DNA from: Sedimenticola hydrogenitrophicus
GTDB lineage: Bacteria > Pseudomonadota > Gammaproteobacteria > Chromatiales > Chromatiaceae
Length of the DNA stretch: 64,000 nt
Direction of reading: 5' to 3'
Assembly (NCBI RefSeq): GCF_029017505.1
Contig: NZ_JAQGEI010000009.1
Span: 62,001 to 126,000 of the forward strand
Shown here piece after piece: positions 1-64,000 of the stretch. A model generated the notes under the pieces. That model was not told the DNA's origin and did not search any database. It was given only the letters and a program-made list of their open reading frames with translations. Within the stretch, counting starts at the first letter, position 1; every line of letters begins with the position of its first letter. The translations under genes were made by a program, and so were the position numbers.

Positions 1-19
1 TGAACTCCGAAGCTTGAGT
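1..19. repeat. Short repeat with the core gaactccgaa(a/g)cttgagt
   Basis: The first 19 bases match, with one mismatch, sequences at 60215-60233 and 60313-60331, and an inverted, diverged copy lies at 60092-60109. Function unknown. The copies near 60 kb bracket another palindromic repeat, so this looks like part of the dispersed repeat population of the genome rather than a gene signal. Confidence 0.5.
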
Positions 20-31
20 TACCAGTTGTGT

Positions 32-1156
32 TCAGGATTTCGCGAACAGGGAAAAAAGTACCGCGAGGAAGAAGTGGAGCAGACCGAGCAGGACCGGAAT
101 CAGCCCCCAACCCTGGCCGGCCAGGATGAATAGGCCCCCGCTCAGAAACAGCGCCGCTCGCAGGGCGCTGTAGCGGCCGAGCCGCGCCCGCAGCACCTGC
201 TCCCGTTCACGGTCGGCGGCGCCGGTGATCCACAGCGGCAGCAGATGCGTGGCCGCCCCGGTCACCAGCGGCAGCAGAAACAGCGGGATGAAGGCCTGGG
301 TAGTGGCGGCGCCGGCGGGCGGGTCCAGTGCATGGAGTGCGCCGCTGAGCAGCAGGATCAACAGACCCAGGACGGCTCCGGCCAGCGAGATGGTGGCACC
401 GTGGAGATGCCAGACCGCCTGCCGATGGGTGACCAGCAGGGAGTGCAGGAGCCGCCCCAGGGGGGGCAGCCACAACAGCAGCCCGAGCAGGGCAAGCGGT
501 GGAGACCCGACCGAGCCGGCCGCGACCAGCAGGGTGCCGGCGGCCGCCCAGGGCCATTGGCGCATCAGCCAGGTGCCCGCCCCGGGGTCGGCATAGCCGC
601 CGGTGGTGGGGAGCAGGACCCGCAGCGTGCCCAGGGCCGTCAGGCCGACAAAGCCCAGCAGGTTCAGGTGCAGGTGCAGGCGCCGGAAGGCGCTCCAGTA
701 CTCCGGCAGCAGCTGGCCGGCGAGGATGGCGAGCAACCCCAGGATCAGCGCCAGCAGGGCCAGCTGATACCAGAGCAGTCCGGGATGGGGGCGACCCAGG
801 GTCTGGCGTTTGCGCCGCTGCATCCAGAGGGAGAGCCAAAGCGCGGCCACCAGCCCGATCAGCGCGGCGAAGGGATAGAGGGAAAAGGAGAAAAACAGGC
901 TGAAGCTGAGCAACAGTCCGGCACCGAGCGCCAGCAGGGCCGGGGCCAGGGCGAGGGGTTCCGCCGTCCGGGTGCGGGTCAGTACCGGCACGAAGTAGGT
1001 CATGGCGCCCATGATCAGCGGCATGATGCCCAGGGCGAAGACCAGGTGCAGCGGCGGCGCCGGGCGCAGCGGCAGCAGCTGCGGCAGTATCAGTCCGGAG
1101 AAGAATCCGGCCAGGGTGGTCAGCAGCAGAAAAATCAGCAGCGGATGCAGTTTCAC
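32..1156 (-). CDS. Multi-span membrane protein, NnrS / heme-copper-oxidase subunit I-like
   Basis: About 374 residues, almost entirely hydrophobic, with roughly ten to twelve predicted membrane segments. Histidines sit inside segments in contexts such as LHLHLNLLGF, WHLHGATISL and ATHLLPLW, which recalls NnrS-like proteins and the single-subunit relatives of cytochrome oxidase subunit I that bind heme or respond to nitric oxide. The frame opens with a TTG at 1162, but the GTG at 1156 lies six bases after an AAGGA ribosome site and is preferred. The gene stands alone, convergent with nothing, and downstream of metF in the same direction with a repeat between them. The family call rests on topology and histidine placement only; substrate or cofactor is not known. 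Confidence 0.55.
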   Translation of the reverse strand: MKLHPLLIFLLLTTLAGFFSGLILPQLLPLRPAPPLHLVFALGIMPLIMGAMTYFVPVLTRTRTAEPLALAPALLALGAGLLLSFSLFFSFSLYPFAALIGLVAALWLSLWMQRRKRQTLGRPHPGLLWYQLALLALILGLLAILAGQLLPEYWSAFRRLHLHLNLLGFVGLTALGTLRVLLPTTGGYADPGAGTWLMRQWPWAAAGTLLVAAGSVGSPPLALLGLLLWLPPLGRLLHSLLVTHRQAVWHLHGATISLAGAVLGLLILLLSGALHALDPPAGAATTQAFIPLFLLPLVTGAATHLLPLWITGAADREREQVLRARLGRYSALRAALFLSGGLFILAGQGWGLIPVLLGLLHFFLAVLFSLFAKS

Positions 1157-1221
1157 CGTCAATCCTTAATATTTACCTGATCCTGATATCCACAAGGCTC
1201 AGTAAGGTTCGAATACCGGTA

Positions 1222-1384
1222 TTAAAGCCGCGAATGAACGCAAATGAACGCGAATAATGTCATACCGTAAATATCTGACCGCCGATCTTTAAGGGGATCG
1301 ATTGTTTTCGGCAATAGATCCGCAAGCCGCGTGGTGGTTATCTTTATCCCTATTTGCGTCTATTCGCGTTCATTCGCGGCTTAA
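1222..1384. repeat. Inverted repeat pair of the 'cgaatgaacgc' family
   Basis: Bases 1222-1259 (ttaaagccgcgaatgaacgc and following) reappear inverted and slightly diverged at 1351-1384. The pair could fold into a long hairpin in the 242-base gap between metF and the membrane protein gene. Related sequence occurs near 22806-22880 and 58217-58255, so this is a dispersed family. No T-run follows either arm, so a terminator role is not shown. Confidence 0.6.
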
Positions 1385-1404
1385 TATTCATGCTGGGTTG
1401 TGGG

Positions 1405-2262
1405 TCATTCCGGCAGTCCGAGATTGTGCCAGATCTTCAGGGTGGCAGTGGATTGATTCATGGTGTAGAAGTGCAGGCCGGGCGCGCCGTGCTCCAGCAG
1501 CCGCTGGCACAGTTCACTGACCACCTCGATGCCGAAGGCGCGGATGCTCTCCACGTCGTCGGCGTAGGCCTCCAGCCGTTTGCGTATCCAGCGCGGTATC
1601 TCGGCGCCACAGGCATCGGAGAAACGGCTGAGACTGCTGAAGTTGGTGATCGGCATGATCCCCGGCACGATCGGGATAGCGATACCCATCTTTTCGCAGC
1701 TGTCGAGGAAGTGGCAATAGGCGTCGGCGTTGTAGAAGTACTGGGTGATGGCGGCGTCGGCGCCGGCCTCGACCTTTCGCTTGAAATTGTTCAGATCCGC
1801 CCGGGCGTTGGCGGCCTGGGGGTGGAACTCCGGGTAGGCGGCCACCTCGATATGGAAGTGGTCGCCGAACTCGCGGCGGATCAGCGCGACCAGTTCATTG
1901 GCGTGGTTGAGCTCGCCGCGGCCGCCCGGCCCGGCGCCGGAGGGCAGATCGCCGCGCAGCGCCACCAGCCGGTGGATGCCCTGGTCTTTATAGCGCTTGA
2001 GCATCTCCACGATCTCCGCCGCGCTGCTGCTGATGCAGGAGATGTGCGGGGCCGCCTCGATCCCCTCGGAGACCAGCCACTCGACACTCTGGAAGGTGCG
2101 CTGCTGGGTCGAGCCGCCGGCACCGAAGGTGACGGAGACAAAGAGTGGATTGACCCGGGCAAGTTTTTTCACCTGGGTCTTCAGCTTCTCCATCCCCTCC
2201 TCGGTCTTGGGGGGGAAGAGTTCGAAGCTGAACAGTTTCTGATTGGTCTGTTGTGAGTGCAT
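1405..2262 (-). CDS. metF: Methylenetetrahydrofolate reductase
   Basis: A 285-residue protein that reduces 5,10-methylene-THF to 5-methyl-THF with FAD, supplying the methyl group for methionine. The N-terminus has FSFELFPPKTEEG, with the family's catalytic glutamate at residue 14; the body carries the TIM-barrel signatures VSVTFGAGGSTQ, HISCIS, LVALRGDLP and the FYNADAY strand (positions estimated by reading). The frame is open upstream, but the ATG at 2262 gives the usual start and length. It lies 82 bases downstream of ahcY on the same strand, so both probably share the SAH-riboswitch-controlled transcript, linking remethylation of homocysteine to removal of S-adenosylhomocysteine. Confidence 0.95.
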   Translation of the reverse strand: MHSQQTNQKLFSFELFPPKTEEGMEKLKTQVKKLARVNPLFVSVTFGAGGSTQQRTFQSVEWLVSEGIEAAPHISCISSSAAEIVEMLKRYKDQGIHRLVALRGDLPSGAGPGGRGELNHANELVALIRREFGDHFHIEVAAYPEFHPQAANARADLNNFKRKVEAGADAAITQYFYNADAYCHFLDSCEKMGIAIPIVPGIMPITNFSSLSRFSDACGAEIPRWIRKRLEAYADDVESIRAFGIEVVSELCQRLLEHGAPGLHFYTMNQSTATLKIWHNLGLPE

Positions 2263-2344
2263 CGGCTTTACAGGTGGCAAAAGGGTGGCCAAACCCAGCC
2301 GGCCAGGCCGCGGTTCGCGCGCCGGCCGGTGGGTGGTTGCTGAA

Positions 2345-3760
<1,416 letters not shown>

Positions 3761-3780
3761 GATTAGTCTCCGAAAAAACT

Positions 3781-3852
3781 AAGCGCCGTTCATGGTTTCA
3801 GAAGCCCCTCCCGAGCCTGGCAGGCGAACCTGTTGCAGCGCTTCTCGGGAGG
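3781..3852 (-). promoter_or_regulatory. SAH riboswitch upstream of ahcY
   Basis: Read on the minus strand, the segment begins CCCGAGAAGCGCTGCAAC, continues through GGTTCGCC and GCCAGGCTCGGG, and ends AACGGCGCTT. This is the conserved core of the S-adenosylhomocysteine riboswitch (Rfam SAH_riboswitch family). P1 forms from AAGCGC (3843-3838) with GCGCTT (3786-3781), and the pseudoknot pairs CCCGAG (3849-3844) with CTCGGG (3815-3810). It ends 20 bases before the ahcY start, suiting control of translation initiation or of early transcription. High SAH should turn ahcY-metF on. Confidence 0.92.
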
Positions 3853-3992
3853 AGCAGTGTTTTGGCCTTGCGGTGTGCTACTGAAGCACCCCTGACCCGT
3901 TATATTTCCTGCTTATATCATGATGAACTTAACCCTACATCCACATCGGCTGCTAGTCGCAATGACAGCTGAAAGGTCGTCTTTGATCCTGT

Positions 3993-5165
3993 TTACAATC
4001 CGGCGTCGGCCCGCAGGGCCTCGGCCTTGTCGATGCGCTCCCAGGTGAACTCCGGCTCTTCGCGGCCGAAGTGCCCGTAGGCGGCGGTCTTCTGATAAAT
4101 CGGTTTTATCAGGTCCAGCATCTGCAGGATACCATAGGGGCGCAGGTCGAAGTGCTCGCGCACCAGGCTGGCGATCTTCTCCTCGTCGATCTTGGCGGTG
4201 CCGAAGGTCTCTATAGAGATAGAGGTGGGCTCGGCCACGCCGATGGCGTAGGAGATCTGGATCTCGCAGCGGTCCGCCAGACCGGCCGCGACGATGTTCT
4301 TTGCCACATAGCGCCCGGCATAGGCGGCCGAGCGGTCCACCTTGGAGGGGTCCTTGCCGGAGAAGGCGCCGCCACCGTGGCGCGCCGCGCCGCCGTAAGT
4401 GTCGACGATGATCTTGCGCCCGGTCAGGCCGCAGTCGCCCACCGGGCCGCCGATCACGAAGGAACCGGTGGGGTTGATGTGGATATTGTGCTGGGGACAC
4501 TTGTCCAGCCACGCCTTGGGCAGGACCGGCTGCAGGATGTTCTCCATCACCGCCTCGATCAGGTCGCTCTGCTTGATATCGGGATCGTGCTGGGTGGAGA
4601 GTACCACCGCGTCGATGCCGGTGACCACGCCGTTCTCATAACGCAGGGTCACCTGGCTCTTGGCATCGGGGCGCAACCAGGGCAGCACCCGTTTCTTGCG
4701 CATCTCCGACTGCCGCTCTACCAGGCGGTGGGCATAGGTGATCGGGGCCGGCATCAGTACCGAGGTCTCGTTGGTGGCGTAGCCGAACATCAGTCCCTGA
4801 TCGCCGGCGCCCTGTTCCTCCGGTGCCTTGCGGTCCACGCCCATCGCGATATCCCCGGACTGCTTGCCGATCAGTGACATCACGGCGCAGGTGCTGCCGT
4901 CGAAACCCACGTCCGAGCTGGTGTAGCCGATATCACAAATCACCTTGCGCACCAGGTCGTCCAGGTCGACCCAGGCGTTGGTGGTTATCTCGCCGGCGAC
5001 GATCACCGCGCCCGTCTTTACCATGGTCTCGCAGGCGACCCGGGCGTGTTCCGGGTTGGGGTCTTGGGCCAGGATGGCGTCCAGTACCGCATCGGAGATC
5101 TGGTCCGCCACCTTGTCGGGATGGCCCTCGGAGACCGATTCGGAGGTAAAGATGTAGTCACTCAT
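3993..5165 (-). CDS. metK: S-adenosylmethionine synthetase
   Basis: A 390-residue protein that makes SAM from methionine and ATP. The family signatures are all visible: [17 protein letters not shown] near residue 13, the ATP-binding [18 protein letters not shown] loop and the surrounding [13 protein letters not shown]. Length is normal. It sits immediately upstream of the ahcY-metF unit on the same strand, but 230 bases separate the two genes and the riboswitch intervenes, so they are probably separate transcripts. Its own leader contains a terminator-like hairpin about 25 bases before the start codon. The ribosome site is GGAAG before ATG at 5165. Confidence 0.97.
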
Positions 5166-5181
5166 AATTTATTTCTTCCAG

Positions 5182-5260
5182 AAAATAGAAAACCCGTCTA
5201 GCGTGGGCTAAAGACGGGTTCACAGTAGTCTGTCACTGTTCACTCGCTTTAGCTGTATTT
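5182..5260 (-). promoter_or_regulatory. Terminator-like hairpin and alternative pairing in the metK leader
   Basis: On the minus strand AACCCGTCT (5220-5212) pairs perfectly with AGACGGGTT (5199-5191) and is followed by TTCTATTTTC, the shape of an intrinsic terminator, about 25 bases before the metK ATG. An upstream GCTAAAG (5253-5247) is the exact complement of CTTTAGC (5214-5208), which spans the end of the hairpin stem and its loop, so the two foldings exclude each other. This is the layout of an attenuator. The leader upstream to about 5400 does not contain the SAM-I core sequence and has no methionine-rich leader peptide. The regulator and ligand are unknown. Confidence 0.55.
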
Positions 5261-5506
5261 ATTGAGCGCCCGCAATCTGAGTCAAATTGGCGCTGTCTTA
5301 CGGCATCTGGTGGGCTTCACCGATCGTAGCGAGTCCGCAGAAGATCCGTGATAAGTCCGACAGGCCCCTAAGGTAGCTTCGGCTTCTGTTAATGTCAATT
5401 AATCCACGGTAATGGCTTCCATAAGAATTTTATATCAATCTTGCCATTCTTTTAAGGTAGGATTATGTTCCCTTGCTCTTACGCCAACTGATCGGGAGGG
5501 TGCGAC

Positions 5507-6064
5507 ATGGTCTCTCTGCAAACGCCGGTGTGTGAATTCGACCTGCCCGCGATTGATTTCGATCTGCCCGGGGTGGACGGCAAACGCTGGACCCTGGCCG
5601 ACTGCCGGGGCGAAAAGGGGCTGCTGGTGATGTTTATCTGCAACCACTGTCCCTATGTAAAGGCGGTGCGCGAGCGGATTGTCAGGGACGCCGCGGAACT
5701 CCATGGCCTGGGCATCAACGCGGTGGCGATCATGTCGAACGATCCCGCACTGTACGAGGAGGACTCGTTCGAGAGCATGGTCCGGGTTGCCGAAGAGTTC
5801 CGCTTCCCCTTCCCCTACCTGCTGGATGAGAACCAGGTAGTGGCGAAGCAGTACGGGGCCGTCTGTACCCCGGACTTTTTCGGTTACAACGCCGACCTGC
5901 GGTTGCAGTATCGGGGCCGTCTGGATGCCAGCGGCATCGCCCCCGCGCCGGAGAATTCGCGGCGGGAGCTGTTCGTGGCGATGCAACAGGTCGCCCGGAC
6001 CGGGAAGGGGCCGGCGCAGCAGATACCCAGTATCGGCTGCTCGATAAAATGGCGCGACGGCTAG
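5507..6064 (+). CDS. Thioredoxin-fold (AhpC/TSA-type) protein
   Basis: A 185-residue protein of the thioredoxin-like/redoxin family, opening MVSLQTPVCEFDLPAIDF and carrying the redox pair C45-N-H-C48 in FICNHCPYVKAV, followed by the family's FPFPYLLDE and VCTPDFF segments (a cis-proline threonine-proline pair is present). Such proteins reduce disulfides or peroxides, but the actual substrate cannot be read from sequence. No signal peptide is seen, so it is probably cytoplasmic. The ribosome site GGGAGG lies well placed before ATG 5507. It is divergent from metK and separated from tkt by 350 bases; a short GC hairpin follows the stop. Confidence 0.8.
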   Translation: MVSLQTPVCEFDLPAIDFDLPGVDGKRWTLADCRGEKGLLVMFICNHCPYVKAVRERIVRDAAELHGLGINAVAIMSNDPALYEEDSFESMVRVAEEFRFPFPYLLDENQVVAKQYGAVCTPDFFGYNADLRLQYRGRLDASGIAPAPENSRRELFVAMQQVARTGKGPAQQIPSIGCSIKWRDG

Positions 6065-6414
6065 TAGCGGCTGCCGTTCAGGCGGCCTGTAATTTTAATA
6101 AATGTATTTGAATCAGTGTCTTGAGTTGTGTGTGGGATGCTGTTTTTACCCCTATAAGCGGATCTGGCTTGCCCCCGGCAGATGATGGCGCAAGAATGGC
6201 ACCCCCCGGGCTGTTTTTCGGGTGAGTCGCCGTCCGGGAGGGCGCCACGGTTACGGGGGGCGGCGCGGGGAGCGGGCCGCGAAAGGTCATGAGTTGATGG
6301 CCATGAATTGATCGGGAGCCCCCCGCTTGTGGGTGCTGCCCGCCGGCGGTGAACGGTTTTCCCGTACCGCACGGATTACAGAATTACTAAACCATCCTAA
6401 GACAGGAGAGACAT
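6065..6414. other. Gap upstream of tkt
   Basis: No convincing gene is seen. A 7-bp hairpin (6069-6075 with 6081-6087) followed by a weak T-rich stretch may end the thioredoxin transcript. The rest is GC-rich with several short inverted repeats around 6195-6280 and must hold the promoter of the tkt row; a clear sigma-70 or CbbR site was not identifiable by eye. The tkt ribosome site AGGAGAG lies at about 6403. Confidence 0.4.
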
Positions 6415-8400
6415 ATGTCCTCACGCAGAAATCTTGCAAACGCCGTCCGCGCCCTCAGCATGGATGCGGTCCAGAAGGCCAAATCGGGCCATCCCGGCGC
6501 GCCCATGGGCATGGCCGACATCGCCGAGGTCCTCTGGAACGACTATATGAAGCACAATCCGGCGAACCCCAAGTGGCCTGACCGGGATCGCTTTGTCCTC
6601 TCCAACGGCCACGGCTCGATGCTGATCTATTCGCTGCTGCATCTCACCGGCTATGACTTGAGCATCGAGGACCTGAAGCAGTTCCGCCAGCTCCACTCCA
6701 AGACCCCGGGGCACCCGGAGTACGGCTATGCGCCGGGCGTGGAGACCACCACCGGCCCGCTCGGCCAAGGCATCACCAACGCGGTCGGCATGGCCATCGC
6801 CGAGCGAGCACTGGCCGCCGAGTTCAACCGTGACGGCCACACCATCGTCAACCACAACACCTATGTGTTCCTCGGTGACGGCTGCCTCATGGAGGGCATC
6901 TCCCACGAAGCCTGTTCACTGGCCGGCACCCTCGGCCTGGGCAACCTGATCGCCATCTGGGACGACAACGGCATTTCCATCGACGGCCACGTCGATGGCT
7001 GGTTCCTGGACGATACCCCGAAGCGCTTCGAGGCCTACGGCTGGCACGTGATTGCCGATGTGGACGGCCACGATCCCGAGGCGATCAACAAGGCGCTGGA
7101 ATTCGCCAAGGCGATGACCGACAAGCCGACCCTGATCTGCTGCAAGACCACCATCGGCTTCGGCTCCCCCAACAAGGCCGGCAGCCACGCCTGTCACGGG
7201 GCGCCCCTGGGTGACGAGGAGATCAATCTCACCAAGGCCGCCCTGGGTTGGGATCACGCGCCCTTCGAGGTGCCGGCGGACGTCTATGCCGGCTGGGACG
7301 CCCGCGAGAAGGGTGCCGCCGCCGAGGCCGCCTGGAACAGCAGGTTCGCCGCCTACCAGGAGGCCCATCCGGAACTGGCCGCCGAATTCAAGCGCCGCGT
7401 GGCGGGCGATCTGCCGGAAGACTGGGCGACCAAATCCGCCGAGTTCGTGGCCCAGGTGAATGCCGAGGCGAAGAGCCCGGCTACCCGCCAAGCCTCGCTG
7501 GCCTCCATCGAGGGCTACGCCGCGCTGCTGCCGGAGCTGTTTGGCGGCTCCGCTGACCTCGGCTGTTCCAACCTGACCGAGTGGTCCGGTTACCGGCCGA
7601 TGCGCGCCGAGACCCCCAAATCCAACTATATCAACTACGGGGTGCGCGAGTTCGGCATGTCGGCGATCATGAACGGCGTGGCCCTGCACGGCGGCCTGAT
7701 CCCGTTCGGCGCCACCTTCCTGATGTTCTCGGAGTATGCCCGCAATGCCCTGCGTATGGCGGCATTGATGAAACAGCGCTCGCTGTTTGTCTATACTCAT
7801 GACTCTATCGGTCTGGGTGAGGATGGCCCGACCCATCAGCCGATCGAACAGATCGCCACCCTGCGGATGATTCCCAACATGGCGCTGTGGCGTCCCTGTG
7901 ACGCGGTCGAGACCGCCGTGGCCTGGAAGGCGGCGATCGAGCGAAGCGGCGGGCCGAGCTGTCTCATCTTCTCCCGCCAGGGATTGCCGTTCATGGCGCG
8001 CAGCGAACAACAGATCGCCGACATTGCCAAAGGTGGATATGTGTTGCGTGACTGTGACGGGACGCCGGATGCCATCCTTATCGCAACCGGTTCGGAAGTG
8101 GGTCTGGCGGTGGACGCGGCGGCGGAACTGGCCGCCAACGGCAGCCGGGTGCGGGTGGTCTCGATGCCGTCGGTGGATGCCTTCGAGGCCCAGGATGCGG
8201 ATTACCGTGAGTCGGTCCTGCCGGCGGCGGTGACCGCCCGGGTGGCGGTCGAGGCGGGTGTGACCGATGGCTGGTACAAGTATGCACGCAAGGTGGTCGG
8301 TATTAACCACTTCGGTGAATCCGCGCCGGCCGACCAGCTGTTCAAGGAGTTCGGCTTTACCGTTGAAAATGTCGTCAAGGCGGTGCAAGAGACACTTTGA
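6415..8400 (+). CDS. tkt: Transketolase
   Basis: A 661-residue thiamine-diphosphate enzyme moving two-carbon units between sugar phosphates in the pentose phosphate and Calvin cycles. It shows the N-terminal [15 protein letters not shown] motif, [14 protein letters not shown], the ThDP-binding [13 protein letters not shown] at about residue 153 ending in a downstream DNNGI, and the pyrimidine-domain [18 protein letters not shown]. Length matches bacterial transketolases. ATG 6415 follows AGGAGAGACAT. It leads a same-strand row tkt-gap-pgk-pyk-fba, an arrangement common in autotrophic proteobacteria, where it regenerates ribulose bisphosphate precursors. Confidence 0.96.
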
Positions 8401-8423
8401 CCGGACCTTACACTGGAAAGACA

Positions 8424-8446
8424 CCGGGGCGCCGACGGCGCCCCGA
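8424..8446 (+). other. GC hairpin between tkt and gap
   Basis: CGGGGCGCCGACGGCGCCCCG forms a near-perfect stem with a tiny loop just after tkt. No T-run follows, so it is more likely an RNA-stability or processing element within the transcript than a terminator. Confidence 0.45.
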
Positions 8447-8468
8447 CCGGGAAATCTGATTGCAGTAA

Positions 8469-9494
<1,026 letters not shown>

Positions 9495-9509
9495 CCAGAC
9501 CGCCCAGCG

Positions 9510-9578
9510 GAGGGGATGCGCCTGTCATCCCCTCAGTCAGACGATGCCCCGGTGCGAGTCCCTCGTACCGGGGCCATC
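9510..9578 (+). other. Two hairpins between gap and pgk
   Basis: GAGGGGATG (9510-9518) pairs with CATCCCCTC (9526-9534), and a second long stem built on GATGCCCCGGT pairs with ACCGGGGCCATC (about 9542-9578). Neither has a following T-run. Such hairpins often set differential stability of gap and pgk segments of one transcript; that role is inferred. Confidence 0.45.
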
Positions 9579-9666
9579 GCATGGCCGGCAAGAGGTATTC
9601 GCTGAAATAACCGTTTCATCCAATCCCTTTTGAATAATACACACGCGTTCCCAGGAGATCCTTTCC

Positions 9667-10848
9667 ATGTCCGTAATCAAAATGACCGATCTTGACCTTG
9701 CCGGCAAACGGGTGCTGATCCGCCAGGATCTGAACGTGCCCATCAAGGCGGGCAAGGTGGCCTCGGATAAGCGCATCCGCGCCTCCCTGCCGACCATCGA
9801 GCACTGCGTCAAGGCCGGCGCCCGGGTGATGCTGATGTCCCATCTGGGTCGGCCCACCGAGGGCGAGTATGCCGAGGAGTTTTCGCTGCAGCCGGTGGCC
9901 AGCTACCTTGCCGAGGCGCTGGGCAAGGACGTGCGGCTGGTCAGCGACTACCTGGATACCCCTCCCGCCATGGCCGACGGCGACGTGGTGCTGCTGGAGA
10001 ATGTTCGTTTCAATCCGGGTGAAAAGAAGAATGACGAGGCGCTGTCGCGCAAGTACGCGGCGCTGTGCGACGTCTACGTGATGGACGCCTTCGGTACCGC
10101 CCACCGCGCCCAGGCCTCGACCCACGGCGCCGGCACCTATGCCCCCACCGCCTGTGCCGGTCCGCTGCTGGCCGGCGAACTGGAGGCGCTGGGCCGGGCG
10201 CTGGACAATCCGGCCCGTCCCATGGCGGCCATCGTCGGCGGCTCCAAGGTCTCCACCAAGCTGACCGTGCTGGATGCCCTGTCCAAGATCGTTGATCAGT
10301 TGATCCCCGGTGGTGGTATCGCCAACACCTTTATCGCGGCGGCCGGCTACAACGTGGGCAAGTCGCTCTACGAGCCCGACCTGATTGCGGAGGCGAAGCG
10401 GCTGATGGAGGTGGCGAAGTCCAAGGGCGGCGAGATTCCGGTACCCACCGACGTGGTGTGCGGCAAGGAGTTCTCGGAATCCGCCGAGGCCACGGTCAAG
10501 CGGGTGGAGGATGTGGCGGATGACGACATGATTTTCGATATCGGTCCGGAGACCGCGGCGCGCTTTGCCGAGCTGATGAAGACCGCCGGCACCATCGTCT
10601 GGAACGGTCCGGTGGGCGTATTCGAGTTCGATCAATTTGGCGCCGGTACCCAGACCCTGGGCATGGCGATCGCCGACTCTTCGGCATTTTCGATCGCAGG
10701 TGGCGGCGATACCCTGGCCGCCGTGGATAAGTATGCCATTGCCGATCGTGTCTCCTACATCTCAACCGGTGGCGGTGCCTTCCTGGAGTTCCTGGAAGGC
10801 AAGAAGCTGCCGGCGGTGGAGATGCTGGAGTCGCGCGCGGCTGGATGA
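9667..10848 (+). CDS. pgk: Phosphoglycerate kinase
   Basis: A 393-residue enzyme transferring phosphate between 1,3-bisphosphoglycerate and ADP, running in reverse in carbon fixation. The N-terminus holds [15 protein letters not shown], followed by [14 protein letters not shown], and the C-terminal nucleotide-binding lobe has the [24 protein letters not shown] and [13 protein letters not shown] signatures. Length is standard. ATG 9667 follows AGGAGATCC. It is 172 bases after gap and 51 bases before pyk, so it is part of the same metabolic row. Confidence 0.96.
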
Positions 10849-10899
10849 AGAACAGAGGGGCGGCGTGTGCGAGCAGCGGACGCCGGTCCCGGAGATACT

Positions 10900-12333
10900 A
10901 TGTTAAGAAGAACCAAAATTCTGGCCACACTGGGTCCGGCTACCGACGACCCCAAGGTGCTGGATCAGCTGATCGGCGCCGGTGTGGATGTGGTGCGCCT
11001 GAATCTCTCCCACGGTACCCATGAAGAGCACCGGCGACGCGCGGAGATCGTACGTGACCGGGCGCGGGCCAGCGGCCGCCAGGTCGGTCTGCTGGTGGAC
11101 CTGCAGGGGCCGAAGATCCGTATCTCCGGCTTCCGCGAGGGCAAGGTGTTCCTGGTGCAGGGCGAACAGTTCGTCCTGGATACCCAATGCGGTCCCCGGG
11201 ACGGCGACCAGCACCGGGTCGGCCTGACCTTTCCAGAATTGATCCAGGATGTGAAGCGGGGCGATACCCTGGTGCTGGCTGACGGCGCCATTATGCTCTG
11301 GGTCGAAGAGGTGGCTGAGACCGAGATCCGCTGCAAGGTGGAGACCGGCGGCGAGCTCTCCAACAGCAAGGGGATCAACAAGCAGGGCGGCGGCCTGTCC
11401 GCGCCCGCGCTGACCGACAAGGACAAGGAGGATATCCTGTTTGCCGCCAGTATAGAGGCCGACTACCTGGCCGTCTCCTTCGTGCGCAATGCCGAGGATG
11501 TGGACCAGGCCCGGGCGCTGCTGCGCGAGGCGGGCGGCAGCGGCGGCATCGTCGCCAAGGTGGAGCGGGCCGAGGCGCTGGATGTGATCGAGGAGATCAT
11601 CGCGGCCTCGGAAGCGATCATGATCGCCCGCGGCGACCTCGGGGTCGAGATCGGTGACGCGGAACTGCCGGCGGTACAGAAGCGGCTGATCCGCCTGGCC
11701 CGCTCGCGCAACAAGGTGGCGATCACCGCCACCCAGATGATGGAATCGATGATTGAGCATCCCATTCCGACCCGCGCCGAGGTGTTCGACGTGGCCAATG
11801 CGGTGCTGGACGGCACCGATGCGGTGATGCTCTCGGCGGAGACGGCGGCCGGCCACTACCCGGTGCAGACCGTGGCGGCGATGGGCAAGATCTGCCGCGA
11901 GGCGGAGAAGCAGCTCAAGGTGCGCAAATCACACCATCGCCTGAACAGCGTGTTCGGTCGTATCGACGAGGCGATCGCCATGGCCGCCATGTATACCGCA
12001 AACCACCTGGACGTGGCCGCCATTGCGGCCTGGACCGAGACCGGCTATACCCCGATGTGGATGTCGCGCATCAGCTCGGGTATCCCGATCTATGCCCTGA
12101 CCTCACACGTGGCGACGCGCCGCAAGGTGACCCTGTTTCGTGGCGTCTATCCGGTCAGCTTCGATGTCTCCAGCGACAGCGACCAGGATATCAACAAGGC
12201 GATTGTCAGCGAGATGCTGCAGCGTGGCGCGGTGCGCAACGGCGACCTGTTGATCATCACCAAGGGTGATACCAGCGGGGTCATGGGCGGTACCAATGTA
12301 ATGAAGATATTGCGGGTCGGGGAGCACTGCTGA
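10900..12333 (+). CDS. pyk: Pyruvate kinase
   Basis: A 477-residue enzyme making pyruvate and ATP from phosphoenolpyruvate. It opens MLRRTKILATLGPATDD; LLVDLQGPKIRI, MIARGDLGVEIG (near residue 242) and ITATQMMESMIEHPIPTR with VMLSAETAAG are the catalytic-core signatures, and the C-terminal allosteric domain is full length. The open frame extends to 10867, but ATG 10900 directly follows GGAGATACT and matches family N-termini. Sits between pgk and fba. Its place here means lower glycolysis is co-located with Calvin-cycle steps. Confidence 0.95.
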   Translation: MLRRTKILATLGPATDDPKVLDQLIGAGVDVVRLNLSHGTHEEHRRRAEIVRDRARASGRQVGLLVDLQGPKIRISGFREGKVFLVQGEQFVLDTQCGPRDGDQHRVGLTFPELIQDVKRGDTLVLADGAIMLWVEEVAETEIRCKVETGGELSNSKGINKQGGGLSAPALTDKDKEDILFAASIEADYLAVSFVRNAEDVDQARALLREAGGSGGIVAKVERAEALDVIEEIIAASEAIMIARGDLGVEIGDAELPAVQKRLIRLARSRNKVAITATQMMESMIEHPIPTRAEVFDVANAVLDGTDAVMLSAETAAGHYPVQTVAAMGKICREAEKQLKVRKSHHRLNSVFGRIDEAIAMAAMYTANHLDVAAIAAWTETGYTPMWMSRISSGIPIYALTSHVATRRKVTLFRGVYPVSFDVSSDSDQDINKAIVSEMLQRGAVRNGDLLIITKGDTSGVMGGTNVMKILRVGEHC

Positions 12334-12555
12334 GCCGGCTTGAATCTGAAAACGGGACCGGATTCGAGGCGCCACCTAGATCGGCCAACAAGGCAGGCCA
12401 ATCACCTGCAGACCGGGTGAGAAGTTACGTTTTACGAATAACAGCAGGGTAGGGTGGTGCGGAAGACGTGCCCACCCAACCGCGCTTGATTTACAAGACG
12501 GACGGGATTTCGTCCGGCGGATTAAATACAAAGTTATCTAGAGAAGGAGAACATC
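12334..12555. other. Gap between pyk and fba
   Basis: Holds a hairpin (GGACG at about 12501 with CGTCC at 12511) and a fragment resembling the gtagggtgg... repeat ends near 12450. The AGAAGGAGA ribosome site of fba is at about 12540. A separate fba promoter is possible but was not recognised. Confidence 0.35.
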
Positions 12556-13620
12556 ATGCCTCTAATTTCCATGCGACAGCTGCTGGATTATGCCGCCGAT
12601 CACCAGTTCGGTATGCCGGCTTTCAACGTCAACAATATGGAGCAGGTGCACGCCATCATGCAGGCGGCGCACGAGACCGACAGTCCGGTCATCATGCAGG
12701 GTTCGGCGGGCGCGCGCGCCTATGCCGGTGAAACCTTCCTGCGCCACCTGATCCTGGCGGCCCTGGAGGCCTATCCGCACATCCCCATCGTCATGCACCA
12801 GGATCACGGCACCTCCCCGGCGGTCTGCCTGCGTTCCATCCAGTCCGGTTTCTCCTCGGTAATGATGGACGGCTCGCTGATGAGCGACGGCAAGACCCCC
12901 GCCTCCTATGAGTACAACGTGGACGTGACCCGCCGGGTGGTGGAGATGGCCCACGCCGGCGGTGTCTCGGTGGAGGGCGAGCTGGGTTGTCTCGGTTCCC
13001 TGGAGACCGGCGAGGCGGGTGAAGAGGATGGCATCGGCGCCGTGGGCAAGCTGGATATGGATCAGCTGCTGACCGACCCCGAGCAGGCGGCCGACTTCGT
13101 CAAGCTGACCCGGGTGGATGCCCTGGCCATCGCCATCGGCACCTCCCACGGCGCCTACAAGTTTACCAAGAAGCCCACCGGCGAGGTGCTGCGCATCGAC
13201 CGCATCAAGGAGATCCATCAGCGCATCCCCAACACCCACCTGGTGATGCACGGTTCCTCCTCGGTGCCCCAGGAGTGGCTGGCCATCATCAACAACTACG
13301 GCGGCGACATGGGCCAGACCTATGGCGTGCCGGTGGAGGAGATTGTCGAAGGCATCAAGCACGGCGTGCGCAAGGTCAATATCGACACCGACCTGCGCAT
13401 GGCCTCGACCGGCGCTATCCGCCGGCACCTGCACGACGCCCCCTCCAACTTCGATCCGCGCAAGTTCTACAAGGAGGCGACCAAGGGGATGAAGGAGATC
13501 TGCAAGGCGCGTTACGAGGCCTTTGGCTGCAATGGCCATGCGTCCAAGATCCGCGCCAAGTCCCTGGAGACCATGTTCGGCCTGTACGAGAGCGGCGAGC
13601 TGGACCCGCAGATCAGCTGA
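12556..13620 (+). CDS. fba: Fructose-bisphosphate aldolase, class II
   Basis: A 354-residue zinc aldolase joining dihydroxyacetone phosphate with glyceraldehyde 3-phosphate (or erythrose 4-phosphate for sedoheptulose bisphosphate). Metal and active-site segments are visible: MHQDHGTSP near residue 80, the [14 protein letters not shown] loop, [23 protein letters not shown] and the phosphate-binding [10 protein letters not shown]. The extended loop and overall length are typical of the CbbA-type enzymes of autotrophs. ATG 12556 follows AGAAGGAGAACATC. It ends the tkt-gap-pgk-pyk-fba row and is followed by a strong terminator. Confidence 0.96.
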
Positions 13621-13646
13621 TCCGGGAGCAGCTGCGCTGTATCGCC

Positions 13647-13676
13647 GGGGCGCCCTTGGGCGCCCCTTTTTTTATT
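13647..13676 (+). terminator. Intrinsic terminator after fba
   Basis: GGGGCGCCC (13647-13655) pairs with GGGCGCCCC (13658-13666) and is followed by seven T residues. It is the clearest rho-independent terminator in the window and closes the carbon-metabolism row. Confidence 0.93.
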
Positions 13677-13697
13677 GTCGCCGCTGCTGCTCGACCC

Positions 13698-13773
13698 GTA
13701 GGGGCAGGCCCCCGTGCCTGCCCTGGTCCCGCACAACCGGAGATATCGGGCAACCACGGGGGGTTGCCCCTAC
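13698..13773. repeat. Palindromic repeat with gtaggggca / tgcccctac ends
   Basis: The element starts GTAGGGGCAGGCCCCCGTGC and ends GGGGTTGCCCCTAC, so the two ends are near inverted copies. It fills the space between the fba terminator and higA. Similar GTAGG...CCTAC bracketed units recur across the window as distinct families. Confidence 0.55.
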
Positions 13774-13808
13774 GCGGGACAGGGATCAGATCATCTCGCG
13801 GATATCTC

Positions 13809-14105
13809 CTACACAGCAAACCGGATGCTTTCATACTCCGACAGGTCAATGGTCTGCCGCGCCTGCCAAAGATTAAAGTTATCCTGCATCAGTAGCCAGC
13901 TCTCCGGCGAACGGCCCAGGACCTTGGAGAGCTTCAAGGCCATGGCGGGCGATACATCCGTCTTGCCGTTGAGCAAGCGGCTCACCAGACCTGAACTGAC
14001 TTTCAGCTTACGAGCCAGCTCATTGGAACCCAGAGCGAACGGCTCCAGATACACCCGCTTGATGAACTCCCCAGGGTGCATAGGGTTGTGCTGTTGAATA
14101 TTCAT
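13809..14105 (-). CDS. higA: HigA-family antitoxin
   Basis: A 98-residue helix-turn-helix protein (MNIQQHNPMHPGEFIKRV...) of the HigA/VapI addiction-module family: NELARKLKVSSGLVSRLLNG is the DNA-binding helix-turn-helix and the tail SPESWLLMQDNFNLW is the typical dimerisation region. It should neutralise HigB and repress the shared promoter. A TTG at 14108 is in frame, but ATG 14105 is preferred; it overlaps the higB stop by one base (TGATG), so translation is coupled. Toxin-first order is the hallmark of higBA loci. Confidence 0.9.
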   Translation of the reverse strand: MNIQQHNPMHPGEFIKRVYLEPFALGSNELARKLKVSSGLVSRLLNGKTDVSPAMALKLSKVLGRSPESWLLMQDNFNLWQARQTIDLSEYESIRFAV

Positions 14106-14383
14106 CAATGGTAATCCTCGTAATTTACAACATAGGCGTGGCCGTCCACGAACTCAAAGACGATCCGCCAATTCCCGCTGACGCTGATTGCCCACAGGCC
14201 AGCCCGGTTGCCTTTGAGTGAGTGCAGCCGCCAGCCGGGTAAATCCATATCCTCGATGATGGTGGCGGTATGAAGGGCTTGCAGCCGTTCTTCGAGGCGG
14301 CGCGCATGGTTGACCTGAATGCCTGCCGTACTGCCGGAGGTAAAGAACCTCTCCAGTCCCTTGTGTTTGAAGTTCTTGATCAT
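14105..14383 (-). CDS. higB: HigB-family toxin (RelE superfamily mRNA interferase)
   Basis: A 92-residue protein starting MIKNFKHKGLERFFTSGS and containing LEERLQALHTA, WRLHSLKGNRAGLWAISVSG and NWRIVFEF, the beta-sheet core of HigB/RelE-type ribosome-dependent endoribonucleases. The frame is open to 14419, but ATG 14383 gives the family N-terminus. It is the first gene of the toxin-antitoxin pair and its stop overlaps the higA start. It appears intact. Confidence 0.9.
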   Translation of the reverse strand: MIKNFKHKGLERFFTSGSTAGIQVNHARRLEERLQALHTATIIEDMDLPGWRLHSLKGNRAGLWAISVSGNWRIVFEFVDGHAYVVNYEDYH

Positions 14384-14407
14384 TGGGATTACTCTAGTAC
14401 ATTGTTT

Positions 14408-14423
14408 ACTGTTGCACAACAGT
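14408..14423. promoter_or_regulatory. Probable HigA operator
   Basis: ACTGTTG-CA-CAACAGT, two perfect 7-base arms around a 2-base centre, lies 25 bases upstream of the higB start, within the region where a promoter must be (a TACTAG-like -10 is at about 14395 on the minus strand). Antitoxins of this family bind such palindromes to autoregulate. Confidence 0.65.
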
Positions 14424-14749
14424 TACTTAACAGGGCCTTGGGCAGGTTCCGGGCCACCCTTTCGAGGGGGCTTTCAGACGATCACAAAAGGCGCGGCAAA
14501 TCTGGCGGTAAGTCAGACTTCTGGACGCCGAACCCCCGCGATTACCCATGAAAAAGCAGAAGCAACCGGCAAAAAAACCGCCCAGGAAGCTTTTTTATCG
14601 CCTTCAGGATTTAGATTTTCACGCTCATGGCATAGAATCCGCTAACAGTGCCCTGTCGCCGTCATACGCGGGGAAGTGGTGCCGGGCATGGAGTGCGGCT
14701 GTCAGGGGATAGGCCGCGGCATAATAACGAGAATGATAGGAGCGGGATT
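14424..14749. other. Gap upstream of the membrane/AAA+ operon
   Basis: Contains the divergent promoter side of higBA and presumably the promoter of the operon beginning at 14750. An ATG at 14548 opens a 54-codon lysine-rich frame, but there is no ribosome site and no recognisable family, so it is not called. No repeat was recognised. Confidence 0.35.
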
Positions 14750-16021
14750 GTGGGTGAGCACTACAGCGTGATCTATACCGGCCAGTTGCGGCTGGGCACC
14801 GAAATAGACGATGCGATAGCGGATTTCTGTCGACGCTTCAAGGTGTCCGAGGAGAAGGCCAGGAAGGTATTCGCGGCCTCCCGTGAGATCACCCTCAAGA
14901 AGGCGCTGGAGAGAGCCAGCGCGGAAAAGTATCAACAGGCGCTGGAGGCGACCGGCATGATCGTGCGGCTGGAACCGGTCCGGCAGAGCGGCGGACTGAG
15001 CGGCCTCTCGCTGGAGCCGCAGTCGGATGGCAAAACGGATGCCGATAGTCCCACGGTGGCCTCGCTGGACGCCACGCCATCTCCCGATAACCCGGCGCTA
15101 GCGCGCTGTCCCAAGTGCGGCTCGGAAAACCTGGAGAATGATACCTGCCTCGGCTGCGGCATCGTCATCTCCAAATACCTGGCCCGCCAGGCGGCCGATG
15201 CCGAACAGGCGAGCTACAGCGAAGCGTCGGCCAGCGCCAAGGATCCCTATGCTGCGCCCCGGGCCGAACTGGTGGGCGAGGCGCAACGCGGCGAGCTGTC
15301 CGGTCCGCAGTCCCGGCCGATCGGCCACGGCTGGGCGTGGATCCGGCGCGGCTTCTGGCATTTCCGGCAGAATCCGCTGGCGTGGATTATCACCCTGGTG
15401 GTCTGGGTGGTGCTCTCGGTGGTGCTCAGCCTGGTGCCGTTCATCGGCTCGCTGGTGATCACCCTGATTTCGCCGGTGATCCTCGCCGGTCTGATGCTGG
15501 GCTGCGCCGCCCAGGAGCACGGGGACGATTTCGAGCTCAGCCACCTGTTTGCCGGCTTCTCTTCCAGTGTCGGTCAGCTGATGCTGGTCGGGCTGCTCTA
15601 TCTGGTCGGCGTTATCGCCCTCACCTTTGTGCTGGGCATGGTCGGCGGCGGGATGCTGATCGGCATGCTGGGGGGGATGGATGCGATGCAGAATGCCGAC
15701 CCCGGTGCCATTGCCTCGGCCATGGGCGTCGGCTCGGTGCTGCTGCTGATACTGGTGGCTTTCGGCCTCTCCATTCCGCTGACGATGGCCTACTGGTTCG
15801 CCCCCGCCCTGATCGCCATGGAGGGGATGTCGGCCCTCAGCGCCATGAAACTGAGCTTCTCCGGCTGTGTCCGCAACATCCTGCCGTTCCTGCTGTATGG
15901 TGTCGTGGCCCTGGTGCTGTTTTTCCTCGGCGCCCTGCCCGTGGGCCTCGGCCTGCTGGTGGTGATGCCGGTGATGACCGCCTCCATGTATACTGCCTAT
16001 CGCGATATCTATTACCAGTGA
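14750..16021 (+). CDS. BPSS1780-like membrane protein with zinc-ribbon-like motif
   Basis: A 423-residue protein in three parts. Residues 1-75 form a helical N-domain. Around residue 120 is a CPKCGS...CLGCG four-cysteine motif, probably a zinc ribbon. From about residue 195 follow six hydrophobic segments of the BPSS1780/COG5473 type (FRQNPLAWIITLVVWVVL opens the first). GTG 14750, seven bases after AGGAG, is chosen over the longer open frame at 14648, whose first 34 codons have no ribosome site. Stop is ten bases before the RDD gene, making it the first gene of the 14.7-22.8 kb operon. Function unknown. Confidence 0.7.
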   Translation: MGEHYSVIYTGQLRLGTEIDDAIADFCRRFKVSEEKARKVFAASREITLKKALERASAEKYQQALEATGMIVRLEPVRQSGGLSGLSLEPQSDGKTDADSPTVASLDATPSPDNPALARCPKCGSENLENDTCLGCGIVISKYLARQAADAEQASYSEASASAKDPYAAPRAELVGEAQRGELSGPQSRPIGHGWAWIRRGFWHFRQNPLAWIITLVVWVVLSVVLSLVPFIGSLVITLISPVILAGLMLGCAAQEHGDDFELSHLFAGFSSSVGQLMLVGLLYLVGVIALTFVLGMVGGGMLIGMLGGMDAMQNADPGAIASAMGVGSVLLLILVAFGLSIPLTMAYWFAPALIAMEGMSALSAMKLSFSGCVRNILPFLLYGVVALVLFFLGALPVGLGLLVVMPVMTASMYTAYRDIYYQ

Positions 16022-16031
16022 ATGCCGTTTA

Positions 16032-16709
16032 ATGCTGGATACTAGCCGCCGTTATGAGACCCCGGAGGGGATCGCCCTGGGCCTGCGCATTGCCGGACCA
16101 GTGGTGCGCAGCTGCGCCTGGGCCATCGACATGCTGATTCGCGCCGGTCTCTATCTGGCTATCGCCATCCCCTTCTCGTTCCTCGGTGGCCTGGGGTTCG
16201 GCCTCAGCCTGGTGGTGTTCTTTCTCATCGAATGGTTCTATCCGGTGTTCTTCGAGCTGCGCCAGGGGGCCACGCCGGGCAAGAAGGCGATGGGGCTGGA
16301 GGTGATCCAGGATAACGGCACGCCGGTATCCTGGTCCGCCTCGCTGCTCAGGAATCTGTTGCGGGCGGCCGATTTCCTGCCCTTTCTGTATGCCGCCGGA
16401 CTGGCCTCGATGCTGCTGAACCGCAACTTCCAGCGCCTGGGCGACCTCGCCGCCGGCACACTGGTGGTGTATCGGGACAAGGCCACTCAGCGCCACGAGT
16501 TGCCGGAGGTGCCGCCCGTCCATCCGCCCCAGCCGTTGACCCGCGAGGAGCAGCGGACCCTGCTGGCCTTTGCCGAGCGCACGCCGCTGTTGACCGCGGA
16601 ACGGCAGGTCGAGCTGGCCGAGATCCTCACCGGCCTGAGCGGCCGGCAGGGGACGGCGGCGGTGACCGAACTGCACGCCTACGCCAGCTGGCTGGCGCAG
16701 GGACGTTAG
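16032..16709 (+). CDS. RDD-family membrane protein
   Basis: A 225-residue protein with the RDD domain: an Arg in LGLRIAGPVVRSCAWAID with the Asp of AWAID, then two further membrane segments and the conserved QGATPGKKAMGLEV and LRNLLRAADFLPF stretches followed by DLAAGTLVV. RDD proteins are small integral membrane proteins, some linked to ion transport, but the role here is undefined. The cytoplasmic tail of about 70 residues is rich in Leu, Arg and Glu. One base separates its stop from the next start. Confidence 0.85.
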   Translation: MLDTSRRYETPEGIALGLRIAGPVVRSCAWAIDMLIRAGLYLAIAIPFSFLGGLGFGLSLVVFFLIEWFYPVFFELRQGATPGKKAMGLEVIQDNGTPVSWSASLLRNLLRAADFLPFLYAAGLASMLLNRNFQRLGDLAAGTLVVYRDKATQRHELPEVPPVHPPQPLTREEQRTLLAFAERTPLLTAERQVELAEILTGLSGRQGTAAVTELHAYASWLAQGR

Positions 16710-16710
16710 C

Positions 16711-17700
16711 ATGCGCCAACTCGATTTCGAACGCCGCCACCGGGACGCCTGGGAACAGCTGCGGCTGCTGCTGGACGATCTGGAGCGATCCCGGCGCAAG
16801 CGCCGCCACAGCCGGGACGAGCTGGCGCGGCTGCCGTCGCTCTATCGTGAACTCTGCAATCACTATGCGATCGCCCGCAGCCGCCACTACAGCCCGGCCC
16901 TGGAGCAGCAGTTGCATGAACTGGTGTTGCGTGGCCATCGCCAGCTCTACTCGGGGCGCGGCGCCGAACTCTGGCGCCTGGTGCAGTTCATCGCCTACGG
17001 CTTCCCGCGCGCCCTGCGCCGGCAGATCCGCTACTTCTGGCTGGCGGCGGCGTTGCTGGCCCTGCCCGGGCTGCTGGTGGGCGGTTTCTGCTATCTGCAG
17101 CCGGAGCTGATCTACAGCGTGATGGATGAGGATCAGGTGGCCGGCATGGAGGCGATGTATGATCCGGGCAACCGCAAACCGGGCCGTTCCCTGGAGCGCA
17201 GTGCGGAGACCGACATGATGATGTTCGGCCACTATATCTCCAACAACATCGGCATCGGCTTCCGCACCTTCGCCGGCGGTATGCTGTTCGGCCTCGGCTC
17301 GGTACTGCTGTTGCTGTTCAACGGCGTGGCCATCGGTGCCGTGGCCGGTCACCTGACCCGGGTCGGCTACCAGGACACCTTCTGGTCCTTTGTCAGTGGT
17401 CACGGCGCGTTCGAACTGACCGCCATCGCCATCTGCGGCGCCTCGGGGCTGATCCTCGGCCACGCCCTGATCGCCCCCGGACAGCTGACCCGGCTGGACG
17501 CCCTGAAACGGCGCGCCCGGGAGGCGCTGCCGCTGGTGATGGGGGCGGCCTTCATGCTGCTGATCGCCGCCGTTATCGAGGCCTTCTGGTCCTCCGGCAC
17601 GGCGGCCGTCGAGATCAAGTACGGCGTGGCCGGCCTGCTCTGGCTGCTGGTGTTGTATTATCTGGGGTTTGCCGGCCGGGAAGCGCATGGAACTGGATAG
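16711..17700 (+). CDS. SpoIIM-like (DUF95) membrane protein
   Basis: A 329-residue protein with a charged N-terminal helical part of about 100 residues and five or so membrane segments. The family's NNIGIGFRTFAGG and SGHGAFELTAI motifs match stage II sporulation protein M-like proteins, which occur widely in non-sporulating bacteria next to RDD, MoxR and DUF58 genes. This is exactly the context here, so a role in a membrane complex with the MoxR system is inferred rather than sporulation. Its end overlaps the next gene by 14 bases. Confidence 0.85.
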   Translation: MRQLDFERRHRDAWEQLRLLLDDLERSRRKRRHSRDELARLPSLYRELCNHYAIARSRHYSPALEQQLHELVLRGHRQLYSGRGAELWRLVQFIAYGFPRALRRQIRYFWLAAALLALPGLLVGGFCYLQPELIYSVMDEDQVAGMEAMYDPGNRKPGRSLERSAETDMMMFGHYISNNIGIGFRTFAGGMLFGLGSVLLLLFNGVAIGAVAGHLTRVGYQDTFWSFVSGHGAFELTAIAICGASGLILGHALIAPGQLTRLDALKRRAREALPLVMGAAFMLLIAAVIEAFWSSGTAAVEIKYGVAGLLWLLVLYYLGFAGREAHGTG

Positions 17701-19222
17701 GATCGCCGTCACCGTGCGTCCCCGCACCCCCTGGGAGGCGATCGACCTCGGCTTTGCCATGGCCCGCGTCTGGTTCGTGCCGCTCTGGCTGCTCTGGCTG
17801 GCCCTGGCGCTGCCGGTCTATCTGCTGGCGGCGTTATTACTTCCCGACCACCCCTTGTGGGTCATCCTGATCGTCTGGTGGTGCAAGCCGGCCTACGAGC
17901 CGCTGCTGCTGTTCTGGCTGAGCCGTGCCCTGTTTGCCGACCGGATCCCCCTGCGCGCTGTCCTGCGGCAGGCGTTCCGGATCGTTTTCCCGCAACTGCT
18001 GGTCAACCTGACCTGGCGCCGTTTCAACCCCAACCGCTCCTTCAACATGCCGGTGACAGTACTGGAAAGGCTCCGCGGCAAGGCGCGCAAAAAACGGGTG
18101 GCGGTGCTGGGGCGGGGACAGCAGGCGAGTACCTGGCTGACGATCGTGGGGATGCATTTCGAGATCATTCTGGAGCTCTCCTTCATCTTTCTGATCATCA
18201 TCATGCTGCCCGAGGAGTTGCGCTGGCTGAACCTGGACAATTTCCTGTTCAATCCCGGGCGTCTGGAGCAGTGGCTGCAGCATCTGGGTGACCTGTTCGC
18301 CATGTCCCTGATCGCCCCCTTCTATGTGGCGGGCGGATTCGCCCTCTACCTGACCCGGCGCACCGAACTCGAGGCGTGGGATATCGAGCTTGCCTTCCGC
18401 CGCCTGATCAGCAGGAAACAGAGTAGCCGGGAGGCCCGTCCCGCCCGTCCGGCCGGACGGGCGGGACGGGCGGGGCGGGCGCTGAGCCTGCTGCTGGGCG
18501 GCGCGTTGCTGGCCGGCGGCCACGTCCCCGATCTGCCCGCCGCGACCCTGGAGACCCGGGAGGCCAAAACGGTCATAGCGCAGGTGCTGGCGGATGAGGC
18601 GTTCGGCCAGCGCAAACAGGAGACCTACTGGAAATACATCGGCGCGGCAGAGGAGCCGGCGGCCGATCGGGAGGATCTGCACTGGCTGGTGAAGTGGCTG
18701 TTGGAGGTGCTGGAGGGCTTCACCCGCGGTACCGCCGCCTTCGGCAAGGGCGTGTTGCTGATCGGGGCGGGCGTGCTGCTGGCCTGGCTGCTGTACAAGG
18801 CTTGGGGCAACCGGGAGTCCCTGGTGATCCGCCGGCCGCAGAGCACAAGGCGGCGGCAGCGCCCGGCCAGTCTGTTCGGGCTGTCGTTGGACAGCCAGTC
18901 GCTGCCGGTCGACATTGCGGGGGAGTGCCGGCGGCTACTGCAGCAAGGAGAGATCCGCGCGGCACTGAGCCTGCTCTACCGGGGGGTGCTGGTGGCGCTG
19001 CTGCGGCATGAGCGGCTGGAGATAGCGGACAGTGCCACCGAGGGCGAGTGTGTCGCCCAGGTGCGGGAGGTCTGTCCCGAGGGCGAGAGCGCCTTCTTTG
19101 TGCGCCTGACGCGGGTCTGGATCGCGGCGGCCTACGGGCATCAGCCAGCGGATGCACGGCAGGTCGCCGGGCTGTGTGACGAATGGCAGCGGCTGTTCGG
19201 CGGAGAGCCGGACCATGGGTAG
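17687..19222 (+). CDS. DUF4129-domain membrane protein
   Basis: A 511-residue protein. The first 250 residues contain several membrane segments. An Ala/Arg/Gly-rich stretch (residues about 245-275) precedes another hydrophobic helix, then a periplasmic-like region, a further membrane helix near residue 365, and the C-terminal DUF4129 domain (ALSLLYRGVLVAL, ATEGECVAQV, FFVRLTRVWIAAAYG). The start ATG 17687 lies within the end of the SpoIIM-like gene. The DUF4129 domain is a regular partner of MoxR/DUF58 operons and resembles a C-terminal part of transglutaminase-linked proteins. Function unknown. Confidence 0.8.
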   Translation: MELDRIAVTVRPRTPWEAIDLGFAMARVWFVPLWLLWLALALPVYLLAALLLPDHPLWVILIVWWCKPAYEPLLLFWLSRALFADRIPLRAVLRQAFRIVFPQLLVNLTWRRFNPNRSFNMPVTVLERLRGKARKKRVAVLGRGQQASTWLTIVGMHFEIILELSFIFLIIIMLPEELRWLNLDNFLFNPGRLEQWLQHLGDLFAMSLIAPFYVAGGFALYLTRRTELEAWDIELAFRRLISRKQSSREARPARPAGRAGRAGRALSLLLGGALLAGGHVPDLPAATLETREAKTVIAQVLADEAFGQRKQETYWKYIGAAEEPAADREDLHWLVKWLLEVLEGFTRGTAAFGKGVLLIGAGVLLAWLLYKAWGNRESLVIRRPQSTRRRQRPASLFGLSLDSQSLPVDIAGECRRLLQQGEIRAALSLLYRGVLVALLRHERLEIADSATEGECVAQVREVCPEGESAFFVRLTRVWIAAAYGHQPADARQVAGLCDEWQRLFGGEPDHG

Positions 19223-20429
19223 TCGGCTGACATGGGCGTTGATCGGGGTGTTGCTGTTGCTGCTCGCGGGCTGGGGTGTGCAGTGGTTCTTCGCCAATCA
19301 TGAACAGCGCAGCCGCGAGATCGTCGAAGGGATGTCGCCGCTGGCAAAAAGAAATCCGCTGCTGGCGGCCGAGCGTTTCCTCAACCGCATCGGCCTGGAC
19401 GCCGAGAGCATCAGTGGCCGTGACCGCCTGCTGACCCCGCCGGCGGAGCCCGGTCTGCTGCTGGTCTACCGGCTGGGCGTGAGCCTACCGCCGGAGCGCG
19501 AGCAGGTACTGCTGGGCTGGGTACGGCAGGGTGGCCATCTGCTGATCACCCCGCAGGAGGCGTGGGACGACGCGGCCCAGAGCAGCGGCAACAGCCTGCT
19601 GGACGCCCTGGGGGTCCACCCCCAGTTCGTCGACCCCCAGCCCCGCGACGAGACGCCACCGGCGGATCAAACCGCGGACGACGGCAACCTCTCATCCCGT
19701 GAAAAACCGGCGCCGGTGCTGTTCGAGCTGCCCGCAACCGGGGACCAGATCGGTGTCGCCTTCAGTGCCCGGCGCCTGCTGTTCGACAGTCAGGGGCGGG
19801 CCGACTGGACGGTCGAGACGGAGGCGGGCGCCCATCTGCTGCAGTACCGGCTGGGGCAGGGACGGATCACGGTGATCGGCGACCTGGAGATCTTCGCCAA
19901 TGCCGCGATCGGTGAGCAGGATCATGCCCTGCTGCTGGCGCGGCTGGTGGGCCAGCAGCGGCGCGCCTGGCTGCTCTACAGCAGCGACATGCCGCCGTTG
20001 CCGCAATTGCTGTGGCGCCTGGCCCCGGGGCTGGTCATATCACTCGCTAGCCTGGGGCTGCTGCTGGTCTGGTCGCTGACCCGGCGCAGCGGGCCGGTCA
20101 TCACCCCCGGGCAGGCGGCGCGGCGCAACCTGATGGAGCACCTGGCGGCGGTGAGCCGTTACCTCTGGCGTACCGACCAGGCGGCTGCCACCTTCGGCCA
20201 ATCCCAGGCGGCGCTGGAGCAGGCGTGGCGGCAGCGCCATCCCGTGCTGGGGACCCTGGAGCAGGGGGAGCGCTGCCAATGGATCGCGCAGCATGCCGGA
20301 CTCTCGCCCCCGGCGGTGGAACGGGCACTCTATGGCGGGTATCAGGGCGAACAGGCATTTATTCAGGTGACGGCAGTCCAACAGAGACTGGCGGCGCGGT
20401 TGCATATACAGGAGAAGACGCGTGGATGA
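19215..20429 (+). CDS. DUF4350-domain protein
   Basis: A 404-residue protein with an N-terminal membrane anchor (LTWALIGVLLLLLAGWGVQW), a large extracytoplasmic domain with the DUF4350 features (NPLLAAERFLNRIGLDAES, RQGGHLLITP) and a second membrane helix near residue 280, followed by a cytoplasmic tail. ATG 19215 is chosen because it overlaps the preceding stop by 8 bases with an upstream GGAG. It overlaps the MoxR gene by 8 bases, so translation along the operon is coupled. Confidence 0.8.
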   Translation: MGSRLTWALIGVLLLLLAGWGVQWFFANHEQRSREIVEGMSPLAKRNPLLAAERFLNRIGLDAESISGRDRLLTPPAEPGLLLVYRLGVSLPPEREQVLLGWVRQGGHLLITPQEAWDDAAQSSGNSLLDALGVHPQFVDPQPRDETPPADQTADDGNLSSREKPAPVLFELPATGDQIGVAFSARRLLFDSQGRADWTVETEAGAHLLQYRLGQGRITVIGDLEIFANAAIGEQDHALLLARLVGQQRRAWLLYSSDMPPLPQLLWRLAPGLVISLASLGLLLVWSLTRRSGPVITPGQAARRNLMEHLAAVSRYLWRTDQAAATFGQSQAALEQAWRQRHPVLGTLEQGERCQWIAQHAGLSPPAVERALYGGYQGEQAFIQVTAVQQRLAARLHIQEKTRG

Positions 20430-21450
20430 GGAGATGAACGTGGCGGCGCCGCCGAGCGGTGGAGTGTGCCCGGAGACACTGGATCAGGCGACACTGGATC
20501 AGGAGACGCTGGACCAGGTCCAGGGGCTGGAACGCGAGGTACAACGGGCGGTGATCGGACAGAAACGGGTCATCCGCGAGGTGATTATCGGTCTGCTGGC
20601 GGCCGGGCATGTGCTGGTGGAGGGCGTCCCGGGACTGGGCAAGACCCTGCTGGTGCGTGCCCTGGCGGCGGCCGTGGGAGGACATTTCAGCCGGGTCCAG
20701 TTCACCCCGGACCTGATGCCGAGCGATATCAGCGGACATGTGATGTTCGATATGAAGCGGGACGCCTTCCGGGTACGCAAGGGCCCGGTATTCTGTAATT
20801 TCCTGCTGGCGGACGAGATCAACCGGGCACCGGCCAAGACCCAGTCGGCCCTGCTGGAGGTGATGCAGGAGCAGCAGGTCACCATCGAGGGGACCTCCTA
20901 TCCGCTGGAGCTGCCGTTCCTGGTCCTGGCCACCCAGAACCCGATCGAACAGGAGGGGACCTACCCCCTGCCCCAGGCCCAGCTGGACCGCTTCCTGCTC
21001 AAGGTGTTCATCGACTATCCCGCCCAGGAGGAGGAGCAGGCGCTGGTGCATCACGTCACCAACGGGGTGGTGGGTGATCAACTGGATATCTCGGCGGTGC
21101 GCGGCCTGCTGAACCCGGCGCAGGTACTGAAACTGCAGCGCGCGGCGGCCCGCCTGCGGGTGGATGAACAGATTGTCGGCTATGCGGTGCGCATCGTGCG
21201 CACGGCGCGGGACTGGAGCGGGGTCGAGGTGGGGCCGGGACCGCGCGGCAGCATTTCGCTGCTGCGTGCCGCGCGTGCCCATGCCCTGCTGGAGGGCAAC
21301 GCCTTTGTCACCCCGGACGACGTCAAGGCGGTCGCCGCAGCGGTGCTGCGCCACCGCATGAAGCTGACCACCGACCTGGAGATCGAAGGCTACCAGGCGG
21401 ACGACGTGCTGGCCGATATCCTGGTCAATGTGGATGCACCGCGCATATGA
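20422..21450 (+). CDS. MoxR-family AAA+ ATPase
   Basis: A 342-residue ATPase of the MoxR clade, thought to act as chaperones that assemble or activate metal or membrane complexes with von Willebrand/DUF58 partners. The Walker A GVPGLGKTLLVRALA is near residue 68, Walker B is FLLADEINRAPAKTQSALLE, and sensor 1 follows in LVLATQNPIEQEGTYPLPQAQLDRF, here intact. GTG 20422 is placed seven bases after AGGAG; ATG 20434 is an alternative with a poor site. The N-terminal 30 residues include a short DQATLDQETLDQ repetition. Confidence 0.93.
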   Translation: MDEEMNVAAPPSGGVCPETLDQATLDQETLDQVQGLEREVQRAVIGQKRVIREVIIGLLAAGHVLVEGVPGLGKTLLVRALAAAVGGHFSRVQFTPDLMPSDISGHVMFDMKRDAFRVRKGPVFCNFLLADEINRAPAKTQSALLEVMQEQQVTIEGTSYPLELPFLVLATQNPIEQEGTYPLPQAQLDRFLLKVFIDYPAQEEEQALVHHVTNGVVGDQLDISAVRGLLNPAQVLKLQRAAARLRVDEQIVGYAVRIVRTARDWSGVEVGPGPRGSISLLRAARAHALLEGNAFVTPDDVKAVAAAVLRHRMKLTTDLEIEGYQADDVLADILVNVDAPRI

Positions 21451-22751
21451 CACCGAGCCGGTCGCTGCTCTGGGCCACGCTTGGGGTCAGCCTGCCGGCG
21501 TTGCCGGCGGCCTTCTATCCGGCGCTGCACGAGCTCTGGCTGGTGCTGTTCTGGCTGCTTTGCGGGGTGTTGCTGCTGGATGCCCTGCTGGTGCGCAAGG
21601 CCCCGAACATCACCCTCAGCCGCAGCCTGCGCCACAGCATCCCGGTCGGGGTGTGGTCGAAGGTGGGGCTGCGCCTGGATAATCCGGGCGCCCGTCCGCT
21701 GCGGCTGTGGCTGCATGATCATCATCCGGGCGGATTCGAGTGCGAGGCGATGCCCGCCGCGCTGGATCTCCCGGCGCACAGCACGGGGTATGTCGAATAC
21801 CGGGTGAAGCCGCGGCGCCGGGGTGACGCCGCGTTCAGCGGCTGTGACCTGATCGTCACCTCGCCCCTCGGTTTCTGGCACCACCGGCACTTCCATGCCC
21901 TGGCCGAAGGGGTCAAGGTGTTTCCCGATTTTCAGGAGATCGGCCGCTATGCCCTGCTGGCGACGGATCATCGGCTCAGTCAGATGGGGGTGCGGCGGCG
22001 CCAGCGGCGCGGGCAGGGCAATGACTTCCATCAGCTGCGTGAGTACCGTGCCGGCGATGCCCTGCGCCAGATCGACTGGAAGGCCAGTTCGCGCTACCGC
22101 AAGCTGATCTCCAAGGAGTATCAGGATGAGCGTGACCAGCAGGTACTGTTTCTGCTCGATTGCGGCCGCCGCATGCGCCACGAGGAGGCCGGGCGGGTGC
22201 ATCTGGATCAGGCACTCAACGCGCTGCTGCTACTGGCCCATGTGGCGGCCCGGCAGGGGGATGCGGTGGGCCTGCTCACCTTCGGTGGCGCCGATCGCTG
22301 GCTGCCGCCGCGCAAAGGGGCGGGGGTGGTCCAGGATCTGCTGTCGCGCACCTATGATCTGAGCGCCGGCCAGGAGGCGGCCGATTTCCTGCTGGCGGCC
22401 CGGCAACTGATGTCGCTGCAGCCGCGCCGCGCCCTGGTGGTGGTGATGACCAACACCCGGGATGAGGACCACACCGACCTGATCCAGGCGATCCAGCTGC
22501 TGAAGCGGCGGCATCTGGTGGTGGTGGCCAATCTGCGCGAGTCGATCCTGGATGAGGTGCTGGAGCGGCCGGTGAGCGATCTGGACACGGCACTGCAGTT
22601 TCACACGGTCAATGGGTATCTGGAGCAGCGGCGAAAGAGTCTGGACAACCTGCGGCATCAGGGGGTGCTGACCCTGGACCTGCAGGCACCCCAGTTGCCG
22701 GTCGCCCTGGTGAACGGCTATCTGATGATCAAGGCGTCGGGGACGCTCTGA
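21447..22751 (+). CDS. DUF58-domain protein
   Basis: A 434-residue protein with two N-terminal membrane helices, an immunoglobulin-like extracytoplasmic part, and the DUF58 signature GNDFHQLREYRAGDALRQID followed by WKASSRYRKLISKEY, leading into a von Willebrand A-like domain (LFLLDCGRRM holds the modified MIDAS region). DUF58 proteins are the usual partners of MoxR ATPases. ATG 21447 overlaps the MoxR stop by four bases. It is the last gene of the operon; no strong terminator is seen, and repeats begin immediately after. Confidence 0.88.
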   Translation: MTPSRSLLWATLGVSLPALPAAFYPALHELWLVLFWLLCGVLLLDALLVRKAPNITLSRSLRHSIPVGVWSKVGLRLDNPGARPLRLWLHDHHPGGFECEAMPAALDLPAHSTGYVEYRVKPRRRGDAAFSGCDLIVTSPLGFWHHRHFHALAEGVKVFPDFQEIGRYALLATDHRLSQMGVRRRQRRGQGNDFHQLREYRAGDALRQIDWKASSRYRKLISKEYQDERDQQVLFLLDCGRRMRHEEAGRVHLDQALNALLLLAHVAARQGDAVGLLTFGGADRWLPPRKGAGVVQDLLSRTYDLSAGQEAADFLLAARQLMSLQPRRALVVVMTNTRDEDHTDLIQAIQLLKRRHLVVVANLRESILDEVLERPVSDLDTALQFHTVNGYLEQRRKSLDNLRHQGVLTLDLQAPQLPVALVNGYLMIKASGTL

Positions 22752-22812
22752 TGTAATAGTTATTCCTGATTAGCCATCTGAATCGACCGTGCTCAGGAAA
22801 ATATTAGCCGCG

Positions 22813-22854
22813 AGGAGTGGTGCAAGGATGCACCGTTTACGGACCTAAAGATGG
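22813..22854 (+). repeat. 42-nt hairpin element, copy 1
   Basis: Runs from AGGAGTGGTGCAAGGATGCACC to GATGG, exactly 42 bases. It splits a copy of the 'cgaatgaacgc' repeat: CCGCG before it and AATGAACGCG after it rejoin into the uninterrupted sequence seen at 1228. GGTGCA and TGCACC form its stem. Confidence 0.8.
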
Positions 22855-22909
22855 AATGAACGCGAATGAGCGCGAATAATGGTAATTTCGCAATAACCTT
22901 GCACAACCG

Positions 22910-22946
22910 GTAGGGTGCTGGTGAGCTTGCGAACCGCACCGTTGCC
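22910..22946. repeat. Half copy of the gtaggatgc(c/t)ggtgagc repeat
   Basis: GTAGGGTGCTGGTGAGCTTGCG and following matches one arm of the palindromic element at 56062-56138. Only one arm is present here, upstream of the srkA 3' end. Confidence 0.6.
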
Positions 22947-23008
22947 GGAATCCCTGCCAGGCACACCGACGCATGTGGGCGAAATCCGGGACGCCGTTGC
23001 ATCGCGCC

Positions 23009-23998
23009 TCAATAAAGCGGCAGCGGCGGCTCATCCAGCAGCCGCAGCTGCTGCTCCAGTTCGCCCAGGTGGGCCTGCCAGTACTGGTGGGTATGGAACC
23101 AGGGGAAGGCCTGGGGAAAGGCGGGGTCTTGCCAGCGCCGCGCCAGCCAGGCGGCATAATGGATCATGCGCAGGGTGCGCAATGGTTCGATCAGTGCCAC
23201 CTCGCGGCTGTCCAGTTGGCGGAAGGTCTCGTAGCCCTCGTGGATATAGCTCAGCTGCAGCGCCATCTCCTGACGGTCACCGGACAACAGCATCCACAGA
23301 TCCTGAATTGCCGGACCGCTGCGGCAGTCATCCATGTCCACGAAGTGCGGCCCCTGCTCGGTCCAGAGGATATTGCCCGGATGGCAGTCGCCATGCAGCC
23401 GGATCACGCGTCCCGGCCGGGCCGCGGAAAAGGCTTCCTCGATGCCCTGTTGCAGCGCCTCGGTCACCCGTCGATAGCCCGATTCAAGTTCCAGCGGGAT
23501 GCAGCCTTCGGCCAGCAGATAGTCCGCGCAGGCGCGGCCCATCTGGTCCGGGTCGATGGTGGGGCGGTGCTGGAACGGCTGGGCGGAACCGATCAGGTGG
23601 ATGCGGGCGATAAAGCGGCCGATCCACGCCAGGTTGTCGGGATTCTCCAACTCCGGCCAGCGCCCGCCGCGGCGCGGGAACAGGGCAAAGCGGTAGCCCT
23701 GGAAATGGTGCAGGGTAACGCCCTGGGGATCCTCCAGGGGCGCCACCACCGGTATCTCGTCGGCGGCCAGGGCCAGGGTGAAACGGTGCTCCTCCAGGAT
23801 GCTCGCATCGCTCCAGCGCTGCGGCCGGTAGAACTTGGCCACCAGCGGCGGTCCCTCGTCCATGCCGATCTGGTAGACCCGGTTTTCGTAACTGTTCAGG
23901 GCCAGCATGCCGCCGGAGGGCCGGTAGCCGACCGATTCCAGCGCGCAGAGAATGGTTTCGGGTGTCAGGTCGGCGTAGGGTGTGCCCGGATCAGACAT
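23009..23998 (-). CDS. srkA: Stress response kinase A (YihE/RdoA type)
   Basis: A 329-residue aminoglycoside-phosphotransferase-fold Ser/Thr kinase. It shows LNSYENRVYQIG for nucleotide binding, the VAKFYRPQRWS lysine segment, the catalytic loop HGDCHPGNILW and the metal-binding FVDMDDCRSGP. In enterobacteria SrkA counters stress-induced death by the MazEF pathway and affects Cpx signalling, usually beside dsbA; here it sits next to a glutaredoxin, also a thiol-redox gene, whose reading frame overlaps its first 8 bases. Function is assigned by family; substrates are unknown. Confidence 0.9.
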   Translation of the reverse strand: MSDPGTPYADLTPETILCALESVGYRPSGGMLALNSYENRVYQIGMDEGPPLVAKFYRPQRWSDASILEEHRFTLALAADEIPVVAPLEDPQGVTLHHFQGYRFALFPRRGGRWPELENPDNLAWIGRFIARIHLIGSAQPFQHRPTIDPDQMGRACADYLLAEGCIPLELESGYRRVTEALQQGIEEAFSAARPGRVIRLHGDCHPGNILWTEQGPHFVDMDDCRSGPAIQDLWMLLSGDRQEMALQLSYIHEGYETFRQLDSREVALIEPLRTLRMIHYAAWLARRWQDPAFPQAFPWFHTHQYWQAHLGELEQQLRLLDEPPLPLY

Positions 23999-24248
23999 CG
24001 AATCCGGCCTGGCGCAGCGCCCGCTGCAGCTGGCGCGGTTCGAACCCCTGGATCTGCTGCTCCCCGACCGTGATCAGGGGTACGCCGCGTGCGCCGGTGC
24101 GCATGAAATCGAGCTGGGCGCGGCGGTTGCGCTCCACGTCCTGTTCGGTGAAGGGGATATGGTGCTCCTGCAGATACGCCTTGGCGCGCCGGCAGTGGGC
24201 GCAGTTGCGGCTGCTGTAGAGGGTGATGCGTGGCGGTCGCTTTTTCAT
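23991..24248 (-). CDS. Glutaredoxin-like protein
   Basis: An 85-residue thioredoxin-fold protein with the redox pair C16-A-H-C19 in YSSRNCAHCRRAKAYL, a GVPLITV cis-proline loop and the GFEPRQL C-terminal helix start, as in glutaredoxin/NrdH-like proteins with a YruB-type sequence. It would reduce disulfides with glutathione or a thioredoxin reductase; which cannot be told. Translationally coupled to srkA by an 8-base overlap. ATG 24248 is the only sensible start. Confidence 0.85.
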   Translation of the reverse strand: MKKRPPRITLYSSRNCAHCRRAKAYLQEHHIPFTEQDVERNRRAQLDFMRTGARGVPLITVGEQQIQGFEPRQLQRALRQAGFDV

Positions 24249-24299
24249 GGCTCTATCCCAGTTAGTTGTTGGTGTTGATCAAGCTTGGTGAATCACTCC

Positions 24300-24347
24300 G
24301 TAGGAGCGCCTCTGGCGCGAAGCTTTTCGCGGCGAAGCCACTCCTAC
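24300..24347. repeat. gtaggagcgcctctggcgcgaa...ctcctac palindromic repeat
   Basis: GTAGGAGCGCCTCTGGCGCG to CCACTCCTAC. A related, longer copy lies at 59499-59596 and a fragment at 57653-57678. Together with the sequence up to 24389 it forms a larger duplicated block that also occurs at 59499-59637. Confidence 0.7.
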
Positions 24348-24389
24348 AAAAGCACTGTCCATCATGCAACACCTAATTGGTATATAGCC

Positions 24390-24531
24390 GAATGGCACTT
24401 ACTTAAGCCAAGAACCACCGTCATCCCGGCGCAGGCCGGGATCCAGAACCCGCATCCGCGGTGAATTCATGGATTCCGGCCTGCGCCGGAATGACGAAAA
24501 TCCTACAATTCGCCTTAAGTAAGTGCCATTC
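24390..24531. mobile_element. MITE-like element, copy A1 (142 bp)
   Basis: Ends are inverted repeats GAATGGCACTTACTTAAG and CTTAAGTAAGTGCCATTC. It is flanked by a perfect 10-base direct duplication GTATATAGCC (24380-24389 and 24532-24541). Inside are two further inverted GC-rich arms (CCGGCGCAGGCCGG type). No reading frame for a transposase is present, so movement would need an enzyme in trans. Confidence 0.85.
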
Positions 24532-24557
24532 GTATATAGCCTTTTTCATCGGTTGTA

Positions 24558-25448
24558 TCACCCGGTCAGGATGCGCTCCGCCTCGCGGTACTTATCGGCG
24601 GTCTTGCTGATCACCTCATCCGGCAGCACCGGCCCCGGCGGGGTCTTGTCCCAGTCCAGGATCTCCAGGTAGTCGCGCACGAACTGCTTGTCGAAGCTCG
24701 GCGGGCTGATGCCCGGCTGGTACTGGTCCGCCGGCCAGAAGCGGGAGGAGTCCGGAGTCAGCACCTCATCGATCAGGTAGAGCTGGCCCTGTTCGTCCAG
24801 GCCGAACTCGAACTTGGTGTCGGCGATGATAATACCCTTCTGCAGGGCATAGTCGGCGCACTCGCTGTAGATGCGCAGGCTCGACTCGCGGACCTGGTTG
24901 GCCAGCGTCTCGCCGATCAGGTCCACCATCTGGTCGAAGCTGATGTTCTCGTCGTGATCCCCCATCTCCGCTTTGGACGAGGGGGTGAAGATCGGCTCCG
25001 GCAGCTTGTCGGCCTGGCGCAGCCCCTCGGGCAGCTTGATCCCGCACACCTCGCCGGTCTTCTGATAATCCTTCCAGCCGGAACCGATGATATAGCCGCG
25101 CACGATCGCCTCCACCGGCAGCGGCTTCAGCTTGCGCACCACGATGGCCCGATCCCCCAGCATCGCCCGCTGTGCCGGGTCCGGCACCACCTGCTCCAGC
25201 GGCAGCTCGGAGAGGTGATTGGGCAGGATGGAGCGGGTGCGCCCGAACCAGAAGTTGGCCACCCGGGTCAGCACCTCGCCCTTGCCAGGGATCGGCTGCG
25301 GCAGCACCACGTCGAAGGCCGACAGGCGGTCACTGGCGACGATCAGCATGTGCCCCTCGTCGATATCGAAAATATCCCGGACCTTGCCGCGGTTCAGCAG
25401 CTTCAGGTGGGGCAGGTCGGTTTCAAACAGCGCGTCAGCTTGGCTCAT
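24558..25448 (-). CDS. purC: Phosphoribosylaminoimidazole-succinocarboxamide synthase (SAICAR synthase)
   Basis: A 296-residue enzyme of de novo purine synthesis joining aspartate to CAIR with ATP. Visible signatures are [19 protein letters not shown] at residues 18-36, the [21 protein letters not shown] box, [17 protein letters not shown], and the [14 protein letters not shown] segment. The length is that of the longer, yeast-like bacterial form rather than the 237-residue E. coli form. Isolated from other pur genes. Start ATG 25448 is convincing. Confidence 0.96.
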
Positions 25449-25596
25449 AATAGTGAAACTTGGTGACTGGAAAGGGGGAGCGATTATACCCTGATCCGGG
25501 GTTTGTTAATAAGCCCTTAACACATTTTGATTACAAAAAGCCGGGGTGTTGTGGGAAACTGCTCCGATGTCTGTCGGAAGCCGGGATGGGATTCCT

Positions 25597-26040
25597 ATGT
25601 CTTTGTCTTTGCCGGAAAATGAATTCATGTCAGCCTTTCGGGGGAGTTTCACCTCCACCCTGCGCTGGCCCCAGCTGGATGCGCTCTGGGATCTGTTACG
25701 CGCTGATCCCTGTGATGACTGGTTCATCTACGCCATCGGCGAACCGCCGCCGGCAGAGCCCGCCAGCGCCCGGGATCTGAAGCGTTTTCTCGACGAAATG
25801 GCGCTGTTCCTGCGTCGCGAACATGACGAGGATTACTGCGGTATCGTCTATGCCGACAACCTGCAGCAGCCGGCATTTGTGAAAATCTACGATCCGCACA
25901 ACCTGGGGGTCTCCTGCGGTTACAGCGACAACCCGCCCCTGCCTGGCTGGATAGTGAGCAAGCTGCCGCCCTGCGATCTCCCCTCGACCCGCGTCCTGCC
26001 GAACAACCGCCGGCGCTGGTGGCGTCAGCTGTTTGGCTAG
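25597..26040 (+). CDS. Conserved-looking hypothetical protein
   Basis: About 147 residues, soluble, rich in Trp and Pro (RWPQLDALWDLLRADPCDDW; ending RRRWWRQLFG). No catalytic motif is recognised. The middle contains EHDEDYCGIVYADN and IYDPHNLGVSCGYS, a beta-rich stretch with two cysteines. Several in-frame ATGs exist (25567, 25597, 25627, and a TTG at 25546); 25597 has the most plausible ribosome site (GGGATGGGA). It is divergent from purC and lies upstream of another small gene in the same direction. Confidence 0.6.
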   Translation: MSLSLPENEFMSAFRGSFTSTLRWPQLDALWDLLRADPCDDWFIYAIGEPPPAEPASARDLKRFLDEMALFLRREHDEDYCGIVYADNLQQPAFVKIYDPHNLGVSCGYSDNPPLPGWIVSKLPPCDLPSTRVLPNNRRRWWRQLFG

Positions 26041-26127
26041 CAAGGATGGATATGAAGTTAGTGGGGATCATGCTAGACTAAAAACCCAGTAAATAACTCG
26101 GAAATTAAACTAGCGGGAGGTTGTTTC

Positions 26128-26526
26128 ATGAATGCGGTAGCCATGAATCAAGCGATAGACAAAACACAAGAGACCATGGAGGTCCTGCGGGTCTGGCGGC
26201 TGGGGGTCGAACAGGTCTGTTTTATCCTGGGGCTGCCGGAGACCCGGCTGCGCAAGCTGAACCGGTTGGGCCAGAGCGAGGCGTTACCGGACGATCCGGA
26301 TGTCCAGCGCCGCGCCGACTACGTGCGCCGTATCGCCCAGGCGCTGCACACCAGCTATCCCACCAATCCCACCATGGGCGGCCGCTGGCTGCGCCAGAAG
26401 CACCGTCGGCTCGGCCAGGCGCCGCTGGCACTGATCCTTGAGCAGGGCGAGGGCGGACTGGTTCAGGTGCTGGCGGAGCTGGATTGCACCTTCTGCTGGG
26501 AGTTGAACAGCACCCGGCCCGACTGA
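26128..26526 (+). CDS. MbcA/ParS/Xre antitoxin-like (DUF2384-related) protein
   Basis: A 132-residue helical protein. The N-terminal half has a helix-turn-helix-like stretch (VCFILGLPETRLRKLNRLGQ), and the C-terminal half (NPTMGGRWLRQKHRRLGQ followed by APLALILEQGEGGLVQVLAEL) resembles the toxin-binding domain of MbcA/ParS/Xre antitoxins, where a conserved PN-LGG-PL-L pattern is usual. No RES-domain toxin lies nearby, so it may be an orphan or a housekeeping relative. GGGAGG seven bases before ATG 26128 supports the start. The family call is moderate. Confidence 0.6.
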   Translation: MNAVAMNQAIDKTQETMEVLRVWRLGVEQVCFILGLPETRLRKLNRLGQSEALPDDPDVQRRADYVRRIAQALHTSYPTNPTMGGRWLRQKHRRLGQAPLALILEQGEGGLVQVLAELDCTFCWELNSTRPD

Positions 26527-26611
26527 GTCGACCGTTGTCGGCAGGCGCGGCGCACCCGCTGGTGCCAGTAGACTTCAATTTAATATTACCGGGTAAAGCT
26601 GATTCAGTTTC

Positions 26612-26723
26612 GTAGGGTGGATAAGCCGGTAGGCGCATCCACCATTGCGGCGGTGAGGAGTGGTACATGAATGTACCGTTTACGGACCTGAGGATGGCAT
26701 ACGCTGTCGCTTATCCACCCTAC
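26612..26723. repeat. gtagggtggataagc palindromic repeat interrupted by a 42-nt element
   Basis: Starts GTAGGGTGGATAAGCCGGTA and ends GCTTATCCACCCTAC. Removing 26656-26697 leaves a compact palindrome like those at 58079 and 61926. In-frame translations of such composites give short meaningless peptides. Confidence 0.85.
26656..26697 (+). repeat. 42-nt hairpin element, copy 2
   Basis: AGGAGTGGTACATGAATGTACC to GAGGATGG, 42 bases. The stem is GGTACA/TGTACC, in which both partners of one pair have changed relative to the GGTGCA/TGCACC of copy 1. It interrupts the palindrome at 26612-26723 between GGTG and CATACG. Confidence 0.85.
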
Positions 26724-26840
26724 AAAAAGAGTTGTAGGATGAGTGGAGGAGGCACGGCGTAACCGATCAGAACGGCAGGCACGTCTCGTACATATTGCCC
26801 CGTGCGCCCGTAACCCGCTGTTCGGCGGTCGAGGAATCGG

Positions 26841-26912
26841 TGGGTTACGCGGCGCTCGGGGAGTTGTTGTAGCCAGGAAGTGTCGTGGCTGTGCGCCGCT
26901 AACCCACCCTAC
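26841..26912. repeat. Inverted repeat tgggttacgcggcgc / gcgccgctaaccca
   Basis: Arms at 26841-26855 and 26893-26906 form a hairpin with CCTAC at its outer end; a related fragment (CGTAACCCGC) lies just before, at 26808. It overlaps the 3' end of the next gene by a few bases and may act as its transcript end. Confidence 0.6.
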
Positions 26913-27289
26913 AGCGAGCCGGTTTGACCCTGAAATGCCTGGCACAGGCCGCGCTGCCAATCCTCCACAAACTGTTCGATCGAGGCGACAAAGTCGGCGT
27001 CGTGATCCGCGCGGTTGATGGTGCAGTGGATGGTCACGCTTTGCTGTTCCGCGGTGACGGTCCAGGCCAGGGCATTGGGGCAGCCCGGCAGGGTGAGCCG
27101 GACACCGTTGCGGATCGGCTCGCGCTGCACCCTGAACTCCCCCCAGACGCAGTAGATGCGTCCGTGCTCACCGTGATCCTCCAGCAGCGCGTCGATCGAG
27201 GCGCAGAGCTGCGGCAACCGCTCCAGGGTGATCAGTTGTTGCAGTTCCGTTTCATTGATGACGGCAGCAAACTGGCGAAAAAACTCCAT
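26909..27289 (-). CDS. Hypothetical protein
   Basis: A 126-residue soluble protein beginning MEFFRQFAAVINETELQQLI, with a helical N-half and a beta-rich C-half (FRVQREPIRNGVRLTLPGCP, WTVTAEQQSVTIHCTI). No family recognised. It starts six bases after the stop of the MBL hydrolase gene, so the two form an operon and may act together. The C-terminal codons enter a palindromic repeat, so the original 3' end may have been altered by it. Confidence 0.65.
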   Translation of the reverse strand: MEFFRQFAAVINETELQQLITLERLPQLCASIDALLEDHGEHGRIYCVWGEFRVQREPIRNGVRLTLPGCPNALAWTVTAEQQSVTIHCTINRADHDADFVASIEQFVEDWQRGLCQAFQGQTGSL

Positions 27290-27295
27290 GTCCGG

Positions 27296-28246
27296 TCAGT
27301 CCTGCTTCTCGCGCCGCTTCAGCCACACCTCGAGCCCCTGGGCACAGAGTTCCATGTCCATGCCGAGCACTTCGTCGATCTCCGCGTCGCTCAGCCGTGA
27401 GCCGTGCTCCCGGAGGCGCCTACGGTAATAGCGGGTCAGCTCGTCGCGGATCTGCAATTCACGCTGCGCGCCCCCGGCGCTGAGGGCGATGGTGACGTAG
27501 TCGTCGATCTCCTGATGCAGCGCCCGGGCGCGTAGCGCGGGCTGGTCGATGCGGCAGAAGTGGGTCAGGTAGAGCTGGGTCGGGTTCAGGCGGAGCAACT
27601 GTTCCAGGGAGTCGTGCCATGCCTCCGGATCGAAGTCGATGGGGGTGGAGGGGAGTATCATGAAGGGTCCCTGCTCGGTGTCCAGCTCCCGGTAGGATAT
27701 GCCGAAGGTATCGCCGGCGAACAGCCCCCGACTCTGCTCGTCCCAGACGCAGAAGTGGTGGCGGGCATGGCCTTCGGTGTGGATGCAACGCAGCTTGCGT
27801 CCGGCCAGGGAGACCTCGAAGCCATCCTCCGCCTCGATGGTGCGCGCCTCCGGGACCGGCAGGATGGTGCCGTAGTGCTCCCGGAACACAGCCTCGCCAT
27901 AGACGGCGATGGTGCTGGCGATAATCTTCTCCGGATGGTTCATGTGCCGGGCGCCGCGCGGGTGGATGACCATCCGCGCCTCCGGCAGCAGCGCCATCAG
28001 TTGTCCGGTGCCGCCGGCATGGTCCAGGTGGACGTGGGTGGGGATGACGTACTTCACCTGTTCCGGCGCGAGACCGCGCAGCGCCAGCAGCTCCATCACC
28101 GCCGGCGCCACGTGGGAGGTGCCGGTATCGATCAGCGCCGCTTCGCCCTCCTGCTGGATCAGATAACAGCCATCCAGATTGGGGCGGTAATAGAAGGTAT
28201 CGATACAGCAGATGCCCTGTCCCAGGTCTTGGTAAGAGAGTTTCAC
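27296..28246 (-). CDS. MBL-fold metallo-hydrolase
   Basis: About 316 residues of the metallo-beta-lactamase fold. The metal-binding motif THVHLDHAGG, a downstream HTEGHARHH and the FAGDTFG aspartate strand give a complete dinuclear site, followed by LYLTHFCRID. The C-terminal 90 residues are helical. The open frame begins with a TTG at 28312, but GTG 28246 begins at VKLSYQDLGQGICCIDTF, the usual first strand of the fold, and is preferred with some doubt. Substrate unknown; such proteins cover glyoxalase II-like and lactonase-like hydrolases. Operon partner is the small hypothetical gene following it. Confidence 0.85.
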   Translation of the reverse strand: MKLSYQDLGQGICCIDTFYYRPNLDGCYLIQQEGEAALIDTGTSHVAPAVMELLALRGLAPEQVKYVIPTHVHLDHAGGTGQLMALLPEARMVIHPRGARHMNHPEKIIASTIAVYGEAVFREHYGTILPVPEARTIEAEDGFEVSLAGRKLRCIHTEGHARHHFCVWDEQSRGLFAGDTFGISYRELDTEQGPFMILPSTPIDFDPEAWHDSLEQLLRLNPTQLYLTHFCRIDQPALRARALHQEIDDYVTIALSAGGAQRELQIRDELTRYYRRRLREHGSRLSDAEIDEVLGMDMELCAQGLEVWLKRREKQD

Positions 28247-28312
28247 GATGTCAGCTCGCGGGTTGCCTTGCTTCAGGCCGGGGACTTTGCCATGGATGAG
28301 CGGGGCGGGCAA

Positions 28313-28609
28313 GGCACCCTATCGCCTTGGGTCGGCTATAGTAAATAAACGGCCACAGTAACTATTCACCCGGGGCGCCCGTTAGAGACCCTCCATTGCA
28401 CCACGGAGACTCGGAGGTGGAACCGGGCGACGTAACGGAGCGGATCATTGGCATTGTGATCAGCGGCCGGAGTCAGGTCGGTCGAAATGGATCAATCAAT
28501 TACCGGATATATGCGGCCTGACTCCAACCTTTCTCAATATGATTTTTCTGGGCTCTCTGTGGTGCGGATAAGGTCAAGTAGTTACCAATCAAATAAAAGG
28601 AGATCCGGC
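28313..28609. other. Divergent gap between the MBL hydrolase and dodecin genes
   Basis: Must hold promoters in both directions. A perfect 9-base inverted repeat GGAGTCAGG (28469-28477) / CCTGACTCC (28517-28525) with a 39-base spacer is the only structure noticed. No short gene with a ribosome site was found. Confidence 0.4.
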
Positions 28610-28819
28610 ATGGGTTCGCATATCTACAAGAAATTGGAACTGGTGGGTACGTCCAGCGAGAGTTCCGACAAGGCGGTGGAGAACGCCCTGGCGCATGCGT
28701 CCAACACCATCCGTAACATGGACTGGTTCGAGGTGGTGGAGACGCGCGGCCATGTGCAGGACGGCAAGGTCGCCCATTGGCAGGTGGTGATCAAGGTGGG
28801 GTTCCGGCTGGAGGATTGA
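28610..28819 (+). CDS. Dodecin (flavin-storage protein)
   Basis: A 69-residue protein starting MGSHIYKKLELVGTSSES, with the dodecin helix (KAVENALAHASNTIRNMDWF, the Trp that stacks on flavin) and the strands VVETRGHVQDGKVAHWQVV. Dodecins assemble into hollow dodecamers that bind riboflavin derivatives and buffer them in the cytoplasm. The open frame extends 123 bases upstream, but AAAGGAGA before ATG 28610 fixes the start. It is convergent with argF, only five bases apart. Confidence 0.92.
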   Translation: MGSHIYKKLELVGTSSESSDKAVENALAHASNTIRNMDWFEVVETRGHVQDGKVAHWQVVIKVGFRLED

Positions 28820-28824
28820 CCGGG

Positions 28825-29748
28825 TCAGCGGCGGAGCAGCATCTCCAGCAGCGCCTTCTGGGAGTGCATGCGGTTCTCCGCCTCGTCCCAGACCACGCTG
28901 TCCGGCCGGTCGATCACCGAGGCGGTCACCTCTTCGCCGCGATGGGCCGGCAGGCAGTGCATGAACAGGGCGTCCGGTTGCGCCTGCGCCATCAGCTGGT
29001 CATTCACCTGGTAGTTGGCGAAAGTGACCGCGCGCTGCCGCTGCTCCTGTTCCTGGCCCATGCTGGCCCACACATCGGTGACCACCAGGTCGGCGCCGCT
29101 GGCGGCGTCCAGCGGATCGCGCATCACCTGGCAGCGGTCGCCGGCCGCCTGCAGGATCTCCACATTCGGTTCATGCCCCTCGGGGCAGGCGATATTCAAC
29201 CTGAAATCGAACTGCCGGGCGGCGTTGATGTAGGAGTGGCACATGTTGTTGCCGTCGCCTACCCAGGCGACGGTCTTGCCGGCGATGTCGCCGCGGTGTT
29301 CGAGGTAGGTCTGCATGTCCGCCAGCAGTTGGCAGGGGTGCAGCAGGTCGGTCAGGGCGTTGATCACCGGCACCCGGGAGTGGGCGGCAAACAGCTCCAC
29401 CTTGTCGTGCTCGAAGGTGCGGATCATCACGCAGTCCACCATCCGCGAGATCACCCGGGCGCTGTCTTCGATTGGTTCGCCGCGCCCCAACTGGGTGTCG
29501 CGTGACGAGAGAAACAGGGCGTGGCCGCCGAGCTGGGTGATGCCCGCCTCGAAGGAGATGCGGGTACGGGTCGAGGACTTCTCGAAGATCATCCCCAGGG
29601 TCTGGTTTTTCAGCGGCTCGTGGATCTCGCCGGCGCGCAGGCTCCGCTTCAGCTCGCTGGCCCGGCGAATCAATGCGCGCAGTTCATCGGGCGTGAGATC
29701 CAGCAGCGAGAGAAAATGTCTGACGGGTTGGGTGGCTTGGGCTGTCAT
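28825..29748 (-). CDS. argF: Ornithine carbamoyltransferase
   Basis: A 307-residue enzyme forming citrulline from ornithine and carbamoyl phosphate. Carbamoyl phosphate binding [15 protein letters not shown] is near residue 58, [11 protein letters not shown] follows near residue 137, and the ornithine-binding [11 protein letters not shown] lies near residue 268. Length and absence of catabolic insertions fit the biosynthetic form. It lies 29 bases after argD, forming an argDF unit. argJ is in this window but far away. Confidence 0.96.
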
Positions 29749-29777
29749 AGTCGTCTACCTTGCGCGGGTATCACGCA

Positions 29778-30962
<1,185 letters not shown>

Positions 30963-31135
30963 GGTCGTTATCCTTAGGTCTCCAAACCGGGAAGAGCCGT
31001 TATCCGGCCGTCTTGGGTGCGGCCGCAAATAGCCAAGAAAACCGTCAATACTATGGGCATTGTCATTAGATAGCAAGCGGTGGGCGGCGAGATTGTGCTT
31101 GCACAGGCGGGGTGATGGGACTACTCTCCTCGCCG

Positions 31136-31497
31136 GGAGTCGGCCGGATGGTCGCTGCCTTGCAAAAGGTGGAGGAAAGTCCGGGCTCCGACGGGCAGGG
31201 TGCCAGGTAACGCCTGGGAGGCGCGAGCCTACGGAAAGTGCCACAGAAAATATACCGCCACCGACCCACGGGCCGGTTGGTAAGGGTGAAATGGTGCGGT
31301 AAGAGCGCACCGCGCTGCTGGTAACAGCAGTGGCAGGGTAAACCCCACCCGGAGCAAGACCAAATAGGGGGGCGGGCAGCTTCGGTTGCCACGTGCGGCC
31401 CGCACGGTCCCCGGGTAGGTCGCTTGAGGTGCACGGCGACGTGCATCCCAGATGAATGGCCATCCATGACAGAACCCGGCTTACAGGCCGGCTCCCA
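31136..31497 (+). ncRNA. rnpB: RNase P RNA, bacterial class A
   Basis: Catalytic RNA that trims the 5' ends of tRNA precursors. The near-universal blocks are present in order: GGAGGAAAGTCCGGGCTCC, CAGGGTGCCAGGTAACGCCT, GGTAAGGGTGAAATGGTGCG with GTAAGAGCGCACCGCG, CCACCCGGAGCAAGACCAAA, GATGAATGGCCATCCATGAC and ACAGAACCCGGCTTAC. The two ends (gggagtcggcc and ggccggctccc) pair as helix P1, fixing the limits within a few bases. All open frames through it on either strand are spurious. Confidence 0.97.
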
Positions 31498-31791
31498 ACC
31501 CAATTCTTGCGCGAGCCCTAAGTCAAGGGCAGCCCGGTTGCCCCTTGTGACAGTTTCTCTCCCCCAGGTCAGTGCCGGTGGGATAGCCGGTTCCCGCGGA
31601 GCCGCATCAGGCTCCATTGAGGGAGTGTGGTGGGTTTCCGGGTTAAACTCCGCAACTCTTCACAATCTACTTTAACTCAGCATTTCATCGCCCTGTTTTC
31701 TATTGTCTTGTGTCTTGGCTTTTCCTCCAAGTGCCGTCCCTAAGCCCCTGTCTTTTAAGGAACTTTCACCTGTTCTGGTGGAGTGATCTCC
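31498..31791. other. Gap between rnpB and the mra promoter
   Basis: A stem around 31524-31548 (CAAGGGCA with TGCCCCTTG, one bulge) may end the RNase P RNA transcript, although no T-run follows. The remainder is pyrimidine-rich with no gene. Confidence 0.4.
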
Positions 31792-31821
31792 TTGACAACC
31801 CCCAATTTGAGTACCTATTAT
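31792..31821 (+). promoter_or_regulatory. Promoter of the dcw cluster (Pmra)
   Basis: A consensus TTGACA -35 box at 31792-31797 is followed 18 bases later by TATTAT at 31816-31821. It stands directly upstream of the MraZ operator and is the only strong sigma-70 promoter visible ahead of mraZ. Confidence 0.75.
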
Positions 31822-31855
31822 GGGGAGAAGTGGGTAAAAGTGGATTTTTCTGGAA
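31821..31855 (+). promoter_or_regulatory. MraZ operator, four 10-bp-spaced direct repeats
   Basis: TGGGG (31821), TGGGT (31831), TGGAT (31841) and TGGAA (31851) are spaced exactly ten bases apart. MraZ is known to bind direct TGGGN repeats separated by five bases, so its octameric ring could contact one face of the helix here. Location just after the -10 box predicts autorepression of the cluster. Confidence 0.88.
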
Positions 31856-31886
31856 ATAGGAATTCCAAAAGGGGGGGGCTCGTTCA

Positions 31887-32342
31887 TTGTTTCGGGGCGT
31901 TAACAGACTCAACCTGGATGCCAAGGGCCGTTTGGCCGTGCCGACGCGCTATCGCGAACGGCTACAGGAGCGCTGTGCCTCGGAGCTGGTGGTAACGATA
32001 GACCGTGATCACTGTCTATTGATCTATCCACTGCCGGAATGGCAGGAGATCGAACGCAAGCTGATGAAACTTCCTTCCTTTAATAAGCCGGCGCGCAATC
32101 TGCAGCGTCTGCTGGTGGGACACGCCACAGAAGTCGAGATGGATGGCCAGGGCCGCGTACTGTTGCCGCCCGCCCTGCGTGACTTTGCCCACCTGGATAA
32201 GCATGTGGTGCTGATCGGGCAGGGCAACAAGTTCGAACTGTGGGATGAAGAGCGCTGGAACAGCCAGCGGGAAGGGTGGCTGGATGAGGTGAATATGAAC
32301 GACCTCGATCTGCCGGCCGAATTCGACACGCTCTCGATATAG
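31887..32342 (+). CDS. mraZ: Transcriptional regulator MraZ
   Basis: A 151-residue AbrB-fold protein that binds its own promoter and represses the dcw operon. Two MraZ domains are present, each with the DXXXR signature: [14 protein letters not shown] near residue 10 and [14 protein letters not shown] near residue 86. The start is a rare TTG at 31887, supported by the GGGGGGG-rich ribosome site at 31871 and by the conserved [12 protein letters not shown]-terminus. No ATG gives this N-terminus. It lies two bases before rsmH. Confidence 0.95.
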
Positions 32343-32344
32343 CG

Positions 32345-33280
32345 ATGGCCGACACAGACACTCATCTGCCGGTGCTCTTCAACGAGGCGCTGGAGGCGCT
32401 GAATATATTACCGGATGGGATCTATATCGACGGCACTTTCGGCCGCGGTGGGCACAGTGCGGCGATAGTGCGGGCACTGGGCGTGACGGGGCGGCTGCTG
32501 GCGATCGACAAGGACCCGGAGGCCATCGCCTGCGCCCGGGAGATGTTCGCTGAGGATGCCCGGTTTGAGATCCGGCAGGGCTCCTTCGCGGAGTTGGAAC
32601 GTTTTGCCGAGGAGGCGGGATTACTCGGACACGTCAACGGGGTGCTGTTGGATCTGGGGGTCTCCTCGCCACAGCTCGATCAAGCGGTGCGGGGGTTCAG
32701 TTTTCTCAATGACGGGCCACTGGACATGCGCATGGATAACAGTTCCGGCATCAGTGCGGCCGATTGGGTGAGCGAGGTCGGCGCTGATGAGATGGCGCAG
32801 GTATTCAAGGCCTATGGCGAGGAGCGTTATGCCCGCCGGATCGCCCGTGCCATCGTCGAGGCGCGGGCGCTGCGGCCTATCGAGACGACACGCCAACTGG
32901 CGGAGATCGTCTCCGCGGCCAATCCCGCCTGGGAAAAGGGCAAGCATCCGGCGACGCGCTGCTTTCAGGCCATCCGTATCCATATCAACCGGGAACTGGA
33001 CGACCTGAAGGCGTGTCTGGATCAGTCGTTGCGGGTCCTGGCGCCGGGCGGGCGCCTGGCGGTGATCAGTTTTCATTCGCTGGAGGACCGCATCGTCAAG
33101 CGTTTCATGCGCGATGCCGAGCGCGGTGATCGCTTCCCGGCGGGGATTCCGGTGACCGAGTTGCAGCGCAATTCGCGCCTGGCGCTGATCGGCAAGGCGA
33201 TCAAGCCCTCCCGGCGGGAGGTGGAGGAGAATCCGCGCGCGCGCAGCGCCGTGTTGCGGGTGGCGGAGCGTAAGCGGTGA
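32345..33280 (+). CDS. rsmH: 16S rRNA m4C1402 methyltransferase RsmH
   Basis: A 311-residue SAM-dependent methyltransferase modifying C1402 in the ribosomal P site. The start [15 protein letters not shown] and SAM-binding [13 protein letters not shown] (residue about 30) are typical; [29 protein letters not shown] and the C-terminal [15 protein letters not shown] and [14 protein letters not shown] complete the family pattern. Second gene of the cluster; its stop overlaps the GTG start of ftsL by four bases. Confidence 0.97.
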
Positions 33281-33549
33281 AGCGGGGTCAACTGATCCTC
33301 TTGCTGTTGTTGACTTTCGGTCTGTTGTTGACCGCGACCGGGGTGGTGTATTCGAAATACGCCACCCGGAAACAGTTTGTGGCGTTGCAGGTGTTGCGCG
33401 CCGAGCGTGACGCGATAGAGGTGGAGTGGGGGCGGTTGCAACTTGAACAGAGTACCTGGGCCACGCACGCCCGGGTCGAGAAGATTGCCCGCAAACGGTT
33501 GAATATGCACATACCCGCAGCTGATGAAGTTGTGGTGGTGAAACCTTGA
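33277..33549 (+). CDS. ftsL: Cell division protein FtsL
   Basis: A 90-residue bitopic membrane protein of the divisome. A short cytoplasmic N-terminus is followed by one membrane helix ([20 protein letters not shown], residues 5-24) and a periplasmic leucine-zipper-like coiled coil, ending in [18 protein letters not shown], the usual FtsL tail. GTG 33277 overlaps the rsmH stop (GTGA). It would pair with FtsB, which is not encoded here, and activate FtsWI. Confidence 0.93.
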
Positions 33550-33550
33550 T

Positions 33551-35314
33551 ATGAGTGGGAATAGCAGAAACAGGCGTCAGAAGCAGGCCCGCCGGATCGA
33601 GCAGGCGCTGCCGAGCTATCGCGCCCGGCGCTGGACCCTGCTCGGACTGCTGTCGCTCTCCGCCGCGCTGCTGGTCTGGCGCGCGGTGGATCAACAGATT
33701 TTTGAAACCGATTTCCTGCAGAACGAGGGACAACGGCGCTATCTGCGGGTGGTCGAGATGCCCGCCCACCGCGGCATGATCAAGGACCGCTCCGGCGCGC
33801 CCGTGGCCATCAGTACCCCGGTGGACTCCATCTGGGCCAATCCCCGCGCCCTGTCGCCGGACCGCCGGGTGCTGGCGCCGCTGGCAAAGGTTCTGGAGAT
33901 GGATCTGGATGACCTGCGCCAGCTGCTGGCGCGCCGCAGCGACCGCTCCTTTGTCTATCTCCAGCGGCGGGTCAATCCCGACCGGGCCAAACGGCTGATG
34001 GAGATTGTCGCGGAGAACGACATCGCCGGTATCGGCCTGCAGCGGGAATATCGCCGCTACTACCCGGATGGCGAGGTGTTTGCCCATGTGGTCGGGTTCA
34101 CCAATATCGACGACCAGGGACAGGAGGGGCTGGAGCTGGCCTACGACCAATGGTTGCAGGGGACGCCCGGACGCAAGCGGGTGATCCAGGACGGGCGGGC
34201 GCGGGTGGTCAAGGATGTGGAGCACATCCTGGAACCCCAGGCCGGCAAGGAGTTGATCACCTCGATCGACCGGCGGCTGCAGTTCCTTGCCTATCGCGAA
34301 CTCAAGGGGGCGGTGCAGCGCCACAAGGCGAAGTCTGGCTCCGCGGTTATTCTCGATGCCCGCAATGGCGAGGTCCTGGCCATGGTCAACCAGCCGGCCT
34401 ACAACCCGAACGGCAGCAAGTCGGGGAAGGCCGGGCGTTTCCGCAACCGCGCCGTGACCGACGTATTCGAACCCGGTTCCACGGTGAAACCGTTCACCAT
34501 TGCCGCCGCGCTGGAGTCGGGCCGCTATACCCCGGGGACGATGATCGATACCACGCCCGGCACCTTCCGGGTCGGCCGCCACCAGGTGAAGGATCATCGC
34601 GATTACGGGCGCATCGACCTGGCCCGGGTGATCCTGAAATCGAGCAATGTGGGGGTCAGCAAGATCGCCCTGGATTTGCCCAAGGAGCAGTTCTGGGGCT
34701 TCTTCTCGCGGGTCGGATTCGGTGACCCCACCAGTACCGGTTTCCCCGGTGAGGTGGCCGGTCAGCTGGCGCCCTACCGGCGCTGGGCGGAGATCGACCA
34801 GGCGACCCTGGCCTTCGGCTACGGGCTCTCGGTCACCACTCTGCAGCTGGCCCGTGCCTACGGCGTGCTCGCCAGCGATGGCATTCGTTATCCGGTCTCC
34901 CTGCTGCGCCAGGATGCGCCGGTGAAGGGGGAGCGGGTGATGCGGGCCGCCACGGCACGCACGGTTCGAAAGATGATGGAGGCGGTGGTGACGGACGAAG
35001 GCACGGCGCCGGCGGCGGCCGTTACCGGCTACCGCGTGGCCGGCAAGACCGGGACGGCGAAGAAGAGCATCAGCGGCGGTTATGCGGATGATCGCTACAT
35101 CTCGGTGTTCGCCGGTATCGCCCCGGCCAGCGATCCGCGCCTGGTAATGGTGGTGATGATCGATGAACCGACGGCGGGGAAATATTATGGCGGTTCCGTG
35201 GCCGCGCCGGTGTTCTCCCGGGTGATGACCGGCGCCCTGCGGCTGCTCAATATCGCCCCCGATGCCATCGACGATTCCATGCTCAAACTGGCCGGTACCG
35301 GAGGGGGCGGGTGA
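33551..35314 (+). CDS. ftsI: Peptidoglycan transpeptidase FtsI (PBP3)
   Basis: A 587-residue class B penicillin-binding protein that cross-links septal peptidoglycan. A single N-terminal membrane helix (about residues 29-47) precedes the pedestal domain (PAHRGMIKDRSGAPVA). The catalytic triad of motifs is intact: S310-T-V-K, S364-S-N366 and K499-T-G-T. The C-terminus ends in a glycine run. It starts one base after ftsL and its stop overlaps the murE start. Confidence 0.97.
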   Translation: MSGNSRNRRQKQARRIEQALPSYRARRWTLLGLLSLSAALLVWRAVDQQIFETDFLQNEGQRRYLRVVEMPAHRGMIKDRSGAPVAISTPVDSIWANPRALSPDRRVLAPLAKVLEMDLDDLRQLLARRSDRSFVYLQRRVNPDRAKRLMEIVAENDIAGIGLQREYRRYYPDGEVFAHVVGFTNIDDQGQEGLELAYDQWLQGTPGRKRVIQDGRARVVKDVEHILEPQAGKELITSIDRRLQFLAYRELKGAVQRHKAKSGSAVILDARNGEVLAMVNQPAYNPNGSKSGKAGRFRNRAVTDVFEPGSTVKPFTIAAALESGRYTPGTMIDTTPGTFRVGRHQVKDHRDYGRIDLARVILKSSNVGVSKIALDLPKEQFWGFFSRVGFGDPTSTGFPGEVAGQLAPYRRWAEIDQATLAFGYGLSVTTLQLARAYGVLASDGIRYPVSLLRQDAPVKGERVMRAATARTVRKMMEAVVTDEGTAPAAAVTGYRVAGKTGTAKKSISGGYADDRYISVFAGIAPASDPRLVMVVMIDEPTAGKYYGGSVAAPVFSRVMTGALRLLNIAPDAIDDSMLKLAGTGGGG

Positions 35315-36849
35315 TGGCGACGCGTGCATACAGCTCGGTTTGCCGGCTGCCGGAGCTGCTCTCTGGCTGGATCGATGCCGCGGCGGTGGCGGATCGGGAG
35401 ATCACCGATCTGACCCTGGACAGCCGCCGGATCCGTCCGGGCTCGCTGTTTATCGCCCGTGCCGGGATCTCCCACCACGGCCTGGAGTTTCTCCAGCAGG
35501 CGGTGGATCGCGGTGCCGCGGCGGTGCTCTGCGAACCCAACGAGGAGTGGACCGCGGAGGATATCCAGACGCTGGCCGAGGCGAGCGAGATCCCGCTCTA
35601 TGCGCTGGCGGGATTGAGCACCCAGATCAGCGCCATTGCCGGACGTTTCTATGCCGATCCCAGCCACAGCCTGGCGGTCTTCGGCATCACCGGCACCAAC
35701 GGCAAGACCAGCTGCAGCCATTTCCTGGCCCAGGCGTTCAGTCCGGAACACCCCTGCGGGGTGATCGGCACCCTCGGTTACGGTCTGCCGGGGGCGCTGG
35801 AGGGTGCCCTGGAGAGCACCGGCCACACCACCCCCGATGCGGTCACGCTGCAGGCACAGCTGCGCGATCTGCTCGATCGTGGCGCCGAGCTGGTCGCCAT
35901 GGAGGTCTCCTCCCATGCCCTGGATCAGGGGCGGGCCGCGGCGGTGCGCTTCGATGTCGCGCTGCTGACCAACCTGACCCAGGATCATCTCGATTATCAC
36001 ACCAGCATGGCGGCCTATGCCGAAGCCAAGCTGCGCCTGTTCACCGATTGCGAGATCGATTGCGCGGTGCTGAACCTGGATGATCCGTTCGCCGCCCGGG
36101 TACTCGCCGGGCTGCCTGCGCGGGTGCGCCGGATCGGCTACAGCAGCGATGCGGAGCGCACCCCGGAGACGCCACAGTGGGTGAAGGCGGCCGCTATCGT
36201 GCCGGACGCCGAGGGCATGACCCTGGTCATCGAAAGCAGTTGGGGGCGGGGACACCTCGTCAGCCGGCTGCTGGGGCGTTTCAACGTGAACAATCTGCTG
36301 GCGGTGCTGGCGGTACTGCTGCACCGGGGTGTGCCGTTCGCCGCAGCGCTGGAGAAGCTGGCCCAGGTGGAGACGGTGGCCGGACGCATGCAGCGCTTCG
36401 GTGGCGGCGGGCAACCGCTGGTGGTGGTCGATTACGCCCATACCCCGGATGCCCTGGAACACGCCCTGACCGCGTTGCGCGAACATGTCGGCGGCCGCCT
36501 GGTCTGTGTGTTCGGTTGCGGCGGTGACCGGGACCGGGGAAAGCGGCCGCTGATGGGCGGCATTGCCGAGCGGCTGGCGGACCGGGTGATTGTCACCGAT
36601 GACAATCCGCGCAGCGAATCGGGCGACTTCATCGTTGCCGAAATCCTCGCCGGCATGGGCCGGCCGGACCAGGCCCAGGTGGTCAGGGACCGCGCCCGGG
36701 CGATTGCCCTGAGCATTCGTGAGGCCGCGCCGGGCGATCTGATCCTGATTGCCGGCAAGGGGCACGAGACCTACCAGCTGGTGGGCGACCAGGTACTCCA
36801 TTTCAGTGACCGCGATCAGGTGGAAAACGCCTTGCGGGAGGTGAGGTGA
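35314..36849 (+). CDS. murE: UDP-MurNAc-tripeptide synthetase MurE
   Basis: A 511-residue ATP-dependent ligase adding the third peptide residue. The P-loop is GITGTNGKTSCSHFLA near residue 128, followed by VAMEVSSHALDQGR. The DNPR motif in VTDDNPRSESGDF predicts meso-diaminopimelate as substrate, as in nearly all Gram-negatives. GTG 35311 is also possible, but ATG 35314 overlapping the ftsI stop (TGATG) is the natural start. Confidence 0.97.
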   Translation: MATRAYSSVCRLPELLSGWIDAAAVADREITDLTLDSRRIRPGSLFIARAGISHHGLEFLQQAVDRGAAAVLCEPNEEWTAEDIQTLAEASEIPLYALAGLSTQISAIAGRFYADPSHSLAVFGITGTNGKTSCSHFLAQAFSPEHPCGVIGTLGYGLPGALEGALESTGHTTPDAVTLQAQLRDLLDRGAELVAMEVSSHALDQGRAAAVRFDVALLTNLTQDHLDYHTSMAAYAEAKLRLFTDCEIDCAVLNLDDPFAARVLAGLPARVRRIGYSSDAERTPETPQWVKAAAIVPDAEGMTLVIESSWGRGHLVSRLLGRFNVNNLLAVLAVLLHRGVPFAAALEKLAQVETVAGRMQRFGGGGQPLVVVDYAHTPDALEHALTALREHVGGRLVCVFGCGGDRDRGKRPLMGGIAERLADRVIVTDDNPRSESGDFIVAEILAGMGRPDQAQVVRDRARAIALSIREAAPGDLILIAGKGHETYQLVGDQVLHFSDRDQVENALREVR

Positions 36850-38222
36850 TGATCGCCTTCACGCTCGCGGAAATGGCCGGGGCCATTCGTGCCCGGCAAC
36901 TGGGAGGCGACGCTCGTTTCAGCGCGGTCAGCACGGATACCCGCCGGCTGCAGGCGGGGGATCTGTTCGTGGCCCTGAAAGGCTCCAACTTCGATGGCCA
37001 TGACTATCTGCCGCAGGCGTTGGCGCAGGGTGCCGTTGCGGTGGTGGTGGATCACGAGCTGGCGGTGGATTGTCCCCAGTTGGTGGTGGAGGATACCCGC
37101 GTCGCCCTGGGGCGGATGGCGGCGGAGTGGCGGCTGAAGAGCAAGGCGCAGGTGATCGCGGTGACCGGCAGTAACGGCAAGACCACGGTCAAGGAGATGA
37201 TCGCCGCCATCCTGAGCGGTAACGGCACGGTCCTGGCCACCCGGGGCAACCTGAACAACGACATCGGCATGCCGTTGACCCTGCTGCAGTTGCAGGATGA
37301 GGATTTTGCCGTGATCGAGATGGGCGCCAACCACCCGGGCGAGATCGGCTATCTGAGCAAGATCGCGCGACCCGATGTGGCGCTGCTGAACAACGCCTGC
37401 CGCTCCCACCTGGAGGGCTTTGGTACCCTGGAGGGGGTGGCGAAGGCGAAGAGCGAGATCGTATCCGGACTGGTCGAGCCGGGCTGCTTCGTCTTCAATG
37501 CCGACGACCGTTTCGCCCCGTTCTGGCGCGGCGTCGCCACCGGGCGGCGGGTCTGCAGCTTCGGCATCGACCAGCCGGCCGATATCAGCAGTCCCGGGCA
37601 ACTGGTGTTGCACTGGTATGAGGAGGGGCACGAACAGGGCTTCAGCAGCCGCTTTGCGGTGGATATCCCCGGCGGCAGCCTGAACATCGAGCTGGCGCTG
37701 GCCGGGGAGCACAACCGTATGAACGCGCTGGCGGCGATCGCCGCCGCGCTTCAGGTCGGGGCCAGCGAGCAGAGCATCGTCGCCGGGCTGGCAGCCATCC
37801 GTCCGGTCAAGGGGCGGCTGCAACCGCTGCGGGGGCAGCGGGGGATCTGGCTGATCGATGACAGCTATAACGCCAACCCCGATTCCGTCGGCGCCGCCAT
37901 CGATGTCTTGGCCCAGGCGCCGGGCCGCCGCTTCCTGCTGCTGGGTGAGCTGGGTGAATTGGGCGCGGGCACCCTGGGCTTTTATGGCGAGTTGGGGCGC
38001 CAGGCGCGGGCGGCCGGGATTGAACATCTGTATGCCGTCGGCGAGGCGGGAGAAGCGGCCAGGCAATTCGCCGCGGGCGGTGCGGCCTTCGCCAGTCGTG
38101 ATTCTTTGCTGGAACAACTGCAGCATGAGCTGCGGTCAGGCGACCGGGTGCTGGTAAAAGGCTCGCGTCGCGCGGCAATGGAAATGGTTGTCAATGCACT
38201 CGTCGAGCGGGAGACAGACTGA
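36849..38222 (+). CDS. murF: UDP-MurNAc-tripeptide-D-Ala-D-Ala ligase MurF
   Basis: A 457-residue ligase that attaches the D-Ala-D-Ala dipeptide made by Ddl. The P-loop [15 protein letters not shown] is near residue 110, with [29 protein letters not shown] and the late [12 protein letters not shown] all present. Start is ATG 36849 (GTG 36846 is the alternative); it overlaps the murE stop by one base. It ends one base before mraY. Confidence 0.97.
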
Positions 38223-38223
38223 G

Positions 38224-39306
38224 ATGCTCGTTTACCTGACCGAATACCTGACCCAGTTCAACAGTGGCTTCAGCGTATTCCAGTATATCACCCTGCGTAC
38301 CATCCTGGGTGTGCTCACGGCGCTGATGATTTCATTCATTGTCGGGCCGGTGATGATCCGTCGCCTGACCCATCACCAGATCGGCCAGACGGTTCGCAGC
38401 GACGGGCCCCAGAGCCACCTCGCCAAGGCGGGTACGCCGACCATGGGCGGCACCCTGCTGCTGGTGGCGGTGGCGGTCAGTACCCTGCTGTGGGCCGACC
38501 TGGATAACCGCTATGTGTGGATCGTGGTCCTGGTGACCCTGTTGTTCGGACTGATCGGATTCTATGACGACTATAAAAAACTGGTGTTGCAGGATTCCCG
38601 GGGGCTCTCCGCCCGCTACAAGTATCTGTGGCAGTCCCTGGTGGGTGCCGGGGCCGCCTATGCCCTGTTTGCCAGTGCCTCGTTACCGGCGGAGACCCAG
38701 CTGATCATTCCGTTTGTCAAGAGCGTGGTGATCGACATGGGACCCTGGTTTGTCCTGCTCAGCTATTTCGTGATCGTCGGCACCAGCAACGCCGTCAACC
38801 TGACCGACGGCCTGGATGGCCTGGCGATCATGCCGACCGTACTGGTGGCCGGCGCCCTGGGCATTTTTGCCTACGCCTCCGGTAATGCCCAGATCGCCGG
38901 CTATCTGCTGATTCCCCATCTCCCCGGTGTCGGGGAGATGGTGATCTTCTGCGGCGCCCTGGTGGGGGCCGGTCTCGGCTTTCTCTGGTTCAACGCCTAC
39001 CCCGCTCAGGTGTTCATGGGCGACGTGGGGGCGCTGGCCCTGGGGGCGGCGCTCGGCGTGGTGGCGGTAATCGTGCGCCAGGAGCTGGTGCTGGTGATCA
39101 TGGGCGGGGTGTTCGTGATGGAGACGGTGTCGGTGATGCTGCAGGTGGCCTCGTTCAAGCTGACCGGGCGGCGCATCTTCCGCATGGCGCCGCTGCATCA
39201 CCATTTTGAATTGAAGGGCTGGCCGGAACCCCGGGTGATCGTCCGTTTCTGGATCATCACAGTGATTCTGGTGCTGATCGGGCTCTCCAGCCTGAAGATA
39301 CGTTAA
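38224..39306 (+). CDS. mraY: Phospho-MurNAc-pentapeptide translocase MraY
   Basis: A 360-residue polytopic enzyme that links the UDP-precursor to undecaprenyl phosphate, giving lipid I. About ten membrane segments are visible; catalytic aspartates lie in FYDDYKK and in [10 protein letters not shown], and the [15 protein letters not shown] signature is near the C-terminus. ATG 38224 follows the murF stop by one base; the longer frame to 38188 is within murF and is rejected. Confidence 0.97.
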
Positions 39307-39336
39307 TGGGATTTTACGCCGAGGCGTAGGGAAGAG

Positions 39337-40701
39337 ATGACACCACCGAGGGCGAGTGACAAAAAGAGTCTGATAGTCGGTCTGGGCAAGACCGGGCTCT
39401 CCTGCGCCCGCTATCTCTCGGCCTGCGGTGTGCCGGTGGCCATCACCGACAGCCGCAATGACCCGCCGGGCCTGAATGAGCTGCGTCAGGAGCTGCCCGA
39501 TATCGCCCTGTTCCTGGGCGGCTTCGACCCCGCCGCCTTCGCCGTGGCCGAGCAGCTGGTGGTCAGCCCGGGGGTGCCGATGAGCGAGCCGCTGATCCAG
39601 CAGGCGGTGGCCCGGGGGGTGCCGGTGATCGGCGATATCGAGCTGTTCGCGCGCGCCGCCAAGGCGCCGGTGGTGGCGATCACCGGTTCCAATGGCAAGA
39701 GCACCGTCACCACCCTGCTGGGCGCCATGCTGCGGGATGCCGGGGTCAAGGCCGCCGTCGGCGGCAACCTGGGGGACCCGGCGCTGTCGCTGCTGCATGA
39801 CGCGGTGGAACTCTATGTACTCGAACTCTCCAGTTTTCAGTTGGAGACCACCTTCAGCCTGCAGCCGAAGGTGGCGGTGGTGCTGAATATTTCCCCTGAT
39901 CACCTGGACCGCTATCAGGACCTGCAGGCGTACGTGGACACCAAGGCGACCATCTACCGTGGTGCCGAGGGTACGGTGTTCAATCGGGACGATCCCCTGG
40001 TGATGGCCATGCGCGGGGGCGGTGCGGGAGAGATCCTGTTCACCCTGGAGGCGCCGGCCGCCGGGGAGTTCGGGGTTCGCACACACCGGGGCGAGCGCTG
40101 GCTCTGCCACGGCACGGAGCGGCTGATCCGCGCCTCGGCGTTGAAAATACCCGGTACCCACAACCTCGCCAATGCCCTCGCCGCGCTGGCGATCGGCACC
40201 TTGCTGCGGTTGCCGCGCGAGGCCATGCTGCGCACCCTGACGGGTTTTGCCGGCCTGCCGCACCGCACCCAGTTCATCAAGGAGTCGGCCGGCGTGCGCT
40301 GGTACAACGACTCCAAGGGCACCAATGTGGGGGCCTGCGCCGCAGCGCTGGAGGGGCTCGCCGGCGGGGACGCAACGCGCACCGTATTGATTGCCGGCGG
40401 GGTCGGCAAGGGGGCCGATTTCGCCCCCCTGGCTCCGGCGGTGGCCAGGTATGCGCGGGCCGTGATCCTGCTGGGTCGGGATGCGCCATTGATCGCCAAG
40501 GCCCTGGACGACGCCCTGGGCGACAAGGTGCCGCTGATCCAGGCCACTGACATGGATGACGCGGTGTTGCTGGCGGCCGGCTGTGCCGAGCCGGGTGACC
40601 GGGTGCTGCTCTCCCCGGCCTGTGCCAGCTTCGATATGTTCAAGGACTATCAACAGCGGGGCGAAATGTTCGTGGACGCGGTGGCGAGGTTGATCCCATG
40701 A
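39337..40701 (+). CDS. murD: UDP-MurNAc-L-Ala-D-Glu ligase MurD
   Basis: A 454-residue ATP-dependent ligase adding D-glutamate to UDP-MurNAc-L-Ala. The N-terminal Rossmann part holds LIVGLGKTGLSCARYL, the P-loop is AITGSNGKSTVTTLLG near residue 112, and ELSSFQLE and WYNDSKGTNVGA follow. A ribosome site (GGGAAGAG) lies just before ATG 39337; the 30-base gap after mraY is one of the few in the cluster. Overlaps ftsW by four bases. Confidence 0.97.
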   Translation: MTPPRASDKKSLIVGLGKTGLSCARYLSACGVPVAITDSRNDPPGLNELRQELPDIALFLGGFDPAAFAVAEQLVVSPGVPMSEPLIQQAVARGVPVIGDIELFARAAKAPVVAITGSNGKSTVTTLLGAMLRDAGVKAAVGGNLGDPALSLLHDAVELYVLELSSFQLETTFSLQPKVAVVLNISPDHLDRYQDLQAYVDTKATIYRGAEGTVFNRDDPLVMAMRGGGAGEILFTLEAPAAGEFGVRTHRGERWLCHGTERLIRASALKIPGTHNLANALAALAIGTLLRLPREAMLRTLTGFAGLPHRTQFIKESAGVRWYNDSKGTNVGACAAALEGLAGGDATRTVLIAGGVGKGADFAPLAPAVARYARAVILLGRDAPLIAKALDDALGDKVPLIQATDMDDAVLLAAGCAEPGDRVLLSPACASFDMFKDYQQRGEMFVDAVARLIP

Positions 40702-41879
40702 ACCTCACGACCCATCGGCAGGCCACCTTTGGCGAAGGGCGCAAGCTGCTGCCGAGCCTGGACTATCTGCTGCTGATGGCCGCGCTGGCCCTGCTCGGCC
40801 TGGGGTTGGTGATGGTCGCCTCCGCCTCCCTGCATCGCATCGGCGAGGCGCCTTTCTACTACATGAACCGCCATCTGCTGGCCATCGGCCTGGGACTGCT
40901 GGGGGCACTGCTGATCTCCCAGGTGCCGGTGGCACAGTGGGAGCGTTCCGGCACCCTGCTCTATTTTACCGGGCTGTTGCTGCTGGTACTGGTGTTGGTG
41001 CCCGGCATCGGGCGTGAGGCCAACGGGGCCACCCGCTGGATCCCGCTGGGGCCGTTCAATCTGCAGAGTTCGGAGTTCATGAAGCTGTTCATGGTGGTCT
41101 ATATCGCCGGTTATCTGGTGCGCCGCCAGCTGGAAGTGGCGCACAGCATCTGGGGCTTCATCAAGCCGATGCTGCTGCTGGTGGTCGCCTGTGCGCTGAT
41201 CATGGTGCAACCCGATTTCGGTACCACCACCGTGTTGCTGGCCACCGCCATGGGCATGTTGTTTCTCGGCGGCGTCCCGGTGTGGCAGTTCGCCATCCTC
41301 ATCGGCCTGGCCAGTTCCGCGCTGGTGGGACTGGTACTGGTCTCACCCTACCGGCTGCAGCGGGTGACTGCCTTCCTCGACCCCTGGGCCGATGTGGAGA
41401 ACAGCGGCTACCAGTTGGCCCAGGCGCTGATCGCCTTCGGGCGCGGCGAGTGGTTCGGGGTCGGACTGGGGAATGGTATCCAGAAACAGTTCTATCTGCC
41501 GGAGGCGCATACCGATTTCCTCATGGCGGTAATCGGTGAAGAGTTCGGTCTGTTGGGGACCCTGGTGGTGATCAGTCTGTTCGCGGTGATCGTCTGGCGC
41601 GCCTTCCGTATCGGCGCCCGGGCGGAGGCGCACAGCCGGCGTTTTTCCGCCTATGTGGCCTATGGTTTCGGGCTCTGGATCGGCATGCAGGCGTTTATCA
41701 ACATCGGCGTCAATGTCGGTCTGCTGCCGACCAAGGGATTGACCCTGCCGTTCATGAGCTACGGCGGCAACAGCATCATCGTCGCCATCCTGGTGGTGGC
41801 GATGCTGCTGCGCATCGACTACGAACTGCTGCGCCCGGAACCGGTCGAGCAGGGGGGGGCGGCATGGCAGGAGGCGTGA
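40698..41879 (+). CDS. ftsW: Septal peptidoglycan polymerase FtsW (SEDS)
   Basis: A 393-residue SEDS-family glycosyltransferase that polymerises lipid II at the septum with FtsI. About ten membrane helices; the conserved extracytoplasmic loop aspartate lies in AHTDFLMAVIGEEFGLLG, and the C-terminal GLLPTKGLTLPFMSYGG signature is intact. ATG 40698 overlaps the murD stop; the 3' end overlaps murG by 16 bases. Confidence 0.96.
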   Translation: MNLTTHRQATFGEGRKLLPSLDYLLLMAALALLGLGLVMVASASLHRIGEAPFYYMNRHLLAIGLGLLGALLISQVPVAQWERSGTLLYFTGLLLLVLVLVPGIGREANGATRWIPLGPFNLQSSEFMKLFMVVYIAGYLVRRQLEVAHSIWGFIKPMLLLVVACALIMVQPDFGTTTVLLATAMGMLFLGGVPVWQFAILIGLASSALVGLVLVSPYRLQRVTAFLDPWADVENSGYQLAQALIAFGRGEWFGVGLGNGIQKQFYLPEAHTDFLMAVIGEEFGLLGTLVVISLFAVIVWRAFRIGARAEAHSRRFSAYVAYGFGLWIGMQAFINIGVNVGLLPTKGLTLPFMSYGGNSIIVAILVVAMLLRIDYELLRPEPVEQGGAAWQEA

Positions 41880-42943
41880 TGCTGATGGCCGGCGGCACCG
41901 GCGGTCATGTCTTCCCGGCCCTGGCGGTGGCCGAGGAGCTGCGGGAACGCGGCGTCGCGGTCTGCTGGCTCGGCAGCGCGGACAGTTTCGAGTCGCGGGT
42001 GGTGCCGGAACACGGCATCGATATCCGCTTGGTGAATATCCGCGGGTTGCGTGGCACGGGCCTGAAGCGCTGGCTGTCGGCGCCGTTCAGGATTGTTCGC
42101 GCCCTGTTCCAGTCCGCCCGGATATTGCGTCAATGCCGGCCCCGGGTGGTGCTGGGGATGGGCGGCTTTGTCACCGGCCCCGGCGGCCTGATGGCGCGCC
42201 TGCTTGGCATACCCCTGGTGATCCACGAGCAGAACGCAGTGCCGGGGATGACCAACGGCTGGCTGTCGCGGCTGGCGAGCCGGGTGTTCGAGGCCTTTCC
42301 CGGCAGTTTCGGCGGGCGGGTCGGCGCGGTGGCCTGCGGCAACCCGGTGCGCCGCGAGATCGCCGCCCTGCCGGGGCCGGCAGTACGGCTGCAGGGCCGG
42401 CGCGGGCCGGTGCGGCTGCTGGTGGTCGGCGGGTCGCTGGGGGCGCAGGCCCTGAACCTGACAATGCCGGAGGTGCTGGCGACCCTGGCTACCGAGACCA
42501 GGCCGCTGGTGCGCCACCAGGCGGGACGGGACAAGAGCGAGGCCACCCGCGCAGCCTACCAGGCGCTGGGTATCGAGGCGGAGGTGAGCGACTTTATTCA
42601 GGATATGGCCGCGGCCTACGCCTGGGCCGATCTGGTGGTGTGCCGGGCCGGTGCGCTGACCGTGAGTGAGCTGGCGACCGCCGGGGTCGCCGCGATCCTG
42701 GTCCCCTATCCCCACGCGGTGGATGACCACCAGACCCGCAATGCCGGCTACCTGGTGGATGCCGGCGCGGCCCGGCTGCTGCCCCAGGCGGAACTGGAAC
42801 AGGACGGCTTTTCGGATGAGTTGAAGGCACTGCTGGTGGATCGCGAACCACTGCTGGCGATGGCGGTGAAGGCCCGCGCCCTGGCGATGCCGGGTGCCAC
42901 CAACGTGGTGGCCGATTTTTGTCAGGAGATCGCAAGCCGATGA
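41864..42943 (+). CDS. murG: Lipid II synthase MurG
   Basis: A 359-residue GT28 glycosyltransferase adding GlcNAc to lipid I on the inner face of the membrane. The glycine loop [19 protein letters not shown] is near the N-terminus, the second loop [14 protein letters not shown] near residue 100, and the UDP-GlcNAc-binding [14 protein letters not shown] near residue 262. The start lies inside the end of ftsW and its stop overlaps murC (ATGA). Confidence 0.96.
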
Positions 42944-44436
42944 ACAAGGGTGAAACAACGCAGCGCCGTCTGGCGGCCACCACCATGGGGCGCATCCGTC
43001 ACCTGCACTTCGTCGGGATCGGTGGCGCCGGCATGAACGGCATCGCCCAGGTGATGCTCAATCTCGGCTACCAAATATCCGGCTCCGACCTGAAGAGCAA
43101 CCCGGCGATCGGTCGCCTCACCAAGCAGGGCGCGACTATCCATATCGGCCACGACGCGGCCAATATCGCCGGTGCCGATGCGGTGGTGATCTCGACGGCG
43201 GTCAAAGAGGACAACCCGGAAGTGCGCAAGGCCCGGGAGCAGCGGATCCCGGTGGTGCCGCGGGCGGAGATGCTGGCGGAGCTGATGCGTTTCCATTTCG
43301 GTATCGCGGTGGCCGGTACCCACGGCAAGACCACTACCACCAGCCTGGTGGCCAGCCTGCTGGCCGAGGGCGGTCTGGATCCTACCTTCGTCATCGGCGG
43401 CCGGCTCAATTCCGCCGGTACCCATGCCCGCCTGGGTGGCGGCGAATACCTGGTGGCCGAGGCGGACGAGAGCGACGCCTCGTTCCTCTATCTGCAGCCG
43501 ATGATGGCCATCGTCACCAACGTGGACGCGGATCACATGACCACCTACGGCGGTGATTTCAACCGTCTGCGCCAGACCTTTATCGAGTTTCTGCACCACC
43601 TGCCGTTCTACGGCCTGGCCATTCTCTGTATCGATGATGACGAAGTGCGGGGCCTGCTGCCCCAGGTGACGCGGCGGATGATCACCTATGGCGAGTCCGC
43701 GGACGCGGATTGCCGGGTGAGCGCGATCCGCCAGGAGGGGTTGCGCACCCACTTCAAGGTGAGCATGGCCGCTCCTGGGCATCCCTGCCCCCGCGGCATT
43801 AGTGAATCCCTTCACGTCGCGGGCGAAGCGTCCTTTGACGTGACCCTGAACATGCCGGGGCGGCACAACGTGCTCAACGCCCTGGCGGCGATTGTGGTGG
43901 CCCATGAGGTGGGCGTGGACGTGGCCGCCATCCAGCGCGGCCTGGAACGGTTCGAGGGCATCGGCCGGCGTTTCAACGCCAGCGAATGCACCCTGGCCGA
44001 TGGCCGCCGGATCATGCTGGTGGATGATTACGGACACCACCCGCGCGAAGTGGGCGCGACCCTGGATGCGGTGCGCGCCGGCTGGCCGGAGCGGCGCCTG
44101 GTGCTGGTGTTCCAGCCGCACCGCTACAGCCGTACCCAGGAGCAGTTCGACGACTTTACCCAGGTGCTGTCGCGGCCCGATGTGCTGGTGCTGGCGGAGG
44201 TCTATGCCGCCGGCGAGGCGCCGATCGCGGGGGCGGATGGCCGCTCCCTGAGCCGGGCCATCCGCGCGCGGGGTCAGGTCGATCCGGTGTTTGTCGATCC
44301 GATCGGCGAGCTGCCGGCGTTGCTGGACGGGATGATTCTGGATGGTGACATTGTCCTGACCCTGGGGGCCGGGGATATCGGGCAGGTGGCCGCCATGTTA
44401 CCGGGCTGGTTTCAACAGCAGGGAGGTGAGTCGTGA
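42940..44436 (+). CDS. murC: UDP-MurNAc-L-alanine ligase MurC
   Basis: A 498-residue ligase adding the first amino acid to UDP-MurNAc. Signatures are [18 protein letters not shown], the P-loop [18 protein letters not shown] near residue 127, [15 protein letters not shown] and [18 protein letters not shown] 42940 overlaps the murG stop. Near its end a perfect GGAGGTGA ribosome site (44422-44429) occurs within codons, serving the next small frame at 44433. Confidence 0.97.
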
Positions 44437-44594
44437 CTGACGGAGTGAATCGGCGTTTGCATATGGGCTGTGGCGAGCCACTCTCGGGGATCTATCCGCT
44501 GCGTGACAAGTCGTCGACGGCGACCCGTCACCCGGCCGCGCCCGGACTGAAGCGGCCGGCACCGGCACAACCACGTGGGCGAAAGAGCGCCTGA
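44433..44594 (+). CDS. Putative 53-residue small protein between murC and murB
   Basis: A GTG-started frame of 53 codons that overlaps the murC stop by four bases (GTGA) and the murB start by one (TGATG). It has the best ribosome site of the cluster, GGAGGTGA six bases from the GTG (measured from GGAGG). The product opens [20 protein letters not shown], is basic and rich in Pro, Arg and Ala in its second half, has one cysteine and no membrane helix. About 36 of 53 third positions are G or C, lower than the neighbours. No family recognised. It may be a real peptide or mainly a translational bridge to murB, whose own ribosome site is weak. Confidence 0.5.
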
Positions 44595-45499
44595 TGACGA
44601 CACGGCAGACAGCTTCCCTGCGCGGCGAGCGACTTCTCAACGAGCCACTGGCCCGTTACACCACCTGGCGGGTGGGTGGCCCGGCGCGTCAACTCTACCG
44701 CCCGGCCGACGGCGAGGATCTGTTGCAGTTTCTTGCCAGCCTGCCGGAGGGCGAGCCGCTGCTGTGGCTGGGCTTGGGGAGCAATCTGCTGATCCGCGAC
44801 GGCGGTTTCAACGGCACGGTGATTGCCACCCAGGGGCGGCTGGACGGGATGGCGCTGATATCGGCCACCGCACTGCGGGTGGAGGCCGGAGTGAGCTGCG
44901 CCCAGGTGGCGCGCTTTGCCGCCCGCCAGGGGCTCTGCGGCGTAGAGTTCCTGACCGGTATACCGGGCACCTTCGGCGGCGCCCTGGCGATGAATGCCGG
45001 CGCCTTCGGCGGCGAGACCTGGAGCCAGGTGACGACGGTGGAGACGGTGGACCGGGCGGGGCAGTTGCACAAGCGCCTGCCGACCGAGTTCAAGGTGGGC
45101 TACCGGCAGGTGGAGCGGCCGGCGGAGGAGTGGTTCCTGGCCGCCACCCTGGCCCTTGAGCCGGGTGACGTGACGGAGAGCCAGGGGCGGATACGCGAAC
45201 TGCTGGAGCGGCGCAACAGCAGCCAACCGATCGGCCAGCCAAGCTGCGGTTCGGTATTCCGCAATCCGCCGGGGGGTCATGCGGCGCGCCTGATCGAGGC
45301 GGCCGGCCTGAAGGGGGTGCTGATCGGCGGGGCCCAGGTTTCGGAGAAGCACGCCAATTTCATTATCAACCGGGGTAACGCCACGGCGGCCGATATCGAG
45401 GCGCTGATCCGGCGGGTCCGGGAACGGGTAAAGGCGGCCAGCGGCGTGGAACTGGTCACCGAGGTACATATCGTCGGCGAGACGGAGGAGAGAGCATGA
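44594..45499 (+). CDS. murB: UDP-N-acetylenolpyruvoylglucosamine reductase MurB
   Basis: A 301-residue FAD enzyme reducing the enolpyruvyl group to give UDP-MurNAc. FAD-binding GLGSNLLIRDGGFNGTVI is near residue 57, GIPGTFGGALAMNAGAFGGE near residue 123, and SCGSVFRNPPGGHAARLIE near residue 217 holds the catalytic serine. The short form (type II, without the extra C-terminal fold of E. coli MurB) is indicated by length. Its start overlaps the small frame before it; it overlaps ddl by four bases. Confidence 0.96.
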   Translation: MTTRQTASLRGERLLNEPLARYTTWRVGGPARQLYRPADGEDLLQFLASLPEGEPLLWLGLGSNLLIRDGGFNGTVIATQGRLDGMALISATALRVEAGVSCAQVARFAARQGLCGVEFLTGIPGTFGGALAMNAGAFGGETWSQVTTVETVDRAGQLHKRLPTEFKVGYRQVERPAEEWFLAATLALEPGDVTESQGRIRELLERRNSSQPIGQPSCGSVFRNPPGGHAARLIEAAGLKGVLIGGAQVSEKHANFIINRGNATAADIEALIRRVRERVKAASGVELVTEVHIVGETEERA

Positions 45500-46419
45500 C
45501 CCTGTTGGCGGCGGATTTCGGCAAGGTGGCGGTGTTGATGGGCGGGCTTTCGGCCGAGCGCGAGGTGTCGCTGCAGGGCGGTCAGGCGGTGCTGGAGGCG
45601 CTGGTGCGCCGGGGTGTGAATGCCCACGGCGTGGATGCCGGACGGGACGTGCTCAGCCTGCTGCAGCAGGAACATTACGACCGGGTATTCATCATGCTGC
45701 ATGGTCGCGGCGGTGAGGATGGGGTGATCCAGGGGGCCCTGGAGAGTATCGGCATGCCTTATACCGGCAGCGGGGTCGCCGGCTCCGCGCTGGGCATGGA
45801 CAAGTATCGCTGCAAACTGCTGTGGAAGGGACTGGGTCTGCCGACGGCCAATTTTGTGATGCTGGAGCAGGCGGCCGACCTGGCGCGGGCCGAGGTGCTC
45901 GGTTTCCCGCTGATGATCAAGCCCTCCCACGAAGGTTCCAGCATCGGCATGGCCAAGGTGGAGAACCGGCAACAGCTGGAGCAGGCGTGGCGCCAGGCGG
46001 TCGGTTACGACGTCGAGGTGATGGCGGAGTCCTGGATCAGCGGGGCCGAGTATACGGCGTCGATCCTGGATGACCAGGTGTTGCCGCTGATCCGCATCGA
46101 GACACCCCATACCTTTTATGACTACGAGGCCAAATACCAGGCCGACAGCACCGCCTACCACTGTCCCTGCGGCCTGCCGGCCGAACAGGAGGCGGAGCTG
46201 CGGCAACTGGCGGACCAGGCGTTCCGCGCCGTCGGCGCCAAGGGCTGGGGACGGGTCGACCTGATGCTGGATGCGGCGGGGAATCCCCGTCTGCTGGAGG
46301 TCAATACCGTGCCCGGCATGACCAGTCACAGCCTGGTGCCGATGGCGGCCCGGGCCGAAGGGATCGACTTCGACGAGCTGGTCTGGCGCATCCTCTCGGC
46401 CAGCCGGGTGACTGGCTGA
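45496..46419 (+). CDS. ddl: D-alanine-D-alanine ligase
   Basis: A 307-residue ATP-grasp enzyme making the D-Ala-D-Ala dipeptide. Visible are VAVLMGGLSAEREVSLQGG, the MLHGRGGEDGVIQG loop, PSHEGSSIGMAKV (nucleotide clamp) and RVDLMLDAAGNPRLLEVNTV followed by PGMTSHSLVP. Both ends overlap neighbours (murB by four bases, ftsQ by one), so it is embedded in the operon. DdlB-type by location. Confidence 0.96.
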   Translation: MTLLAADFGKVAVLMGGLSAEREVSLQGGQAVLEALVRRGVNAHGVDAGRDVLSLLQQEHYDRVFIMLHGRGGEDGVIQGALESIGMPYTGSGVAGSALGMDKYRCKLLWKGLGLPTANFVMLEQAADLARAEVLGFPLMIKPSHEGSSIGMAKVENRQQLEQAWRQAVGYDVEVMAESWISGAEYTASILDDQVLPLIRIETPHTFYDYEAKYQADSTAYHCPCGLPAEQEAELRQLADQAFRAVGAKGWGRVDLMLDAAGNPRLLEVNTVPGMTSHSLVPMAARAEGIDFDELVWRILSASRVTG

Positions 46420-47159
46420 TGGCGGTGGCTCCGGGCAACCCGTCAGCGAAGGCCGGTGACGGCCGGCTGTGGCGCTGGCTGGGTACCTTCGCCGTGCTGC
46501 TGCTGTTTGCCGGTGGCGGCACTTGGGGGGTGATCGCCCTGCGCGATCCGTCCGTATTGCCACTGAAGCTCGTACGTATCGATGGGGAGTTGCACCATCT
46601 CGATCGGCGCTCGCTGGAGCAGGCGGTCGGCGGGGCGATGGAGGGCAATTTTTTTACCGTCGACCTGGATCGGGTGAGGGCGGCGGCGCTGAAGCTGGCC
46701 TGGGTCGATCAGGTGACCGTCCGGCGTATCTGGCCGGATACCCTGAAGATGTGGGTGGAGGAGCAGCGGCCGCTGGCGCGCTGGGGGGCGTCGCAACTGG
46801 TGAATGGTCGCGGCGGTGTGTTCACCCCGGAGCCCGAGGCGCTGAAGGCGGAGCTGCCCAGTCTGACCGGACCCGACGGGCAGATCGCGGAGATGGTCGC
46901 GCGCTATCAGCGCATGGGCCGGCGCTTTGCCGTTCTGGAGCTGGTGATCGACCGCCTGGTCTTGGATGGGCGGGGCGCCTGGACCGTGGGGTTTAAACAG
47001 GGGCTGGAACTCAAGCTCGGGCAGCTGGATACCGAGGCGCGGGTGGAACGGTTCGTGCGCCTCTATCCGCGGCTGGAACAGGCGGAGAAGCGCCGGGTGA
47101 AGCGGGTTGACATGCGCTATGCCAATGGGGTGGCGGTGCTCTGGGGAGAGGCAGGTTGA
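46419..47159 (+). CDS. ftsQ: Cell division protein FtsQ
   Basis: A 246-residue bitopic membrane protein linking early and late divisome parts. A short cytoplasmic N-terminus precedes one membrane helix (WLGTFAVLLLFAGGGTWGVI, residues about 21-40), then the POTRA domain (KLVRIDGELHHLDRRSLEQA) and the beta domain with WPDTLKMWVEEQRPLARW. ATG 46419 overlaps the ddl stop. Family length is slightly below the E. coli form. Confidence 0.94.
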   Translation: MAVAPGNPSAKAGDGRLWRWLGTFAVLLLFAGGGTWGVIALRDPSVLPLKLVRIDGELHHLDRRSLEQAVGGAMEGNFFTVDLDRVRAAALKLAWVDQVTVRRIWPDTLKMWVEEQRPLARWGASQLVNGRGGVFTPEPEALKAELPSLTGPDGQIAEMVARYQRMGRRFAVLELVIDRLVLDGRGAWTVGFKQGLELKLGQLDTEARVERFVRLYPRLEQAEKRRVKRVDMRYANGVAVLWGEAG

Positions 47160-47164
47160 ACGTG

Positions 47165-47293
47165 ATGAACAGAGAAGTCCGGCCGGTCATGGGGCAGGCA
47201 AATGGATGGGCCAGGCGCGGCGTGGCTAACAACGGATCTGGCAACCGATCTGGCAACCGATCTGGCAAACGATCTGGAGAGGTACGGTTTTAA
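47165..47293 (+). CDS. Possible 42-residue frame between ftsQ and ftsA
   Basis: ATG 47165 opens five bases after the ftsQ stop and ends in TAA overlapping the ftsA ATG (TAATG). The product is basic and its second half repeats Ser-Gly-Asn-Arg because of a 12-base tandem repeat, whose length is a multiple of three and therefore stays open by itself. The ribosome site is not good: GGAGAGG lies about 14 bases upstream. ftsA has its own GGAGAGG. This frame may be fortuitous; it is listed because it fills the gap exactly. Confidence 0.25.
   Translation: MNREVRPVMGQANGWARRGVANNGSGNRSGNRSGKRSGEVRF
47231..47278 (+). repeat. 12-bp tandem repeat, four units, before ftsA
   Basis: Four head-to-tail units of AA(C/A)(G/C)GATCTGGC run from 47231 to 47278. 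The two middle units are identical; the outer ones differ by one or two bases. The array ends in the ftsA ribosome site. Slipped-strand change in copy number would alter the ftsQ-ftsA distance. Confidence 0.9.
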
Positions 47294-48528
47294 TGACCAA
47301 AAAGACAGAAAAAAATCTGATCGTCGGACTGGATATCGGCACCTCGAAGGTGGTCGCCATTGTCGGTGAGATCAAGGCCGACAATGAGATAGAGATTATC
47401 GGCATCGGCTCGCACCCGTCGCGCGGCCTGAAAAAGGGCGTGGTGGTGAATATCGAATCCACCGTGCAGTCGATCCAGCGTGCCCTGGAAGAGGCCGAGC
47501 TGATGGCCGGCTGCGAGATCCACTCGGTGCACGCCGGGATCGCCGGCAATCACATCCGCAGCCTCAACTCGCACGGCATCGTGGCGATCAAGGACCGGGA
47601 GGTGACCCATGGCGATGTGGAACGGGTGATCGACGCGGCGCGGGCAGTGGCGATTCCGGCGGATCAGAAGATCCTGCACATCCTGCCCCAGGAGTTCATC
47701 ATCGATGAACAGGAGGGGATCCGCGAGCCGGTCGGTATGTCCGGGGTGCGCCTGGAGGCGCGGGTGCACATGGTGACCGGCGCGGTCAGCGCGGCGCAGA
47801 ACATCGTCAAATGCGTCCGGCGCTGCGGTCTCGAGGTGGATGACCTGATCCTGGAACAGCTGTGTTCCAGCTTTTCCGTACTCAGTGACGATGAGAAGGA
47901 GCTGGGTGTCTGTCTGGTGGACATCGGCGGTGGTACCACCGATATCGCGGTGTTTACCGAAGGCTCGATTCGCCATACCGCGGTGATTCCCATCGCCGGG
48001 GATCAGGTGACCAACGACATCGCGGTGGCCCTGCGCACCCCAACCCAGCACGCGGAAGAGATCAAGATTCGCTACGCCTGCGCCCTGACCCAGCTGGCGA
48101 CCAGCGACGAGACCATCGAGGTGCCGAGCATCGGCGACCGGCCACCCCGGCGGCTGTCCCGCCAGACCCTGGCGGAGGTGGTGGAACCGAGATACGAGGA
48201 GCTGCTGGGCCTGGTACAGGCCGAGCTGCGGCGCAGTGGATTCGAGGATCTGATCGCCGGTGGGGTGGTGCTGACCGGCGGCAGTTCCAAGATGGAAGGC
48301 CTGATCGAACTGGCGGAGGAGGTGTTTCACATGCCGGTGCGGCTGGGCGTTCCGCAGTATGTAACGGGGTTGGTGGATGTGGTGCGTAACCCGATTTATG
48401 CAACAGGGGTCGGTCTGTTGCTGTTCGGGCAGCAGAATCGGAAGGGACGATTGCAGGAGCTCCCGGGGGGCAACAATTTCAAGGCGATATGGAATCGCAT
48501 GAAGAGCTGGTTTCAGGGCAATTTCTGA
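47293..48528 (+). CDS. ftsA: Cell division protein FtsA
   Basis: A 411-residue actin-like ATPase tethering FtsZ to the membrane. Phosphate-1 VGLDIGTSKVVAIVGE, the 1C domain (ESTVQSIQRALEEAELM), LVDIGGGTTDIAVFTEG and GGVVLTGGSSKMEGL are all present. The C-terminal WNRMKSWFQGNF is the amphipathic membrane-targeting helix. ATG 47293 lies 11 bases after GGAGAGG. ftsZ follows after 68 bases. Confidence 0.97.
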   Translation: MTKKTEKNLIVGLDIGTSKVVAIVGEIKADNEIEIIGIGSHPSRGLKKGVVVNIESTVQSIQRALEEAELMAGCEIHSVHAGIAGNHIRSLNSHGIVAIKDREVTHGDVERVIDAARAVAIPADQKILHILPQEFIIDEQEGIREPVGMSGVRLEARVHMVTGAVSAAQNIVKCVRRCGLEVDDLILEQLCSSFSVLSDDEKELGVCLVDIGGGTTDIAVFTEGSIRHTAVIPIAGDQVTNDIAVALRTPTQHAEEIKIRYACALTQLATSDETIEVPSIGDRPPRRLSRQTLAEVVEPRYEELLGLVQAELRRSGFEDLIAGGVVLTGGSSKMEGLIELAEEVFHMPVRLGVPQYVTGLVDVVRNPIYATGVGLLLFGQQNRKGRLQELPGGNNFKAIWNRMKSWFQGNF

Positions 48529-48596
48529 CTTTTTGGCAATTTTAAACTTTTTCAGGTGGCCGTGTAGCAGGGCCTGGATCATGAGGAGAGAGTGAC

Positions 48597-49766
48597 ATGT
48601 TCGAATTAATGGATGCATATAGTCAAAACGCGGTGATCAAGGTGATCGGGGTCGGTGGCGGCGGTGGCAACGCGGTCAACCACATGCTGAATGCGAACAT
48701 CGAAGGGGTGGACTTCATCTGTGCCAACACCGATGCCCAGGCGCTGAAGAACAGCCAGGTGCGTACGCTGCTGCAGCTGGGCTCCAATATCACCAAGGGG
48801 CTGGGCGCCGGAGCCAATCCGGATGTGGGGCGCGATGCGGCGATGGAGGACCGGGAGCGCATCCATGAGGCGCTGCTGGGGAGCGACATGGTGTTCATTA
48901 CCGCCGGTATGGGTGGCGGTACCGGTACCGGGGCCGCGCCGGTGGTGGCCGAGGTGGCCCGGGAGATGGGCATCCTGACCGTGGCGGTGGTGACCAAGCC
49001 GTTCCCGTTCGAGGGCGTGAAGCGCATGAAGACCGCCGATCAGGGGATCGAGGCGCTGAGCCAGTACGTGGATTCGCTGATCACCATCCCCAACGAGAAG
49101 CTGCTGGCGGTACTGGGCCGCGACATGAGCCTGCTGAATGCCTTCAAGTCGGCCAACGATGTGCTGCAGGGGGCCGTCCAGGGGATCGCCGAGCTGATCA
49201 CCCGGCCGGGCCTGATCAACGTGGACTTTGCCGATGTGCGCACCGTAATGTCCGAGATGGGCACCGCCATGATGGGTTCCGGTTCTGCCAGGGGTGAAAA
49301 CCGCGCCCGCGATGCCGCCGAGCAGGCGATCAACAGCCCGCTGCTGGAGGATGTCAATCTGGCGGGGGCCAAGGGCATCCTGGTCAATATCACTGCCGGG
49401 CTGGACCTGTCGATTGGTGAGTTCGACGAGGTGGGCTGCACGGTCAAGGAGTTTGCCTGCGACGACGCCACCGTGGTGGTGGGTACCGTGATCGACCCCG
49501 AAATGGGCGATGAGTTGCGGGTGACCGTCGTGGCCACCGGCCTGGGTGCCCTCCGTAAGGCGGAGCTCAAACCGTCGGTGGTTGAGGAGGCGCCCCCGGT
49601 ACGTCTGGTCAATTCCGACGTGGTGGCTCCAGGGCCGGCCGATTATCGCGAAATGGACAGTCCGACCGTGGTGCGCAAGGCGGCTAAATCCTATGTAACC
49701 GCCGCCCAGGAACACAATATGGATTACCTGGACATCCCGGCATTCCTGAGGCGTCAGGCGGATTGA
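48597..49766 (+). CDS. ftsZ: Cell division GTPase FtsZ
   Basis: A 389-residue tubulin homologue forming the Z ring. The N-terminus ([16 protein letters not shown]), the tubulin signature [16 protein letters not shown] near residue 105, and [15 protein letters not shown] with the T7 loop are intact. The C-terminal [15 protein letters not shown] is the conserved peptide that binds FtsA and ZipA, and also ZapD encoded at 60.3 kb. ATG 48597 follows GAGGAGAGAGTGAC. Last division gene of the cluster. Confidence 0.98.
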
Positions 49767-50095
49767 GCTATGGTTCGGGTTTATCCCGGCTAAAGCAGCG
49801 CCACCGGGTGGTTGGTGATAGGAGCGGCCCGCTGCGAAGTTTCAGCGGATCCGGGTGGCGAAATAAACTTGCAATAAAAGGGTGAAGCTGGTACTTAATA
49901 AGGGATTACCCTAATGGGTGCTGGGGGGCGCAAGGGTTTTGTCTTGCAGATGTCTTGGGCCTGGCGCTATTAACAGAGGCGTAATCTGCTCAACGAGCCC
50001 TCGTGTGGTTTACCGGGTTTGGTTTATTGGGCGGATTATGTGATACCATCCGGCCGTTTATTTATAGTGGCCGGGAAATGGGGAATACAGGCAAC
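49767..50095 (+). promoter_or_regulatory. ftsZ-lpxC gap with candidate lpxC promoter
   Basis: In this 329-base gap TTGCAA (49869-49874) and TACTTA (49892-49897) are spaced 17 bases, a fair sigma-70 promoter for lpxC. A separate lpxC promoter is known in E. coli at this position. A hairpin around CGGGTTTATCCCG (49777-49789) has no T-run. No small gene with a ribosome site was found, though an open frame runs into lpxC from 50003. Confidence 0.4.
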
Positions 50096-51007
50096 ATGAT
50101 ACGGCAACGTACGCTTAAGAACGTTATTCGTGCTACAGGAGTGGGGCTGCACACCGGGGAGAAGGTCTACCTGACCCTGCGCCCGGCGGCAATCGATACC
50201 GGCGTGGTGTTTCGTCGGGTTGACCTGGAAGTGCCGGTCGAGATCGCGGCGCGGCCTGACAATGTCGGTGACACCCGACTCTCCACCACCCTGGAGCAGG
50301 ACGGCCACAAGATCTCCACGGTGGAGCATCTGCTCTCTGCCTTTGCCGGTCTCGGCATTGACAATGCCTATGTGGATGTGAGTGCTCCCGAAGTTCCCAT
50401 CATGGACGGCAGCGCGGGGCCTTTTGTTTTTCTGATCCAGTCCGCCGGCGTGGAAGAGCAGAATGCGGCGAAGCGCTTTATTCGTATCAAGCGCAAGGTG
50501 ATGGTGAGGGAAGATGACAAATACGCCGCCTTCGAACCATTTGACGGTTTCAAGGTGTCGTTTGGTATCGATTTCAACCATCCAGCATTCGCCGAGCGCA
50601 CCAAATCCGCCACCATCGATTTCTCCTCCACCTCCTTCGTAAAGGAGGTGAGCCGCGCGCGGACCTTCGGATTCCTGCGCGATATCGAGATGCTGCGGGA
50701 GCGGGAACTGGCGCTCGGCGGCAGCATGAGCAACGCCATCGTGGTGGATGATTACCGGGTGCTGAACGAGGATGGGCTGCGCTACGAAGACGAGTTCGTC
50801 AAGCACAAGATCCTCGACGCCATTGGTGATCTTTACCTGCTCGGACACAGCCTGATCGGTGCGTTCAGTGGTTACAAGTCAGGGCACGCCCTGAACAACA
50901 AGCTGCTGAAGGCGCTGATGGCGGATGAGACCGCCTGGGAAGAGGTGACCTTTGAAGAGGGAGACAGCGTGCCCATCTCTTACATGAAACCCGTCCAGGC
51001 CACCTGA
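50096..51007 (+). CDS. lpxC: UDP-3-O-acyl-N-acetylglucosamine deacetylase
   Basis: A 303-residue zinc amidase, the committed step of lipid A synthesis. The start [20 protein letters not shown] is that of the family. Zinc ligands are H78 ([13 protein letters not shown]), H237 and D241 ([11 protein letters not shown]), with the later [11 protein letters not shown] catalytic histidine. The longer frame to 50003 lacks a family match. Its tail has no obvious AAA-degron similarity to E. coli. Typical last gene after ftsZ. Confidence 0.97.
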
Positions 51008-51041
51008 CGGTATCTGCGCGGTGGGCTGCCTGTGCAGTTTT

Positions 51042-51175
51042 GTAGGGTGGATAAGCCGGTAGGCGCATCCACCAATGCCTGGATCAACTCTCAGGTTGGG
51101 GTGAGCCTGCGAACCCCAACGGGTTTTCATACGCGTGCGTCGTGATGTTGGGGTTCGTTCCTCACCCCAACCTAC
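51042..51175. repeat. Half gtagggtggataagc repeat joined to a ggttggggtgag palindrome
   Basis: GTAGGGTGGATAAGCCGGTA to CCACC (51042-51075) is one arm only of the family seen complete at 58079. It is followed by AGGTTGGGGTGAG (51093-51105) and its inverse CTCACCCCAACCT (51161-51173), a second hairpin family. The block separates lpxC from the convergent DUF721 gene. Confidence 0.7.
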
Positions 51176-51209
51176 GGGCGCTAAAGACCGAGTGGAGCGG
51201 CGGAAAGGG

Positions 51210-51656
51210 TTAGGGCTTCGTTTTGTCGGCGTGCCGGCCAAGACGGATCAGGGCCTGGCGTAGCTCCGGGTCCTCTATGCCGGCCGCCGTCTGGTTGATC
51301 AGGGAAGCATTTTCCGGGCTGAGTTGGCGGATTCTGACGGGTTTCCGTTTGGCGGGCGCGCTGGTCACCAGTACCCGCACCGTGATGCGCTCGGTGGCGA
51401 TCCCGGTGTCGTTCAACCGGCGGGCAAGGTCACGGGTGGTAAAGCGCAATCGGCTGGCCCAGGTGGACGAGTCGACGTAGAGCACCAGTTGCGTGCCCTT
51501 CTGTACCGCTGCCGTGCAGTGGCTATCCAGGGGCGAGGGAATCAGGCTGCGAACCCGTTGCAACAGCAATAACTGCGCCTTGGATTGTTCAAGTAATCCA
51601 TGCAGCGTGTGGGTGTGCTGCAGAAAGTCTTTGATGAGACGCGGTCGTTTGTTCAT
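51210..51656 (-). CDS. DUF721-family protein
   Basis: A 148-residue protein opening MNKRPRLIKDFLQHTHTLHG, with the DUF721 core LYVDSSTWASRLRFTTRDLARR, in which the Trp-Ala and following Leu pattern is conserved. The family (DciA-like in part) includes the replicative helicase loader DciA of many bacteria that lack DnaC. This protein may be such a DciA, though the N-terminal KH-like region is only weakly typical. It is divergent from the M23 peptidase gene, as in many gammaproteobacteria where it lies between lpxC and secA. Confidence 0.75.
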   Translation of the reverse strand: MNKRPRLIKDFLQHTHTLHGLLEQSKAQLLLLQRVRSLIPSPLDSHCTAAVQKGTQLVLYVDSSTWASRLRFTTRDLARRLNDTGIATERITVRVLVTSAPAKRKPVRIRQLSPENASLINQTAAGIEDPELRQALIRLGRHADKTKP

Positions 51657-51728
51657 GGATGAATTGTGTCACGGAAGCCGCTGTGTTGGTGATTTATCTT
51701 TTAACCAGACACTCTGAATACGCAATCC

Positions 51729-52661
51729 ATGAAGATTATACTCCTCTCCAGGTTCTGCCATAAAAAAGGCAGCCGCCCGATCTCACCGTTCCGGTTGCTG
51801 TTTACCCTGGTGCCGCTGCTGGCCCTGCTGATGGGGGGCTCCCTCTGGGCCGGTTACCGGTGGGGGATGAGTAGCCAGTCACCGCAGACCGCGGCCGGGT
51901 CTACGACCGAGGCGGTGCACAATCTGTTGCTGACCCAGCGTGATGAGCTGGAGGAGACCCGGGGGCGCACCCAGGAACATCTGGATGCCCTGGCCCTGCG
52001 GCTTGGCCAGATGCAGTCGCATATTATGCGAATCAATGCCCTGGGGGAGCGCCTGGTGAAGATGGGCAAGCTGGATGAGGCGGAGTTCAACTTTGAGGAA
52101 GAGCCGGCCCGCGGCGGCATCGAGTCGACGGAGACGGTCCAGTCGGTCAGTCTGTCCGAACTGGTCTCCGAGATGGAACAGCTGTCACTGGTTATCACGG
52201 ATCGTCAGCACAAGCTCGACCTGATGGAGGGGCTGATTCGCGACAAACGGATGAGCGAAGAGCTGCTGCCGACCGGGCGGCCGGTGGAGAAGGGCTGGGT
52301 TTCGTCGCGTTATGGCTACCGGAATGATCCGTTCACGGGCAAGAAGGCGTTCCACTATGGAGTCGATGTTGCCGGAAAACAGGATTCGAATGTGGTCGCG
52401 GTGGCCTCGGGTATCGTTACCTGGGCCGGGGAGAAGAGCGGGTTTGGCGAACTGGTCGAGGTGCGACACTCCGGCGGTTATGTGACCCGTTATGGCCACA
52501 ATCACAAGATCCTGGTCAAGCCGGGTGACCTGGTGTTCCAGGGGCAGCCGATCGCGCTGATGGGGTCCAGTGGCCGTTCGACCGGTCCGCATGTGCATTT
52601 CGAGATCGCCCGCAACGGCAAGACCATCGATCCCGCCAAATACCTACGCGCAAAACGCTGA
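51729..52661 (+). CDS. M23-family peptidase (LytM domain) membrane protein
   Basis: A 310-residue envelope protein. A membrane helix (residues about 20-38, LFTLVPLLALLMGGSLWAGY) anchors it with a periplasmic coiled coil (about 60-165) and a C-terminal LytM domain. Zinc-site residues are visible: the H and D of FHYGVDVAG and the HVHFE motif, so it looks catalytically competent, as well as GLxSSTGRSTGPH loop features. It would cut peptidoglycan cross-links or activate amidases. It sits where enterobacteria have secM, before secA. Confidence 0.9.
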   Translation: MKIILLSRFCHKKGSRPISPFRLLFTLVPLLALLMGGSLWAGYRWGMSSQSPQTAAGSTTEAVHNLLLTQRDELEETRGRTQEHLDALALRLGQMQSHIMRINALGERLVKMGKLDEAEFNFEEEPARGGIESTETVQSVSLSELVSEMEQLSLVITDRQHKLDLMEGLIRDKRMSEELLPTGRPVEKGWVSSRYGYRNDPFTGKKAFHYGVDVAGKQDSNVVAVASGIVTWAGEKSGFGELVEVRHSGGYVTRYGHNHKILVKPGDLVFQGQPIALMGSSGRSTGPHVHFEIARNGKTIDPAKYLRAKR

Positions 52662-52734
52662 ACAACCGCTTTTTCATCGGTAGATCAGCGTTAAGTCCAA
52701 CAGGCTCCTTGGGATACCTTCACATGCAACCCGT

Positions 52735-53035
52735 AGGATGCTGGTGAGTTTGCGAACCGGGTGCGATTCAAACAGACTTGGGACAATCGCAGGAGTTTAC
52801 CGGCTGAACTATACGGATGCATCCAGAATGTGGCTAAACCAACGGAAGGAGAGCCTCAAGGCCGGGGAATATGGCGGAGTCATCGAGTACTTGTAGGGTG
52901 GATAAGCATCAGCGCATCCACCATGAATCGGATAGCGGTGGATGCGCAAGCTTATCCACCCTACAAAATCCGGCCTTGCGTCTGAACTGGGCAAACGGGC
53001 AATGGGACAATTATTGGAATCAAGTCAGAAAGGCG
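52735..53035 (+). pseudogene. Possible transposase remnant split by a palindromic repeat
   Basis: After a fragment of the gtaggatgctggtgagt repeat (52735-52762), the frame from 52763 reads CDSNRLGTIAGVYRLNYTDA then ASRMWLNQRKESLKAGEYGG up to the repeat at 52893; after the repeat, LRLNWANGQWDNYWNQVRKA and a stop continue at about 52979. The two pieces look like one protein's C-terminal part, of the style of transposase ends with a W-x3-W tail. The family could not be fixed, so this is a tentative call. Confidence 0.3.
52893..52964. repeat. gtagggtggataagc palindromic repeat
   Basis: Complete copy from GTAGGGTGGATAAGCATC to GCTTATCCACCCTAC with an inner ATCCACCATGAATCGGAT arm shared with the copy at 60118. 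It separates the two halves of the remnant described at 52735-53035. Confidence 0.85.
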
Positions 53036-53081
53036 GCTTGAAGGACACATCAGTTTGAATCGCACCTACGCGAGCCCTAAT

Positions 53082-53102
53082 GCCTGCTAACGCAGGCTTT
53101 TT
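53082..53102 (+). terminator. Intrinsic terminator upstream of secA
   Basis: GCCTGC (53082-53087) and GCAGGC (53092-53097) form a hairpin followed by five Ts. It would end transcription arriving from the M23 gene, or attenuate transcription into secA, whose ATG is 84 bases further on. Confidence 0.75.
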
Positions 53103-53130
53103 GCGGTATCATCACCGTTTCATTTTCCTG

Positions 53131-53156
53131 CCCGCGCCCGTTTCGGCTGGCGTGGG
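53131..53156 (+). promoter_or_regulatory. Hairpin in the secA leader
   Basis: CCCGCGCC (53131-53138) pairs with GGCGTGGG (53149-53156) including one G-T pair. It lies 30 bases before the secA ATG, whose ribosome site (AGCAAGAG) is weak. A secretion monitor gene like secM was looked for in the gap and not found, so control may work at this hairpin instead; inferred. Confidence 0.35.
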
Positions 53157-53185
53157 CCTAAATTCATATCAGCAAGAGTTTTTCC

Positions 53186-55996
53186 ATGGTCAGTAACATT
53201 CTCAGGAAGGTCTTCGGCAGTCGCAACGACCGCCTCATCAAGCGGATGTCGAAGGTGGTGGCTCAGATCAACGGATTGGAGCCGGAACTTCAGGCCCTTA
53301 CAGACGAGGAGTTGAAGGCCAAAACCGGAGAATTCAGGGCGCGGCTGGAACAGGGGACGGAACTGAACAGCCTGATGCCGGAGGCCTTCGCGGTGGTGCG
53401 GGAGGCGGGGTGTCGGGTGCTGAACATGCGCCACTTCGACGTGCAGATGATCGGCGGCATGGTACTCAATGACGGCAAGATTGCCGAGATGCGTACCGGT
53501 GAAGGCAAGACCCTGGTGGCGACCCTTGCGGTCTACCTCAATGCGTTGCCCGGCAAGGGGGTGCATGTGGTGACGGTCAATGATTACCTGGCCAGACGCG
53601 ATGCGGAGTGGATGGGAAAAATCTATACCTTCCTGGGTCTGAGCGTCGGGGTGATTCAATCATCCGGTGCCGGACCGGGGGACTCCTCCTTTGTCTGTGA
53701 CTACGGCTACGACGGTAAAAGCGGCGGTTATCTCCACCTGCTCCCGGCCAACCGCCGTGAGGCCTACGCCTGCGATATCACCTACGGCACCAATAATGAG
53801 TTTGGCTTCGACTACCTGCGCGACAACATGGCCTTCAGCAATGAACAGCGGGTGCAGCGGGAGAAATTCTTCGCGGTAGTGGATGAGGTGGATTCCATCC
53901 TCATCGACGAGGCGCGCACCCCGCTGATCATCTCCGGTCCGGCGGAGGGGAGTTCGGATCTCTACACCCGCATTGACCAGGTGATCCCGCGCCTGACCCG
54001 GCAGGAACCCATCGAGGCGGATGAAGACGGCAAGCCGGCGTTTGGGCCCGGTGACTATTCGGTGGATGAGAAGGCCCGGCAGGTGTACCTGAGCGAAGAG
54101 GGGCATCAGCATGTGGAAGATGTGCTGCTGGAGATGGAGTTGCTGGACCCCGAGTCGAGTCTCTATGACACCGCCAATATCAGCCTGATGCATCACGTGA
54201 CCTGTGCGCTGCGGGCGCATGCGCTGTTCCAGAAGAATGTCGATTACATCGTGCGTGACGGTGAGATCGTCATTGTCGATGAATTCACCGGCCGGACCAT
54301 GCCGGGGCGGCGCTGGTCGGAGGGGCTGCATCAGGCGGTCGAGGCCAAGGAGGGGGTGGAGATCCAGAAGGAGAACCAGACCCTGGCCTCGATCACCTTC
54401 CAGAACTATTTCCGCCTCTACCGCAAGCTCTCCGGCATGACCGGCACCGCCGATACCGAGGCGCCGGAGTTCCTGCAGATTTACGGACTGGAGGTGGTGG
54501 TGATCCCCACCAACCAGGAGATGGTGCGCAATGACATGGGCGACCTGGTCTACCTGACCACCGGCGAGAAGTACCGTGCCATCACCGAGGACATCCAGGA
54601 TTGCGTCAAGCGCGGCCAGCCGGTGCTGGTGGGCACCGCCTCGATCGAAACCTCCGAGCTGATCTCGGGACTGCTGGAGCAGGCCAAGGTGCAGCATCAG
54701 GTGTTGAATGCCAAGCACCACGAGCGTGAGGCCAATATCGTGGCCGAGGCCGGGCGTCCCGGCGCGGTCACCATTGCCACCAACATGGCGGGACGCGGTA
54801 CCGATATCGTGCTGGGAGGCAATCCCGACATGGAGATCACTGATCTGGGCGAGGCGGCCACCCCGGCGGCGGTCGACAAGATCCGGGCCGACTGGAAGGC
54901 GCGTCATCAGCAGGTGCTGGAGGCGGGCGGCCTGCACGTGGTAGGTACCGAGCGACATGAGTCGCGGCGTGTGGACAATCAGTTGCGCGGCCGTTCCGGT
55001 CGTCAGGGAGACCCCGGCTCGACCCGTTTCTATCTCTCCCTGGAAGATAACCTGATGCGCATTTTCGCCTCCGACCGGGTTTCGGCCATCATGCAGAAGC
55101 TGGGCATGGAAGAGGGCGAGGCGATCGAGCATCCCTGGGTGACCAAGGCGATTGCCAACGCCCAGAAGAAAGTGGAAGGACGCAACTTCGATATCCGTAA
55201 ACAGCTGCTGGAATACGATGATGTGGCCAACGATCAGCGCAAGGTGATCTACCAGCAGCGCGATGAGTTGATGGATACGGGTGATGTATCCGACTCCATC
55301 ACCTCCATCCGGCATGACGTGGTCAACGCCCTGATCGACCGCTATATTCCACCGGAGAGTCTCGATGAGCAGTGGGATATCCCCGGCCTCACTGCGGCGC
55401 TGAAGACCGAGTATGACCTGGATTACCCGATCCAGGAGTGGCTCGACGCCGACCACAACCTGCACGAAGAGACCCTGCGGCAGAAGATCATCGAGCAGAT
55501 GGAGCAGGAGTACGCCGCGAAAGAGGCGCTGGCGGGGAGCGAAAACCTGCGCATGTATGAGAAGGCCATCATGCTGCAGATCCTGGATGCCAGCTGGAAA
55601 GAGCATCTGGCAGCCATGGATTATCTGCGCCAGGGTATTCATCTGCGCGGCTATGCGCAGAAGAACCCCAAGCAGGAGTACAAGCGCGAGGCCTATGCGC
55701 TGTTCTCCAATATGCTGGACAACATCAAGCAGGAGATCACCCAGGTACTGACCAAGGTGCGGATCCAGCCGCAGGAGACCATGGAGATACCGGCCCATGA
55801 AGCCAACGAAGCCGAGTTCCAGTTCAAGCATGAGGAGTTCGGCGGCTTTGGCGAGGAGAGCGGCGAGGCGGCGGGTGGGGCCGATGAAGAGACGCATCAG
55901 CCATTTGTCCGCTCGGACCGCAAGGTGGGGCGCAACGAGCCCTGCCCCTGCGGATCGGGGAAAAAATACAAACAGTGCCATGGGCGTATTCAGTAG
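53186..55996 (+). CDS. secA: Preprotein translocase ATPase SecA
   Basis: A 936-residue motor that pushes unfolded precursors through SecYEG. Walker [18 protein letters not shown] is near residue 105, the DEAD-type [21 protein letters not shown] segment follows, and [37 protein letters not shown] are intact. The C-terminus carries the zinc-binding [17 protein letters not shown] that binds SecB. Full length; start [20 protein letters not shown]. Monocistronic by the surrounding repeats. Confidence 0.98.
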
Positions 55997-56061
55997 GGTA
56001 TCCCATGAAAGGCTTTCCCCTTTCCCGTCATATCGGCCGGCGACATACCACATTGCCTGGG

Positions 56062-56138
56062 GTAGGATGCCGGTGAGCTTGCGAACCGCATCATTGGTGG
56101 TAAGGCTTGATGCGGTTCGTGCCTCACCGGCATCCTAC
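56062..56138. repeat. gtaggatgccggtgagc palindromic repeat
   Basis: GTAGGATGCCGGTGAGCTTG ends with GCCTCACCGGCATCCTAC. Complete copy; a second copy at 59314-59473 is interrupted by 42-nt elements, and half copies lie at 22910 and 52735. Confidence 0.85.
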
Positions 56139-56154
56139 ATCTACAACAAGCTTG

Positions 56155-56289
56155 GTAGGGTGGGCACGCTTTTTGTGCCCACGCGGAAGGTGCGGCACGG
56201 GGTAAAGCCGCTCCCGGCCATCCATGGCCTACGCGGCATAAGTCCATCCCTATAAAAAAAGGTGGGCACAGACTAGGTGCCCACCCTAC
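56155..56289. repeat. gtagggtgggcac palindromic repeat
   Basis: GTAGGGTGGGCACGC and GTGCCCACCCTAC bracket 135 bases. The interior holds a second inverted pair (GGTAAAGCCG, CGGCATAAG region), not convincing. This is a further family of the same general style. Confidence 0.7.
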
Positions 56290-56320
56290 GCGACTGCGAG
56301 CAGGATGAGGATGTAGGGTG

Positions 56321-56362
56321 AGGAGTGGTACAGGGATGTACCGTTTACGGACCTGAGGATAG
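56321..56362 (+). repeat. 42-nt hairpin element, copy 3
   Basis: AGGAGTGGTACAGGGATGTACC to GAGGATAG, 42 bases. Stem GGTACA/TGTACC. Flanks are GTAGGGTG and CATAGGCGACAGCATATCCA, which rejoin into a gtagggtg...atccacc style repeat. Confidence 0.8.
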
Positions 56363-56419
56363 CATAGGCGACAGCATATCCACCGTAGTCAACAAACAAA
56401 TATTGGCGGATTTGACTCA

Positions 56420-57628
56420 ATGAGCGAAGCGTTGGAGTTTATGCCGGTCTCCGGGATCCGGCTGGGTGCCACGGGCGCCGGGATCAAGTATCGGGACCGT
56501 GATGACCTGGTGATTATTGAACTGGCCGAGGGCAGCACCTGCGCGGCGGTATTCACCCGCAACGCCTTCTGCGCGGCACCGGTGGTGGTCGCCCGCGAGC
56601 ATCTCTCCGCTACCATGCCCCGCTACCTGCTGATCAACTCCGGCAACGCCAACGCGGGGACCGGGGATCCCGGCCTGCGGGCCGCCAGGGAGTCCTGCAA
56701 GTCCGTGGCCGCCGCCAGGGCCTGCGCCATCAACCAGATATTGCCCTTCTCCACCGGGGTGATCGGTGAACCGCTGCCGGTGGACCGGATCGCCGTGGCG
56801 GTCCCCGATGCGCTTACCGCCCTCTCGGAACAGGGCTGGGCCCGGGCGGCGCGCGCCATCATGACCACCGACACGGTTCCCAAGCTGGTTTCGCGACAGC
56901 TGGAGCTCTCCGGCAAGACGGTCACCGTAACGGGCATGGCCAAGGGGTCGGGCATGATCCGCCCGGATATGGCCACCATGCTCGCCTACATCGCCACCGA
57001 TGCCCTGGTCGACCGGCAGCTGCTGCAATACTGTCTCGAATCGGCGGTTGCGCCCTCGTTCAATTCGATTACCGTTGACGGCGATACCTCCACCAATGAT
57101 GCCTGTGTCCTGATGGCCTCCGGTGTAAGTGGGTGCTCACCCATCACCGACAGGACCGCGGACGACTTCGCCCGATTCAATGCCGTGGTGGAAGAGGTTT
57201 GCATGGAGCTGGCCCGGGCCATCGTGCTGGATGGGGAGGGTGCAACCAAGCTGGTCGAGGTGCGGGTCGAGGGCGCCGCAAGCGAGGCCGAAGCCCGTGA
57301 TGTGGCCTACACTATCGCCCACTCCCCCCTGGTCAAGACCGCGCTGTTTGCCTCCGACCCAAACTGGGGGCGCATCCTTGCCGCCGTCGGACGTGCCGGT
57401 ATTGAAGGTCTCGATATCGACCGGATCCGCATCTGGCTGGATGATGTCTGCATCGTGCGTGATGGCGGCCGGGCGGCGGACTACACGGAGGCGGCCGGCC
57501 AGCGGGTGATGGCGCAGAGCGAGCTGACCATCCGGGTGGCCCTGGGCCGGGGAGAGGCGATAACCCGCGTGCTGACCTGTGACCTCTCCTACGATTATGT
57601 GAAGATCAACGCGGAGTATCGGACCTAG
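56420..57628 (+). CDS. argJ: Glutamate N-acetyltransferase / amino-acid acetyltransferase ArgJ
   Basis: A 402-residue Ntn-hydrolase-like enzyme that recycles the acetyl group between ornithine and glutamate, and may be bifunctional. The autoprocessing and catalytic threonine is T186 in RPDMATMLAYIATDA, preceded by the KGSGMI motif. Other signatures are the N-terminal GIKYRDRDDLVIIEL, the oxyanion hole STGVIGEP, and the final NAEYRT. It complements argF and argD of this window. Start ATG 56420; the upstream gap is filled by repeats, with no clear promoter. Confidence 0.96.
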   Translation: MSEALEFMPVSGIRLGATGAGIKYRDRDDLVIIELAEGSTCAAVFTRNAFCAAPVVVAREHLSATMPRYLLINSGNANAGTGDPGLRAARESCKSVAAARACAINQILPFSTGVIGEPLPVDRIAVAVPDALTALSEQGWARAARAIMTTDTVPKLVSRQLELSGKTVTVTGMAKGSGMIRPDMATMLAYIATDALVDRQLLQYCLESAVAPSFNSITVDGDTSTNDACVLMASGVSGCSPITDRTADDFARFNAVVEEVCMELARAIVLDGEGATKLVEVRVEGAASEAEARDVAYTIAHSPLVKTALFASDPNWGRILAAVGRAGIEGLDIDRIRIWLDDVCIVRDGGRAADYTEAAGQRVMAQSELTIRVALGRGEAITRVLTCDLSYDYVKINAEYRT

Positions 57629-57652
57629 GGAGTCTGGCACATGCTGGTATTG

Positions 57653-57713
57653 TAGGAGCGGCTTTGCCGCGAAAAGCAAATGTAGGGTGGATATGCCGGT
57701 AGGCGCATCCACC
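57653..57713. repeat. Fragments of gtaggagcg and gtagggtggatatgcc repeats
   Basis: GTAGGAGCGGCTTTGCCGCG (57653-57678) is a reduced copy of the element at 24300, followed at once by one arm of the gtagggtggataagc family (57682-57713). Both abut the MITE-like copy at 57734. Confidence 0.65.
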
Positions 57714-57733
57714 ATGAAATTAGATTTCGACCC

Positions 57734-57978
57734 GAATGGCACTTACCTAAGCCAAGAGCCACCGTCATCCCGGCGCAGGCCGGGATCCAGACTGCTTAAT
57801 GGTGGCGGTATTCCTGGATTATTCGCTTCGCTCACCCTTCGGGCCGACTTTCAGTCGTTCAACGCGCTTCGCGCTTTTGTCCGGCCTGCGCCGGAGAAGT
57901 GGTGCAGGGATGCATCGGTTACGGACCTAAGGATGGAATGACGAAAATCCTGCAATTCGCCTTAAGTAAGTGCCATTC
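57734..57978. mobile_element. MITE-like element, copy A2 (245 bp, 203 without the 42-nt insert)
   Basis: Ends GAATGGCACTTACCTAAG and CTTAAGTAAGTGCCATTC. Flanks GATTTCGACCC (57723-57733) and GATTCCGACCC (57979-57989) are an 11-base duplication with one mismatch. The interior is longer than that of A1 and contains a 42-nt element at 57895-57936. Confidence 0.85.
57895..57936 (+). repeat. 42-nt hairpin element, copy 4 (inside MITE A2)
   Basis: AGAAGTGGTGCAGGGATGCATC to GGATGG. The surrounding GCGCCGG / AATGACGAAA joins to the uninterrupted sequence found in A1 at about 24484-24499. The stem has one mispair in this copy (TGCATC). Confidence 0.85.
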
Positions 57979-58078
57979 GATTCCGACCCCTTGTCCCTAT
58001 CTCTTTGCGTACTTGGCGTTCTTCGCGGTTGAATCGAGTTCGTTGGGGTTCGTTCTCCGCCCCAACGGCCCTGGTTTC

Positions 58079-58148
58079 GTAGGGTGGATAAGCGACAGCG
58101 CATCCACCGCGGCAATGGTGGATGCGCCTACCGGCTTATCCACCCTAC
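58079..58148. repeat. gtagggtggataagc palindromic repeat (70 bp)
   Basis: Perfect outer arms GTAGGGTGGATAAGC / GCTTATCCACCCTAC. Differs from the 70-bp copy at 61926-61995 at only two positions, suggesting recent copying or gene conversion. Confidence 0.9.
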
Positions 58149-58301
58149 GAAACTGGCGCAAACAAATAATCAATGGCTTGGGGTTAAGTTCTCCGTGAGC
58201 AGGTGATGATTTTGCCGTTATTTGCGTGTATTCGCCTTCATTCGCGGGTTTATAAAGGGTGCCCAACCATAACTGAACCTGGTGGGTAATCAGGACAATT
58301 T

Positions 58302-59252
58302 ATGCTGCCGATCCATGTCGCTGTTGCCGTAATCCAGGATGCCGCCGGCCGGGTGCTCCTGACCCGTCGCCCCGGGGCTGCCCACCAGGGTGGTCTCTGG
58401 GAGTTTCCCGGTGGCAAGGTGGAGCGGGGAGAGGATCTGGCCGGGGCGCTGTGCCGGGAGATACGGGAAGAGCTGGGTATTGAAGTCAGTGCTCACCAAC
58501 CACTGATCAATGTCACCCATCTCTATCCGGATAAAGCGGTCCGACTGGATGTGCACCGGGTCCTCCGCTACTTCGGTCACCCGCTCGGCCTGGAGGGACA
58601 ACCGTTGCAGTGGGTTTTACCCGAACATCTGCCCCGCTACGCCATGCCGGCGGCGGACCGTCCTATCTGCACCGCCTTGCGGCTGCCTCAACAGTATCTG
58701 ATCACCGGTCCCGATCCGGCCGTTCCCGGACAATTTCTCCGGCGTCTTGAAGCCTCCCTGGCTAGCGGTCTGCGGCTGGTGCAGCTGCGGGCGCCCGGTC
58801 TCGCGCGCGCCGATTATGCGGCGTTGGCCACCGAGGCGCTGGCGCTGTGTCGGCAACACGGCGCGCAACTGCTGTTGAACTGCCCGGTGGAACTGGCGCT
58901 GGCACTGGATGCGGATGGCATCCATCTCAACAGCCAGCAACTGGCGGGGTTGAGTGAGCGTCCACTTACCGATGACCGATGGGTTGCCGCCTCCTGTCAC
59001 AACCGGGAGGAGATCCGCCAGGCGATGGCCATCGATGCGGACTTCTGTGTACTCTCGCCGGTGTTGCCGACCACTTCCCACCCCACCGTAGAGCCGCTCG
59101 GATGGGAACGATTCTCTCAGATCGTGGCAGCGACCAATATCCCGGTATATGCCCTGGGCGGTATGGATGAAGACCAAATCGAAGTCGCTTTGGAACACGG
59201 TGGCCAAGGCATCGCTGCTATCAGTGCCCTCTGGGCCGGTGATATTCGATAA
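58302..59252 (+). CDS. Nudix hydrolase fused to a ThiE-like domain
   Basis: A 316-residue two-domain protein. Residues 1-130 are a MutT-type Nudix domain with a perfect Nudix box at residues 38-60 (G38, E44, R52-E53, E56-E57, G59), which should clean oxidised dGTP. Residues about 145-316 resemble thiamine-phosphate synthase (QLRAPGLARADYAALA, LLLNCPVELALALDADGIHL), but the ThiE aspartate in the usual LNDRVDLA is replaced by Cys-Pro and GVHLGQ.D is changed to GIHLNSQQ, so that activity is doubtful. The fusion is common in gammaproteobacteria beside secA or argJ, replacing E. coli mutT. Confidence 0.92.
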   Translation: MLPIHVAVAVIQDAAGRVLLTRRPGAAHQGGLWEFPGGKVERGEDLAGALCREIREELGIEVSAHQPLINVTHLYPDKAVRLDVHRVLRYFGHPLGLEGQPLQWVLPEHLPRYAMPAADRPICTALRLPQQYLITGPDPAVPGQFLRRLEASLASGLRLVQLRAPGLARADYAALATEALALCRQHGAQLLLNCPVELALALDADGIHLNSQQLAGLSERPLTDDRWVAASCHNREEIRQAMAIDADFCVLSPVLPTTSHPTVEPLGWERFSQIVAATNIPVYALGGMDEDQIEVALEHGGQGIAAISALWAGDIR

Positions 59253-59313
59253 CCATAGGGTGGGCCGTGCCCGCTGACGGCGCCCATGGGGCGCCCTATG
59301 GGCGGTTTTCGGT

Positions 59314-59473
59314 GTAGGATGCCGGTGAGCTTGCGAACCGCATCATTCCATCCTCAGGTCCGTAAACGGTGCATTGCATCCTCGGCTCCGTTATCGGTAC
59401 ATCCCTGTACCACTCCTCCTGCACCACTCCTTGCGGTGGGCTTGATGCGGTTCGTGCCTCACCGGCATCCTAC
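59314..59473. repeat. gtaggatgccggtgagc palindromic repeat holding two nested 42-nt elements
   Basis: Outer arms match 56062-56138. The centre contains 59348-59431, a 42-nt element on the minus strand which is itself split by another 42-nt element at 59376-59417. Confidence 0.85.
59348..59431 (-). repeat. 42-nt hairpin elements, copies 5 and 6 (nested)
   Basis: Outer copy: 59348-59375 plus 59418-59431 (28 + 14 = 42 bases). Inner copy: 59376-59417, 42 bases, with stem GGTACA/TGTACC when read on the minus strand. The join restores an intact outer hairpin. One unit inserted into another of its own kind. Confidence 0.85.
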
Positions 59474-59498
59474 TCTGAGCGTCGTGGTTTGTAGCCCG

Positions 59499-59637
59499 TA
59501 GGAGCGCCTCTGGCGCGAAGGTTTTCGCGGCGAAGCGACGCACAATGAAGTGCTAATGCCGCGGGCGGCAGGATGCCGGGAGCGGCCACTCCTACAAAAG
59601 CACCGTCCTTCATGCAACACCTAACTGGTATATAGCC
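59499..59637. repeat. Longer copy of the 24300-24389 repeat block
   Basis: From GTAGGAGCGCCTCTGGCGCG through CCACTCCTACAAAAGCACCG to CAACACCTAACTGGTATATA, matching 24300-24389 with an extra segment of about 50 bases in its middle. It leads straight into MITE-like copy A3. Confidence 0.75.
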
Positions 59638-59840
59638 GAATGGCACTTACTTAAAGCGAATCGCAGGATTTTCGTCATTCCGGCGCAGGCCGGACAAAAG
59701 CGCGAAGCGCGTTGAACGACTGAAAGTCGGCCCGAAGGGTGAGCGAAGCGAATAATCCAGGAATACCGCCACCATTAAGCAGTCTGGATCCCGGCCTGCG
59801 CCGGGATGACGGTAGTTCTTGGCTTAAGTAAGTGCCATTC
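59638..59840. mobile_element. MITE-like element, copy A3 (203 bp), inverted relative to A1
   Basis: Ends GAATGGCACTTACTTAAA and CTTAAGTAAGTGCCATTC with flanking GTATATAGCC (59628-59637 and 59841-59850), the same duplication and neighbourhood as A1. The interior reads in the opposite direction: the arm with GATTTTCGTCATTCC is on the left here and on the right in A1. Confidence 0.85.
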
Positions 59841-59882
59841 GTATATAGCCTTTTTCATAGATGTGCATAGGTTTTCCAGGCC

Positions 59883-60080
59883 CTAACTGTGATCATCCTC
59901 GGGAGGCAGGAAGGGGTTCGCCGGACTGTTGTCCGGAATGCGGTGCTTCTCTTCCAGCCAGTCGCCCAGGTCGATCAGGCGGCAGCGCTCGCTGCAAAAC
60001 GGTCTGGATTGCGGATTGCTGTGCCAGTCAAATGCCTTCTTACAGATCGGACAGCGTACGATTTTCGGTTCATTTCCCAT
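59883..60080 (-). CDS. yacG: DNA gyrase inhibitor YacG
   Basis: A 65-residue zinc-finger protein. The four ligands are C10 and C13 (VRCPICKK) and C29 and C33 (PFCSERCRLIDLGDWL), the YacG signature; the tail is acidic. In E. coli it binds GyrB and blocks DNA binding. The open frame extends upstream into a repeat, but ATG 60080 at MGNEPKIVRC is the family start. Downstream of zapD and coaE on the same strand, the usual trio, here spread by a repeat-filled 250-base gap. Confidence 0.93.
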   Translation of the reverse strand: MGNEPKIVRCPICKKAFDWHSNPQSRPFCSERCRLIDLGDWLEEKHRIPDNSPANPFLPPEDDHS

Positions 60081-60117
60081 GGTTCTTAAAGCTCGAGTTT
60101 CGGAGTTCGCAGTACTT

Positions 60118-60187
60118 GTAGGGTGGATAAGCTTGCGCATCCACCATGAATCGGATGGCGGTGGATGCGCAAGCTTATCCACCCTAC
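60118..60187. repeat. gtagggtggataagc palindromic repeat between yacG and zapD
   Basis: 70 bases from GTAGGGTGGATAAGCTTGCG to GCAAGCTTATCCACCCTAC. The inner arm ATCCACCATGAATCGGAT is shared with 52893. It is bracketed by inverted copies of the gaactccgaaacttgag repeat (60092-60109, 60215-60233) and a third at 60313-60331. Confidence 0.85.
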
Positions 60188-60330
60188 GAATTCAGAAATT
60201 CGGGCTTTGTGAAATGAACTCCGAAACTTGAGTTTGAACATAATCGTTCTACCATGCGTGAGGCTAACTTGTTTTTGCAATCAACAGGTTAAGCGATATT
60301 TATTGCTGAATTTGAACTCCGAAACTTGAG

Positions 60331-61110
60331 TCAAAGAATACAGCAGTTGAGGAAGAAGGTAATGTCCTGCCTGGTCTGGGTGGCTCGCTCCTCTGTCGAT
60401 TGCTCCATGAAGCGGACAGTGAAGCGGTGCTTTCCGCCGCTGATCTCGGCGTAAAGCTGACTCTCCCGGGGCAGCCCGACCCGGATCAGCTGGGCCGGTG
60501 ACTGGGCATCCAGGCTCTGCTGGAAAAATCCGCCGGCGGCGATTTCGCGGGTGGGCGTGGTGCTGCCGCGGACGAGTGAGAGCAGCAGGCTCACGGCGGT
60601 AAAGACCGGGTCCAGGGTCTGCCGCCAGGCAACGATCTCCTGGTGGCGCTGTTCAAAGGGTTGTTGTAGCCAGAAATGGTACAGGGGCAGATCAAAGGCG
60701 CAGCTCCCGCCCGGGATGCTGCTGCGCTGGGTGATGCTTTTGAGAAACTCGTTCTCTCTCAGCTCCTGGCCCAGTTGCCCGCCGTGCTGCTGAAGCCGGC
60801 TGGAAACCTGGCTCAACTCCCGCAGGATCTGATCCAGGCGCTCCTCGTTGACATCCGGTATGGCGCGGATGCTGGCCAGCTTATCCTGGTGCCGCTTCAG
60901 CTCCTTGATCAGGTCGGTCTTGATGTCGGCACGGGAAAAGATGGCCACCATGTCCATCAGACTGGTGATGGCGGCCCGGCTGTCCCAGGTACTGGGCTGG
61001 GGGATGTGATAATCGACTTGGCGAAACAGGTGCTCCAGACGCAGAAAGGTTCTGGTCTTCTCATTGAGCGGATGCTCATAGATGATTTTGTCTGAAACAG
61101 CTGGTTGCAT
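60331..61110 (-). CDS. zapD: Cell division protein ZapD
   Basis: A 259-residue protein (from M at 61110) that cross-links FtsZ filaments by binding the FtsZ C-terminal peptide. Opening MQPAVSDKIIYEHPLNEKTR and following FLRLEHLFRQVDYH are typical, as are the mid helix NEFLKSITQRSSIPGGSCAFD and DLPLYHFWLQQ. A longer frame starts with TTG at 61161 but has no ribosome site; the ATG also has a poor site, so the start is approximate. The 3' end reaches 60331, inside the gaactccgaa repeat, so the extreme C-terminus may be modified by it. Confidence 0.92.
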   Translation of the reverse strand: MQPAVSDKIIYEHPLNEKTRTFLRLEHLFRQVDYHIPQPSTWDSRAAITSLMDMVAIFSRADIKTDLIKELKRHQDKLASIRAIPDVNEERLDQILRELSQVSSRLQQHGGQLGQELRENEFLKSITQRSSIPGGSCAFDLPLYHFWLQQPFEQRHQEIVAWRQTLDPVFTAVSLLLSLVRGSTTPTREIAAGGFFQQSLDAQSPAQLIRVGLPRESQLYAEISGGKHRFTVRFMEQSTEERATQTRQDITFFLNCCIL

Positions 61111-61199
61111 GGGGCCATGTCTGTTGATTGCGACACCGGGACCGGTGCCTGGATTCGACAATCTTGTATATTATACCGATTCTGACAACTATAACCTCG

Positions 61200-61793
61200 T
61201 CAGGTGGCAAGGTTAAGGTATTTCTGGTGGAGTTGTTCAACTATCGGCCGCAGGTCATTGAGGCTGCCTGAATTATCGATAATGTCATCGGCCCGGGCCA
61301 AGCGGCTTGTCCGCTCGATCTGGGCGGCAATGATGGATTTTGTCTGCGCTTCGCTGGTGTGGTCGCGCCGAGTGACCCGGCTGATCTGCAGCTCGGGCGG
61401 GCAGTCCACCACCAGTATGCGGTCGACGCGCTTGTCCTGCCCGGTCTCGAACAGCAGCGGTATGGAGAAGATGGCGTAGGGGGTGTCGAAGTCATCCAGC
61501 CGGCGGCGCATCTCCGCACGGATCCTGGGATGCAGGATTCCCTCCAGCCGGGTTTTGGCATCGGGATGGGTGAAAATGTGCTCCCTGAGCCAGAGGCGGT
61601 CGAGGGAACCGTCGGCGCTCAACACCTCGGGACCGAACTGTTCGACAATCTCCCGTAGCGCCGGTTGGCCGGGTTCGACGACCTCCCGGGCCACCACATC
61701 GGCGTCGATGACGGGTACGCCCAACGCGGCAAAGCAGTCGGTTACCGCACTCTTGCCGCAACCGATGCCACCCGTGAGTCCGACTATAAACAC
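61200..61793 (-). CDS. coaE: Dephospho-CoA kinase
   Basis: A 197-residue P-loop kinase completing coenzyme A synthesis. The P-loop GLTGGIGCGKSAVTD is at residues 5-19, with the FAALGVPVIDADVVAREVV segment and the lid IFSIPLLFET typical. Full length. First gene of the coaE-zapD-yacG group. In many gammaproteobacteria pilBCD precede coaE; here the space upstream holds repeats and toxin-antitoxin material. Confidence 0.95.
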   Translation of the reverse strand: MFIVGLTGGIGCGKSAVTDCFAALGVPVIDADVVAREVVEPGQPALREIVEQFGPEVLSADGSLDRLWLREHIFTHPDAKTRLEGILHPRIRAEMRRRLDDFDTPYAIFSIPLLFETGQDKRVDRILVVDCPPELQISRVTRRDHTSEAQTKSIIAAQIERTSRLARADDIIDNSGSLNDLRPIVEQLHQKYLNLAT

Positions 61794-61925
61794 GATGCGT
61801 TCCTCCGGCTATCGGTAAAAAACTTCTGGATGATTATTTTTCTCATGGAGAACTTAACCCTAATCCATTGATTCCTGGTTTCACGCTGCCTCCCGCTGTC
61901 ATTGCTAAGCAGAGCCGAAGTGAAT

Positions 61926-61995
61926 GTAGGGTGGATAAGCGACAGCGCATCCACCGTAGCAATGGTGGATGCGCCTACCGGCTTATCCACCCTAC
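61926..61995. repeat. gtagggtggataagc palindromic repeat (70 bp)
   Basis: Near-identical to 58079-58148 (two differences). Lies in the 471-base gap between coaE and the RelB-like antitoxin gene. Confidence 0.9.
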
Positions 61996-62048
61996 GAAAC
62001 TTCTGGTACCCGGCGCCTTTCCGGTCCTGGATCAGTAAAGGATCATTA

Positions 62049-62127
62049 CTCTCACCAAGACGCCAAGCACGCCAAGGAAAACCTATACCTTCCTTTAATC
62101 TTTGCGCTCTTGGCGTCTTGGCGAGAG
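62049..62127. repeat. ctctcaccaagacgccaag palindromic repeat
   Basis: CTCTCACCAAGACGCCAAGC and its inverse CTTGGCGTCTTGGCGAGAG bracket about 79 bases. This style of repeat is common between genes in proteobacteria. The rest of the gap, to 62225, shows no gene. Confidence 0.7.
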
Positions 62128-62225
62128 TCCATCTGTCATCCGGAGGTGCTCGATCCACGCATAGGTCAAACCTGACGAGTCCCCCCGGGATTTACCCATT
62201 GGCGTCAGGTATTTCCTGCTGCTAC

Positions 62226-62250
62226 GCTATACATGTAAAACATGTATAGC
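62226..62250. promoter_or_regulatory. Operator palindrome upstream of the RelB-like antitoxin
   Basis: GCTATACATG (62226-62235) and CATGTATAGC (62241-62250) are perfect inverted arms spaced by TAAAA, 14 bases before the antitoxin ATG. It is a likely autoregulatory site of the ribbon-helix-helix protein; the overlapping TATACAT resembles a -10 box. Confidence 0.75.
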
Positions 62251-62264
62251 AATGGGGGGTTGAC

Positions 62265-62477
62265 ATGCTCGCAATACGCTTGCCGGAAGAAATCGAGGCC
62301 CGTCTTACGGCGCTGGCAGCCAAGACCGGGCGGACCAAGACATTTTATGCCAAAGAGGCAATTCTAGAACATCTGGATGATCTGGAAGATAAGTATCTTG
62401 CCATCCATCGACTGGAGAACCCGGGAAAACGCTGGACACTAGACGAGTTGGAGCAAGATCTTGACATGGATCGTTGA
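62265..62477 (+). CDS. RelB/CopG-type ribbon-helix-helix antitoxin (toxin broken)
   Basis: A 70-residue protein, MLAIRLPEEIEARLTALAAK, with the ribbon-helix-helix fold at the N-terminus (TGRTKTFYAKEAILEHLDDL), followed by the acidic toxin-binding tail LDELEQDLDMDR. Preceded by a good GGGGGGT ribosome site and a palindromic operator. The normal partner, a RelE/ParE-type toxin starting within its last codons, survives only as fragments (62461 and 62940), so this is an orphan. May still repress its own promoter. Confidence 0.88.
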   Translation: MLAIRLPEEIEARLTALAAKTGRTKTFYAKEAILEHLDDLEDKYLAIHRLENPGKRWTLDELEQDLDMDR

Positions 62478-62615
62478 ATTTGACGCCGCGGATAAAACTG
62501 CGCTTTCCACGGCAGATTGGAATCGCTGCGCAAGTTCAGGACTGATTTTCCGATAGAAGGCTTTTTCGTGACGTATGTCCTCGCGAGCTGACGCTAGAAA
62601 CTTGACGCGCTTCAA
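62439..62615 (-). pseudogene. Truncated ParE/RelE-superfamily toxin
   Basis: TTG 62615 overlaps the stop of the antitoxin gene before it. The first 48 or so codons (LKRVKFLASAREDIRHEKAF, YRKISPELAQRFQSAVESAV) are the N-terminal helices of a ParE-type toxin, but the frame then runs antisense into the RelB-like gene and stops at 62439, after 58 codons; the family length is about 95. The catalytic or gyrase-binding C-terminal half is missing, so it is probably inactive. Confidence 0.75.
62461..62556 (+). pseudogene. N-terminal remnant of a RelE-type toxin
   Basis: Frame TTG 62461, overlapping the RelB-like stop, begins LTWIVEFDAAD, the usual first strand of RelE toxins paired with such antitoxins. 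Similarity ends there (about 62493); beyond that the DNA is the antisense of the truncated ParE gene, and the frame closes at 62556. The C-terminal end of what is probably the same toxin lies at 62940-63014. Confidence 0.65.
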
Positions 62616-62851
62616 TGATCGTCTTCCCGAAGTTCAGCAAAAACATCCTCCGCTGGGATAGCTTGTTCCTCCCCGCGGAGATATGCCTCGTAACGGCGGT
62701 TAGACTCGGCTACCCACGCTGCTTCTACCTTCTTCGGGTCGGACACGGGACGTGATTCAATACTTTCCAACAGGTGGATCACTAAGCGCGTCCGCTCCTC
62801 CAGTGGCAAAGCAAGCGCCTCAGATTCGATAGCTTTCGACAGATTACTCAT
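62612..62851 (-). CDS. Addiction-module antitoxin of the PF09720 type
   Basis: A 79-residue protein, MSNLSKAIESEALALPLEER, followed by TRLVIHLLESIESRP and WVAESNRRYEAYLRGE, and ending in a short acidic tail with AEDVFAELR. This is the pattern of the 'putative addiction module component' family that precedes ParE/RelE toxins. ATG 62851 lies seven bases after GGAGACC; GTG 62863 is an alternative. Its toxin gene overlaps the stop but is truncated, so it is an orphan antitoxin like its neighbour. Confidence 0.88.
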   Translation of the reverse strand: MSNLSKAIESEALALPLEERTRLVIHLLESIESRPVSDPKKVEAAWVAESNRRYEAYLRGEEQAIPAEDVFAELREDDH

Positions 62852-62939
62852 ACCGGTCTCCACTCAATGGACCCCAACCACATTGTATTCTGAACCCTCG
62901 ACGATGCAAAGGTGCGGTGGATTTGTCGAAGCACATAAC

Positions 62940-63014
62940 ATTGAAAACATTGAAGATGACAAACTCATCGTGCTTGTGCTGCGTGTGGGGCATCGTAAAG
63001 CTGTCTACAAGTAG
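62940..63014 (+). pseudogene. C-terminal remnant of a RelE-type toxin
   Basis: The frame reads IENIEDDKLIVLVLRVGHRK then AVYK and stop (TAG 63012-63014). IEDDKLIVLVLRVGHR-x-VY is the well-known last strand and tail of RelE toxins. There is no start codon or upstream half here; the first strand of a matching toxin is at 62461. The distance (about 450 bases) and the interposed module indicate that the gene was split and its middle lost. Confidence 0.75.
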
Positions 63015-63069
63015 ACCATTTTCTCCCAGCTTCTCGTAGTTCGGGTTTGCAGCCGGCTACCCCAGCGCC

Positions 63070-63231
63070 GTAGCCTGGATGAAGCCGCCACCGCCGAAAC
63101 CGGAATGATCATGTGTGCCCGCGGCGGCGTAATCCGGGGTTTGGGTCAGACTTCGGGCAATGCTCCGGATTACGCCCGTCTGGGGTTGTGTGTCTGTCGG
63201 GCTTTTGTGGGGCGGGCTTCATCTGGGCTAC
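63070..63231. repeat. gtagcctggatgaagc ... gcttcatctgggctac palindromic repeat
   Basis: Outer arms GTAGCCTGGATGAAGCCGCC and GGGCTTCATCTGGGCTAC, with an inner pair around CGTAATCCGGGG and CTCCGGATTACGCCC. Further repeat family, filling the space after the RelE remnant. Confidence 0.75.
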
Positions 63232-63331
63232 AATAAGACCTCTCACCCGAATGGCACTTACTTAAGGGATATCTATAGGGGTCGGAGTCGAATGGCACTT
63301 ACTTAAGGCGAATTGCAGGATTTTCGTCATT

Positions 63332-63373
63332 CTATCCTTAGGTCCGTAACCGATGCATCCCTGCACCACTTCT
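63332..63373 (-). repeat. 42-nt hairpin element, copy 7 (inside MITE A4)
   Basis: Minus-strand copy; reverse complement begins AGAAGTGGTGCAGGGATGCATC as in copy 4. It occupies the same position and orientation within the MITE as copy 4, between CGTCATT and CCGGCGCAGG, so it predates the spread of that MITE subtype. Confidence 0.85.
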
Positions 63374-63425
63374 CCGGCGCAGGCCGGAATCCAGGAATAC
63401 CGCCACCATTAAGCACGTCTGGATA

Positions 63426-63467
63426 CCATCCTTAGGTCCGTAAACGGTGCATCCCTGCACCACTCCT
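63426..63467 (-). repeat. 42-nt hairpin element, copy 8 (inside MITE A4)
   Basis: Reverse complement begins AGGAGTGGTGCAGGGATGCACC and ends GGATGG. It lies in the other internal arm of the MITE, next to CCGGCCTGCG, a position not occupied in A1, A2 or A3. Therefore an independent insertion. Confidence 0.85.
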
Positions 63468-63549
63468 CCGGCCTGCGCCGGGATGACGGTGGTTCTTGGC
63501 TTAAGTAAGTGCCATTCACCTCTCACCCCTCTCAATAGATTCAGAAGAT

Positions 63550-64000
63550 TCAAATGGATTTGAGTGGAAGGAACAAGCATTGGTTTCCTGAACTGAGAGG
63601 CGAGAAACCGAATTGTTCATAAAAGCGCTGTGCTCGCTCATCGATGGCATCGACGACCATGGCATAAATGGCGATCTCATCGCTGACGGCCAGCGTTCGC
63701 TTGATGGCGTCGACCAGCAACATTTTCCCCACCCCATGACTCTGAGCCGCTTGATTTACCGCTAACCTGCCAAGCAACGCTGCTGGAACAGGATGGCGGG
63801 GGAGTTTACGAGTGAGAGCTTCAGGCAACTGACTGAGTTCAATCGACAGGGTGGAGAGAGTGTAGTAGCCCACAATACTATTCGGCTGCTCCACCGTAGT
63901 TGCCACAAATACCCGGCTGACACGGCGCTTCACATCTTGACGGGCCTGCTTTTGAATGTAGTCATCCAGTGAGGCTACACCGCAATGGAATCCAGGTCTG
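63550..64000 (-). CDS. GNAT-family acetyltransferase, TacT/AtaT-like toxin (5' end outside window)
   Basis: The frame is open to the window edge: upstream of the internal GTG at 63933 it continues FHCGVASLDDYIQKQARQDV, the standard N-terminal part of TacT-like acetyltransferases (F-x-CG-x3-LD-x-Y-L). The visible part has VFVATTVEQPNSIVGYYTLS, the acetyl-CoA loop LLGRLAVNQAAQSHGVGKML and the final FYEQFGFSPL. At least 150 residues; expect about 165. Such enzymes acetylate charged tRNAs and are preceded by a DUF1778 antitoxin, which would lie beyond 64000. Confidence 0.88.
   Translation of the reverse strand, partial: RPGFHCGVASLDDYIQKQARQDVKRRVSRVFVATTVEQPNSIVGYYTLSTLSIELSQLPEALTRKLPRHPVPAALLGRLAVNQAAQSHGVGKMLLVDAIKRTLAVSDEIAIYAMVVDAIDERAQRFYEQFGFSPLSSGNQCLFLPLKSI

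Follow-up and report, generated by a model that had tools for sequence, protein, structure and literature searches.

How DNA so small that it can neither code for anything nor hold two ordinary transposon ends comes to move has been a question since the small dispersed repeats (SDRs) of cyanobacteria and the GC clusters of yeast, and it is raised again by the window analysed here, a stretch of 64,000 nucleotides from Sedimenticola hydrogenitrophicus. A first-pass annotation had described in it a hairpin unit of exactly 42 bases, inserted into other repeats and once into itself. The length was confirmed for all eight copies (8/8), which are located as follows (insertion points are marked by a slash).

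22813..22854, + strand, unit copy of type A, inside a GCCGCG/AATGAACGC repeat; the empty form of the host repeat is at 1228
26656..26697, + strand, unit copy of type A' (GGTACA stem), within a GTAG-type REP; next base C
56321..56362, + strand, unit copy of type A', in GTAGGGTG/GAT; the G001 ortholog lacks the 42 bases
57895..57936, + strand, unit copy of type A, at GCCGG/AATGACG of a CGTC-type REP
59348..59375, - strand, 28 bases from the 3' end of an outer unit, which the copy at 59376 interrupts
59376..59417, - strand, inner unit of type B (ending in GGATGC), sitting in the outer unit's hairpin loop
59418..59431, - strand, 14 bases from the 5' end of the same outer unit
63332..63373, - strand, unit copy of type A, at GCCGG/AATGACG
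63426..63467, - strand, unit copy with the type A consensus, at CCGG/.ATCCAG of a CGTC-type REP; next base T

The window copies begin AGGAGTGGT or AGAAGTGGT, as had been described, and end in GGATGG (four copies), GGATAG (two), AGATGG (one) or GGATGC (one); the copy at 63426 is identical to 17 other copies in the fetched DNA. Self-nesting was borne out, in that the copy at 59376-59417 splits the 59348 copy into 28 and 14 bases and its excision leaves a copy of 42 bases. Insertion of units into other repeats was likewise supported. The further claim, that removal of a unit restores the host repeat, held in part: CCGCGAATGAACG is present at 1228 and GCCGGAATGACG at 24485, near the position 24390 given earlier, but the base after the copies at 26656 and 56321 is C, against G in nearly all empty REPs, and that after the copy at 63426 is T, against G or A in empty REPs.

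At least 158 matches to a model of the unit were found in the genome of the window (G000), which excludes chance, and the exact length and ends recur in these matches and in distant genomes; among the matches listed genome-wide, two are 41 wide (C7:6799 and C1:28293) and the rest 42. A unit was counted if at least 33 of its 42 bases matched one of three consensus forms, so that decayed copies are missed, and genome counts are lower bounds because part of the candidates were scored. Copies were examined in 848 kb of fetched stretches (155 copies, the nested and amplified ones being non-independent events). Gene calls, used for placement and orientation, were simple codon-score calls; 150 of the 155 copies lie outside them. 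The base at -1 is G in 150/155, and the sites are mostly G^NAT within intergenic hairpin-forming repeats. The units form subfamilies with preferred targets, and have nested and tandem products.

Positions 7-22 of the unit fold into a 6-base-pair hairpin whose loop is of the NGGA type. The region around ACGGA is conserved and unpaired, and towards the 3' end bases 32 and 42 co-vary. The stem co-variation noticed in the window extends beyond it: among 143 distinct units, pair 10-19 is A-T in 76, G-C in 64 and G-T in 3. Two-sided changes, counted in 40 representatives, were found at pair 10-19 in 16, 32-42 in 9, 9-20 in 2 and 8-21 in 1. These compensatory changes agree with the earlier view that the structure is conserved; pair 12-17, unpaired in 12/40 representatives, counts against it. 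Rfam 15 gave two matches over the window, neither of them a unit, and no match at E<=1 over 63300-63520.

A conserved hairpin with compensatory pairs is also consistent with movement through RNA, in which a 42-43-nt RNA would enter RNA hairpins, or serve as template for a reverse transcriptase at nicked hairpins, and the A or C at +1 would be untemplated. The A found at one end in place of a T or G of the empty host points the same way, as does the orientation of the A units in G000 (40 in the same direction as the upstream gene, 24 opposite). We consider this route decidedly improbable. B copies are divided evenly enough (24 same, 22 opposite), A units in G001 lean the other way (11 same, 16 opposite), and transcript-directed insertion was rejected on this lack of a consistent bias. 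Moreover, three carriers (G003, G004 and G006, with 14, 9 and 1 unit matches) gave no match to RVT_1. This family was found in G000, G001, G012 and G047, and does not track copy number, so that a reverse transcriptase was rejected as partner. RNA-templated mobility, raised by the first-pass annotation, was not supported.

Orthologous sites were compared in the congener G001, which is about 95% identical to G000; a site was called empty at a score of 0.6 in the main comparison and of 0.5 in a later extension. Among 56 mapped G000 copies, 17 are filled in both genomes, three are empty in G001 for the unit only, and the other 36 lie in host repeats that G001 lacks as a whole or has in rearranged form. 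Two of the three unit-only sites are complete over 44 bases and one is partial: C2:20808 has a clean empty ortholog, window 56321 reads GGTG/GAC in G001 and GGTG[unit]CAT here, and C8:33054 is the partial case. In the reverse direction, G001 C1:206485 is filled and G000 empty, with a G-to-C change. A further 341 kb of G001 and 36 kb of G003 yielded no more unit-only empty sites. No target-site duplication was seen at empty sites.

Because the whole host repeat differs at 36/56 mapped sites, larger repeats must also carry the unit. The unit could be a passenger that inserted rarely and long ago, most of its copies having arisen since then as REPs, MITE-like elements and recombination multiplied the composites, adjacent A or C included. 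Whole composites are indeed missing from some orthologous sites, the outer elements at C2:75320 and C8:89078 showing, by reading, direct repeats of about 11 bases at their ends, and slippage products of 14 and 28 bases occur. Against this stand the unit-only empty orthologs, the nested copies, the 21 A' copies in 19 contexts described below, and the recurrence in CGTC-type REPs of distant genomes; as the source of most copies, passive carriage appears somewhat unlikely. The earlier proposal of a mobile unit stands in so far as unit-only empty sites exist, but larger carriers account for part of the copy number.

The base after the junction (+1) often changes on insertion: where empty sites have G, filled ones have A or C. 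Since the host G is exchanged in this way, the travelling piece is, judged from these alignments, probably 43 bases long, replacing one host base for a net gain of 42. Within the same nested-loop target the unit variant predicts the +1 base (8A/0C vs 3A/8C, p=0.003). No base change is seen in host classes whose junction base is A, and 5/5 empty GCCGCG.ATGAACGC sites have A. Prediction of the +1 base by a rule based on host sequence was rejected, as such a rule fits H1 loops and fails nested ones. Host contexts, here and in the flank comparison below, were classed by regular-expression bins.

Targets differ among subfamilies. Subfamily B lies in hairpin loops at 38 of 47 sites, compared with 517 of 13,683 background sites, although these 38 are not independent because many of the loops are the unit's own; it sits mostly in mid-loop, and the subfamily A loop is among its sites. 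Where the left half of the outer unit is intact, inspection places the entry of the nested copy after base 14 of the unit. Types A and A' were in hairpin loops in 1/64 and 0/42 cases, and joined flanks overall exceed random intergenic DNA only slightly in structure (median -19.8 vs -18.2 kcal/mol, p=0.04). The structure-directed mobility proposed earlier therefore applies to the targets of B only. The 21 A' copies at GGTG/.ATGCGC lie in 19 different REP contexts, whose arm types resemble those of 71 empty REPs. The empty target hairpins include the sequences GGTGGATGCGC and GGCCATGGATGGCC.

We put at about even the chances that the unit represents a very short mobile element of DNA that is non-autonomous. 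A trans-acting enzyme would recognise the folded strand of the hairpin and, on either strand, join a discrete copy of it into a second extruded hairpin. The nearest known type would be a single-strand (HUH-like) recombinase. Copies would then also spread passively inside the REPs and MITE-like repeats that carry them. A more specific version is offered with less confidence: the 43-nt hairpin would be a transposing unit complete in itself and would find other hairpins by their structure, one subfamily entering the middle of an NGGA-type tetraloop and swapping one loop base for its own terminal A or C. We know of no described transposase that places hairpin into hairpin, on either strand, with a one-base exchange and no duplication. 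If true, this would mean a transposition chemistry whose trans-acting enzyme is widely shared in Gammaproteobacteria.

Near-identical units are patchy in that class (at least 35/210 genomes of the family and at least 10/369 of the class, E<=1e-10), and the unit recurs within REPs of the CGTC type in distant genomes; viral contigs, phages and plasmids gave no match. The search for a co-occurring enzyme, suggested earlier, covered three gene families in 9 to 24 genomes, and none (Y1 transposase, RVT_1, GIY-YIG) tracks unit copy number. GIY-YIG had seemed attractive because a small gene of this family adjoins unit-bearing REPs in locus L318; it was rejected, as 23/24 genomes match with or without units (long UvrC-like proteins included), and G081, the one genome without a match, carries units. 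The unit might instead belong, as a REP, to a RAYT (TnpA_REP) system and owe its movement to a resident RAYT. Y1 matches occur in 12/12 genomes searched, with five (PF01797) in G001, the REPs targeted by type A' are GTAG-tagged by sequence, and in C54 of both G000 and G001 a unit has a degenerate Y1 fragment about 1.5-1.7 kb away. Y1 presence, however, does not track unit copy number, for which Y1/RAYT was rejected as partner; of 25 Y1 loci scanned, a part of the matches, two hold a unit, 1.7-2 kb away; and no GTAG or CGTC tag was found in unit sequences. We regard this origin as improbable.

An autonomous parent sharing the unit ends was also rejected, no coding element being found in the fetched DNA. 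Orphan right halves there proved to be slippage products or nested copies or else, in seven places by reading, to belong to a longer repeat with about 28 bases in common with the unit. A 1.7-kb insert at the G001 ortholog of window 22813 had the look of an autonomous relative but was rejected by its content, a gene whose translation reads like a chemotaxis transducer, between rearranged nested units. Movement of the IS200/IS605 type predicts strand bias relative to replication; none was found on long G001 contigs (22/46 units on the G-rich strand).

The SDRs of Nostoc are reportedly very short (21-27 bases) and dispersed, with compensatory changes supporting their structure. They are said to sit inside other repeats and themselves, and to be possibly mobile without a known enzyme. 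The unit resembles them in its nested copies, its copies within other repeats and its compensatory structure, and differs in length (42-43 versus 21-27 bases), sequence and host (Gammaproteobacteria), in the targeting of hairpin loops by one subfamily and in the replacement of one host base. The first-pass annotation knew of no matching transposon family; elements of a similar kind, the cyanobacterial SDRs, are already published.

Nostoc SDRs are mentioned in PMC3116915 and PMC2884548. The GC42 of yeast mitochondria is a 42-base intergenic hairpin in many copies, with loops that vary more than its stems and a mechanism given as unresolved (PMC4478555); the unit shares its size and hairpin form, its intergenic placement in many copies and the greater variation of loops than of stems, and differs in genome and sequence. 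GTAG- and CGTC-tagged REPs are short high-copy hairpins, the CGTC type apparently without a dedicated transposase (PMC3733652); here REPs are the hosts, and the untagged unit inserts within them. ISPpu9/ISPpu10 and ISPa11 insert specifically into REPs (PMC1525189) and carry a transposase gene, which 42 bases cannot. Comparison with IS200/IS605-derived elements, which make no target-site duplication and insert 3' of a fixed short target, cuts both ways: no duplication was seen at empty sites of the unit and G stands at -1 in 150/155, but one host base is replaced. It differs from a RAYT-mobilised REP in lacking a foot tag and a cognate RAYT flanked by units (25 loci), from a MITE in its ends (AGGAGTGG...GGATGG/C), which are not inverted, and in the lack of target-site duplication at empty sites, and from group II introns and other RT-dependent elements in that G003, G004 and G006 carry units without RVT_1. 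No earlier description of this 42-base unit was recognised in the literature as represented mostly by titles and abstracts.

The 42-base hairpin would add to the small set of the shortest mobile DNAs known. Units in named Sedimenticola strains number more than 100; they fall into subfamilies, prefer certain targets, have nested and tandem products and carry a junction signature of one base, which makes the mobilising enzyme directly searchable. The finding would also bear on how small a transposable DNA can be in a free-living bacterium.

All eight copies of the unit that the first-pass annotation had placed in the window were found to be exactly 42 bases long:

window 22813, unit
window 26656, unit
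window 56321, unit
window 57895, unit
window 59348-59431 (-), unit cut into 28 + 14 bases by the next copy
window 59376-59417 (-), unit nested in the preceding copy
window 63332, unit
window 63426, unit

The claimed self-nesting was confirmed, removal of the inner copy giving an outer copy of 42 bases again. At 22813 (CCGCGAATGAACG, as at 1228) and 57895 (GCCGGAATGACG, as at 24485), removal of the unit also restored the host repeat (the larger repeat that holds it) exactly.

A covariance model built from seven window copies was run on the source genome (G000) and gave at least 158 matches (150 of 970 first-look candidates scored). The DNA around the listed matches (848,399 bases, 109 segments) contained 155 units, each agreeing with at least one of three consensus sequences in 33 or more of its 42 positions. 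Three subfamilies were distinguished: A has a GGTGCA stem (...GGACCTAAGGATGG); A' (...GGACCTGAGGATGG) and B (...GGAGCCGAGGATGC) both have a GGTACA stem. Identical copies were common in these segments (A consensus, n=18). By our own gene calls, which made up 81% of this DNA, 150 of the 155 units lay outside genes, as did 88 of 88 in the stretches of a congener genome (G001).

The proposed co-variation of stem pairs held beyond the window. The strongest co-varying pairs in 143 distinct units were 10-19 (A-T 76, G-C 64, G-T 3) and 32-42 (C-G 102, G-C 31, G-T 1, others 9), the latter in a helix (32-33/41-42) of just two pairs whose signal may be inflated by subfamily relatedness. Structure was tested on 40 representatives (43 picked, three aberrant ones omitted). 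Pairing cells (93.1% vs a shuffled mean of 85.0%) and two-sided cells (28 vs 9.7) were reached by 0 of 500 shuffles. Four pairs changed on both sides, as many as in 35 of 500 shuffles; further pair types were not above shuffles (195/500), and pair 12-17 was broken in 12 of the 40.

Hosts were sorted into bins for the 155 units of G000; most were hairpin-forming repeats, and 21 units fell in none of the bins. In the following, a slash marks the junction and a dot the base after it (+1). From their sequences, we read two host groups as REPs of the CGTC type (CCGG/.ATCC and CCGG/.ATGACG) and the GTAG type (GGTG/.ATGCGC and GTAGGGTG/.AT), named after PMC3733652. The unit also lay in GCCGCG/AATGAACGC repeats, in the loops of two hairpin families, and within other copies of itself. 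The junction agreed with the earlier description (usually G, then AT, AAT or CAT): G preceded 150 of 155 units, and the next three bases were AAT in 73, CAT in 67, TAT in 2, GAT in 1 and other in the remainder. With the unit removed, the flanks of subfamily B formed a stem of at least 4 pairs round an NG/NA loop in 38 of 47 copies of G000, which are not independent, many being in common hosts (about five distinct loop hosts by our reading), and in 19 of 30 copies of G001. The background was 517 of 13,683 G[GA]AT sites; the counts for A and A' in G000 were 1/64 and 0/42. Taken over all insertion sites, structure exceeded that of random intergenic DNA just slightly.

The +1 base differed between filled and empty sites. 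At 154 filled sites it was A in 81, C in 69, T in 3 and G in 1. At empty G000 sites it was G in 71/74 GGTG.ATGCGC, 84/86 GTAGGGTG.ATA, 9/9 GGCCATG.ATGGCC and 39/40 GTGCAGG.ATGCAC. CGTC-type empty sites had both bases (CGCAGGCCGG.ATCCAG: G in 17, A in 18). GCCGCG.ATGAACGC had A in 5/5, so no change is seen in hosts with A at +1. GCCGG filled sites in other genomes had A in 13 and G in one. In a stretch of a distant genome (L318, G362), three filled sites of a REP array had A, and one REP left empty in that array had T. Identical B units in G000 were followed by 11 A and 13 C. At the nested-loop target, the GATAAC variant of B had A in 8/8 and other B copies 3 A and 8 C in G000 (Fisher p=0.003); in G001 the values were 6 A/0 C vs 2/5 (p=0.02). 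The simplest reading is a travelling piece of 43 bases ending in A or C, with one host base replaced.

Loci with and without the unit were compared between G000 and G001, whose syntenic DNA is about 95% identical; positions are contig:position. Both flanks were mapped in G001 for 56 distinct G000 copies (46 + 11 from two rounds, one common). Empty sites differing by the unit alone were found at 3 of these, 17 were scored as filled in both (one, C23:17372, is without 28 bases in G001), and at 36 the whole host repeat was absent or rearranged. At C2:20808 the exact 42 bases were missing with no other change, window 56321 read GGTG/GAC in G001 vs GGTG[unit]CAT in G000, and C8:33054 was empty on a match over just 30 of 44 bases. 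The reverse mapping (26 entries, 20 + 6, two loci entered twice via L185 and C35) gave 24 G001 loci: 17 filled in G000, one empty and 6 neither. G001 C1:206485 was filled (GGTG[unit]CATGCGC) vs the empty G000 site (GGTG/GATGCGC). Units travel as passengers too, because whole carrier elements are absent from G001 sites: a complete MITE-like element with CGTC-type REPs and a unit (L009, C2:75320; L012, C8:89078; ends AATGGCACT...AGTGCCATT, direct repeats of about 11 bases), and a ~220-base element with inverted ends and an internal REP and unit (C45:33440).

Spread of one composite would not easily give the 19 different left/right contexts found for 21 A' copies at GGTG/.ATGCGC in G000 (14/14 in G001). 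Their outer flanks averaged 27% identity (maximum 68%), their main right-arm types were those of 71 empty REPs, and 7 of the 19 contexts were found empty too. Recombination that shuffles REP arms may also have produced this variety.

Nested insertion gives tandem 14-mers and 28-mers; 28-base losses and 14-mer runs were found (G001 ortholog of C23:17372; C28:64112). Head-to-tail arrays with an exact 42-base period, also present in G001, G006 and G458, fit repeated insertion at one G/A site:

G000 C15:78907-79074, head-to-tail unit array, four copies

At G000 C4:30311 and C7:36548, an inner B unit lay between inverted unit-A left halves, which together make a long 18-pair hairpin; the arrangement resembles a product of fold-back recombination of nested units. 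In the G001 ortholog of window 22813 (L273:7040-8860, C50), a gene whose translation we read as resembling a chemotaxis transducer lay between rearranged, partly inverted nested units.

A longer repeat, often adjoining CACAGAGG-like sequence, had about 28 bases in common with the unit's right half; a common origin is possible. Its sites were:

G000 C36:50198
G000 C11:13674
G000 C59:5516
G000 C66:7419
G000 C2:59232
G001 C1:8839
G001 C78:2359

Two other very high-copy short repeats of ~165-210 bases (L111:9043-9250 and L110:1624-1790) had dozens of copies in G001 at ~90-99% identity.

Orientation relative to the upstream gene (same/opposite) was 24/22 in G000 and 15/13 in G001 for B, 40/24 and 11/16 for A, and 22/16 and 20/11 for A'. 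No consistent bias was found in the three subfamilies (a lean to the same strand was seen for A in G000 and for A' in either genome), and long G001 contigs had no GC-skew strand bias (22/46). Transcript-directed insertion and lagging-strand targeting have little support, because neither test gave a consistent bias. The suggested search for a co-occurring transposase or reverse transcriptase covered Y1 and RVT_1, with GIY-YIG added, and found no mobilising enzyme among these: Y1 transposase matches occurred in 12 of 12 genomes searched, unit-bearing or not, and RVT_1 was absent from three carriers. Two of 25 loci round Y1 matches contained a unit, 1.7-2 kb off the match, and a further, degenerate Y1 fragment (G000 C54:10535) lay ~1.5 kb from a unit. 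GIY-YIG matches were found in 23 of 24 genomes. Directly upstream of the L318 array, in which the unit fills three CGTC-like REPs, lay a small gene with a GIY-YIG match (G362 C17:2059-2277).

With a second model, matches at E<=1e-4 were found in 57 of 210 family genomes (35 at E<=1e-10 by our count) and in 28 of 369 of a class sample (10 at 1e-10, own genome counted), many weaker ones being short or partial hairpin matches. Carriers among at least 77 stretches from a pattern scan included Sedimenticola, Candidatus Thiodiazotropha and several MAGs. Loci of other genera again had 42-base units, in hosts such as an AAAACG/AAAAATG repeat and, for Thiodiazotropha, G163 and G362, CGTC-like REPs. The unit was absent from viral contigs by exact pattern, had no match in plasmids and phages, and matched no Rfam family. 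Above the Rfam gathering score, the window held an RNase P RNA (class A, 31136-31499, +) and a SAH riboswitch (3774-3852, -).

We consider the unit real and unusual, a candidate mobile hairpin. Its kind, the very short mobile hairpin, is known from yeast GC42 (PMC4478555) and, reportedly, from the Nostoc SDRs, which PMC3116915 and PMC2884548 cite. As far as literature searches show, the unit is a new family, with hairpin-loop targeting by one subfamily and one-base replacement as its new features.
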